Under the pieces are notes generated by a model. It saw nothing but the letters and a program-made list of their open reading frames with translations. It was not told the origin of the DNA and searched no databases. From the NCBI RefSeq assembly GCF_003946405.1, contig NZ_RHOG01000024.1:1-43916 (forward strand): DNA of 43,916 nt. The letters run 5' to 3'. Origin of the DNA: Lacticaseibacillus yichunensis (GTDB lineage: Bacteria; Bacillota; Bacilli; Lactobacillales; Lactobacillaceae). Of the stretch, positions 1 to 43,916 are shown piece by piece (position 1 is the stretch's first letter; the number at the start of each line of letters is the position of its first letter). A program made the position numbers and the translations under genes.

Positions 1-195
1 GACGGGCAAACCTATCGTTTCCGGTACAAATTTACTACCAGCACCAAGAATATGGTGGCCTAGTTGAACAGCCACTACTTAACCCGATTAGGCATCTTCC
101 AAAAGTCATTGCAGGACAAGCCTCATCGCGGCCATCTACCCGCTGAATATCAGCAAACTAATATTCGAGATAAGCATCTTTATTGCGCGTTTTGA
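1..195 (+). pseudogene. 3' remnant of an unrecognised gene, frame interrupted by TAG
   Basis: The frame is open from base 1 to a TAG at 61-63 (ending ...TSTKNMVA). The same frame then stays open, with protein-like composition, to a TGA at 193-195. This could be the true 3' end of a gene that starts outside the window, or a gene broken by a nonsense codon, for example a decayed transposase. I do not recognise the product. This stretch looks more AT-rich than the genes after it. The rest of the interval up to the first complete gene holds a TTGACA at 192-197 with no convincing -10 partner. Confidence 0.3.
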
Positions 196-258
196 CACCA
201 TTTCGGTACGCTTGATTTAGGGCAGAGTGCCCAAATCAGAAGAGAAAGGGTGATGACA

Positions 259-525
259 ATGCTGCATTTTATCTGGGTCCTGATCGTTGGGGCGGTGATC
301 GGTGCGATCGGGTCGTTGATCGTTGGCCGTGATCTGCCTGGTGGCTGGATCGGCAATATTATTGGCGGTCTCGTTGGCGCATGGGTCGGCTCCTCCTTGC
401 TGGGTTCCTGGGGACCAAGCGTGGCGGGCATGGCCATTTTCCCTGCGATCATCGGCGCCATCGTGGTGGTCTTCGTGGTGTCGCTGTTGATCGGCACGCT
501 CGGCAGCAAGCGCAAACGCGCATAG
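259..525 (+). CDS. GlsB/YeaQ/YmgE family stress-response membrane protein
   Basis: This is a small, very hydrophobic protein of 88 residues, rich in Gly, Ile and Val, with about three predicted membrane helices and a basic C-terminus (KRKRA). The layout and the opening MLHFIWVLIVGAVIGAIG match the GlsB/YeaQ/YmgE family (transglycosylase-associated protein family), which is linked to general and envelope stress in Firmicutes. I chose ATG 259 because the GAAAGG at 244-249 is then about 9 bp upstream. ATG 253 and GTG 250 are in frame but lie too close to that site. It lies directly upstream of the AmaP/Asp23 genes, which fits a shared stress role. The molecular function of the family is unknown. 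Confidence 0.85.
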   Translation: MLHFIWVLIVGAVIGAIGSLIVGRDLPGGWIGNIIGGLVGAWVGSSLLGSWGPSVAGMAIFPAIIGAIVVVFVVSLLIGTLGSKRKRA

Positions 526-582
526 TCAGCAAAGGCTGACCGGCGAAAACTACTTTCGGCGGTGTCTTTGTCAGGAGGTTTT

Positions 583-1122
583 ATGCGACCGCTCACAAAA
601 GTCGCATTGGTATTAGTCGCATTGCTCGGCATCTGTCAGACACTGCTCATTGCCGCTTATTTTTGGCCGGTCGCCGCGGTGGACACGTGGTTGCTTGACC
701 ACTGGGCGATCAGCCGCATGATCATGTTGATCTTGACCAGCCTTGTGTTCATCGTCTTCGTGGCGATGCTTTTGGTCGCGCTTTTTCGCCGCTCGACGCA
801 CCAAGAGCTGGTGATGACCGGCGACCGCGGCTCTCTTGCAATCTCTCGGCAAGCCGTTGAAAGTGCGGTGGCCAAGGCAATCGCAAAAGAGCATGCGGTC
901 AAAGGCGTTAGTGTGGATGTGACCATGCACAAGAAAGAGGCGGCCAAGGTGATGGTCGAAGCAATCAGCATGAGCGGCCAAAGTCTGGCGGCGCAAGGGC
1001 AGCGCATTGAAGAAACGGCCCGCGCCAAGGTGGTGCAACTGCTGGGCACTGAGGTCAAAAAAGTGAAAGTGCACCTGATGCCGGTCAGCCAAGCCCCGCG
1101 CGGCACCGCGCGCGTGCTGTAA
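583..1122 (+). CDS. amaP: Alkaline shock response membrane anchor protein AmaP
   Basis: The protein has 179 residues with two N-terminal membrane segments (about residues 5-30 and 45-69). A soluble C-terminal part of alternating helix and strand follows, resembling the Asp23-like domain of AmaP. In Staphylococcus aureus AmaP anchors Asp23 at the membrane. The neighbours fit: a DUF2273 protein and two Asp23 proteins follow at once. Start ATG 583 has AGGAGG at 573-578. An upstream GTG at 562 is in frame, but it would place the ribosome binding site inside the coding region. The cluster is probably co-transcribed, with the next gene 10 bp away. Confidence 0.85.
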   Translation: MRPLTKVALVLVALLGICQTLLIAAYFWPVAAVDTWLLDHWAISRMIMLILTSLVFIVFVAMLLVALFRRSTHQELVMTGDRGSLAISRQAVESAVAKAIAKEHAVKGVSVDVTMHKKEAAKVMVEAISMSGQSLAAQGQRIEETARAKVVQLLGTEVKKVKVHLMPVSQAPRGTARVL

Positions 1123-1132
1123 GGAGACGCTT

Positions 1133-1330
1133 ATGAAAACTGGCACAATTGGCCTGCTTGCAGGGTTTGCGATTGCAATCGTGCTCCTTCGCTTTGGCTT
1201 TTGGGGCATGCTTGTGACCGCGCTTCTTGCAATCGTTGGCTACATGACGGAACGCTGGCTGTGGCCTGCGCGCAAAGAGCTGATGGCTTGGTTGCGCTCT
1301 GGCAAGCGCCAGCTGCAAAAGAATCGGTAG
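1133..1330 (+). CDS. DUF2273 family small membrane protein
   Basis: This 65-residue protein has two closely spaced hydrophobic segments (about residues 7-21 and 25-42) and a strongly basic amphipathic tail (RKELMAWLRSGKRQLQKNR). Size, topology and position between amaP and asp23 match the DUF2273 proteins that accompany Asp23 operons in Firmicutes. AAGGAG at 1121-1126 precedes the ATG. Function is unknown; a role as a membrane partner of the Asp23/AmaP complex is inferred from context only. Confidence 0.8.
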   Translation: MKTGTIGLLAGFAIAIVLLRFGFWGMLVTALLAIVGYMTERWLWPARKELMAWLRSGKRQLQKNR

Positions 1331-1338
1331 GTGACAGG

Positions 1339-1731
1339 ATGCAGACGATCACGGATAACGGATTAGAGACGCTGAAAAGTAATTCGCATTTGTCTTTTGA
1401 CAACAAGGTACTGGAAAAGATTGCCGCCATCAATGCGCAAGATATCGATGGGCTGCTTGGAATGGAAGGGTCGATGGTCGACAGTTTGGCCGAGACCTTC
1501 AATCAGGAGCGCCAGACGAAAGGAATCAAGGCGGAAGTCGGCGAACACCAAGTGGCAATCGACATGAACGCGTTGCTGGAATACGACGCCGACGCGCAGG
1601 CCATCTTTGATACACTGTGCGCCAAGCTGGCCGATGCGATCGATCGCATGACTGGCCTGCAGCTGGTCGAGTTGAACCTGCACATCAATGACGTGTTGAC
1701 GCGCCGCGAGTGGCAACAGACAACCAAGTGA
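1339..1731 (+). CDS. asp23: Asp23/Gls24 family envelope stress response protein
   Basis: A soluble acidic protein of 130 residues, consisting of one Asp23 domain. Family signs are LSFDNKVLEKIAAINAQDIDG near residue 18, the GLLGMEG turn, and the C-terminal VELNLHINDVL strand. Asp23 proteins are abundant cytosolic proteins that associate with the membrane through AmaP and respond to alkaline or cell-wall stress. The start is ATG 1339, 8 bp after the DUF2273 stop codon; the site ACAGGATG is weak and translational coupling is likely. A second Asp23 paralogue follows 29 bp downstream. Confidence 0.85.
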   Translation: MQTITDNGLETLKSNSHLSFDNKVLEKIAAINAQDIDGLLGMEGSMVDSLAETFNQERQTKGIKAEVGEHQVAIDMNALLEYDADAQAIFDTLCAKLADAIDRMTGLQLVELNLHINDVLTRREWQQTTK

Positions 1732-1760
1732 CCCCAGGCTAAGGCCTGAAAGGAGCAAGC

Positions 1761-2354
1761 ATGGTAGAAGAGAAAAATAATGAGATGATGCACGACATGC
1801 CAAATGAGATGAAGGGCGCAAAGCCGCTGCCGCCACACATGGACAAGGAGATGCCCCCACACATGGATAAGGACATGCCACATGGCCCGGGAATGACACC
1901 GGACAAGGACATGGCGCCTGAGCTTGAGACCAAGCTGACGTTTGACGAAAGTGTGCTGAAAAAGATCGTCAACCGCACCAGCGGCGAAGTGGCCGGCGTC
2001 TTGAGTCTGGAAGGCGGCATGCTGCATGACATGACTGACTTTTTCCGCAAGAATGAGGACCCAACAAAGGGCGTGGCCGTGGCGGTCGATGATGATCAAA
2101 ATGTCAAAGTCGAACTCGATGCGACCATGCGCTATGGCGAGGATGCGCCGGCTGTTTTTGCCGAGGTGACCAAGGCCATTGTCCGCAATGTGAAGGAAAT
2201 GACCGGAATGACGGTGATCGGGGTGTCGATGCACGTGAAGGACATGCTGACGGAAGAAGAGATCGCGCGCCAGGAAGACGACGCCGATGATCACGATGAC
2301 GCCAAAGATGAGGTGCGGATGACCCGCGACGACAAGGACTTGCAGCCGGCCTGA
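1761..2354 (+). CDS. Asp23/Gls24 family protein with Met/His-rich N-terminal extension
   Basis: The protein has 197 residues. Residues from about 55 to 165 form an Asp23 domain (LTFDESVLKKIVNRTSGEVAG, then VIGVSMHVKDML near the end). The first 50 residues are unusual: low-complexity, with repeats of the type PPHMDK(E/D)MP and 14 methionines, plus His, Asp and Pro. The tail is also acidic (EDDADDHDDAKDE). AAAGGAG at 1749-1755 precedes ATG 1761. It is the last gene of the stress cluster and is followed by a terminator. Met/His-rich stretches can bind soft metals such as Cu(I), but nothing here proves that. Confidence 0.82.
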   Translation: MVEEKNNEMMHDMPNEMKGAKPLPPHMDKEMPPHMDKDMPHGPGMTPDKDMAPELETKLTFDESVLKKIVNRTSGEVAGVLSLEGGMLHDMTDFFRKNEDPTKGVAVAVDDDQNVKVELDATMRYGEDAPAVFAEVTKAIVRNVKEMTGMTVIGVSMHVKDMLTEEEIARQEDDADDHDDAKDEVRMTRDDKDLQPA

Positions 2355-2435
2355 TCACGCCAAATTCTGAATGTGCGAGAGCTGAGTGCACCAAACATAG
2401 CGGCCTCGACCACAAAGCGTCGGGGGCCAGCTGAA

Positions 2436-2463
2436 AGCATCGGCGACGACCGGTGCTTTTTTT
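2436..2463 (+). terminator. Intrinsic terminator of the Asp23 cluster
   Basis: An 8-bp stem AGCATCGG/CCGGTGCT (one G-U pair) with loop CGACGA is followed by seven T. It lies 82 bp past the last asp23 stop codon. Confidence 0.85.
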
Positions 2464-2505
2464 CGTATCGTCGGGTAAAATTGAGCTCAGCGAGGAGGCG
2501 TTATC

Positions 2506-3273
2506 ATGACAGAGAATTCATATACGGCGACCAATGCCAAGGTGATCGATCATTGGGTCAAAACAGGGTGGCAATGGGGTCAGCCAATCAGCCACGAGAC
2601 CTATCAGCGGGCGCAGGCGGGGGGGTGGAAAATGCTGCTGACCCCGACCAAGCCGGTGCCGCGCAATTGGTTTTTCCCGGACATGGCTGGCCGGCAGGTG
2701 CTTGGCCTGGCATCCGGCGGCGGCCAGCAGATGCCGCTTTTTGCCGCGATGGGCGCGGTCGGCACCGTGTTTGACCTGTCCTCGGCGCAGCTGGCCGGCG
2801 ATCGGGAAGTGGCGGCACGCGAACAGTATCCGCTCACCGTTGTGCAAGGGGACATGACGCAGCCGCTGCCGTTTGCAGATGCGTCTTTTGACCTGATCTG
2901 CCAGCCGGTCGCCAATTGCTACATCCAGGATGTCCTGCCACTTTGGCGCGAGTGCGCGCGCATTTTGAAGCCAGGCGGGCGGCTGATGGTCGGGCTGGAC
3001 AACGGACTCAACTACATCGTGGATGAGGCCGAGGAAAAAATCGCGCGCGGGCTGCCCTTTGATCCCATCAAGGACCCTGAGCTGCTGGCCGGCAAGGATG
3101 TGATGGAAGACGGCATCCAATTTTCCCACACGCTGGAGACGCAGCTACGCGGCCAGCTCCAAGCCGGCCTGCAGTTCGTGGACATGTACGAAGATACCAA
3201 TGGCGACGGCCGCCTGGATGCGCTGGGCATCCCCAGTTTTTGGGCGACATTGGCAGAGAAAAAGGGTGCGTAG
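2506..3273 (+). CDS. Class I SAM-dependent methyltransferase
   Basis: This 255-residue protein has the Rossmann methyltransferase pattern: motif I LGLASGGGQQ at 66-75, the acidic end of strand 2 at D90 (VFDLS), motif II GDMTQPLPFADASFDLI near 115, and a post-motif LKPGGRLMVG. It is close to the ubiE/Methyltransf_11 type; the substrate is unknown. GAGGAGG at 2492-2498 precedes ATG 2506. The last five codons and the stop (EKKGA, TAG) lie inside intergenic repeat A, so the natural C-terminus may have been altered by the repeat. It appears to be a single-gene unit between two terminators. Confidence 0.85.
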   Translation: MTENSYTATNAKVIDHWVKTGWQWGQPISHETYQRAQAGGWKMLLTPTKPVPRNWFFPDMAGRQVLGLASGGGQQMPLFAAMGAVGTVFDLSSAQLAGDREVAAREQYPLTVVQGDMTQPLPFADASFDLICQPVANCYIQDVLPLWRECARILKPGGRLMVGLDNGLNYIVDEAEEKIARGLPFDPIKDPELLAGKDVMEDGIQFSHTLETQLRGQLQAGLQFVDMYEDTNGDGRLDALGIPSFWATLAEKKGA

Positions 3274-3406
3274 GCCCGCGAGATGACGGGGCAGGTAACT
3301 TGGCTCGAGTGCTGGATGGCGCACTTCGCCATCGAGTGCACGAGACAGTTAGATGTCCCCGTCATGCGGGCCGAAGCCCAACTGAAAAAGGGTGCGTAGG
3401 CCCGCG
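3259..3406 (-). repeat. Intergenic hairpin repeat, copy A (reverse orientation)
   Basis: One unit of the family also found at 12804-13074, 16108-16256, 23491-23706 and 30534-30683. On the plus strand it is bounded by identical 22-bp direct repeats starting AAAAAGGGTGCGTAG (3259-3280 and 3385-3406), 126 bp apart. Between them is a long hairpin. The outer stem is GGCCCGC 3273-3279 with GCGGGCC 3366-3372, the basal stem ATGACGGGG 3283-3291 with CCCCGTCAT 3357-3365, and the apical stem GATGGCG 3315-3321 with CGCCATC 3327-3333. The left border overlaps the 3' end of the methyltransferase gene. Orientation is called minus relative to copies B, C and D. Confidence 0.9.
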
Positions 3407-3427
3407 GGCAACTTATGAGCCAAAACA

Positions 3428-3466
3428 AAAAACGTCTGACCGCAAGTGAGGTGGTCAGACGTTTTT
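3428..3466. terminator. Bidirectional intrinsic terminator
   Basis: A perfect 14-bp stem, AAAAACGTCTGACC (3428-3441) with GGTCAGACGTTTTT (3453-3466), ends in T-runs on both strands. It can serve the methyltransferase/repeat A transcript on the plus strand and the potassium channel gene on the minus strand. Confidence 0.92.
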
Positions 3467-3480
3467 GATTTCTTGGGGCA

Positions 3481-4239
3481 TTAGCGCTTATTCAGCAGTT
3501 TCCGCTTTTCATGCGCATATTCCTTCGCGCTGATCGCCCCGCTTTTTTGCAAGGCGTCGAAGCGTGCGATCTCCTCAGCCACCGAGGTGCGGGCGGTGCT
3601 TCGATCGTCGGCCAGATAGGCGGTGATCGAGGAGGTCAGGGTACCAATCAAGCCGATGCCGTTGAACATCAAGACGACCGCGGTGATGCGGCCGACCAAG
3701 GTGTGCGGCGAGATGTCGCCGTACCCGACGGTGGTGGCGGTGACGACCGCCCACCACAGCGCGTTGCCGTAATTTTGGTGCTCAGCGATCGCATAGATCA
3801 CGGACACGATAATGATCAGCAGCGCCGAGAGAATCAGGTAATAGATCAACCCACCGCGATGCAGAAAACGCGAGGCATGGGCCCGAAACGTAGCGGTCTT
3901 ATCGCGCAGGCGCGTTACGAGGCGCTGGCGCAATTGGCGTAGCCGTTGCCACACTGTTTTCACCTGCTCGGGCGACAGGACGCCGCTGGTGGGCACCAAG
4001 GCGGACAGGTGGAAGGAATTGCTGGCCAGCAGGTTGGCCTTGCCCTTTGCCAGCCACAGCCGCAGCAGGTAATCCGCGCTAAATAATAGCAGCAGCACCG
4101 CAGTCAGGATGCGCGCCAGCCGACTTGGGGCGGTGATCACACCCAGGAATTCCAGCAGCAGGAGGCCGAGGCTCCCCAGCGTCACGATCAATAGTGTTAG
4201 ATTGTACAGCCGAAAGCCGCGCATCAGTTTTGGATTCAT
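3481..4239 (-). CDS. Two-pore-helix type potassium channel protein with C-terminal SHOCT domain
   Basis: A 252-residue integral membrane protein. Two hydrophobic segments lie near residues 11-35 and 42-62, and a further pair near 131-152 and 183-210 flanks a pore loop. The pore loop carries the K+ selectivity filter TTVGYGD at 169-175. The C-terminal 30 residues (EIARFDALQKSGAISAKEY...) match a SHOCT domain, a short motif often found at protein ends. It likely passes K+ across the cell membrane. Start ATG 4239 has GAGGTG about 9 bp upstream. A second predicted cation channel of the TMEM175 family lies 74 bp upstream on the same strand. Confidence 0.85.
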   Translation of the reverse strand: MNPKLMRGFRLYNLTLLIVTLGSLGLLLLEFLGVITAPSRLARILTAVLLLLFSADYLLRLWLAKGKANLLASNSFHLSALVPTSGVLSPEQVKTVWQRLRQLRQRLVTRLRDKTATFRAHASRFLHRGGLIYYLILSALLIIIVSVIYAIAEHQNYGNALWWAVVTATTVGYGDISPHTLVGRITAVVLMFNGIGLIGTLTSSITAYLADDRSTARTSVAEEIARFDALQKSGAISAKEYAHEKRKLLNKR

Positions 4240-4313
4240 ACAATTTTCACCTCATATCTGCGATAGCGTATCACCTTCGCAACAAGGCGGCATAGCTCGA
4301 GGCGTTTTTTTAC

Positions 4314-4949
4314 TCAATCTGAAGATTTCTGCTTGACGCCGATGTGGAGGACGCGGGAAAAACGCAGGTAGGCGATGAAATGAAACAGCACCCCGGCCGC
4401 AAGCAGCAGGCCCGCCAGCACATTGGAAAAGAGGGCAGCGAGGATCGACGTCAGGTAGATCAGCACGCTGCGAGCGGGGTCGAGGCGAATGCGCTGATAG
4501 TGCTGCTCGATGCCGGTGAGCGAGCGCAACTCGGCGTGATGCTCGAGGTAGCGATACAGCACCAGAAAGGATAGCGAGATCAGCAGGGCCACGATATCAT
4601 AGACGATGATCGCCACGCGAATATCCTGGGTGTTGCCGTTGGTCAGCGCCTCGATGAGCAGCACCATCGCATAATTGACCAAGGTCACCGTGAACAACAC
4701 GATCAGGTTTAGGATGTTAAGGGTGCGGTCCGTTTTTTTCACGTATTGAAAATAATCATGATGAAACAGCCAGCTGGTGCCGACGTAGAAATACGACATG
4801 AGGTACATCAGAAACAGGGGGCCCTGCTGCAGGACCACATGCGTCAAGGATCCCGGCGCGATGGTCTCAGGCTTGAATTCCAGAATCAAGATCGTGAGCA
4901 AAATGGCAAAAACGCCATCGCTCAGCGCGTTGACCCGCTCTTTTGACAT
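4314..4949 (-). CDS. TMEM175/DUF1211 family potassium channel
   Basis: This protein has 211 residues and six hydrophobic segments. Its first helix carries the family signature in the form RVNALSDGVFAI (R5, S10, D11; the usual form is RxxxFSD, so Leu replaces Phe). Bacterial TMEM175 proteins are K+-permeable channels without the classical TVGYG filter. Start ATG 4949 has GGAGGTG 6 bp upstream on the minus strand; an in-frame GTG at 4958 lies inside that site and is rejected. The filter-type K+ channel gene follows, so the pair may form a K+ transport unit, though each could be transcribed separately. Confidence 0.82.
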   Translation of the reverse strand: MSKERVNALSDGVFAILLTILILEFKPETIAPGSLTHVVLQQGPLFLMYLMSYFYVGTSWLFHHDYFQYVKKTDRTLNILNLIVLFTVTLVNYAMVLLIEALTNGNTQDIRVAIIVYDIVALLISLSFLVLYRYLEHHAELRSLTGIEQHYQRIRLDPARSVLIYLTSILAALFSNVLAGLLLAAGVLFHFIAYLRFSRVLHIGVKQKSSD

Positions 4950-4989
4950 GGCGATCACCTCCAGCGTTATTATAAGGCGTCAGGCCACC

Positions 4990-5022
4990 AAAAAACCACC
5001 TGCGCGATCAGGCGGGAGGTGG
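4990..5022 (-). terminator. Intrinsic terminator of the C69 dipeptidase gene
   Basis: Read on the minus strand, CCACCT (5022-5017) pairs with AGGTGG (5001-4996), followed by six T. It begins 21 bp after the dipeptidase stop codon. Confidence 0.8.
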
Positions 5023-5043
5023 CTTCTTTGGTGACTTGACTGG

Positions 5044-6474
5044 TTACAGGTTCTTATCCATATTGAAGGTCAAGTGCGATTGCTCGAGACCCTGCATCAG
5101 ATAGGATGCAATCTCTTTTTTCGTGGTGGCTTTGACTTGGGCCACGATGTCGTAGTTGGCTTGGGTCAGCGCAGCGGTCAGGTCCTTGTCGACCAGCTCG
5201 GCGGTGGCGGCATCTGTTTTCGCCACATGCGCGCGGAACGTCTGGTTGAGGGCGGTCAGATAGTCGCGGTCCTGCTGGATGAACTTGCTGTAATGACTTT
5301 CGACCAGCATGCCGAGGCTGCGGTGCAACCAGTAGGCGGAATCCGTGTCCAGATCCAGCGTCAGTGGCGTCTGGGAGTAGCTCGGATCCGTGTCCGTGGC
5401 GTTGGTGTAAAACGGCACATACGGCGAGTAGGTCGGAATGCCGATGTTCAGCCACATGATCGCGCTTTGGCCAGCCGGCTTGTTGCCGCGCAGCTGCAGA
5501 ATGTGCGAATTCTGCGTGCGGTTGAGGCCGATCGGGCGGTAGCGCAGCTTGTCGGCGTCGGCGCCATGGCCGAGCGGATCAAACCGCGTCTCGTTGTAAT
5601 GGCTGCCGAGGATGTAAGCCATGTCCTCGCGCGTGATTTTGTGGTCGGTGTGCATGATGAACGGCAACTCGGCGCTTTCCGGCTCCTCAGGGGTTTCCGG
5701 GTTCAAAATGTGATGCGCGTACCAGACACGCGGCGTGTTGTAGTGGCGGTCCTTTTCGTTCATCGTGCCGAAAATGTGGCGGAAGTTCCAGCCGGTTTTG
5801 TCAGGATTCAGGTCATTGGCTTCGACAAACTCCTGGATGCCATTGCTCCAGATGAAATTGTCTGGGTCGTCAAAATCAACTTGCTGAATGGCGACTTGGT
5901 TGGCGGCCACGGCATAGGCGTCGTCGGGGATGCGCTGGGCGACCCAGTGATGGCCGGTGACGATCTCCATGTACCAGGCGCTGTTCTTATCGGCAAACAG
6001 GACCGAGTTGCCAGCCGGCGAGCCGTATTGCGCGATCAGCTGGCCCAAGTATTCAACGCCGTGACGGGCGCTTTCGATGAAAGGCAGGACCATGTTGACC
6101 ATCAGATCTTCGTCCAGTCCGTCTTCAACAAGTGGGTCGATGGCAAGTGTGCGTTCGTTGCCATAGGTACTTTCAGTCGCAGACATTGCGACGTTCTTTT
6201 CGTTGATGCCACTTTCTTCGTAATCGCCAAACTGGGCGGTGTCCACGTTTGGCACTGCGTTATAGCGGTAGCCGTTTTCCGGAAGTGGGGCGGTAAAGCC
6301 GTTCAGCGGTGAGGTGACAATCAAGTCTTTTTCACCATGCCATGCCGGATGCATGTAAAAGCGGTGCGGCGCCAGGACGTGGAAGGTGTCATCGTTGCGG
6401 GCGATCATTGTGCTACCATCGATGCTAGCGTTTTTGCCAACGAGGATCGATGTGCATGCGGTCAATTTTTTCAT
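5044..6474 (-). CDS. pepD: C69 family dipeptidase
   Basis: The product has 476 residues, the usual length for lactobacillar PepD dipeptidases. It begins MKKLTACTSILVGKNASIDG, where Cys7 in the ACTSILVGK context is the predicted N-terminal nucleophile of this Ntn-hydrolase family, followed by the conserved STMIARNDD. These cytosolic enzymes split a broad range of dipeptides and feed amino acids from peptide uptake. The frame is open far upstream, but ATG 6474 is chosen because GAGGGA lies 6 bp before it and the family N-terminus starts there. A possible -10 (TACACT, complement of 6504-6509) lies upstream with a weak -35. Lactobacilli often carry several paralogues, so the exact symbol is uncertain. 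Confidence 0.9.
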   Translation of the reverse strand: MKKLTACTSILVGKNASIDGSTMIARNDDTFHVLAPHRFYMHPAWHGEKDLIVTSPLNGFTAPLPENGYRYNAVPNVDTAQFGDYEESGINEKNVAMSATESTYGNERTLAIDPLVEDGLDEDLMVNMVLPFIESARHGVEYLGQLIAQYGSPAGNSVLFADKNSAWYMEIVTGHHWVAQRIPDDAYAVAANQVAIQQVDFDDPDNFIWSNGIQEFVEANDLNPDKTGWNFRHIFGTMNEKDRHYNTPRVWYAHHILNPETPEEPESAELPFIMHTDHKITREDMAYILGSHYNETRFDPLGHGADADKLRYRPIGLNRTQNSHILQLRGNKPAGQSAIMWLNIGIPTYSPYVPFYTNATDTDPSYSQTPLTLDLDTDSAYWLHRSLGMLVESHYSKFIQQDRDYLTALNQTFRAHVAKTDAATAELVDKDLTAALTQANYDIVAQVKATTKKEIASYLMQGLEQSHLTFNMDKNL

Positions 6475-6710
6475 GAGTGTCCCTCTTTTCTCAAGCTGAT
6501 TCCAGTGTACGCCTAAAATGCAGGACGCGAAAGGGCGAGCGGGTATGGTTCTGCGGTATGTCTGATCGTCCTTAGTGCCTTTCCACGACGGACTGACTGC
6601 GTTGCCATTCTTCGTTTTTGATATCCTATCCGATCTGCGGACATATGAACGGACATATTCTGTTGAGATTCGGGTGTCGGGATGCAAGCCCACCGTGCTC
6701 ACTGGCACGC

Positions 6711-6754
6711 AAAAAAGCGGCGCACCAAGCTTTTCAGCTCCGGCACGCCGCTTT
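6711..6754 (-). terminator. Intrinsic terminator of the tRNA-Gln gene
   Basis: On the minus strand AAGCGGCG and CGCCGCTT form a stem followed by six T. It starts 12 bp after the tRNA 3' end. Confidence 0.8.
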
Positions 6755-6765
6755 GCATTTCGTGA

Positions 6766-6836
6766 TTGGGTAGATAGGGATCGAACCTATGATTATGGAT
6801 TCAGAGTCCACTGCGTTACCACTTCGCTACTACCCA
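6766..6836 (-). tRNA. tRNA-Gln, anticodon CUG
   Basis: On the minus strand the acceptor arms TGGGTAG (6836-6830) and CTACCCA (6773-6767) pair fully, with an A discriminator at 6766 and no encoded CCA. The D arm is GCG/CGC. The anticodon stem GTGGA/TCCAT encloses loop CTCTGAA, giving anticodon CTG (reads CAG). The T arm contains GGTTCGATCC. The gene stands alone, with its own promoter and terminator. Confidence 0.93.
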
Positions 6837-6867
6837 ATAAGTGTGAAGCACTTAACGAACGAATAAT

Positions 6868-6896
6868 ATCTTACAAAATACCACGCCAGCTGTCAA
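6868..6896 (-). promoter_or_regulatory. Promoter of tRNA-Gln
   Basis: A consensus -35 TTGACA (complement of 6891-6896), a 17-bp spacer, and -10 TAAGAT (complement of 6868-6873). The tRNA 5' end lies 31 bp downstream. Confidence 0.85.
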
Positions 6897-6986
6897 CCGC
6901 ATTTGCAGACTTTTTTAAAAAGTGGCGTTTTTTCGGCAAACGCGGCGCTAGTGGGTCTTTTGGCCGGCGTGCTAAACTAGAGGTGG

Positions 6987-7175
6987 TCATTGGTGATGGT
7001 CGAGCAACCAGAGAAACCCTGCGTAGCCGATGCAAAAGGCGGCGAAGATCAACAGAGCCAAGGCGGCGAAGCTGAGCCAGCGCAGGCCAAAGCTCAAGGC
7101 GCCCAGCCAGAGCAAGCCGGCGAGCAGACACGCGCGCAGAGTGCGGGCCAGCAGCTTTTTGACCGGCTCACTCAA
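6987..7175 (-). CDS. Small membrane protein of unknown function
   Basis: A 62-residue protein with two hydrophobic segments separated by a short basic turn (LRW), ending WLLDHHQ. I do not recognise the family. The best start is TTG 7175 (MSEPVKKLLARTLRA), which overlaps the stop codon of the gene before it by 8 bp and has GAGG about 6 bp upstream. Upstream codons in frame lie deep inside that gene and are less likely. The tight overlap implies translational coupling with the 7168-7488 gene. It could be a membrane anchor or partner of that protein, which is only a guess from position. Confidence 0.55.
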   Translation of the reverse strand: MSEPVKKLLARTLRACLLAGLLWLGALSFGLRWLSFAALALLIFAAFCIGYAGFLWLLDHHQ

Positions 7176-7488
7176 ATGAGACCTCGATGAACAGATGGCC
7201 AGAGCCAGCAATGTGGCTCGTGGTCATCCAGATCTCACCTGGTACCTGGGGGTCGTCGGGCGCAATCAGCTCCGCCAGCCAGCGCACCAATTTCTGATTG
7301 CTGACAATGAAGTCATCCGGCAGGCGAAAGGCGTTGAGGCGTTCCTCGGGAAAAAGTTCCGCTTGGCATGGAAAAATGACTTGGTCGGAAAGGGCAAACG
7401 CGATGACATTTGAATAGCCTCGGCGAATCAAGGTGACCTGCTGAGGATGGGTGTGCAAATATTCAAGAACTTGCGTGGGAATTTTCAT
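7168..7488 (-). CDS. Hypothetical protein
   Basis: A soluble-looking 106-residue protein starting MKIPTQVLEYLHTHPQQV and ending GSGHLFIEVSFE, with no signal peptide or membrane segment. I do not recognise a family. A clear GGAGG lies 7 bp before ATG 7488 on the minus strand, and the gene overlaps a small membrane protein gene downstream, so it is probably real. It is divergent from the histidine phosphatase gene, with 88 bp between the two starts. Confidence 0.7.
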   Translation of the reverse strand: MKIPTQVLEYLHTHPQQVTLIRRGYSNVIAFALSDQVIFPCQAELFPEERLNAFRLPDDFIVSNQKLVRWLAELIAPDDPQVPGEIWMTTSHIAGSGHLFIEVSFE

Positions 7489-7576
7489 CGGGTTGCCTCC
7501 GTCTTAAGTCGCTGGTTGCCCTGCGCCTTGCATGATAGCATGAAAATAGCTCGATGTATAGAATGGAGGATGCGAG

Positions 7577-8263
7577 ATGACAGTCCATTTTTATCTAGTG
7601 CGTCACGGCGAAACACAGATGAATCGCAAGCAGCACATGCAAGGGGTGACGGATGCGCCGCTGACTGAAAAGGGGGTCGCGCAGGCCGACGCATTGGGTG
7701 CGGCGTTGGCCAAGGTGCCGTTTGCCCAGGCATACAGCTCGGACCGAAAGCGCGCTGTCGCCACCGCGCAGCATATTTTGGCGGCCGCGCCGACTGCGCC
7801 TATCTTGATGCGCCTGGCCAGCCTGCGCGAGGATTATTTTGGAGGACTGGAAGGCAAGAGTTCCGCCCAGGTGATGCGCCTGTCCGTTCAGCGCTATGGT
7901 CTGCGCGCGATGCCCCAGGTGTGGCAAGGCGGCGACCGTTTTGCGAAATTGGTGCGCAATTTTCAAAAGCTGGATGACACGGGCCAGGCGGAGAGCTTGC
8001 CGGCCCTGCAAATGCGGATGCGCGACGTGTTCCAGCGCCTCGCGGATCAAGCGCCGGCTTCTGGCAACGTGCTGGTGGTCGGGCACGGGCTGAGTTTGTC
8101 GGCCATGATCGAGTGGGTCAAGCCGCAGTCAGTGCCGATCGGTTTACTGAAAAACACTAGTGTGACGCGGCTTGATTTTGATCAAACCGCGGGTACCTGG
8201 CAAGTGGTGGCGGTGAACCTGACCGCTTCGCAGGCGGTCGCACTGGCGGCGCCTATTCTATAG
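7577..8263 (+). CDS. Histidine phosphatase family protein (phosphoglycerate mutase-like)
   Basis: The 228-residue product carries the catalytic RHG motif in LVRHGET (R9, H10, G11, E12) and the second catalytic His in VVGHGLSL (H170). E85 in LREDYFG is the likely acid. The sequence MQGVTDAPLTEKGVAQA is the usual substrate-side segment. Members are broad-specificity phosphatases or 2,3-bisphosphoglycerate-dependent mutases; the length and loose core fit a phosphatase better than glycolytic GpmA. GGAGG at 7565-7569 precedes ATG 7577. It is a single gene followed by a GC-rich hairpin. Confidence 0.87.
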   Translation: MTVHFYLVRHGETQMNRKQHMQGVTDAPLTEKGVAQADALGAALAKVPFAQAYSSDRKRAVATAQHILAAAPTAPILMRLASLREDYFGGLEGKSSAQVMRLSVQRYGLRAMPQVWQGGDRFAKLVRNFQKLDDTGQAESLPALQMRMRDVFQRLADQAPASGNVLVVGHGLSLSAMIEWVKPQSVPIGLLKNTSVTRLDFDQTAGTWQVVAVNLTASQAVALAAPIL

Positions 8264-8277
8264 AAGAAACAGAAATG

Positions 8278-8316
8278 ACGGGTCTGCTTACTGGCCGCGG
8301 CCAGAGGCGGACCCGT
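8278..8316 (+). terminator. Possible terminator after the phosphatase gene
   Basis: ACGGGTC (8278-8284) pairs with GACCCGT (8310-8316) around an inner palindrome CTGGCCGCGGCCAG. The T-run after it is short (TTTGT), so termination strength is uncertain. Confidence 0.5.
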
Positions 8317-8360
8317 TTGTCGTCCAAATATGACTTTTTTGTGAAAATCGAGACAGAGCA

Positions 8361-8416
8361 TTGCACCGCATGAGCATGACGCGTAGAATGACAACTTGTC
8401 ACATGACAGAACGTCA
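8361..8416 (+). promoter_or_regulatory. Promoter and tandem operator of the TetR-ABC exporter operon
   Basis: A -35 TTGCAC (8361-8366), 17-bp spacer and -10 TAGAAT (8384-8389) precede the regulator gene. Starting at the last base of the -10 are two palindromes in the same phase, 15 bp apart: TGACAACTTGTCA (8389-8401, perfect) and TGACAGAACGTCA (8404-8416, imperfect). Their position over the transcription start is that of a repressor operator, so autoregulation by the TetR protein is likely. Confidence 0.65.
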
Positions 8417-8438
8417 CACCCCAATGAAAGGAGCGGCC

Positions 8439-9104
8439 ATGCCTAAATCCACCTTCTATCGGCTTGCAGATGAAAAGCGCCAACGCCTGATCGTCGCGGC
8501 GTACAACGAGTTTTCTCGCGCGCCGTTTGCCGATGCCAGTATCAGCAATATTATCAAAGAAGCCGGCATTCCGCGCGGCAGTTTTTATCAATATTTTGAA
8601 GATAAAAGTGATGTCTTCTTTTACCTGCTGGATCTGATTCGGCAAAGTGCCAACGTTTGGCTGAAAGACGCGCTGAGCGCCAATCACGGCGATCTGTTTG
8701 CCACCATGCACGAGGTGGTCGAGCGGCTGGTCGAGACGATCACCACTGGGCCGTACCACGCCTTTTATAGCAACCTATTCATGTATATGGATTTTCATTC
8801 CGCGGATAAGATGGCGAGGGAAGGCACTGGGCCGGTCATGCCGCCGCACGGCCCTAAGAAAGGCGAGGTCTCGTCGTTTTTGTTGGAAAATGTGGACCGC
8901 GACCGGCTGCGGGTCAAGGCAGATGATGATCTGCGCGTCTTGATCCATCAGCTCTTTGGGATGTTGATGCAATCGATCGGCCATTATTTCAATCAGCTGG
9001 CCAGTGGGGCACAGCTCAGCTCGGATGAATTAAAACGGCGTCTGGACCAGCAACTTGATTGGTTGCAGTTCGGCGTCGGTGAAACAAAGGAGGAGAAGCA
9101 ATGA
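8439..9104 (+). CDS. TetR/AcrR family transcriptional regulator
   Basis: A 221-residue protein with an N-terminal TetR DNA-binding domain: residues about 10-60 contain the helix-turn-helix FADASISNIIKEAGIPRGSF followed by the typical YQYFEDKSDVF. The C-terminal helical domain, which would bind the inducer, is not recognisable at sequence level. ATG 8439 has AAAGGAG 5 bp upstream; longer in-frame starts would run through the operator region and are rejected. Its stop overlaps the start of the first exporter gene (ATGA), so it is co-transcribed with the exporter and probably represses it until a drug or bile-like ligand binds. Confidence 0.9.
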   Translation: MPKSTFYRLADEKRQRLIVAAYNEFSRAPFADASISNIIKEAGIPRGSFYQYFEDKSDVFFYLLDLIRQSANVWLKDALSANHGDLFATMHEVVERLVETITTGPYHAFYSNLFMYMDFHSADKMAREGTGPVMPPHGPKKGEVSSFLLENVDRDRLRVKADDDLRVLIHQLFGMLMQSIGHYFNQLASGAQLSSDELKRRLDQQLDWLQFGVGETKEEKQ

Positions 9105-10831
9105 TCAAACTCGCAAAAGGCAGGGTCTCCCTGTGGGCGATCCTGGCCGCGGTCGGGTTCATGATCGTGCAGGTGATCTCGAGTCTTTACCTGCCCAATC
9201 TGACCGCGGACATCGTGAACAACGGGGTCGTGACTGGCGATATCGATTATATCTGGAAGACCGGGTATAAAATGATCGCCTTTGCGATCTTAAGTGTGGT
9301 CGCCAGTGTCGCCAACGTGTACGTGGCGTCCAAGGTCTCACAAAAACTGGGCCAGCGCATTCGCTCAGATGTTTATCGCAAAGTGATCAATTATTCGCAT
9401 GATGAGATGGATCAGATCGGCGCAAGCAGCCTGATCACCCGGACCACCAACGACGTGACACAGATTCAAAACGTCTGGGTCATGATCTTGCGGATGATGA
9501 TCATGGCCCCGATCATGCTGGTTGGCGCGGCTTTTCTGGCTTACCAAAAGAGCCCGGCACTGACCAACATCTTCTTGATCGTTTTGCCGATCATGGCCGT
9601 GTTCATGGGCGTGGTGATGTATTTCGCCGTGCCACTCTTCCGCGCGATGCAGAAGAAAACAGATAACATCAACTTGGTCTTCCGTGAAGGCCTGACCGGG
9701 GTCCGCGTCATTCGCGCCTTTCGTCAGGATCAGTTCGAACAGGACCGCTTTGATGGCGTCAACAAGGATTACACCAACAACGCGGTGAAAGTCTTTTCCA
9801 TCATGGCCTTGATGTTTCCGGTGATGACGCTGATCATGTCCGGGACGAACATCGGCATCACCTGGTGGGGCGGCCACTTGATCGCCCAGCAATCTCTTGA
9901 AACAGGGAACATGATCGCGTTTTTGACATACGCGATGCAGATTCTCATGAGTTTCATGATGCTGTCGATGATTTTCGTATTCATTCCGCGTGCCCAGGCG
10001 TCTGCGGTCCGAATCAACGAAGTGCTGGCACAGACCACGACGCTTCAGTCCTCGGCGACGCCAAAAGAAATGGCGACGGATAAGCCGCAGTTGCGCTTTG
10101 ATCACGTTAAGTTCCGTTATGCCGGCGCTGAAGAACCTGCGCTGACCGACATCGATTTTGACATGCATGCCGGGCAAACATTGGCAATCATCGGCGGGAC
10201 CGGCGCCGGGAAATCGACCTTGGTCAACCTGATGCCACGCTTTTACGACGTGGAAGAAGGCGCTGTTGAAGTCGATGGCCAAAATGTGAAGGATCTGGAT
10301 CTGCAAGAGTTGCATCGCCAGATCGCGTTTGTGCCGCAAAAGGCCAACCTGTTCACGGGCACCGTGCGCGACAACATGAAATACGGCAATGAAGACGCGA
10401 CGGATGATGAGATCTGGCATGCACTTGAAGTGGCGCAGGCCAAGGATTTCATCAGTGAAAATCCGGAAGGGCTGGATTATCACGTCGAGCAAGGCGGCGG
10501 CAACTTCTCCGGTGGCCAGCGTCAGCGCTTGGCGATCGCCCGCGCCTTGGTCAAGGACGCCTCAGTTTATGTGTTTGATGACGATTTTTCCGCGCTGGAC
10601 TTTAAGACGGATGCTGAATTGCGTCAGGCACTGAAAGAGGATGCCAAGATCTCCTCGCGTATCGTCGTGATCGTTGGCCAGCGTGTCTCCACCGTGGCCG
10701 ACGCCGATACGATCCTCGTGCTGGAAGATGGCAAGATGGTCGGCCGCGGCACGCATGCCGAGCTCAAGGCAACCAATGATACCTATCAAGAGATCATCAA
10801 GTCGCAGATCAGGGAAGGGGACGAAGCGTAA
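9101..10831 (+). CDS. Heterodimeric ABC exporter subunit with degenerate ATPase site (LmrC-like)
   Basis: A 576-residue half-transporter: six transmembrane helices in about the first 310 residues, then an ABC ATPase. Walker A is GGTGAGKST at 365-373 and the signature is NFSGGQ at 468-473. The Walker B region reads VYVFDDDFSALD, with D494 in place of the catalytic Glu, and the H-loop has Q527 instead of His (GQRVST). This is the degenerate-site pattern of LmrC and TM287. AGGAGG precedes ATG 9101. The next gene encodes the partner and overlaps by one base (TAATG). It probably exports lipophilic drugs or similar compounds. Confidence 0.92.
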   Translation: MIKLAKGRVSLWAILAAVGFMIVQVISSLYLPNLTADIVNNGVVTGDIDYIWKTGYKMIAFAILSVVASVANVYVASKVSQKLGQRIRSDVYRKVINYSHDEMDQIGASSLITRTTNDVTQIQNVWVMILRMMIMAPIMLVGAAFLAYQKSPALTNIFLIVLPIMAVFMGVVMYFAVPLFRAMQKKTDNINLVFREGLTGVRVIRAFRQDQFEQDRFDGVNKDYTNNAVKVFSIMALMFPVMTLIMSGTNIGITWWGGHLIAQQSLETGNMIAFLTYAMQILMSFMMLSMIFVFIPRAQASAVRINEVLAQTTTLQSSATPKEMATDKPQLRFDHVKFRYAGAEEPALTDIDFDMHAGQTLAIIGGTGAGKSTLVNLMPRFYDVEEGAVEVDGQNVKDLDLQELHRQIAFVPQKANLFTGTVRDNMKYGNEDATDDEIWHALEVAQAKDFISENPEGLDYHVEQGGGNFSGGQRQRLAIARALVKDASVYVFDDDFSALDFKTDAELRQALKEDAKISSRIVVIVGQRVSTVADADTILVLEDGKMVGRGTHAELKATNDTYQEIIKSQIREGDEA

Positions 10832-12720
10832 TGGCAGAAGATACGAAATCAACGAATCGTCCAATGCGTGGCCCCGGCGGCCCTGGCCATGGCCCGGGTG
10901 GCTTGGTTGAAAAGCCAAAGAATTTCTGGGGCACCACGTTCCGCTTGTTCGGTTACATGAAGTCTCGGTTGGCCGGCATCGTGATCGTTGTCCTGCTGGC
11001 GATCGTGTCCGCGATCTTCCAGATCCGGACGCCAAAAGTCTTGGGCCAAGCGACCACCGAGATCTTTAAGGGCTACATGAAGGGTGCCGCCATGCAAAAG
11101 GCCGGCATCAAGATGACGGAGTTTCCAATCAATTTTGGCAAGATCGAGAACATTATCATCATCGTCATCTTCATGTACCTGGCGTCTGCGCTGTTCAGCT
11201 TCCTGCAGCAGTACATCATGACTCGCATCTCCCAGCGCACCGTTTATGACCTGCGCAAGGAGCTCAAGGGCAAGATGCAGACGGTGCCCATCAATTATTA
11301 CGACACCCACAGCAATGGCGATATCATGTCCCGTGCGATCAACGATATGGATAACATCGCTGGGACCCTGCAGCAGAGTCTCACGCAGTTGGTCACATCG
11401 ACGGTCACCTTTATTGGCACGTTGTGGATGATGCTGTCAATCAGCTGGAAAATGACGTTGATCGCGCTGGTCACCATTCCACTTTCCCTGGTCATTGTCG
11501 GCATCGTGGCCCCGAAGTCACAGCGCTATTTTGCCGCTCAGCAAAAAGCGCTTGGCCTTTTGAACAACCAGGTCGAAGAAAATTATTCCGGCCAGGTGAT
11601 CATCAAGTCCTTCAACCGTGAAGACGTGGTGATGGCCAACTTTGAAAAAGAAAACCAGCAGTTCTACAATGCCGCGTGGAAAGCGCAGTTCGTCTCTGGC
11701 ATCATCATGCCGCTGATGACGTTCCTGAATAACATCGGTTACGTCTTCGTTGCCATCATCGGGGGCATCAGCGTTTCCAACGGCTCTGTCTCGATCGGGG
11801 ATGTGCAGGCGTTTCTGCAGTACACCCAGCAGTTCTCCCAGCCGATCTCCCAGCTGGCTAACCTCGCCAACACCATTCAAAACACCGTCGCCTCTGCGGA
11901 ACGTGTCTTTGAAGTGCTGGATGAAAAAGACATGGAGGACAAGCCATCCGGTCTGCCTGTGCCAGTCGTTGAAAATGATCCGAACAAACTGGTCATGGAT
12001 CACGTCAAGTTTGGCTATGAAGGCAGCCCGATCTTGATGGAAGATTACTCGCTGGCCGTCAAGCCAGGTGAGATGATCGCTATCGTTGGGCCGACCGGGG
12101 CCGGCAAGACCACCGTCATCAACATGCTCGAGCGCTTCTATGATGTCAAAGGCGGCTCCATTCGCCTCGATGGCACGGATACCCGTGACATGAGTCGAGA
12201 AGACTTGCGCAGCCATTTTGCGATGGTTCTGCAGGATACTTGGCTGTTCACCGGCACCATTTGGGACAACTTGAAGTATGGCCGCGAAGATGCCTCCAAG
12301 GAGCAGATCCTTGAAGCAGCCAAGGCGGCGCATGTGGATAACTTTGTCCGTCAGCTGCCGAAGGGGTACGACACGGTCTTGAACGAAGACGCGTCCAATA
12401 TCTCGCAAGGCCAGCGTCAGCTGCTGACCATCGCCCGCGCGTTTGTTGCCGATCCGGACATCTTGATCTTGGATGAAGCGACTAGCTCTGTCGATACCCG
12501 GACTGAGGTGCACATCCAGCACGCGATGGGTCGGCTGCTCAAGGGCCGGACGAGCTTCGTTGTCGCCCACCGGCTGAGCACGATCAGGGACGCGGACAAC
12601 ATCATTGTCATGAACCACGGCTCAATTGTTGAGACCGGGAACCATGATCAATTGATGGCGAAAAACGGCTTCTACGCCGATCTGTACAACAGTCAGTTCT
12701 CTGGTAACGTTGAGATCTAA
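10831..12720 (+). CDS. Heterodimeric ABC exporter subunit with catalytic ATPase site (LmrD-like)
   Basis: A 629-residue half-transporter. A Gly/Pro-rich cytosolic N-terminus (MRGPGGPGHGPGG) of about 35 residues precedes six membrane helices and an ABC ATPase. Walker A GPTGAGKTT is at 420-428, Walker B ends LILDEATSS with D548 and catalytic E549, and the H-loop His is H580 (AHRLST). The signature is NISQGQ (523-528) rather than SGGQ. In LmrCD-type dimers that altered signature faces the partner's degenerate Walker site, so the two deviations match. Translation is coupled to the upstream subunit. A strong terminator follows. Confidence 0.93.
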   Translation: MAEDTKSTNRPMRGPGGPGHGPGGLVEKPKNFWGTTFRLFGYMKSRLAGIVIVVLLAIVSAIFQIRTPKVLGQATTEIFKGYMKGAAMQKAGIKMTEFPINFGKIENIIIIVIFMYLASALFSFLQQYIMTRISQRTVYDLRKELKGKMQTVPINYYDTHSNGDIMSRAINDMDNIAGTLQQSLTQLVTSTVTFIGTLWMMLSISWKMTLIALVTIPLSLVIVGIVAPKSQRYFAAQQKALGLLNNQVEENYSGQVIIKSFNREDVVMANFEKENQQFYNAAWKAQFVSGIIMPLMTFLNNIGYVFVAIIGGISVSNGSVSIGDVQAFLQYTQQFSQPISQLANLANTIQNTVASAERVFEVLDEKDMEDKPSGLPVPVVENDPNKLVMDHVKFGYEGSPILMEDYSLAVKPGEMIAIVGPTGAGKTTVINMLERFYDVKGGSIRLDGTDTRDMSREDLRSHFAMVLQDTWLFTGTIWDNLKYGREDASKEQILEAAKAAHVDNFVRQLPKGYDTVLNEDASNISQGQRQLLTIARAFVADPDILILDEATSSVDTRTEVHIQHAMGRLLKGRTSFVVAHRLSTIRDADNIIVMNHGSIVETGNHDQLMAKNGFYADLYNSQFSGNVEI

Positions 12721-12726
12721 GCACGC

Positions 12727-12775
12727 AAAAAAGATCCGGCCTCGTCGCATTGCGGCGGTGGCCGGATCTTTTTTT
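12727..12775 (+). terminator. Intrinsic terminator of the ABC exporter operon
   Basis: AAAAAAGATCCGGCC (12727-12741) pairs with GGCCGGATCTTTTTT, an at least 12-bp stem with a T-run. It begins 6 bp past the stop codon. Confidence 0.93.
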
Positions 12776-12803
12776 GTTGTTCGAGTGAGAGGACAGTGTC
12801 GGT

Positions 12804-12951
12804 ATCCCGCGCACCTGCGCACCCTTTTGCAGTTGGGCTCCGGCTCGCAGGGGTGGGACATTTAGCTGACCTAGGCACTCGGTGGCAAGGGACGCCACCA
12901 AGCACCTAGGCCAAGCTAGCTGCCCACCCCTAAACGCGAGCCTGCGCACCC
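12804..12951 (+). repeat. Intergenic hairpin repeat, copy B1 (forward)
   Basis: First of two tandem units. It begins with a partial 3' arm ATCCCGCGCACCTGCGCACCC (12804-12824), then TTTTGCAGTTGGGCTCC. The hairpin follows: outer stem GGCTCGC 12842-12848 with GCGAGCC 12936-12942, basal stem AGGGGTGGG 12849-12857 with CCCACCCCT 12923-12931, and apical stem GGTGGC 12881-12886 with GCCACC 12894-12899. The outer stem differs from that of the leading partial arm (GCGCACC), which instead matches unit B2. Confidence 0.88.
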
Positions 12952-13074
12952 TTTTGCAGTTGGGCTCCGGTGCGCATGGGGGGACATCTAACTGTCTCGT
13001 GTGCTCGAGGCGAAGTGCGCCTCAATCCCCCGAGCCAAGTTAGCTGCCCCGCCATCCCGCGCACCTGCGCACCC
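12941..13074 (+). repeat. Intergenic hairpin repeat, copy B2 (forward)
   Basis: Second tandem unit; its TGCGCACCCTTTTGCAGTTG box starts 127 bp after that of B1, and the closing box 123 bp later. The outer stem is GGTGCGC 12969-12975 with GCGCACC 13059-13065. Inner pairing includes TAACT/AGTTA and CTCG/CGAG, and the apical stem is GAGGCG 13007-13012 with CGCCTC 13018-13023. Together with B1 it fills most of the gene-free stretch between the exporter terminator and the VOC gene. Confidence 0.88.
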
Positions 13075-13133
13075 TCAAGTCGTCAACTCAGCTTTTTTCC
13101 CCGGGGGCGTGTATGCTTTGCGCAAAGGGGGCG

Positions 13134-13994
13134 ATGGTCGTGAAGGGGCATTTTATTTTGGATGCGGCCACACGCATCGGGTTCATCGCGCTAAAGGTGG
13201 CGGAGGCTGGGCCGGTCGCAAACTGGTATCGGCAAATGGGGTTTGAGACCCTTCAGGAAAAAGAGAAGCAGGTGATGCTGGGCATTCACGCTGACCGCAA
13301 AGTTTTGCTGATCTTGCAAGAAGTCGTGGGGCTGCAGCCAAATGGGCCGTTGACGGGCCTCAGCGGGTTTTCGGTGATGCTGCCCACTCGGTCAAGCCTG
13401 CTGGCGGCGTATCGGCGGGTGTCCGCCCGGGAAAAGGTGCAAGGTTTTACCACCACTTGGGGGCTGGGGTTCACGACGGTCGATCCACTTGGCAATGCGG
13501 TGACGTTTGCCTATGACGAAGAGGGGCCGACCAAACCGCCGGGGTATCGCTGGCGCAGTGCGGACCGGGTCGCTGCGGCGCCGGCCTTGTTCGCGGGTGG
13601 GGCCGTTGAGCGCACGATGCCGGTCGGAACCACGCTGGGGCAGTTGGTCGTTCGGGTGCATTCGCTGGCGGAGACGCTGCCGTATGTGACGCAGGTGCTT
13701 GGGTTTGACGAGCTACCGGGCAAGCAGCCGCCGGGACAATTTTCGCTGACGGTCGGCAATGCGAGCATGCACATCATGCTGACGCTGGAAGAGGACCCGC
13801 GCGCGCTGCCGCCCATGCCGGACCATTTTGGCGCCAAGTATGTCAATCTGGTGGTGCCCAACACCTTGATCTTGCGGCTGTTGCGCGCGAACCTTGCCAC
13901 CGCGCCGGGAAGCTCCTATCATTATGATGAAAAGAAGCGCTACTTGATGGCGGCCGGGCCGAACCGGCTCACCATGTGGTTCAGTGTGTTGTAG
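13134..13994 (+). CDS. VOC (glyoxalase/dioxygenase) superfamily protein, two-domain
   Basis: The product has about 286 residues and two vicinal-oxygen-chelate modules. The first spans residues 10-130 (RIGFIALKVAEAGPVANWYR, then TVDPLGNAVTFAYDEEG), the second about 160-280 (QLVVRVHSLAETLPYVTQVLGF). This resembles CatE-like ring-cleaving dioxygenase or glyoxalase proteins. The metal-binding residues look incomplete, so catalysis is uncertain. ATG 13134 follows AAAGGGGG at 13124-13131 at a short distance; GTG 13140 is a good alternative. A possible -10 TATGCT is at 13112-13117, just past repeat B2. A serine hydrolase gene follows 15 bp downstream, probably in the same operon. Confidence 0.75.
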   Translation: MVVKGHFILDAATRIGFIALKVAEAGPVANWYRQMGFETLQEKEKQVMLGIHADRKVLLILQEVVGLQPNGPLTGLSGFSVMLPTRSSLLAAYRRVSAREKVQGFTTTWGLGFTTVDPLGNAVTFAYDEEGPTKPPGYRWRSADRVAAAPALFAGGAVERTMPVGTTLGQLVVRVHSLAETLPYVTQVLGFDELPGKQPPGQFSLTVGNASMHIMLTLEEDPRALPPMPDHFGAKYVNLVVPNTLILRLLRANLATAPGSSYHYDEKKRYLMAAGPNRLTMWFSVL

Positions 13995-14009
13995 CGAAAA
14001 GGAGCAACT

Positions 14010-15008
14010 ATGTCAGAAACAGATGACGCAATCACCCAACTGATCACCGACCACATTGTCCCAGGGGCCAGTTGGGCGATCTTGACGCCGGGCAACGTCG
14101 CGACGCATGTGGCCGGGGCGGCGCAAGTATTGCCCACGCGGGAACCCTTGCGTCCGAACATGGCCTATGATCTGGCGAGCCTGACAAAGGTGTTGGGCAC
14201 CACCACCGTTTTTTTACAAGCGGTTGAGGAAAAACGGGTGATGCCGGATGCAGCATTGGCGGATTTTATTCCGGGGTTTCACCAGCCGACCACGTTTCGC
14301 CAGGCGCTGACGCACACATCGGGGCTTGAAGGCTACATTCCGCACCGCGACAGCTTGCCGGCCAAAGCACTGAAGGCGGCGTTGATCGAGGCGATGCAGG
14401 TGACGGATGAATGTGATCAACAGGTCGTGTACCGAGACGTCAATTTGCTGCTGGTGGGCTGGGCGCTTGAAACAATCTACGGGGCGCCGATTCAGGACCT
14501 GATCACAACGCGGGTGCTGAAGCCACTTGGGCTGAGTGGGGCGAGTTTTCACCCGGATCCGGCGCAGTGCGTCCCGACCAGCTACGATGACACGACGCAG
14601 CAGGCACGGCGCGGATTGGTGCATGACCCCAAAAGCGCCATTTTAGGGACGCACAGTGGCGCCGCTGGACTTTTTGCGACGTTGGCCGACCTGGTACGTT
14701 TTTCGGAGTTTGTGTTTGGCATACGTCAGGCGGCCGCGTTTCCAGCGCATGCCTACCGCGATCTGGTGCGGGACCAGACGAAAAATGGACTGGGTCGCAC
14801 CCTGGGCTGGGATCTGCGCCAGGGGGCCGGGGCGTTGTGGCTGTATCACACAGGGTACACTGGCATGTTTTGGCTCCTGCAACCGCAACTGCAGCGCGGG
14901 CTCATCGTGTTGACAAACCGTGTCCATCCGCGGGTCAACCTAGATTTTCTGGCCCGGCGCGACGAAATCGTGGCTGGATTTCTCGCAAGCGCTTCATCAC
15001 CGGCCTGA
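14010..15008 (+). CDS. Serine hydrolase, beta-lactamase class C/esterase family
   Basis: A 332-residue protein with the SxxK motif SLTK at 57-60, where S57 is the predicted nucleophile. The second motif is YRDVN at 141-145, in place of the usual YxN, and YHTGYTG near residue 287 is the KTG-like third motif. There is no signal peptide, so it acts in the cytosol. Related lactobacillar proteins are esterases or penicillin-binding-like hydrolases, and the substrate cannot be told from sequence. AAGGAG at 13999-14004 precedes ATG 14010. It follows the VOC gene closely and its end holds the promoter of manA. Confidence 0.85.
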   Translation: MSETDDAITQLITDHIVPGASWAILTPGNVATHVAGAAQVLPTREPLRPNMAYDLASLTKVLGTTTVFLQAVEEKRVMPDAALADFIPGFHQPTTFRQALTHTSGLEGYIPHRDSLPAKALKAALIEAMQVTDECDQQVVYRDVNLLLVGWALETIYGAPIQDLITTRVLKPLGLSGASFHPDPAQCVPTSYDDTTQQARRGLVHDPKSAILGTHSGAAGLFATLADLVRFSEFVFGIRQAAAFPAHAYRDLVRDQTKNGLGRTLGWDLRQGAGALWLYHTGYTGMFWLLQPQLQRGLIVLTNRVHPRVNLDFLARRDEIVAGFLASASSPA

Positions 15009-15011
15009 ATA

Positions 15012-15020
15012 TGCTAGAAT
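15012..15020 (+). promoter_or_regulatory. Extended -10 promoter of manA
   Basis: TGCTAGAAT is an extended -10 element 35 bp before the manA start, with no good -35. The palindromic core AAGCGCTT at 14987-14994, in the -35 region, resembles the centre of a CcpA cre site, so carbon catabolite control is possible but unproven. Confidence 0.5.
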
Positions 15021-15054
15021 GAGGCCTGTACGAAATAGGATAGGAGTGAACATT

Positions 15055-16029
15055 TTGACGGAACCAATTTTTTTGGAACCAGTCTTTCATCAAAAGATCT
15101 GGGGCGGGCGTAAGCTTGAGACCGATTTTGGCTACACCATTCCAGACGGCAAGATCGGCGAGCTGTGGGCGATCTCGGCGCATCCAAATGGCCCGAACGT
15201 GATCGAAAATGGGCCGCTGGCAGGCTTGACGCTGGACCAAGCGTGGGCGGATCATCAGGAGTATTTTGGCCATCAGCAGGGGAAAGTCTTCCCGCTGTTG
15301 ACGAAGATCCTCGATGCCAACGACAGCCTCTCGGTGCAGGTGCACCCAGATGATGCCTACGCAAAGGCCCATGAACGTCCCGGCGAGCTCGGCAAGACCG
15401 AGTGCTGGTATGTCATCGAAGCCGATCCCGGCTCGTATCTCATCTACGGCCATCACGCCAAGACCCGCGAGGAATTGGCGCAGATGATCCACGACGGCGA
15501 TTGGGACCACCTGCTGCGCAAAGTGCCGGTCAAGACTGGCGACTTTGTGTATGTTCCAAGTGGCACCATCCACGCGCTGAACAAGGGCATCATGGTGCTC
15601 GAGACGCAGCAGAGCTCCGACACGACATACCGGCTGTATGATTACGACCGCGTCGGCGCCGATGGGAAAAAGCGTGAGCTGCATTTGCAGCAGAGCATCG
15701 ACACGACCACCGTGCCATCCCAAGATCCAAAGCTCGACATTCAAACGGAAAAACGCGGCGACTCGACTGTCACGACCTTTGTGACCGCGCCGCTGTCACC
15801 GTTCTTCTCTGTTTATCGCATTCAGCTCAAGGGGTCCTTGGACTTTGATCGCGAAGCGCCATACACGCTGGTCTCTGTTTTGGCCGGCAACGGCACCTTC
15901 GAAGCGGATGGCAAGTCCTATCCGATCAAAAAAGGCATCCACTTCATCATTCCAAATCAGATCGAACACTGGGCATTCACCGGTGACATGGACATCATCA
16001 CGTCCACACCGGGCAAGGCCGAAGAATAA
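15055..16029 (+). CDS. manA: Mannose-6-phosphate isomerase, class I
   Basis: A cytosolic zinc enzyme of 324 residues that interconverts mannose 6-phosphate and fructose 6-phosphate. The opening PIFLEPVFHQKIWGG is typical. Zinc ligands are visible as Q95 and H97 in QVHPDD, E116 in GKTECW and H173 in PSGTIHAL. The start is taken as TTG 15055 because ATAGGAG (15040-15046) ends 8 bp before it; GTG 15046 overlaps that site. It has its own promoter and a strong terminator. The downstream neighbour, murT, is convergent. No mannose phosphotransferase genes are in the window. Confidence 0.93.
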   Translation: MTEPIFLEPVFHQKIWGGRKLETDFGYTIPDGKIGELWAISAHPNGPNVIENGPLAGLTLDQAWADHQEYFGHQQGKVFPLLTKILDANDSLSVQVHPDDAYAKAHERPGELGKTECWYVIEADPGSYLIYGHHAKTREELAQMIHDGDWDHLLRKVPVKTGDFVYVPSGTIHALNKGIMVLETQQSSDTTYRLYDYDRVGADGKKRELHLQQSIDTTTVPSQDPKLDIQTEKRGDSTVTTFVTAPLSPFFSVYRIQLKGSLDFDREAPYTLVSVLAGNGTFEADGKSYPIKKGIHFIIPNQIEHWAFTGDMDIITSTPGKAEE

Positions 16030-16031
16030 GC

Positions 16032-16069
16032 AAAAGGCGACACGCAAAAATTCTGCGTGTCGCCTTTTT
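16032..16069 (+). terminator. Intrinsic terminator of manA
   Basis: A perfect 14-bp stem AAAAGGCGACACGC/GCGTGTCGCCTTTT with a 9-nt loop and five T begins 3 bp after the stop codon. Confidence 0.93.
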
Positions 16070-16107
16070 GTGTGTTGCGGTTAGTTGGAGTCAGTTGGCC
16101 TGAGCCG

Positions 16108-16256
16108 CCATCCCGTGGCCGGTGCACTGTGTAGTTGGGCTCCGCCGAGCAGGTCTGAGACGTCTAGCTGTCTTGTTCACTCGAGGCAAATTGCGGCCTC
16201 AAGCGCCCAAGCCAGACTATCCGCTCAGACCTAAACGCTCGGCTCCGCACCCTTTT
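16108..16256 (+). repeat. Intergenic hairpin repeat, copy C (forward, most diverged)
   Basis: A single unit preceded by a degenerate partial arm (CCATCCCGTGGCCGGTGCAC). The outer stem is GCCGAGC 16144-16150 with GCTCGGC 16237-16243, the basal stem AGGTCTGAG 16151-16159 with CTCAGACCT 16224-16232, and the apical stem GAGGC 16183-16187 with GCCTC 16196-16200. Both arms differ from the other copies but still pair. Its right end, CCGCACCCTTTT, abuts the murT stop codon at 16257-16259. Confidence 0.85.
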
Positions 16257-17630
16257 CTAGAACCCCGCTTTGATATACCCCGCATCACTGAGCTTTTTGC
16301 GCAACTGAAGCACGGCGGTGTAGGTCGCCAGCACGTAGACATGCTTGCTTGGGGCCTCTTTCAGCGCGGTGATCACGTCGCCGAGATCGGGGCGCTGGAC
16401 GAGCTCGGTTTCTGGTACGCCGGCGACTTGCATCCGAAAGGCGATATCCTTGTAGCGCTCGCCGCCGACCAGATAGCTAGTCGCTTTGCCACTTTGGACC
16501 AGTTGCTCGAAATTGCCGTCCCAGATCCAACTGGTGTCGGTGCCGTCTGCGTATTTTGCATTGAGCAACATCGCAAAGGAAAATGGTTCCTGATTGCGCT
16601 GAATCATGGCGAGGACCTCGTTGAGTCCGACCGGATTTTTTACCAAGATCAAGGTGACGGCCTTGCCATCCAGGCTGATCTCCTCTTGGCGGCCAAAGAC
16701 CTTCTCGTCGTAGGCAAACGCCTGGCTGACCTGCTCTGGCGTTATGCCGAATGTGGCGCCGACTGTGTAAGCGGCTAGGGCGTTATAGACGTTATACGTG
16801 CCACCGATCTGCAGGGCGAATTCGTGGCCGTCGATCGCAAACTGGGAGCTGGTAGGCGTGAGTTCGTGCACCGCGGTCACGGCATGCGCCAGCGCGGGCC
16901 GCTTGAAGCCGCAATTCGGGCAAAAATAGTTACCGAGGTTGGCATAAGTGATGCCGCGGTAGTGCAAAATGTGCTCACAAACCGGGCAAAGCACGCCATC
17001 CGTATTCGGCGGGGCCATCACATTGGTCGTGCTTTGGTCGGCCAACTCAAATCCATAGTAGGAAACGGGATTTTCCAGAGGCCGGGAGCTGAAGATCGGC
17101 GCGTCGCCATTTGCGATGACCTGGGCGGAAGCATCTTGCTGGATGCCGTTCAGGATCTTTTGATAGGTCGTGTAGAACTCGCCATAGCGGTCCATTTGGT
17201 CGCGAAAAATATTGGTCAAGACGAACATCTTGGGATGCAAGTAGCTGGCGACTGGGGCGACATTGGCCTCATCGACCTCCAACACCGCTAATTTGCGCTG
17301 GCCGGGATGGGCCTTGCCGCGACCGTGGGCCAAAAACGCGGCGATGATACCTTGCATCATGTTACTGCCGGTGGGGTTGGTCAAAATGTCGTCATATTTT
17401 TGGCGGAGCACTTTGACGATCAAATTGGTGGTCAGGGTCTTGCCGTTGGTGCCGGTCACGACGATCACGTCATAATCTTTGCCCAGCGCGGCCAAGACGC
17501 CCGGGTCGATGCGCTGTGCGAGTTTGCCGGGAAGCGAACTGCCGCCTTTGAGAAATGTGTGTAAAAACCAATAGCTGCTGCGCCCGACAATCGTGGCCAG
17601 GCCGGCTTTGGCGGAATTGCGCGTTGTCAA
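16257..17630 (-). CDS. murT: Lipid II isoglutaminyl synthase subunit MurT (Mur ligase family)
   Basis: A 457-residue Mur-ligase-like protein. The ATP-binding P-loop is VTGTNGKTLTT (K64, T65). A Cys4 zinc ribbon (C215, C218, C237, C240) sits in the middle domain and the C-terminal DUF1727 domain follows, as in MurT. MurT with its glutaminase partner GatD amidates D-Glu of the peptidoglycan stem peptide to D-iso-Gln. The start is TTG 17630, preceded by a GGGGGGA-type site. gatD usually adjoins murT in Firmicutes, but here the stop codon is followed by repeat C and the convergent manA gene, so GatD must be encoded elsewhere. It is divergent from tdk, 257 bp apart. Confidence 0.93.
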   Translation of the reverse strand: MTTRNSAKAGLATIVGRSSYWFLHTFLKGGSSLPGKLAQRIDPGVLAALGKDYDVIVVTGTNGKTLTTNLIVKVLRQKYDDILTNPTGSNMMQGIIAAFLAHGRGKAHPGQRKLAVLEVDEANVAPVASYLHPKMFVLTNIFRDQMDRYGEFYTTYQKILNGIQQDASAQVIANGDAPIFSSRPLENPVSYYGFELADQSTTNVMAPPNTDGVLCPVCEHILHYRGITYANLGNYFCPNCGFKRPALAHAVTAVHELTPTSSQFAIDGHEFALQIGGTYNVYNALAAYTVGATFGITPEQVSQAFAYDEKVFGRQEEISLDGKAVTLILVKNPVGLNEVLAMIQRNQEPFSFAMLLNAKYADGTDTSWIWDGNFEQLVQSGKATSYLVGGERYKDIAFRMQVAGVPETELVQRPDLGDVITALKEAPSKHVYVLATYTAVLQLRKKLSDAGYIKAGF

Positions 17631-17817
17631 TTGCGTCCCCCCTTGTTTATCTTTGATGATAGCATATCTTCAGCCCCCGCGGCGGAACGACGGCAAAACT
17701 TAAGCGGAGAAAGGGGGGGAGGATACCTGATTCGAAGAAAAGCGACGGCCCCGTGCTGTTTGATAGAGTTGTCATGGACGCTTGGACTGTCATGGCCGTG
17801 TTCAATCCGATGAAATT

Positions 17818-17826
17818 TGGTATACT
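17818..17826 (+). promoter_or_regulatory. Extended -10 promoter of the tdk operon
   Basis: TGGTATACT gives an extended -10 (TATACT at 17821-17826), 62 bp before tdk. The -35 is poor (TGTTCA at 16-bp spacing). The rest of the murT-tdk intergenic stretch shows nothing else I can name. Confidence 0.6.
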
Positions 17827-17887
17827 GGAGCCAGTGTTTTTTGCTCAAACGCCCCTTGTTTGTGCAGAATAAGGAAGGAGCTTCACC

Positions 17888-18469
17888 ATGGCGCAATTAT
17901 TTTTCCTCTACGGCGCGATGAACTCGGGGAAAACGATCGAGATCTTGAAAGTCGCCCATAACTATGAGGAGCAGCACAAGCAGGTGATCATCTTGACCAG
18001 CGCGGTCGACGATCGATCCGGCGTCGGCGTGATTGCCAGCCGCATTGGCATGGAGCGCGCGGCGGTGCCGATTCACCACGACACCAACGTCTTTGACTTG
18101 GTCAAGGAACTGGATGCCGGGGCGGCCTGTGTGCTGATCGATGAAGCACAGTTTTTGGAAAAGCATCACGTGTTTGAATGCGCGAAGGTCGTCGATGAAC
18201 TCCACATTCCGGTGATGGCGTTTGGTCTGAAAAACGACTTTAAGAATGAGTTGTTTGAGGGGTCTAAATACCTGCTCCTGTATGCCGACAAGATCGAAGA
18301 GATGAAAACGATCTGCTGGTTCTGCGCCAAAAAAGCGACGATGAACTTGCGCGTGCATGATGGTGTGCCGGTGTATTCCGGTGAGCAGATTCAAATTGGC
18401 GGCAATGAGAGCTATTTTCCGGTCTGCCGGCACCATTATTATTTTCCGCCCGAAGAGTTAAAGGCCTAG
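17888..18469 (+). CDS. tdk: Thymidine kinase
   Basis: A 193-residue type II thymidine kinase, which phosphorylates thymidine for salvage into dTMP. It has the P-loop GAMNSGKT at 9-16, DEAQFL with the catalytic Glu86, and a C-terminal zinc site (C143 and C146 in CWFC, C180 and H183 in CRHHY). AAGGAG at 17873-17878 precedes ATG 17888. prfA begins 8 bp downstream, so tdk leads the tdk-prfA-prmC-ywlC transcript, a common arrangement in lactobacilli. Confidence 0.95.
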
Positions 18470-18477
18470 GAGGCAAC

Positions 18478-19557
18478 ATGGATAAGATCTTTGAACAGTT
18501 GGATGGCTTGCTGGATCGCTATGATGAACTGCAGGAATTGATGAGCGATCCGGAAGTCATTCAGGATACGAAGCGCTACATGGCGCTGTCAAAAGAGGAA
18601 GGCAGCATGCGTGAAGTCGTGGCCGCCTACCGCAAATACAAGCAGGTCAAAGACGACATCGAGGAAAGCAAGGAGCTGCTTGCGACCAGCAAGGATCCCG
18701 AGCTGGAGGAGCTGGCCAAGGAGGATTTGGCTGCGCTTGAGCCGGAGCAGGGCCAGCTGGAAGATCAGATCAAGCGGCTGATGCTGCCCAAGGATCCCAA
18801 CGATGATAAGAACATCATCATGGAGATTCGCGGCGCGGCTGGCGGCGACGAGGCGAGCCTGTTTGCCGGCGACCTCTTGTCGATGTACATGAAGTATGCG
18901 GAAAAACAGGGCTGGACCACCGAGATCATCGATGAAAATCCAACCGAGGTCGGCGGCTATAAGGAAGTTTCTGTTTTGATCACCGGCGAAAGCGTTTATT
19001 CCAAGCTCAAATACGAAAATGGGGCGCATCGCGTGCAGCGCGTGCCGGTCACCGAAAGTGCCGGCCGGGTGCATACGTCAACGGCCACGGTCGGAGTCAT
19101 GCCGGAATACGATGAGGTGGATCTCGACATCGACCCCAAAGACATTCGCACCGATGTTTACCGCTCCAGCGGTGCTGGTGGGCAACATATCAACAAGACG
19201 TCCAGTGCGGTGCGGATGACGCATTTACCGACAGGCATCGTGGTCACCATGCAAGATCAGCGTTCCCAGCAGCAAAACCGCGCCAAGGCGATGCAGATCT
19301 TGCGCTCGCGTGTCTATGATTTTTACGAAAGCCAAAACGCGGATGAGTATGCGGCCAAACGGAAAACTGCAATCGGGTCAGGAGATCGCTCGGAGCGCAT
19401 CCGGACCTACAATTACCCGCAAAATCGGGTGACGGATCACCGCATCAATCTGACCCTCAACAAGTTGGACCGCATTATGAACGGGGAGCTTGCGGATATT
19501 ATCGACGCGCTGATCGTGCAGGATCAGACGAACAAGTTGGAATCGATCAATGACTGA
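18478..19557 (+). CDS. prfA: Peptide chain release factor 1
   Basis: A 359-residue class I release factor that terminates translation at UAA and UAG. The peptidyl-tRNA hydrolysis motif GGQ is at 234-236 ([10 protein letters not shown]), and the codon-reading tripeptide is PVT at 190-192 in [13 protein letters not shown], the PxT form of RF1. Its length is normal. TAGGAGG overlaps the tdk stop codon and precedes ATG 18478. The stop overlaps the prmC start by 8 bp; PrmC methylates the Gln of this GGQ motif, so the two are functionally coupled. Confidence 0.97.
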
Positions 19558-20380
19558 GACTTATGACCAGGCACTGCGCTGGGCGGCTGAGGCCCTGGCT
19601 GGCCGCAGTGATGCGGATGGCGCGCGATACGTGCTTGAGATCCGGGGCGGCTTTTCGCCAAGCGGACTGCAGCTCCACCGCGGCGACGCGATGCCGCCAG
19701 CGTTGTGGACGCAGTTTCAAGAAGACGTCGCCCGCCTGCAAAACAATGAGCCGCCGCAATACATCGTCGGTGTCGCCCCGTTTTACGGGGACCTGTTCAA
19801 TGTGACACCGGCTGTTTTGATTCCCAGGTTTGAAACGGAAGAGTTGGTGGCCTGGGCGGCTGAAGAGGAGGGCGATGCGACCCGCGGGCTGGATGTTGGC
19901 ACCGGCAGTGGGGTGATTGGCCTCACGTTGGCGCAACTCTTGCCGAATTGTCGGATGACGCTCAGTGATGTGTCTTCCGCTGCCTTGGCCGTTGCAGAGA
20001 CGAATGCGACTCGGCTGAAGCGCCAAGTGACTTTTGTGCAAAGCGACTTGTTTGCGGCGCTGGGGAATCAGCGGTTCGATTTTGTCATCGCCAATCTGCC
20101 GTATATTGCGCGCAGCGAAACGCCGGTGATGGATGCGAGCACGCTCAAGTTTGAACCGGACCTTGCGCTGTTTGCCGAAGATGAGGGGCTGGCGCTGTTT
20201 CGGACGTTCACCGAGCAGGTCGGCGCGCATCTGACACCAGGCGGGCGCGTGTATCTGGAGTTTGGCTACCATCAGCAGCCCGCCCTGGCCGCGTTGTTTG
20301 CGGCGAAACTGCCGGACGCCACGGCGACGTTCCGGCAGGATATGGCCGGCCATCCGCGGATGGTGCGGCTGGCATTTTAA
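19550..20380 (+). CDS. prmC: Peptide chain release factor N5-glutamine methyltransferase
   Basis: A 276-residue SAM-dependent enzyme that methylates the GGQ glutamine of release factors. An N-terminal helical domain (about 1-75) is followed by the conserved [10 protein letters not shown], the SAM motif DVGTGSG at 115-121, and the substrate-amide motif at 182-185. That last motif reads NLPY instead of the usual NPPY, with the Asn and Tyr kept. ATG 19550 lies inside the end of prfA, so translation is coupled. The fold and position make the call safe despite the Pro-to-Leu change. Confidence 0.93.
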
Positions 20381-20419
20381 AATCGATCTGAACCAAGGAA
20401 CGAGACGAGGGGATATATA

Positions 20420-21430
20420 ATGGAAACAAAAAAATTTGGTAAGGATGATCTGGCGGAAGCCGCGGCCTTGATTCGGGCGGGGGAGGTCGTCGCTTTTCCC
20501 ACCGAGACCGTTTATGGACTGGGCGCTGATGCGACAAGCGCGCAGGCGGCCCTCAAGGTGTTTGAGGCGAAGCACCGCCCAGCGGATAACCCGCTGATCG
20601 TGACGGTTGCGGACCCTGCGATGGTGGCACGGTTTGCGACTGTGACCCCGGACGCGGCAAAATTGATGGCCGCATTTTGGCCTGGCCCGTTGACCATTAT
20701 TCTGCCAATTTTGCCCGGCGCCTTGTCGATGGTGGTCACAGGGGGGCTGCAGACGGCGGCGTTTCGGATGCCAGCCAGCGCGTTGACGCGGGCACTGATT
20801 GCCGAGGCAGGGGTACCGATCGTTGGGCCATCCGCAAATATTTCCGGCAAACCCAGCGCCACCCGCGCCGAACATGTGCTGCATGATTTTGACGGCCGCA
20901 TCGCCGGTGTGCTCGATGATGGGCCCACAACGGTCGGGGTGGAGTCGACGGTGATCGACATGACCGTGCAGCCACCGGCGATCTTGCGGCCAGGGAAGAT
21001 CGGCCCGGCCGAGCTCGCGCCGGTGATCGGCGAGGTGCAATCAGATCATCATCACGTTGGCGCCAAGGAGACCCCCAAAGCGCCTGGGATGAAATACAAG
21101 CATTATGCCCCAGCGGCGCAGGTCGTGGTGGTGGATACACCGGCGCAATTTCCGGCCGCGATCGACTGGGCGCAGGCGAGTGGTCAGCCATTTGGGGTGC
21201 TGGCCTGTGATGATATCCTGACAACGGTCGACCCGGCTGTGCCCACGTACACCTTGGGCAGCGATGTCACCACGGCGACGCATGCGCTGTTTGCGGGGCT
21301 GCGCTGGTTCGATCTGCATCCGACAGTGACCCTGATTCTCGCCCAAGCGTTTCCGGCAGATGGCCTCGGTGCCGCTTACATGAACCGCCTATTAAAATCC
21401 GCTGGGAACGAACACTTTTCTCAAGACTGA
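20420..21430 (+). CDS. ywlC: L-threonylcarbamoyladenylate synthase (Sua5/YwlC)
   Basis: A 336-residue long-form Sua5 protein. The YrdC domain fills about residues 1-205 (PTETVYGLGADATS, KHRPADNPLIV, VGPSANISGKPSAT), then a linker with KYKHYAPAAQVVV leads to the C-terminal Sua5 domain. It makes threonylcarbamoyl-AMP from Thr, bicarbonate and ATP for the t6A modification of tRNAs that read ANN codons. GAGGGG at 20407-20412 precedes ATG 20420, 39 bp after prmC. It is probably the last gene of the tdk operon, since glyA has its own promoter. Confidence 0.94.
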   Translation: METKKFGKDDLAEAAALIRAGEVVAFPTETVYGLGADATSAQAALKVFEAKHRPADNPLIVTVADPAMVARFATVTPDAAKLMAAFWPGPLTIILPILPGALSMVVTGGLQTAAFRMPASALTRALIAEAGVPIVGPSANISGKPSATRAEHVLHDFDGRIAGVLDDGPTTVGVESTVIDMTVQPPAILRPGKIGPAELAPVIGEVQSDHHHVGAKETPKAPGMKYKHYAPAAQVVVVDTPAQFPAAIDWAQASGQPFGVLACDDILTTVDPAVPTYTLGSDVTTATHALFAGLRWFDLHPTVTLILAQAFPADGLGAAYMNRLLKSAGNEHFSQD

Positions 21431-21442
21431 ATGACAATGTTC

Positions 21443-21451
21443 TGATATGAT
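21443..21451 (+). promoter_or_regulatory. Extended -10 promoter of glyA
   Basis: TGATATGAT forms an extended -10 (TATGAT at 21446-21451), 29 bp before the glyA start. No strong -35 is seen. Confidence 0.55.
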
Positions 21452-21480
21452 GAGGCTATCTTGAAAATGGAGGGCTTTTT

Positions 21481-22713
21481 ATGGACATGATGACGCAAGA
21501 CCCGGCCGTTTTTGGTGCGATTCACGATGAGGAAGAACGCCAGCAGCACAACATTGAACTCATCGCCTCAGAAAACATTGTGAGTCCGGCGGTTCGCGCC
21601 GCCCAGGGCTCCGTGCTCACGAACAAGTACTCGGAAGGTTATCCCGGCCACCGCTTCTACGGCGGCAATCAATATATCGATGTGATCGAGCAACTGGCGA
21701 TCGACCGCGCAAAGGAGCTGTTCGGCGCCGAATACGCGAACGTTCAGCCACATTCCGGCTCACAGGCCAACGAAGCCGCCTACAGTGCCTTTTTGGAAAA
21801 TGGCGACAAGGTGCTGGCCATGGATCTGACCGATGGCGGCCATTTGACGCATGGGGCGCCGATGAATTTTTCCGGCAAGATCTATCACTTCTATCATTAC
21901 GGTGTGGATCCGGAAAGCGGTTTGCTCGACTACGACCGGATCCTCGAGCAGGCGCTTGAGTTGCATCCGAAAATGATCGTCGCCGGCGCCTCAGCGTATA
22001 GCCGCGCCATCGATTTTACCAAGTTCCGCGATATCGCGGATCGCGTCGGCGCGTTTTTGATGGTCGACATGGCGCATATCGCCGGCCTGGTTGCCGGTGG
22101 CCAGCACCAAAATCCGGTGCCGTATGCCGATGTCGTGACGACCACCACTCATAAGACCCTGCGTGGCCCCCGTGGCGGCCTGATTTTGGCCAAGGCGCAA
22201 TATGGCAAGGCGTTGAACTCCGCTGTTTTCCCTGGCACGCAAGGCGGGCCGCTCGACCACGTGATCGCGGCGAAGGCGGTCGCATTGGGTGAGGCGCTGC
22301 GTCCGGAGTTCAAGGATTACGCCAAAGCCGTGGTGGTCAACATGCAGGCCATGTGCGAAGGCTTCCTGGATGATCCGCGCTTGCGGTTGATCTCAGGCGG
22401 CAGTGACAATCACCTGGTGTTGGTCGACGTGACTGGTTATGGGCTTAATGGCCGGCAGGTGCAAGACTTGCTGGATAGCGTCATGATCACTGCCAACAAG
22501 AACCAGATTCCTGGCGAGCAAAATGGGCCGTTCAAAACTTCGGCCATTCGCGTTGGTACCGCGGCAATCACGACCCGCGGATTTAGCCCGGCCGAATGCA
22601 AGACGGTGGCTCATTTGATCTCCCAGGCAATCGCCGACCGCGACGATCAAGCAAAACTTGATGAAATTCGTCAGTCAGTACTTGCGCTCACAGGGGCTCA
22701 TCCTTTATCATAG
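21481..22713 (+). CDS. glyA: Serine hydroxymethyltransferase
   Basis: A 410-residue PLP enzyme that converts serine and tetrahydrofolate to glycine and 5,10-methylene-tetrahydrofolate, the main one-carbon source. Conserved blocks are [27 protein letters not shown] and [11 protein letters not shown], and the PLP lysine is K225 in [13 protein letters not shown]. Length is standard. GGAGGG at 21469-21474 precedes ATG 21481. upp follows after 86 bp that contain a strong hairpin without a T-run, so the two genes may share a transcript. Confidence 0.97.
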
Positions 22714-22736
22714 GAAAGGTTTTGTGCACTTACAGT

Positions 22737-22771
22737 TGCGCCTTGTTGCCCCGCGTGGGCGGCAAGGCGCA
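22737..22771 (+). promoter_or_regulatory. Strong intergenic hairpin between glyA and upp
   Basis: TGCGCCTTG (22737-22745) pairs with CAAGGCGCA (22763-22771), extended by TTGCC/GGCGG, to give a 14-bp stem with loop CCGCGTG. No T-run follows, and the upp ribosome binding site lies 12 bp downstream. It could stabilise mRNA or modulate upp translation. Confidence 0.55.
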
Positions 22772-22799
22772 TGTCATATGATCGAAGGAGGACCCTTGC

Positions 22800-23429
22800 A
22801 TGGGCAAATTTACGGTTTTGAACCACCCGCTGATTCAGCATAAGCTGACCTTGATTCGGGATAAGAATGCAGGCACCAAAGAGTTTCGCGAGATCGCAAA
22901 CGAGATTGCGGAGTTGATGGTGTACGAGATCACGCGCGACCTGCCACTGGAGGACGTCGAGATCGAGACCCCGATGGGCAAAACGGTTCAAAAGCAGCTC
23001 GCTGGTAAGAAGCTTTGCATCGTGCCGATCTTGCGCGCAGGATTGGGCATGGTCGATGGCGTTTTGGAACTCATTCCGGCAGCCAAGGTCGGCCACGTCG
23101 GCATGTACCGCGATGAAAAGACGCTTAAGCCGCACGAGTATTTCGTAAAGATGCCTGCCGACATCGACCAGCGTGACATGATCATTGTCGATCCAATGCT
23201 GGCGACCGGGGGCTCCGCTAACATGGCCATCGAGGCGCTGAAGAAGCGCGGCGCCCAGAGCATTCGCCTGGTCGTTTTGGTTGCAGCGCCTGAAGGGGTC
23301 AAGGCTGTTCAAGACGAAAATCCGGATGTCGACATCTACGCAGCGGCGCTTGATGATCATTTGAATGAAAATGGCTATATCGTGCCAGGACTCGGCGATG
23401 CAGGCGACCGGTTGTTTGGCACAAAGTAA
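22800..23429 (+). CDS. upp: Uracil phosphoribosyltransferase
   Basis: A 209-residue enzyme that joins uracil to PRPP to give UMP in pyrimidine salvage. The PRPP-binding loop is [10 protein letters not shown] at 131-140, with the preceding [14 protein letters not shown] and the C-terminal [15 protein letters not shown] typical of Upp. GAAGGAGG at 22784-22791 precedes ATG 22800. A good terminator follows, then repeat D and the ATP synthase operon. The glyA-upp-atp order is common in lactobacilli. Confidence 0.97.
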
Positions 23430-23442
23430 AGATGCTACTATT

Positions 23443-23470
23443 AAGGTTGAGTGAAAGCTCAACCTTTTTT
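23443..23470 (+). terminator. Intrinsic terminator of upp
   Basis: AAGGTTGAG (23443-23451) pairs with CTCAACCTT around loop TGAAAG, followed by a T-run to 23470. Confidence 0.92.
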
Positions 23471-23490
23471 GTTGCCGTTGTTTGTATAGC

Positions 23491-23706
23491 CGCGAGTCTG
23501 CACACCGTTTTGCAGTTGGGCTGCGCGGGGCAGGGGCGGGACAGGTAGTCGACCCGGTCGCCCTTGGCCTTTGCTTCGGCCTGTTCGCGTTCGGGGCAGG
23601 GCTGGGACAGGTAGTCGACCCGGTCGCCCGATGGCCAAGTGCGCCATCAACCGCCCAGGCCGAACTATCTGCCCACCCCAAAGCGCCCCGCTCCGCACCC
23701 TTTTTT
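23491..23706 (+). repeat. Intergenic hairpin repeat, copy D (forward, with internal duplication)
   Basis: One unit preceded by a partial arm (CGCGAGTCTGCACACCG). The outer stem is GCGGGGC 23525-23531 with GCCCCGC 23685-23691, and the apical stem is GATGGC 23630-23635 with GCCATC 23643-23648. The 5' arm is partly duplicated: a 26-bp block starting GGGACAGGTAGTCGACC occurs at 23538-23563 and again at 23604-23629, 66 bp apart. This explains why the box-to-box distance is about 193 bp, not about 126 bp. Confidence 0.85.
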
Positions 23707-23917
23707 CGCTTACGATTTTCTAAAGTTGATGGGATGACTAGCATTTCGTACTTACAAGGTGTAAAACAGGGGAGTTGCGGTTCAGTGTCACGCGCTTGCG
23801 CGACGTCCGCCAAACACATGTCAAACTGCACCGCCATGCGGCTGAAAAGAAGCCGCTTTCACTGAAAAAAACGATGAAAAGCCCCTTGTGGTAGGCATTA
23901 AAAAACCATGAATCGTT
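23707..23917. other. Gene-free stretch upstream of the atp promoter
   Basis: I see no supported gene here. Two small hairpins are present: CGCGC/GCGCG around 23792-23803, and GCGGCT (23840-23845) with AGCCGC (23853-23858). Neither has a T-run on the plus strand. An open frame on the minus strand across 23738-24034 has no family resemblance and would run back over the atp promoter. Confidence 0.4.
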
Positions 23918-23946
23918 TTGTCTTTTCATGTGAATGGTGTTACAGT
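23918..23946 (+). promoter_or_regulatory. Promoter of the ATP synthase operon
   Basis: A -35 TTGTCT (23918-23923), exact 17-bp spacer and -10 TACAGT (23941-23946). It leaves a leader of about 120 nt before atpB, which contains a small GCCGC/GCGGC hairpin. Confidence 0.65.
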
Positions 23947-24072
23947 AATGGTTGTGTTTTGGGGGATCTGTATCCGTCATACCGCGATTTTTAAAACTCG
24001 CGCGCTGGCAAGCACGGCCGCTTGCGGCTTTCATACATACTAGCGAGTCAGTTTTGCAAGGAGGTGAATTCT

Positions 24073-25021
<949 letters not shown>

Positions 25022-25059
25022 GCACCGACTATCTTGTCTAGAAAGGAGTGGCATGATCA

Positions 25060-25537
25060 ATGGCTACATTAGGTGATACGCTTTTTCTGGTCGCGACGTT
25101 TGTTGTCCTGCTTATTTTGGTCGGGCATTTTGCGTGGAAACCAGTCACCAAGATCATGACAGAGCGCCAGACCAAGGTCGATGGTGACCTGGATTACGCC
25201 GAAAACGCGCGTAATGAGGCGCAGGCCCTCCAAGCAAAGCGTGAGGCAGAGCTCAAGAACTCCCGCGCCGATGCCGTCAAGATCGTCAATACGGCGAAGG
25301 AAAACGGTGAAAAGCAGCGTCAGCAAATGCTCGATGCCACGACCCAAGAAGTCGCGACATTGAAGCAAAATGCGAGTGCCGACATCGCCCAAGAGCGTCA
25401 AGATGCGCTTGCTAGTGCGAAGGACGACGTTGCCGAACTCTCCGTTGCAATCGCAACGAAGATCATCGGTAAGGAACTGAACGCAGCCGACCAGCAGTCG
25501 CTGATCGACGATTACATCAAAGGCTTAGGTGATGCCA

Positions 25538-25551
<14 letters not shown>
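25060..25551 (+). CDS. atpF: F1Fo ATP synthase subunit b
   Basis: A 163-residue peripheral-stalk subunit: one N-terminal membrane helix (about residues 4-24) followed by a long charged alpha-helical coiled-coil region (about 30-145). AAAGGAG at 25042-25048 precedes ATG 25060; the ATG at 25053 is out of frame. It holds subunit delta and the F1 head fixed relative to subunit a. The end overlaps atpH by 14 bp. Confidence 0.95.
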
Positions 25552-27620
<2,069 letters not shown>

Positions 27621-27631
27621 GGAGGTGCCGC

Positions 27632-28558
27632 ATGGCTGAATCATTGATGGACATCAAACGCCAGATCGCTTCGACCAAGAAAACGGGTCAGATCACGCAG
27701 GCCATGCAGATGGTCTCCGGGGCAAAATTGACCCAGATCGAAAAGCGAGCTGGTGAATATCAGCTCTATGCCGGTAAAGTGCGTGAGATCGTCACGCACT
27801 TGGCGGCCGCTCAGCTGCTCGCCATCGAACGTGAACAAGCCACAGAGCTTGCCGGCGATGGCAACAAAGCACGCCTGCAGTTGGCCACACTTTTGGAGCA
27901 GCGTCCTGTCAAGAAAACGGGTTACCTGGTCATCACCTCTGACCGTGGCCTTGTCGGGGCGTATAACAGCACGATTCTGAAGGCAATGATGCAGATGATC
28001 AAGCAAGATCATCAGGCTGCCGATGACTATGTGATCATGGCTGTCGGCGGTGTCGGCGCGGACTTTTTCAAAGCCCGCGGTGTCAATCTCGCCTATGAGT
28101 ACCGCGGGGTCTCTGATATCCCGACCTTCAACGAGGTCCGGGAGATCGTTAAGACGGCGGTCACGATGTTTGATAGTGGTGTCTTTGATGAGCTTTATGT
28201 CTGCTACAACCATCATGTCAATTCGCTGACATCGGCGTTCCGTGCAGAACGGATGCTGCCGATCTCTGACCTTGATGTCGATGAAGTCTCAGACAAGCCG
28301 ATCGAATACATCACCGAACCGGATCCAGAACAAGTGCTTGAAGCGATTCTCCCGCAGTATGCTGAAAGTCTGATCTTCGGGGCCATTATGGACGCGAAGA
28401 CGGCGGAGCATGCCGCGTCGACCACCGCGATGAAGAGTGCGACCGATAACGCAAATGATCTGATCTCTCATCTGTCCGTGACCTATAACCGGGCCCGGCA
28501 GTCGGCCATCACGACCGAGATCACCGAGATCGTTGGCGGTGCTGCAGCACTTGAATAA
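27632..28558 (+). CDS. atpG: F1Fo ATP synthase subunit gamma
   Basis: A 308-residue central-shaft subunit. The N-terminal helix ([20 protein letters not shown]) and C-terminal helix ([20 protein letters not shown]) that form the rotating coiled coil are both conserved, with a Rossmann-like middle ([14 protein letters not shown]). AAGGAGG precedes ATG 27632. It couples rotation of the c ring to the catalytic sites of beta. Confidence 0.96.
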
Positions 28559-30034
<1,476 letters not shown>

Positions 30035-30048
30035 GGAGGCGAGGGCCT

Positions 30049-30480
30049 GTGGCTGATGAAACAACACCGATGACGGTCAACATCGTGACGCCGGATGGTA
30101 AAGTCTATGATCACCATGCCAAAATGGTCATCGTGAAGACGACTTCTGGCGAAATGGGGCTGATGGCCAATCACGCGCCAGTCGTTGCGCCACTGGAGAT
30201 CGGTGAGGTGCGTGTGCGCCGGGTCGATAATCCAGGCCACGAAGACTCGATCGCGGTCAACGGCGGGTTCATGGAGATGTCGAACAACGTCGTCTCTGTG
30301 GTCGCCGATTCCGCTGAACGTGCGCGTGATATCAACTTGTCCCGTGCCGAAGCGGCTCGTCAGCGCGCAGAAAAGCGCATTGAAGAAGCCAAAACGACAC
30401 AGGATACAGATGAACTGCAGCGTGCCCAAGTGGCCCTGCAGCGCGCCATCAATCGTATCAACGTCAAAAACGGCAAATGA
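30049..30480 (+). CDS. atpC: F1Fo ATP synthase subunit epsilon
   Basis: A 143-residue subunit with an N-terminal beta-sandwich (VNIVTPDGKVYDHHAKMVIV, ANHAPVVAPL) and a C-terminal two-helix arm (LSRAEAARQRAEKRIEEAK). The arm can act as an intrinsic inhibitor of ATP hydrolysis. The start is GTG 30049, with AAGGAGG 10 bp upstream. It is the last gene of the operon and is followed within 10 bp by a terminator. Confidence 0.95.
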   Translation: MADETTPMTVNIVTPDGKVYDHHAKMVIVKTTSGEMGLMANHAPVVAPLEIGEVRVRRVDNPGHEDSIAVNGGFMEMSNNVVSVVADSAERARDINLSRAEAARQRAEKRIEEAKTTQDTDELQRAQVALQRAINRINVKNGK

Positions 30481-30489
30481 TCATATTGC

Positions 30490-30527
30490 GACAGTCCACT
30501 GTGTCCAGCACAGTGGGCTGTCTTTTT
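30490..30527 (+). terminator. Intrinsic terminator of the atp operon
   Basis: GACAGTCCACTGTG (30490-30503) pairs with CACAGTGGGCTGTC (30509-30522), one G-U pair, with a 5-nt loop and five T. Confidence 0.92.
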
Positions 30528-30533
30528 GATTCA

Positions 30534-30683
30534 GGGTGCGAAGGTGCGCGGGATGGTGGAACAGCTAGGTTGGCTCAGGCGCTTGGTGGCGCCTCTTGCC
30601 GCCGAGTGCCTGAGACGCCTAGATGTTTCCAACATGCGCACCGGAACCCGACTAAGAAAGGGTGCGAAGGTGCGCGGGATGGT
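30534..30683 (-). repeat. Intergenic hairpin repeat, copy E (reverse orientation)
   Basis: One unit bounded by identical 24-bp direct repeats starting GGGTGCGAAGGTGCGCGG (30534-30557 and 30660-30683), 126 bp apart as in copy A. The outer stem is GGTGCGC 30543-30549 with GCGCACC 30636-30642, the middle stem CTCAGGC 30574-30580 with GCCTGAG 30608-30614, and the apical stem GGTGGC 30585-30590 with GCCGCC 30598-30603. It begins 6 bp past the atp terminator. The remaining sequence to the next gene, about 110 bp, holds only a promoter. Confidence 0.9.
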
Positions 30684-30791
30684 CGGGCAAAACAGTGGCT
30701 GTTTTGCGTTGCGGCCGCCTGCCCCCACCCGCTATTTTCAGAATAATTTCTTAAGACCTCTCACCGGTTCGCGTTTGCCGCAAAATATCGG

Positions 30792-30797
30792 TATAAT
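30792..30797 (+). promoter_or_regulatory. -10 element upstream of the DUF1146 gene
   Basis: A perfect TATAAT 33 bp before the start codon. At 17-bp spacing the -35 is only TTCGCG. Confidence 0.5.
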
Positions 30798-30829
30798 GAA
30801 AGCCAGTGGTCAATCAAGGAGGGGTATGG

Positions 30830-31066
30830 ATGTATCAGAGTATGGGCCTATCCGGGCTGGTGACGCTGTTATCGCATTTCTTTTTCATCACCCTGACGTT
30901 CAAGCTGCTGCTGAGTTTAGACATGAATAAATGGTTCAAACCGCATCAGGTACGGGCCAGTCAGCTGCTTGTCATGTTCCTTGCGATCGCGATCGGCTAT
31001 AACGTCAGCGAGTTCGTCTTATCGCTGGTTCAAAGCGCGCAGAGTCTGCCGCTGATATTCAAGTAG
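30830..31066 (+). CDS. DUF1146 family small membrane protein
   Basis: A 78-residue protein with two membrane helices (about 6-30 and 45-70), joined by the charged segment DMNKWFKPHQVRASQ. This matches the DUF1146 family (B. subtilis YwzB), found between the atp operon and mbl in many Firmicutes. AAGGAGGGG at 30817-30824 precedes ATG 30830. Function is unknown. Confidence 0.88.
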   Translation: MYQSMGLSGLVTLLSHFFFITLTFKLLLSLDMNKWFKPHQVRASQLLVMFLAIAIGYNVSEFVLSLVQSAQSLPLIFK

Positions 31067-31078
31067 GCGCAGCGTCTG

Positions 31079-31087
31079 TGGTATAAT
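31079..31087 (+). promoter_or_regulatory. Extended -10 promoter of mbl
   Basis: TGGTATAAT, a full extended -10 (TATAAT at 31082-31087), 32 bp before the mbl start. The -35 region is weak. Confidence 0.65.
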
Positions 31088-31119
31088 GCACTGTTAGCGA
31101 ATATTGAGGAGAAGAGATC

Positions 31120-32109
31120 ATGGCAAAAGACATCGGAATCGATCTGGGGACCGCCAACGTACTGATCAATGTCAAGGGTAAGGGCATTGTTCTGAATGAG
31201 CCGTCGGTAGTTGCAATCGATACACATAGTGGCAAAGTGTTAGCGGTAGGGACCGAGGCTTACAAAATGGTCGGCCGCACCCCTGGCAACATCCGTTCGA
31301 TTCGCCCGCTTAAAGACGGCGTAATCGCGGATTTTGACATCACCGAAGCGATGCTTGAGTATTTCATTAATAAATTGAACGTGAAGGGCTTTTTATCAAA
31401 GCCAAATATTTTGATCTGCGCGCCGACCAACATCACGTCGATCGAGCAAAAGGCGATCATTCAGGCCGCTGAGAAATCAGGTGGCGGCCGTGTCTACTTG
31501 GAATTCGAGCCAAAGGTGGCCGCGGTTGGTGCGGGTCTGGATATTTTCCAGCCGCAGGGCAACATGGTCATCGATATCGGTGGTGGGACGTCGGACATTG
31601 CCGTCCTATCGATGGGCGAGATCGTCACCAGTCGCAGTTTGCGTCTGGCGGGCGATAAGATGGACGCGGCGATCGCGGCTTATGTCAAAAACAAGCACAA
31701 GCTCCTGATCGGGGAGCACACCGCCGAGCAGATCAAGATCCAGATCGGCGCCGTTTTTGAAGCCGATTCCAAGGAGACCATCGAGGTTCGCGGACGCGAC
31801 ATCGCGACGGGCTTGCCGCGTGAGGTCGAAGTGACCTCGCCAGAAGTCGCCGAGGCGCTGCATGATACCATGATGCAGATCGTTTCCGCGGCCAAGGATG
31901 TCTTGGAAAAGACGCCACCGGAGCTGTCTGCGGACATCATCGATCGGGGTGTCATGCTGACAGGCGGCGGGGCATTGCTCAAGGGCATCAGCCAACTGTT
32001 CGCTTCTGAGCTCAAGGTGCCGGTCCTGTTGGCGGATGATCCGTTGGACGCCGTCGCATTGGGCACCGGCACGTTACTAGATAACATCGCACATCACAAG
32101 CAGTATTAA
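31120..32109 (+). CDS. mbl: Rod shape-determining protein Mbl (MreB family actin homologue)
   Basis: A 329-residue actin-like ATPase. Conserved actin-fold motifs are IGIDLGTANVLI (phosphate 1), VIDIGGGTSDIAVLS (phosphate 2) and MLTGGGALLKGI (adenosine). It polymerises under the membrane and steers side-wall peptidoglycan synthesis with RodA. The neighbourhood (DUF1146 before, EpuA-like after) is that of mbl rather than mreB. A GAGGAG site at 31107-31112 precedes ATG 31120. It leads an operon that reaches rodA and gcvH. Confidence 0.94.
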   Translation: MAKDIGIDLGTANVLINVKGKGIVLNEPSVVAIDTHSGKVLAVGTEAYKMVGRTPGNIRSIRPLKDGVIADFDITEAMLEYFINKLNVKGFLSKPNILICAPTNITSIEQKAIIQAAEKSGGGRVYLEFEPKVAAVGAGLDIFQPQGNMVIDIGGGTSDIAVLSMGEIVTSRSLRLAGDKMDAAIAAYVKNKHKLLIGEHTAEQIKIQIGAVFEADSKETIEVRGRDIATGLPREVEVTSPEVAEALHDTMMQIVSAAKDVLEKTPPELSADIIDRGVMLTGGGALLKGISQLFASELKVPVLLADDPLDAVALGTGTLLDNIAHHKQY

Positions 32110-32126
32110 AGGCAGGGGGGCCGCAG

Positions 32127-32297
32127 ATGAACACGGATCACGCAAAGCGTGTGACCAAGAAATTGGGCTGCGGTCTTTTATTGGCATTGCTCATGATCGT
32201 TTTAGGGGCAATGCTCGGTTATGCGATCGGCGGCGGGAATCCCTGGGCCGTTTTTGACCCAGAGACTTGGCAACATATTTTTGATTTTCTGAAGTGA
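32127..32297 (+). CDS. EpuA-like small membrane protein (often labelled RNA polymerase subunit beta)
   Basis: A 56-residue protein: a basic N-terminus (KRVTKKLG), one membrane helix (about residues 15-35), then a short outer segment [20 protein letters not shown]. That tail is the hallmark of the EpuA family (PF11772), whose members usually follow mbl in lactobacilli and streptococci and are often mis-named DNA-directed RNA polymerase subunit beta. GGGGGG at 32115-32120 is a rough ribosome binding site for ATG 32127. It lies 17 bp after mbl and 10 bp before yidD. Confidence 0.8.
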
Positions 32298-32307
32298 GGC
32301 GAACAGT

Positions 32308-32595
32308 GTGAAACGCGTCTTGATGTGGCTGGTCAAAGGCTACCAGCGCTTTATCTCGCCGCTGTTGCCGCCGAGCTGTCGGTATTATCCGACCTGCTCG
32401 ACGTACATGATTCAGGCGCTGTTCAAACACGGCGCTGTCAAAGGGTTGATCATGGGCTTGGCGCGCATTTTGCGGTGCAACCCATTTGTGCCTGGCGGGC
32501 TTGATCCTGTGCCGGACTTTTTCACCCTGCGGCGTAACCCGGATCCAGAGAAGAATATGGCCGAAGCAGCGAATTTTAACTATCATCGAGGGTAA
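32308..32595 (+). CDS. yidD: Membrane protein insertion efficiency factor YidD
   Basis: A 95-residue protein with an amphipathic N-terminal helix and the YidD signature: [20 protein letters not shown], then [16 protein letters not shown]. Three conserved Cys are present. YidD assists YidC-dependent membrane protein insertion at the inner face of the membrane. The start is GTG 32308, with GAGGCG 5 bp upstream. The C-terminal tail after PDFFTLRR is longer than in E. coli. The next gene starts 2 bp after the stop. Confidence 0.93.
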
Positions 32596-32597
32596 AT

Positions 32598-32819
32598 ATG
32601 GCAAAAGAACAACGTATTAGTGTCACGGAAGAAGAAGTGACGCGCAATGGGCACACCGTCACCGTTCTGACCGTCGGGAAAAATGAGATCGGCTATATTC
32701 AGACGGAAGAGGACCGTTTCTTAGCATACGTCGCCGGCGCGACAACGGCCCACCGGTTCAAGACGATGGACGACGCGACGAACTTTCTCATTTCGGAGTA
32801 TCATCTGCACCGCGCTTAA
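32598..32819 (+). CDS. DUF2969 family protein
   Basis: A 73-residue cytosolic protein (MAKEQRISVTEEEVTRNGHT). Size, sequence type and position between yidD and rodA fit the DUF2969 family of lactobacilli. There are no membrane segments. ATG 32598 follows the yidD stop codon directly; the ribosome binding site GAGGG lies in the yidD end. Function unknown. Confidence 0.8.
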   Translation: MAKEQRISVTEEEVTRNGHTVTVLTVGKNEIGYIQTEEDRFLAYVAGATTAHRFKTMDDATNFLISEYHLHRA

Positions 32820-32899
32820 TTTTTCGTTATCTTGGCCGCGTCGGACTTGTTGCCGAGGTGGCCTTTTTGGACAATAGGACAAGGAAAGAGGTGCGTGCA

Positions 32900-34117
32900 A
32901 TGGCGCAGGAAGTGACGCCTGAAAAAAAGGGCAACCGAATCGATTACGGCATCATTTTATCCGTGATGCTGCTGGCGCTCGTCGGCATGGTCGCAATCTA
33001 CATGGCCGTCAGTCATGACACGAGTCCGACGATCGGCACGCCGCGGCATGCCATGATCATGCAGGCGGTGTGGTATGTAATCGGGGGCGTTGGCATTTTC
33101 ATCGTGATGCAATTCGACGCCGAGCAGCTCTGGCGGGTGGCGCCGCTGTTGTACGCGTTGGGCATCGGGCTGTTGGTGCTGGTGCTGGTCAAGTATGACC
33201 CACAAGTCTTCAACAACACCGGGGCCAAGAGTTGGTTTCGGATGGGCAGCATCACCTTTCAGCCTTCTGAGGTCATGAAACCCGCCTACATCTTGATGAT
33301 GGCGCGGGTGGTCTCGCAGCACAATGCCCGCTTTCGCCACACCACGCTCAACGACTGGCGTTTGTTGGGTGAAATGCTGCTGTGGACGCTACCAGTGCTC
33401 GTGCTTTTGAAGCTGCAAAACGATTTTGGGACCTCACTGGTTTTTGCCGCGATCTACGCGGGGGTGGTGCTGGTCTCTGGGGTCACCTGGAAGATCATCA
33501 TTCCCGTGGGCGCAGGCGCCGGCGTGGTTGGCGCCGGGGCGCTGACCATGGTCACGACCGACTGGGGCCGCGCGATCTTGGACAAGCTCGGGTTCAAGGC
33601 CTATCAGTTCGCCCGAATCGATTCCTGGCGCAACCCATCCGGCGCGGCCAGCAGCGATTCGTATCAGTTGTGGCAGTCGATGAAGGCAATCGGCTCCGGT
33701 GAAATGACGGGGCGGGGCTTCAACAACCTGAAAGTGACCGTACCGGTGCGCGAATCGGATATGATCTTTTCGGTGATCGGCGAAGCATTTGGCTTTTTGG
33801 GCTGCGCGATCGTCATCTTGCTGTTTTTCCTGTTGATCTACCAAATGATCCGCGTGATCTTCGACACGAAAAACGAGTTTTACGCCTACATCACCACCGG
33901 CGTGATCATGATGATTCTGTTCCACATCTTTGAAAACATCGGGATGAACATCGGCCTATTGCCGTTGACTGGGATTCCCCTTCCGTTCATCTCGCAAGGG
34001 GGGTCGTTCCTGCTGGCGAATATGCTGTCGGTGGGGATGGTCTTATCGATGCGGTTCCATCATCAAAGCTATATGTTTTCCGGCGATAACGATTCTTTTC
34101 AGAAGCAGGGGGTATAA
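32900..34117 (+). CDS. rodA: SEDS peptidoglycan glycosyltransferase RodA
   Basis: A polytopic protein of 405 residues with about ten membrane helices and SEDS family landmarks: GAKSWFRMGSITFQPSEVMK, QNDFGTSL, VRESDMIFSVIGEAFGF and the C-terminal GIPLPFISQGGSF. RodA polymerises lipid II during side-wall elongation. The link with mbl supports RodA over FtsW. ATG 32900 is preceded by AAGGAAAGAGGTG; an in-frame GTG at 32858 would place this site inside the gene. Confidence 0.92.
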   Translation: MAQEVTPEKKGNRIDYGIILSVMLLALVGMVAIYMAVSHDTSPTIGTPRHAMIMQAVWYVIGGVGIFIVMQFDAEQLWRVAPLLYALGIGLLVLVLVKYDPQVFNNTGAKSWFRMGSITFQPSEVMKPAYILMMARVVSQHNARFRHTTLNDWRLLGEMLLWTLPVLVLLKLQNDFGTSLVFAAIYAGVVLVSGVTWKIIIPVGAGAGVVGAGALTMVTTDWGRAILDKLGFKAYQFARIDSWRNPSGAASSDSYQLWQSMKAIGSGEMTGRGFNNLKVTVPVRESDMIFSVIGEAFGFLGCAIVILLFFLLIYQMIRVIFDTKNEFYAYITTGVIMMILFHIFENIGMNIGLLPLTGIPLPFISQGGSFLLANMLSVGMVLSMRFHHQSYMFSGDNDSFQKQGV

Positions 34118-34120
34118 CTC

Positions 34121-34411
34121 ATGGCACAATATTTTTGGCAAGAAACAGCAAATGACCGCGTGCGCATTGGTCTGACGGAAGGCGCGCAGGAAGCGTTTGG
34201 CAAGATCAAGTTTGCCAAGTTGCCAGCCGTTGGCGAAACGGTGACAGTTGGCAATGCCTTTTTATCCGTTGAGGCGGAAAAGGCAGTACTTGATCTGGAT
34301 GCGCCGCTTTCTGGACAAGTCGTTGCCGTGAACGAAGCGGCCAACGCGACCCCGGCGCTGCTGGACGACCCGGAGCGCAAGAATAATTGGATCGCGGAGA
34401 TCAAGGCCTGA
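34121..34411 (+). CDS. gcvH: Glycine cleavage H-protein homologue (lipoyl carrier)
   Basis: A 96-residue lipoyl-domain protein. The modified lysine is K54 in SVEAEKAVLDLDAPLSG, and VRIGLTEGAQEAFGKIKF is the GcvH N-terminal pattern. At 96 residues it is shorter than classical GcvH (about 125). Lactobacilli often lack the full glycine cleavage system, and such orphan GcvH proteins are thought to act as lipoate relay carriers. It begins 3 bp after rodA, clearly in the same operon, and the methionine T-box promoter follows. Confidence 0.88.
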   Translation: MAQYFWQETANDRVRIGLTEGAQEAFGKIKFAKLPAVGETVTVGNAFLSVEAEKAVLDLDAPLSGQVVAVNEAANATPALLDDPERKNNWIAEIKA

Positions 34412-34454
34412 CACGGTGTGGCGTTAGTGTGAAAAAATATTTTGCGAGAATTGC

Positions 34455-34483
34455 TTGACAGGGCTTTGAAAGTTGATTAGTAT
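34455..34483 (+). promoter_or_regulatory. Promoter of the metQNI operon
   Basis: A consensus TTGACA (34455-34460), 17-bp spacer and -10 TAGTAT (34478-34483). It drives the T-box leader. Confidence 0.8.
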
Positions 34484-34499
34484 CATAGTCAATTCAACG

Positions 34500-34767
34500 C
34501 AACAAACGAACGATGTGAGAGAGTAGTGATCACTGAGCTGCACAGAAAACCCGGTTAGCTGAGAGCGGGGAAGCAGGTGGTCGCGAACATGGCTCACGGA
34601 TCGGTGCACCGAACCGCTTGGGGGTAAGGCTGCAATGGGTGGCAACCATTATCTTGCACACGGGTTGAAAACGACCCGTTAGCGAGGACTGTGTGTGCAC
34701 GCACGGTCGAATTAGAATGGTACCGCGGATGATCCGCTTCTAACTTTGGTTAGGAGCGGATTTTTTT
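34500..34767 (+). promoter_or_regulatory. T-box riboswitch, probably tRNA-Met specific, with terminator
   Basis: A leader of about 270 nt. It carries the T-box AATGGTACCGCGG at 34716-34728, which can pair with uncharged tRNA in the antiterminator. A 13-bp terminator follows: ATCCGCTTCTAAC 34732-34744 with GTTAGGAGCGGAT 34749-34761, then T-run. Stem I starts near 34520, with its base formed by TGAGC (34534-34538) and GCTCA (34592-34596). An ATG at 34589-34591 (GAACATGG) sits where the specifier codon is expected. With metQNI downstream this fits methionine starvation control; the specifier is inferred by eye. Confidence 0.9.
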
Positions 34768-34813
34768 GTGGCAACGATCCGCGTTTGGGGCAAACATTAG
34801 GAGGATAATCATC

Positions 34814-35626
34814 ATGAAATTTTTAAAAAAATTAGCTTTGGCAGCAGCAGTGATCGCACCAGTTTTGGCTTTGGCGGCTTGTGGGAATAGCAGCGCCAGC
34901 AGCTCTGATACCGTGAAGGTCGGCATCATGGCAAACGACTTGCCGATCTGGAAAGACATTCAAAAGCGCTTGAAGAAGGAAAATGTCGACATCAAGCTCG
35001 TCGAGTTCAGCGATTACAACAAGCCAAACAAATCGCTGGAAGCCGGCGACATTCAGCTCAACTCTTTCCAGCACTATGATTTCCTCGGCAACTGGAACAA
35101 GAAGAATGGCACCAAGATCGTGTCTGTCGGCGATACTTACATCGCACCGATCCGCGCTTACTCCAACAAAATCAAGTCGCTGAAGGACCTCAAGAAGGGT
35201 GACACCGTCTCCGTGCCAAACGATCCGTCCAACGAAGGGCGTGCGCTTCAGTTGCTGGATCAGGAAGGTATCATCAAGTTGGATGACGCCAGCCAGCCGA
35301 CGGTCAAGGACATCAAGACCAACAAGCTTGACCTGAAGATCTCCGAACTGGATGCAGCCCAAGTTGCCCGCAGCCTGAATGATGTGCAAGCGGCGATCGT
35401 CACCAACGATATCGCTGCGGCGGCCGACCTCAACCCAGACAAGGCCATCGCTGTTTCCGATCTGAACAAGGCGGCGCATCCATGGATCAACATCATCGCC
35501 GCAAAGTCCAGCAAGGATAAGGACAACAAGACCTACAAGAAGATCGTGAAGGCTTATCAGTCTGACCGTACCGCGGCTTTGATCAAGAAGTACTACAAGG
35601 GCGCAGCCGTTCCAGCTTGGAAGTAG
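34814..35626 (+). CDS. metQ: Methionine ABC transporter substrate-binding lipoprotein
   Basis: A 270-residue NlpA/MetQ family lipoprotein. A signal peptide ends in the lipobox LALAAC with lipidated C23, followed by a Ser-rich linker. The mature part starts VKVGIMANDLPIWKDI and contains NSFQHYDFLGNWN, typical of MetQ. It captures methionine outside the membrane for MetNI. AGGAGG at 34799-34804 precedes ATG 34814. It is first in the metQNI operon under the T-box, 21 bp before metN. Confidence 0.93.
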   Translation: MKFLKKLALAAAVIAPVLALAACGNSSASSSDTVKVGIMANDLPIWKDIQKRLKKENVDIKLVEFSDYNKPNKSLEAGDIQLNSFQHYDFLGNWNKKNGTKIVSVGDTYIAPIRAYSNKIKSLKDLKKGDTVSVPNDPSNEGRALQLLDQEGIIKLDDASQPTVKDIKTNKLDLKISELDAAQVARSLNDVQAAIVTNDIAAAADLNPDKAIAVSDLNKAAHPWINIIAAKSSKDKDNKTYKKIVKAYQSDRTAALIKKYYKGAAVPAWK

Positions 35627-35647
35627 TCAATAGAAACGAGGAAGAAC

Positions 35648-36709
35648 ATGGCGAGTGAAACAGTGATCGAGCTGCAACAGATCGATGTGCAGTTCAGTGA
35701 AAAAGGGCAGGAAGTACATGCGGTCGATCATGTGGATCTGACCGTCAGCCGAGGCGACATCTACGGCATTGTCGGGTATTCCGGCGCCGGCAAGTCCACC
35801 TTGGTGCGTACGATCAACCTGTTGCAGCGCCCGACCGGTGGCAAGAGCCTGGTGCTTGGGCAAGACATGCTGAGCTTGAACGCGAAGCAGTTGCGCCAGG
35901 AGCGCCAGCGCATCGGCATGATCTTCCAGCATTTTAACCTGATGAATTCCCGCACCATTGCTGAAAATGTGGCTTTTCCCCTAAAAGGCCACAAGAGCAA
36001 GGCGGAGATCAAGGGCAAAGTTGATAGCCTGCTGAAACTCGTCGGCCTCGATGAACGTGCCGATGCGTATCCGGCGGAATTATCCGGGGGCCAAAAACAG
36101 CGTGTCGGCATCGCCCGGGCGTTGGCCAGTGACCCCGAGATTCTGATCTCCGATGAAGCGACCAGCGCGCTGGACCCCAAAACCACCTCATCGATTCTGG
36201 ATCTGCTCAAGCATCTGAATGAAACGTTGGGCCTCACGATCGTCTTGATCACCCATGAAATGGAAGCCGTCAAGCAGATCTGCAACAAGGTCGCGGTGAT
36301 GGACGCCGGCCGGATCATTGAGCGCGGCGATCTCCTTCAGATCTTTGCCCAACCGAAAGAGCAGCTGACCAAGGACTTCATTGACACCACCATTCAGCTG
36401 GATGCGGCGCTTGAAGCGGTTCGCCAAGAGCCAGCCGTGCAAAATTTGGCCCCAAGCGATCGCCTGCTCAGACTGACTTATGTCGGCGCCAGCACCGATC
36501 AACCGCTTGTCGCCACGCTGTTTAAAGACTACCAAGTCACCGCCAATATTTTGTTTGGCGACATTCAGATCCTGCAGGGCACCCCATTTGGCAATTTGAT
36601 CGTGGTGTTGTCTGGCACAAACACAGATCTTGCGCGGGCCTTCACTTATCTGCATGACAATGACGTGACCGTGGTCGCCCTAGATGGAAAGGAGGAGACC
36701 CCCGCATGA
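35648..36709 (+). CDS. metN: Methionine ABC transporter ATP-binding protein
   Basis: A 353-residue ATPase. Walker A is GYSGAGKST at 43-51, the signature is [15 protein letters not shown], and Walker B is [12 protein letters not shown]. The C-terminal 80-90 residues form a NIL domain, which in MetN binds methionine and shuts transport off when the internal pool is full. GAGGAAGA precedes ATG 35648. It overlaps metI by four bases (ATGA). Confidence 0.95.
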
Positions 36710-37404
36710 CCGGATTAGAAAATTGGATCGAGAAGATCATGCCAAATGTCGTTGAGAACTGGAGCGGCGACACGGGCTTCATCCAATCCACCAAGGACAC
36801 CATTTACATGACCTTTTGGACGTCGGTGATCGCCGGCGTCATCGGCCTCGCGCTCGGCGTCTTACTGGTGTTGACCGACGACCACGGCTTGTGGGAAAGT
36901 CGCCCAGCCTATTTTATCCTCGATAAGCTCGTCAATATTTTCCGGGCGATTCCATTCATCATTTTGCTCGCCGTTTTGGATCCGGTCACCCGGGCGCTGG
37001 TCGGCATCGGCATCGGCCCGACCGCGGCCTTGGTGCCGTTGGTCGCAGGCACCGCTCCGTTTTTCGCGCGGCAGGTGCAAAATGCCTTGTTGACCATCGA
37101 TCCTGGGGTCGTTGAAGCGGCCGAAGCGATGGGGCTCTCACCACTTGCCATTGTGTGGCGTGTCTACCTGCGCGAAGGCCTTTCCGAGCTCGTCCGCGTC
37201 GGCGTCCTGACCATTATCTCGGTCATCGGGTTGACTGCGATGGCTGGGGCGATCGGCAGTGGTGGCTTGGGGAACCTCGCCATCCAGATCGGCTACAACG
37301 GATTCAAGAACGACGTGATCTGGGTTGCCACGATCTTGATCTTGATCATGGTCTTCATCGTTCAGTTTGTCGGCGATATCATTGCAAAAAAATTGCATCA
37401 CTAA
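36706..37404 (+). CDS. metI: Methionine ABC transporter permease
   Basis: A 232-residue membrane protein with five or six helices and the binding-protein-dependent permease loop [19 protein letters not shown] (EAA motif), which docks on Met[18 protein letters not shown] near residue 185 is typical of MetI. ATG 36706 overlaps the metN stop codon, with GGAGG about 9 bp upstream. It ends the operon; a terminator follows within 10 bp. Confidence 0.95.
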
Positions 37405-37413
37405 AATGGGATG

Positions 37414-37447
37414 AAAAAACGCCAGTCCACAGCGGGCTGGTGTTTTT
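37414..37447 (+). terminator. Intrinsic terminator of metQNI
   Basis: AAACGCCAG pairs with CTGGTGTTT (37437-37445), with extra TCC/GGG-type contacts in the loop and a T-run to 37447. Confidence 0.85.
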
Positions 37448-37476
37448 GTCTGTCGTCTTGCTGTTGCAATCAGCGG

Positions 37477-38175
37477 CTAAAGATCCACGCCGCCATCGAT
37501 GTGCAGGACTTGGCCTGTCATAAAGGTGTTTGTCATGGCGAAAAGGTAGGCCGCCGCGACTTAATCGATCGTCCCGACTCGGCCAAGCGGGATGCTGCTG
37601 GCCAAGGCGTCCGCCTGCTGTTGTTGCTGCGCCACCGGTATCGTGCGCCATAGACCAGTCGGCGTCCAAAACGGGGAGACCGCATTGACCCGCAAGCGCG
37701 GGGCCAACTCGACCGCCAGCCCCTGGACCATGGTGGCGATCGCCTGGTTACCGACGATCGCCCCGGCGGCATCATTGGGATGGCCGCCCGAGCCAGCCGT
37801 AAAGGTCATGCTGCGAAGAAGATGCGGGGCCGCGAGCTGGGCGAGCTGAAGATTGGCGAAAAATTTGCCTTCGATCGCCTCACGAATGGCGACCCGATCG
37901 GACATAAAGCCGCCACTGGCCGCGCCGCCCAGCATCGACACCAGATGGTCAAAGGCTGGATGCGTGGTGAAAAAAGGTTGGAGCGTTGCCTCGTCAGTGG
38001 CGTCCAGTGCGGTGCCAGTCAGTTCGGGATGGCTGGCCAGAAACACTTGAAGCCGTTGGGCATTGCGGCCGATCACATGCACCTTGGCGCCTTGCGCTGC
38101 GGCTTGCACGGCCACCGCGGCCCCAAAGCCAGAGGTACCACCGATGATCAAAATTGTTTGTGTGGCTAATTTCAT
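37477..38175 (-). pseudogene. Short-chain dehydrogenase/reductase gene with in-frame TAA
   Basis: Translation from ATG 38175 (AAGGA upstream) gives 204 residues of an SDR protein with the nucleotide motif GGTSGFG at 12-18 and NAVSPFWTPTG near the end. It stops at TAA (complement of 37561-37563) just after GRVGTID. The same frame then continues for 27 residues (VAAAYLFAMTNTFMTGQ..., LHIDGGVDL) to TAG at 37479-37477. That is exactly the conserved SDR C-terminus, so a nonsense mutation has removed the last 28 residues. The catalytic Tyr and Lys of the YxxxK motif are also not visible (IVGNQ in their place), so it may belong to an atypical SDR subgroup. Confidence 0.8.
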
Positions 38176-38226
38176 TCCGATTTTCCTTCTTTCTGCTTGC
38201 GGCCATGCGCGCTTTGTTCCATGTGG

Positions 38227-38628
38227 TTACGCGACCTGGCTGAGAAAATGCCAAATGTCTGGCCCAAATACGATCAAGAGGCCAATCATGACTGCGATCG
38301 CGACCACCGTGCCAATGAAGGGCTTCGGCGCGGTTCTGGCGCGTTGCCACGTGCTCTGCCAGTCCATGAGCATGGCGGCGAGCGTAGTCAAAAGCAGCCC
38401 TAAGATCAAAAAGAACACAAAGGGGCTGATGTTGGTATTGCCCATATGCCCGAAACTGTCGCGACCGAGATACCAGGGGCCGCGATAGCCTTTGATCGTC
38501 ATCCAGATATCGCAAGCCACAGCCAGGATGAAGCCGCCGCCGATGAAAAGCACCATCAGCCGGCCTAGATTTTTGACGTAATGGGGATGTGCCTGTTCAT
38601 AGGGACTGGGCGTGCGCGTCTTGGTCAT
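38227..38628 (-). CDS. Hypothetical membrane protein
   Basis: A 133-residue protein with three predicted membrane helices (about residues 22-42, 68-89 and 105-126) and the aromatic loop GYRGPWYLGRDSFGHMGN between the first two. I do not recognise the family. AAAGGA lies 9 bp before ATG 38628 on the minus strand, and a TATGAT further upstream could be its -10. The SDR gene follows 51 bp downstream on the same strand, so the two may form one transcript. Confidence 0.75.
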   Translation of the reverse strand: MTKTRTPSPYEQAHPHYVKNLGRLMVLFIGGGFILAVACDIWMTIKGYRGPWYLGRDSFGHMGNTNISPFVFFLILGLLLTTLAAMLMDWQSTWQRARTAPKPFIGTVVAIAVMIGLLIVFGPDIWHFLSQVA

Positions 38629-38791
38629 CTTGAAGGTTCCTTTCGATTTGAATTCACCCAGTTATCATAACAAATTCGCGGCCAAGGATGCGGGGCATCT
38701 CAATTTGTTTTGAAGTGAGGCGAGCTGGCTCGTAAAATATGGTACATTGAATTGGATGGTCTGCGTGGATCAAAATACAGCTTGTAACCGT

Positions 38792-38820
38792 TTGTTTTAG
38801 ACAATTAGATGCCGTACAAT
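38792..38820 (+). promoter_or_regulatory. Promoter of the suf operon
   Basis: A -35 TTGTTT (38792-38797), 17-bp spacer and -10 TACAAT (38815-38820), 29 bp before sufC. Confidence 0.6.
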
Positions 38821-38849
38821 TAGGCAAGAAGCTTTAGGAGGCGACGTTT

Positions 38850-39617
38850 GTGAGCATTTTAGAGATCAAAGATCTGCATGTCAAAGTCAAGGAAGAACCT
38901 GAGCATCCGGAAATTCTGCGCGGGGTGAATCTGACGATCAAATCCGGCGAGATCCATGCGCTGATGGGGCCAAATGGGAACGGAAAATCGACCTTGGCCG
39001 AGACCATCATGGGCAACCCCCGCTACTTGGTGACCCAGGGCGATATTGTGCTCGATGGCCAAAGCATTTTGCCGTTGGGCGTGGATGAGCGTGCCCGGGC
39101 TGGCCTGTTTTTAGGCATGCAGTACCCAGCGGAGATCTCCGGCGTCACCAACGCGGAGTTTATTCGGGCGGCGATCAATGCGCGCCGGCCGGAAGACGAT
39201 CAGGTGCCGATCATGCAGTTTTTGAAGGACCTCGACAAGACGATGGCGATCTTGAAGATGCCTGAGGATATGGCGGATCGCTATTTGAACCAAGGTTTTT
39301 CCGGTGGTGAAAAAAAGCGCAACGAGATTCTTCAGCTGATGATGGTCCACCCGGGCCTGGCGATGCTGGATGAGATCGATTCCGGGCTGGACATCGACGC
39401 GCTGCGCATCGTGGCCCATGGCGTGAACCTGATGCGCGGGCCGGAATTTTCCAGCCTGATCATCACGCATTACCAGCGCCTGCTAGATTACATTGTGCCG
39501 GATGTGGTATCGGTCATGAAAGATGGCGAGATCATCGAGACCGGCGGCGCGGATCTGGCGAAGTCGTTGGAAAAGACGGGGTACGAGCATCTCAAAGTGG
39601 GTGACGCCAATGCCTGA
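38850..39617 (+). CDS. sufC: Fe-S cluster assembly ATPase SufC
   Basis: A 255-residue ABC-type ATPase without membrane helices. Walker A is GPNGNGKST at 40-48, the signature is FSGGEKKRNEI, and Walker B is LAMLDEIDSGLD. It forms the SufBC2D scaffold complex that builds Fe-S clusters in the cytosol. The start is GTG 38850, with AGGAGG 10 bp upstream. It is the first gene of sufCDSUB and overlaps sufD by 8 bp. Confidence 0.96.
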   Translation: MSILEIKDLHVKVKEEPEHPEILRGVNLTIKSGEIHALMGPNGNGKSTLAETIMGNPRYLVTQGDIVLDGQSILPLGVDERARAGLFLGMQYPAEISGVTNAEFIRAAINARRPEDDQVPIMQFLKDLDKTMAILKMPEDMADRYLNQGFSGGEKKRNEILQLMMVHPGLAMLDEIDSGLDIDALRIVAHGVNLMRGPEFSSLIITHYQRLLDYIVPDVVSVMKDGEIIETGGADLAKSLEKTGYEHLKVGDANA

Positions 39618-40629
39618 GACGTTGACACTACCAAACACGCCGAAAATTCACTTGGCGCGGTATTTGGCGCAGGGCAAAGATGACACGCCTTGCGCGCCGG
39701 TCGAGGTGACCGCCCCGACAGCGGTCACAGTGGCTCATCCAGTCAAGCTGACGCAAAATACCGTGAATGGGCTGGACAGCTGGTTGCTGGAGGCGCCACA
39801 GCAGGTGACCACGATCGACGTGCCGGCCGGTTTTCAGGCGGACACCCCGATCGTTTTGCGCGGCCCGGCCACTGGTGGCGGGGTGATTCAGATTCATGTT
39901 GGTGAGGATGCGCATGTTGTGTTGCAGGAGCGCTGGCAGGCGGATGGCGATGTGCTCGGGGTGGGCGTTTGGCTCACCGCAGACGCGGGCGCCACAGTCG
40001 ACTGGCTCACCTATGATGCCTTCATCGCCCCGGTCGCGGTGGTGCAGCGGACCGTCGATCTTGGCGCCGGCACCACGCTGAATTGGACCATTGCCGGTTT
40101 TTCCCACAACAGCGGCGCGAGTCTGGCGACGGTGAACCTCAATGGCCTCGGGGCGCACGCGACCATCAACGTCGGCGTGCTTGCCAGCGGGCGCCAGCAT
40201 GTCGGCTATGTGACCGCGGTGACGAACCAGGCGCAAAAAACGGTTGGCCACATCAACCAGCACGGGGTGATCACCGACAAGGCGCATCTGATCTTCAACG
40301 GCATCGGCCACATTGTGAAGGGCGCCCGAGGCAGCGATGCCCAGCAGGAAAATCGAGTGCTCATGCTCAACCAAGATGCCCGTGGGGATGCCAATCCGAT
40401 TCTGTTGATCGATGAAAATGACGTGACGGCGGGCCATGCCGCCTCGGTCACCCGGGTGGATGCCCGGCAAATGTATTACCTGATGAGTCGCGGGCTCCAG
40501 GAGGCCTTGGCCAAGCGCCTCGTGATTCGCGGCTTCTTGGAAGCGGGTCTGGGCGAGATCGCGGATCCCGAATTGAAGCAGGAATTATTTGACACGATCG
40601 ATGAAACGCTGGTGAATGCTGATGCGTGA
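39610..40629 (+). CDS. sufD: Fe-S cluster assembly protein SufD
   Basis: A 339-residue SufB/SufD family protein with a right-handed beta-helix core. The conserved C-terminus QMYYLMSRGLQEALAKRLVIRGFLE is shared with SufB. It pairs with SufB and SufC in the scaffold. ATG 39610 overlaps the end of sufC; the frame is open further upstream, but that part lies wholly within sufC. It is less conserved than SufB, as is normal for SufD. Confidence 0.93.
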   Translation: MPETLTLPNTPKIHLARYLAQGKDDTPCAPVEVTAPTAVTVAHPVKLTQNTVNGLDSWLLEAPQQVTTIDVPAGFQADTPIVLRGPATGGGVIQIHVGEDAHVVLQERWQADGDVLGVGVWLTADAGATVDWLTYDAFIAPVAVVQRTVDLGAGTTLNWTIAGFSHNSGASLATVNLNGLGAHATINVGVLASGRQHVGYVTAVTNQAQKTVGHINQHGVITDKAHLIFNGIGHIVKGARGSDAQQENRVLMLNQDARGDANPILLIDENDVTAGHAASVTRVDARQMYYLMSRGLQEALAKRLVIRGFLEAGLGEIADPELKQELFDTIDETLVNADA

Positions 40630-41818
40630 GCAATTTCCATTTTTCGCGGCGCACCCAGAGCTAACGTACCTGGATTCGGCGGCGACCAGTCAGAAACCGC
40701 AGGCGGTGCTGGATGCCTTGCGCGATTATTATGTTGCGGACAACGCTAACGTGCATCGCGGCTTGTACCAGCTGGCTTATGCGACTACGGAAAAATACGA
40801 GGCGGTCCGTCAGCAGATCGCCACGCACATTCATGCGGCGCGGCCTGAGGAGATCGTGTATACCCGCAGCACCACGGATGGCCTGAATCTGGTCGCCGCC
40901 AGTTTTGGCCCGCTGGTGGTGCAGCCCGGCGATGAGATTCTTGTTTCAGGCGCGGAACATCACAGCAACTTTATTCCCTGGCAGCAGCTCGCCAAGCGGA
41001 CCGGAGCAAAATTTGTGATCGCACCTGTTCAGGAAGATGGCAACACCGATGCGGCCCAGGTCGCGCACTTGATCACCCCGCGCACCAAACTATTGGCGCT
41101 GGCCTCGGTGACCAATGTGGCTGGCGGGGCAGTCGCGATTCGGCCGCTAGCCGACCGCGTTCATGCCAATGGCGGCTTCATGGTCGTCGATGGCGCGCAG
41201 CAGATCGCGCATCTGCCAGTCGATGTGCAGGCCATGGGGGCAGACTTCTTTGCCTTTTCCGGCCATAAGATGTACGGGCCGACCGGCATTGGCGCCTTGT
41301 ATGGGCGGTATGACTTGCTGGCAAAAATGCCGCCGGTGCAATTCGGCGGCGAGATGATCGACACGGTGATGGATCAAGACACCACCTGGGCCGAGGTGCC
41401 GCTGAAGTTCGAGGCGGGCACGCCGAACATTGCCGGCGTGATCGGGCTCGGGGCGGCTTTTGATTTCATGGCAACGCTGGACCTGGCTGCGGTGCGGGCG
41501 CACGAACAGGCGCTGGTCGCGCGGCTGCGCACGGGCTTGGCTGCAATCGATGGCATTCAGCTGTACGGCGACGAGGCTAGTATCGGCATCGTCTCGTTCA
41601 ACCTCACCGGGGTACATCCGCATGATGTCGCTACGATCTTGGATGAGGCGCAGGTGGCGGTGCGCGCCGGGCATCACTGCGCCCAGCCACTGATGGCGCG
41701 GCTTGGCGTGCCGGCGACCGTGCGCGCCAGTGTCGGCGTCTACAATAATGAGGCGGACATCGACCGGCTGATCGCGGCCGTCCAGTCGGCAAGGAGGGTC
41801 TTTGATGCCGTTATCTAA
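40622..41818 (+). CDS. sufS: Cysteine desulfurase SufS
   Basis: A 398-residue PLP enzyme that takes sulfur from cysteine. PLP binds K216 in FSGHKMYGPTGIG, and the persulfide-forming C353 is in RAGHHCAQP, as in group II desulfurases. TYLDSAATSQKP is the N-terminal signature. ATG 40622 overlaps the sufD stop by 8 bp; ATG 40616 is in frame two codons upstream, but GGTG at 40611-40614 fits 40622 better. Sulfur is passed to SufU, encoded next. Confidence 0.95.
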   Translation: MREQFPFFAAHPELTYLDSAATSQKPQAVLDALRDYYVADNANVHRGLYQLAYATTEKYEAVRQQIATHIHAARPEEIVYTRSTTDGLNLVAASFGPLVVQPGDEILVSGAEHHSNFIPWQQLAKRTGAKFVIAPVQEDGNTDAAQVAHLITPRTKLLALASVTNVAGGAVAIRPLADRVHANGGFMVVDGAQQIAHLPVDVQAMGADFFAFSGHKMYGPTGIGALYGRYDLLAKMPPVQFGGEMIDTVMDQDTTWAEVPLKFEAGTPNIAGVIGLGAAFDFMATLDLAAVRAHEQALVARLRTGLAAIDGIQLYGDEASIGIVSFNLTGVHPHDVATILDEAQVAVRAGHHCAQPLMARLGVPATVRASVGVYNNEADIDRLIAAVQSARRVFDAVI

Positions 41819-42248
41819 GCTGGATCAACTCTATCGTCAAGTCATCTTGGATGAAGCCTATCACCCGCGGCACCACGGGAGCTTGCCGGATTACGACCAC
41901 AGTGTCACGCTACAGAATCCCAGCTGCGGCGACGTCTTGACCTTGCAGCTGAAGCTGAGCGACGGGCAGATCGCCGACGCCAAATTTTCCGGCAGCGGCT
42001 GCACGATCTCGCAGGCCTCGGGCAGTTTGATGACTGACCTGATCATTGGCAAAACACCGGCCGCCGTGCAACAACTTGTCGAGACCTTTTCCACTTTGGT
42101 GATCGATGGCCGCGCCCCAGCCGAAGAGGCGTTGGGGGATGCGGCGATCTTAAAGGGCGTGCATGATTTTCCCGCCCGCATCAAATGCGCCACGCTGGCC
42201 TGGAAGGCGGCAAGTCAAGCCTTGAGTAAGGGGGAGCGACATGACTGA
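41805..42248 (+). CDS. sufU: Sulfur relay protein SufU
   Basis: A 147-residue IscU-like zinc protein of the SufU type. Cys ligands are C41 (NPSCGD, with D43), C66 ([10 protein letters not shown]) and C128 (RIKCATLAW). It accepts sulfur from SufS and passes it to the SufBCD scaffold in Gram-positive bacteria. GGAGGG lies 6 bp before ATG 41805, inside the end of sufS. The stop overlaps the sufB start. Confidence 0.95.
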
Positions 42249-43677
42249 AACGAAGAATACCAAAAACAATGAACAGGTCGCCGCGGACATCGACTTTTTG
42301 CCCGATGACAATCCCGGCGACTTCAAAGATGATATTAAACCGGTCTTTTCCACCGGCCGTGGGTTGACGGAAGACACGGTGCGGGCGATCTCCAAGGAAA
42401 AAGGAGAACCCCAGTGGATGCTTGATTACCGCTTGGCGAGCTACCGGACGTACCTGAAGCTGGCGATGCCGGATTACGGGCCGGATCTGTCGGACCTTGA
42501 TCTTGAGCACATGCTGTATTTTCAAAAGGCCACCGATAAGACTTACCGTGACTGGGAAGATGTCCCGGACACGATCAAGAACACGTTTGATCGGCTGGGC
42601 GTGCCGCAAGCGGAGCGTAAGTATCTCGCCGGTGCCAGCGCGCAGTATGAGTCGGAAGTCGTGTACCACAACATGAAGGACGAGTTCGATAAGCTCGGCA
42701 TCATCTTCATGGACATGGACAGTGCGTTGCGCGAGCATGAGGACCTGGTGCGCCAGTACTTTGGCACCTTGGTCCATCCGACCGACAATAAGTTTGCCGC
42801 ACTCAATGGCGCCGTTTGGTCCGGTGGGAGCTTCATCTATGTGCCGGAAGGGGTGCAGACGGATGTGCCGATTCAGTCGTATTTTCGCATCAATGCGGAA
42901 AACACGGGCCAGTTCGAGCGCACGCTGATCATCGTCTCGCCTGGCGCGCATATCAATTACGTGGAAGGCTGCACGGCGCCGAATTACAGCTCGGACAGCC
43001 TGCATGCTGCCGTGGTCGAAGTGTTTGTCCAGGACGACGCCTATGCGCGGTACACCACGATTCAAAATTGGTCCAAGAATGTCTTCAGCTTGGAGACCAA
43101 GCGCGCCCAGGCGATGAAGAATGCCACGATGGAATGGGTCGATGGCAATCTCGGCTCCAAGACCACGATGAAGTATCCGAGTGTCTACCTCGACGGCGAA
43201 GGGGCACACGGCACGATGCTGTCGATCGCAGTGGCCGGCGCCGGCGTCGATCAGGACAACGGGGCGCGCATGATCCACAACGCGCCAAACACTTCGTCCA
43301 GCATCGTCTCCAAGTCGATCGCCAAGGATGGCGGCGCCGTGGATTACCGCGGCACGGTCCGCTTCACGAAAAAAGCGGACGGGGCCTTTTGCCATGTTGA
43401 GTGTGACACGATCTTGATGGATGAAAAAAGTCGCAGCGACACGATTCCGTATAATGAGATCCATAATGCAAACGTCGCAATGGAACACGAAGCCAAGGTC
43501 TCCAAGGTCTCAGAAGAGCAGCTCTATTATCTGATGAGCCGCGGCATCTCTGAGGCCAAGGCCACTGAGATGATCATCATGGGCTTCGTTGAGCCGTTCA
43601 CCAAGGAGCTGCCGATGGAATATGCGGTGGAGCTCAACCGCTTGATCTCTATGGAAATGGACGGTTCGGTTGGGTGA
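42241..43677 (+). CDS. sufB: Fe-S cluster assembly protein SufB
   Basis: A 478-residue scaffold protein on which the nascent Fe-S cluster is built with SufC and SufD. Typical segments are [38 protein letters not shown] and the C-terminal [23 protein letters not shown] 42241 overlaps the sufU stop by 8 bp, with GGGGAG upstream. It is the last gene of the operon and a terminator follows. Confidence 0.97.
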
Positions 43678-43717
43678 TGCCGTAATGGCGCGGTTTCGGG
43701 GTGCTTTTTGAGCAAAG

Positions 43718-43739
43718 AAAAAACGGCTGCCCGTTTTTT
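43718..43739 (+). terminator. Intrinsic terminator of the suf operon
   Basis: A perfect 9-bp palindrome AAAAAACGG/CCGTTTTTT with loop CTGC, 40 bp after the sufB stop. It could also work on the minus strand. Confidence 0.88.
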
Positions 43740-43829
43740 GCCCGCTTTTATTTAGTAAGTACGCTATAGGTAGTGGCTGTTCAAAAACGTGTAGCATTTG
43801 ATACTAGTGATTTTAGGTCATTACTGTCA

Positions 43830-43835
43830 TATAAT
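43830..43835 (+). promoter_or_regulatory. -10 element of the gene at the right edge
   Basis: TATAAT in an AT-rich stretch, 71 bp before the next start codon. The -35 is unclear. Two similar blocks, TGCAT followed by ACGAAATTC, occur at 43839-43852 and 43873-43888 in the presumed leader. Confidence 0.5.
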
Positions 43836-43905
43836 AAATGCATACGAAATTCCGGTTTTCAGACATTTCCCGTGCATTTACGAAATTCACTCGGAGGTTT
43901 TATCC

Positions 43906-43916
43906 ATGGTTTATCG
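43906..43916 (+). CDS. Start of a gene cut by the window edge
   Basis: ATG 43906 follows CGGAGG (43892-43897) at a normal distance and is open to the window end (MVY...). Only three codons are visible, so the product cannot be named. Confidence 0.6.

Follow-up and report, generated by a model that had tools for sequence, protein, structure and literature searches.

What kind of sequence keeps its fold while its letters change, and how does it come to lie at one intergenic site after another? The question is raised by a family of repeats in the window, a stretch of 43,916 nucleotides from Lacticaseibacillus yichunensis in which the gene order upp-atp-mreB is also seen. The initial annotation described six units at five loci, and a profile search located all of them there. 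The units and the remnants beside them are listed below, with bit scores from model R1.

3264-3382, plus strand: full unit U1, with box, outer arm GGCCCGC, apical hairpin, GCGGGCC and GAAGCCCAAC (124.4 bits)
3390-3408, plus strand: box and outer-arm remnant 3' of U1, preceded by the linker TGAAAAA (by eye)
12804-12831, minus strand: linker TGCAAAA (12825-12831), identical to that between U3 and U2, then a box and outer-arm remnant (12804-12824)
12832-12951, minus strand: full unit U2, the top R1 match of the genome (133.3 bits)
12952-12958, minus strand: linker TGCAAAA between U3 and U2
12959-13074, minus strand: full unit U3, the first in sense direction of a two-unit array (111.6 bits)
16108-16133, minus strand: degenerate box and arm remnant (by eye)
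16134-16252, minus strand: full unit U4, 4 nt past the stop codon of a 457-aa ORF (MurT_C match)
23491-23582, minus strand: duplicated 3' half of U5 and a box remnant (by eye)
23583-23700, minus strand: U5, a full-length match with a rearranged 3' end (94.5 bits)
30534-30652, plus strand: full unit U6, directly past a terminator-like hairpin (by eye) 3' of the ATP synthase epsilon gene
30653-30683, plus strand: linker TAAGAAA and a box/arm remnant whose 24 nt repeat the 5' end of U6 exactly (by eye)

Read in sense direction, a unit opens with the box AGGGTGCGNAG, followed by the outer and middle arms, the apical hairpin, the 3' arms and GRAGCCCRACT; a linker, 2-9 nt long if its length is taken from the last T of that motif, then leads to the next box. 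The common order of parts had been recognised before, but the minus-strand units had been described in reverse, and the closing box assigned to each unit is the box of the next unit or of a remnant; in 77 of 99 arrays of the genome, a box lies within 11 nt past the final unit. The locus at 23491-23706 contains one unit, to which a duplicated 3' half is added. The consensus runs from GGGTGYGNAG, behind an A, to GRAGCCCRAC, before a T (the ends are also written as GRGYGCGNAG, behind an A, and GNAGCNCGTT). An A precedes the box in 189 of 194 units, a T follows CCCRAC in 184 of 194, and arrays start precisely, 96 of 99 having an A directly before their first box. The ORF at 2506-3273, upstream of U1, has its stop codon inside the U1 box (GCGTAG). 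An intrinsic terminator was rejected by eye, as the sense strand has no T run behind the hairpin and, on the opposite strand, the box separates the stem from the T run.

The profile search, with the surrounding loci searched again, revealed at least 194 distinct matches in the L. yichunensis genome. They form 99 head-to-tail arrays, none of mixed strand, and extend far beyond the six copies first described. The figure is a minimum because only the loci around the best 150 matches were searched again, and it includes a match of 66 nt and one of 51 bits (L163) that may belong to another repeat. Model R1 was built from 27 of the 29 listed units, the third unit of L008 and U6 being omitted. A second profile, R2, found the family in 45 of the 395 genomes that were sampled from the order. 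Within the genus, three genomes of 3.0 Mb carry 139 (G216), 142 (G232) and at least 150 (G011) units; copy number reaches about 200 per genome in lactobacilli, and some relatives are also carriers. Tallies under strict filters are lower bounds, since G049 and G216 gave no R1 match under them and both are matched by R2.

The initial annotation did not recognise the family, and this agrees with our searches. In Rfam release 15, the sole match in the window is a tRNA away from the units, and the four matches among 20 loci of 20 genomes (two T-box, a tRNA and an L21 leader) do not fit the family; three have no unit overlap, and the T-box on L086 lies across the position of a unit, on the opposite strand. 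No earlier description was found in a literature search, and neither a phage search with one G011 unit as query nor a plasmid search with four other queries gave a match.

The alignments confirmed compensatory change in the stems beyond chance. Among 147 distinct aligned units of the own genome, 98.2% of the stem cells are paired. Over 500 shuffles the value is 80.4 +/- 0.3, and moving the 3' partner along by 1-3 columns lowers it to 43.0% or less; both sides have changed in 26 of 35 pairs. Across genera, 93.3% are paired against 61.1% after shuffling, and all 35 pairs have changed on both sides. These alignments comprise the best 150 of 195 matches (A3) and 43 matches from 32 sources at E <= 5e-7 (A4), a limit set to keep antisense matches out, with the units of four plasmid loci left out; both were fitted to R1, so their pair counts lean towards structure. 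As a correction to the three-tier hairpin of the initial annotation, the 35 pairs form three helices in the within-genome count and five in the cross-genus alignment, and an outermost pairing between the box and the 3' end has to be added. There, C6-G covaries with T6-A: 120 of 150 units have C with GCCC and 15 have T with ACCC, while the remaining 15 include two with T and GCCC and one with C and ACCC. With up to one mismatch allowed, box AAGGGTGCGNAGG has 182 occurrences in the genome and its reversed control 7; this count and the excess of paired cells over shuffles and slid partners exclude chance.

Selection on an RNA or a cruciform had been suggested, and the structural part of this suggestion is supported. 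On the sense strand, G.U makes up all or most of three pairs (147, 102 and 130 of 147 units), and G.T cells number 168 against 31 A.C cells; outside columns 17/107 and 46/84 the counts are 55 and 30, a modest strand asymmetry of the outer helices. As a G.U on the sense strand is an A.C mismatch on the other strand of a cruciform, the wobble pairs favour one folded sense strand over a cruciform.

Units have spread singly from locus to locus, and their flanks did not travel with them. In 15 equal-length pairs of units from different arrays with at least 94% identity, some units recurring in several pairs, similarity reaches only 1-3 nt beyond GGG on the left, 1 nt in 11 pairs, and 1-4 nt beyond CCCRAC on the right, 1 nt in 12 pairs. 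The linker, in turn, belongs to the locus and not to the unit. In counts that use 92 arrays and the best 150 units, consecutive linkers are identical in 25 of 42 cases (shuffled mean 0.84, maximum 7), while the cores of neighbours with identical linkers are less than 80% identical in 17 of 27 pairs, random pairs averaging 70%. The N of the box agrees in 26 of 40 neighbouring pairs with unrelated cores (34% expected), and on average left flanks are similar to the first linker of their array (over 62 arrays, the shared suffix has a mean of 2.40 against 1.59, reached in 0 of 5000 shuffles). On the other hand, unusual box heptamers recur in the box that follows in only 19 of 37 cases, which counts against a mobile element, and the varying length of the linkers, together with left flanks that often differ from them, gives no clear sign of a target duplication of fixed length. 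Single copies in other genera presented no clear duplication by eye.

Many units have been gained or lost since the split from the 94%-identical sister species L. mingshuiensis (G132). Of the 92 arrays, 33 could be compared, with both flanks matching 28 stretches of the sister genome; 28 of their 71 units have a counterpart, and at 15 of the 33 loci the two species have no unit in common at 86% identity or more. Most unit-less sites keep a box remnant, so many of these differences may be deletions. In L. mingshuiensis, the U4 site has a box remnant only and the U6 site a box and arm remnant only. Plasmids differ in the same manner: L234 and L235 have different units at the same site between near-identical flanks, and L233 carries two differing units, both absent from L236 and L237. 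Scars from which the core was deleted also occur on plasmids; in the stretches of the own genome that were scanned, only 2 distinct ones were seen. Unit-precise dispersal, locus-specific linkers and turnover between sister species and between plasmids attest to the mobility of the units, which the initial annotation had missed.

On balance, we favour the interpretation of the repeats as a family of non-autonomous mobile elements of about 122 bp that is recognised as a folded single strand. A trans-acting enzyme would pick the hairpin out of single-stranded DNA, or out of RNA that is later copied, and insert it behind an A, often directly past a stop codon or terminator. Alternatively, insertion would occur beside a resident unit, with duplication of the locus-specific linker and box. 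The stems would covary because only copies that still fold moved on or were kept, and arrays may contract by slippage between the direct repeats of linker and box, leaving box remnants.

The same structure might instead serve host transcripts in cis, as a 3'-UTR or intercistronic hairpin for mRNA stability or processing, spread by ordinary duplication and kept for its function. We consider this rather unlikely, although the conserved, asymmetric internal loops between freely varying stems look RNA-like, and in 22 of 92 arrays the end of a sense gene falls in the interval from 15 nt before the first unit to 22 nt inside it. Five plasmid copies lie between genes of a PTS operon, and at 22 orthologous units, all in A3, stems have changed at 44 of 1538 positions against 83 of 1061 unpaired ones, with compensatory change in 8 of 35 altered pairs, where our own estimate would predict about 0.2. 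Orientation speaks against such a role, as there is no sense bias: 19 arrays are sense and 30 antisense between codirectional genes, 20 are convergent, 19 divergent and 4 could not be assigned, with home-made gene calls by codon score that overlap 7 of the 92 arrays. The loci that share no similar unit with the sister species argue in the same direction. Passive spread by slippage, unequal recombination, ectopic gene conversion and template-switch palindrome correction, with no dedicated enzyme, is also unlikely. Linker and box are short direct repeats of roughly 15 bp that are suited to slippage, identical neighbouring units exist (arrays A13 and A51), and the box remnants behind arrays and the core-deleted plasmid scars agree with it. 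However, palindrome correction would erase both the asymmetric internal loops and the fixed G.U pairs, which survive, and whole units reappear at other loci, their ends exact to within a few bases, although random pairs are on average only 70% identical.

Passive spread also gains from the search for an enzyme, since the two families tested, the Y1 transposase (PF01797) and the reverse transcriptase (RVT_1), are not common to all high-copy genomes, which counts against enzyme-driven mobility. Each was found in 7 of 20 element-bearing genomes and gave no match in 13, among them G011, G232 and G216 in both cases and, for RVT_1, G000 and G132. Mobilisation by a Y1 HUH transposase, as for REP/RAYT or IS200/IS605-type elements, is therefore disfavoured and very improbable, even though the GNAG flanking the stem resembles the GTAG tag of REPs and G000 has two Y1_Tnp genes, one adjoining an ORF that by eye resembles TnpB. 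The unit of about 120 nt, against 20-40, does not fit such elements either, nor does the lack of replication-strand bias (92 arrays of G011, p = 0.40; 36 of G232, p = 0.73), assessed for the listed matches of these two genomes with the origin assumed at position 1; this lack of bias also counts against the favoured mobile element. Retroposition, by which the RNA of a unit is reverse transcribed at its target so that one end is precise and the other truncated, would account for the A before the first box and the box remnant after the last unit, but deletion explains the remnants too and, given the distribution of RVT_1, we regard it as most improbable. If the family is a mobile element, it may, tentatively, represent a new class across the Bacilli, in which the folded strand (RNA or single-stranded DNA) would be the unit of selection. 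A dedicated enzyme, other than a Y1 transposase or a reverse transcriptase, would insert hairpins beside resident ones and duplicate the linker and box of the locus, so that arrays would grow in a CRISPR-like manner.

Several known systems resemble the family in part. CRISPR arrays consist of constant repeats and unrelated foreign spacers beside cas genes; linker and box also alternate as a constant repeat with varied inserts, but these inserts are members of one structured family and not foreign DNA. Integron attC sites are hairpin-forming units in arrays of one orientation, as here, and travel with their cassette, whereas the linker stays with the locus while cores differ. The MIRU of Mycobacterium are tandem units of conserved sequence between genes, often abutting stop codons, and by description our units are similarly tandem, intergenic and often at stop codons; to our knowledge, MIRU are not known for covarying hairpins. 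RUP of Streptococcus pneumoniae and EFAR of Enterococcus are MITE-like intergenic repeats that resemble the family by description only. MITEs have terminal inverted repeats of 15-30 bp and a target-site duplication of fixed length; here the whole unit is an imperfect inverted repeat, and its outermost 8 nt (AGGGTGCG against AGTYGGGC from the other end) pair imperfectly. Listed full-length matches of about 113-123 nt (the whole unit being about 120-122) are too short for a transposase and fall within the 70-300 bp without coding capacity by which the MITE definition in PMC3733652 is given. The same source defines REPs as palindromes of 20-40 bp with a GTAG or CGTC tag at one end; compared with its description of REPs and BIMEs, the family has in common a palindrome flanked by GNAG, a large number of copies and an extragenic, sometimes clustered location, but differs in a unit of about 120 nt, a multi-tier stem and a tag with variable N (PMC3733652). 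REPs also go with a Y1 tyrosine transposase in the genome, and G011, G232 and G216 have no PF01797 match. The bcr1-bcr3 repeats of Bacillus cereus, by their descriptions in PMC3733652 and PMC3446304, are likewise short, non-coding, intergenic, multicopy repeats beside genes that behave as mobile elements, with some copies in UTRs or between operon genes. From bcr, RUP and EFAR our family differs in its highly variable sequence with a kept fold, in its head-to-tail arrays with locus-specific linkers, and in outermost ends that are not perfect terminal inverted repeats of 15-30 bp.

The units are abundant in three 3.0-Mb genomes of one genus, yet have no Rfam family that fits. They offer an unusually clean natural case of covariation, in which the sequence has drifted widely and the stems have stayed paired across genera. 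Since the linkers are locus-specific, the order of insertion and the turnover of units can be read from the arrays. The family is a source of polymorphism among strains and plasmids of food bacteria, and a direct way to seek a new kind of strand-folding transposition.

The box pattern AGGGTGCGNAG presented 182 matches in the L. yichunensis genome, against seven for a reversed control. Read in one orientation, the units share a common order of parts, in which this box is followed by the 5′ arm, the middle arm, the apical hairpin, the matching 3′ arms and GRAGCCCRACT. All six units (U1–U6) that the initial annotation placed in the window are present at their loci; U5 (window positions 23491–23706) appears by eye to be rearranged, unlike the other five, with its 3′ half duplicated. 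The genome-wide search proposed in that annotation reached far beyond these six. A covariance model trained on 27 of the 29 units in hand (R1) found at least 150 full-length matches. The 86 loci covering the R1 arrays, which are head-to-tail runs of units, were searched again and yielded 195 matches (E ≤ 1e-9) at 194 distinct places in 99 arrays, a count that is confined to those loci, and thus a lower bound for the genome, and that includes one 51-bit match (locus L163), which may be another repeat, and one match of just 66 nt. The arrays comprise 38 single units, 38 of two, 16 of three, four of four, two of five and one of six, and none of the 99 mixes strands.

A different repeat of about 160–190 bp, with the hairpin arm GGAACTGGGACAAAACTTTTGTTTTGTCCCAGTTCC at L163, lies at ~424–609 of that locus (L. 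yichunensis, C47) and at ~6257–6424 of L182 in the sister species L. mingshuiensis 117-1. Present in one sister species, it is missing from the corresponding site in its counterpart, and it reaches just 46–51 bits with R1. It may be a distant cousin of the units or a separate mobile repeat.

Matches to R1 (E ≤ 1e-4) were found in 26 of 301 genomes of the family sample, among them 13 of 15 listed from the same genus. With a cross-genus model (R2, E ≤ 0.001), matches occurred in 45 of 395 genomes across the order and in 4 of 398 in the phylum sample, both counts including L. yichunensis itself. Copy numbers reach at least 150 in G011, 142 in G232, 139 in G216, 69 in G062 and 38 in G418, and 14 plasmid records carry units (nine from Pediococcus and five from Lacticaseibacillus). 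Beyond the order but within the class, loci L251, L252, L254 and L255 hold distant members, some of them in tandem, whose core is strongly palindromic and whose 3′ end is GAGCTGGACA or similar. No Rfam family fits the units in the window and in the scanned loci from 20 genomes. Among the open-licence papers listed, none gives an account of the family in its title or at the start of its abstract, and an earlier account may exist elsewhere. Text of PMC2267715, PMC3733652, PMC3446304 and PMC3496567 was also consulted, and in passages of the last CRISPR repeats are the sole repeat type mentioned.

The covarying stems described initially stood above shuffled and slid controls both within the genome and across genera, in alignments that were both fitted to R1 and so lean towards structure. 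Among 147 distinct units of L. yichunensis, 98.2% of stem cells pair (80.4 ± 0.3 shuffled), 26 of 35 pairs changed on both sides (19.9 shuffled) and the covariation score was 0.543 (0.210 shuffled; at most 0.101 for slid partners); none of 500 shuffles reached any of five covariation measures. The cross-genus alignment (42 distinct rows, selected at E ≤ 5e-7) gave 93.3% against 61.1% shuffled, both-sided change in 35 of 35 pairs and a score of 0.814 (0.201 shuffled; slid partners at most 0.133). In addition, the box and the 3′ end of the same unit pair with each other, C at box position 6 being accompanied by GCCC in 120 of 150 units, T by ACCC in 15 and other combinations in 15.

The suggestion of an RNA or cruciform structure holds as to the fold, and its double-stranded form is the less favoured one. 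At majority Watson-Crick pairs, 168 G·T cells were counted against 31 A·C; a few apical pairs supply much of this excess, and helices 1 and 2 without columns 17/107 and 46/84 present 55 against 30 in our own count. At three pairs, all or most of the units have G·U (147, 102 and 130 of 147). Since these places would be A·C on the other arm of a cruciform, a single folded strand fits better, and the asymmetry fits RNA and single-stranded DNA alike.

The units have been dispersed. Fifteen pairs of equal-length units at different arrays are at least 94% identical, some units belonging to several pairs, and their shared stretch stops 1–3 nt to the left of GGG, at 1 nt in 11 of the 15 pairs, and 1–4 nt to the right of CCCRAC, at 1 nt in 12 of the 15. 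An A precedes the box in 189 of 194 places, and a T follows CCCRAC in 184 of 194. The linkers of 2–9 nt between units are a property of the locus: consecutive linkers are identical in 25 of 42 cases (shuffled mean 0.84, maximum 7), and 17 of 27 neighbouring pairs with identical linkers have cores below 80% identity (average for random pairs, 70%). Among 40 adjacent pairs with unrelated cores, 26 have the same box N (34% expected), and 19 of 37 unusual box heptamers reappear in the box that follows. The left flank and first linker share a suffix of 2.40 against 1.59 shuffled, which none of 5000 shuffles reached (62 arrays). The left flank is unlike the linker at several loci (A01, A10, A36, A76), so the data fall short of showing a simple target duplication of fixed length.

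L. mingshuiensis 117-1 presents 94% identity over long matches, with gene order kept in the region tested. In the 33 of 92 arrays with both flanks matched, 28 of 71 L. yichunensis units find a counterpart in the matched interval at 86% identity or more, and 15 of 33 loci have none. Deletion is frequent, since a box remnant persists at most sites lacking a unit; at one site (L190 against L291), the sister species has a unit and L. yichunensis no recognisable box. Plasmid loci L234 and L235 carry different units between near-identical flanks, and both of the differing units of L233 are missing from plasmid loci L236 and L237. Scars with the hairpin core lost occur at L236, L237 and L241 on plasmids, with only two distinct ones in the scanned stretches of L. 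yichunensis. Depending on the plasmid, a single intercistronic position of a mannose-type PTS operon is occupied by one or the other of two different full units or by a 3′-end remnant alone.

Plasmid site in the PTS operon: loci L232, L234, L235, L238 and L239; L. paracasei, Pediococcus inopinatus and Lactiplantibacillus plantarum

On balance, we lean slightly towards a non-autonomous mobile unit, which would be recognised as a folded single strand and moved by a putative trans-acting factor, with slippage shaping the arrays; of this reading, dispersal is the part that the data show directly. Neither of the two enzyme families tested is common to the high-copy genomes: Y1 transposase (PF01797) and reverse transcriptase (PF00078) each occur in 7 of 20 element-bearing genomes, and G011, G232 and G216 match neither. 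No replication-strand bias of orientation was seen in two genomes. L. yichunensis has two IS200/IS605-like Y1 transposase copies, at L031 (324–1911) and L032; at L031 a 150-aa ORF adjoins a 384-aa ORF resembling TnpB by eye.

Among 92 arrays, 20 lie between convergent and 19 between divergent genes, 19 in sense and 30 in antisense orientation between codirectional genes, and four are unclassified. In 22 of 92, the end of the sense gene upstream falls in the stretch from 15 nt ahead of the first unit to 22 nt inside it, and an antisense upstream gene starts within 15 nt in two. By eye, A03, A55, A76, A77, A80 and A87 follow directly a terminator-like T run ending GATTCA, and in other genera (L064, L065, L078, L089; not counted) the unit starts a few nucleotides from an apparent stop codon. 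At L086, an Rfam T-box leader (1460–1808, minus strand; 349 nt for 219 model positions) encloses a unit (1501–1614, plus strand), perhaps an insertion inside the leader; the T-box at L084 stops about 30 nt short of a unit.

At 22 orthologous units, differences affect 44 of 1538 stem positions against 83 of 1061 unpaired sites, and the 35 changed pairs comprise 8 compensatory, 13 wobble, 13 broken and one double change without pairing. The fewer stem changes and the compensatory pairs indicate that the fold is maintained even while a unit stays in place, and a local function would also be compatible with this.
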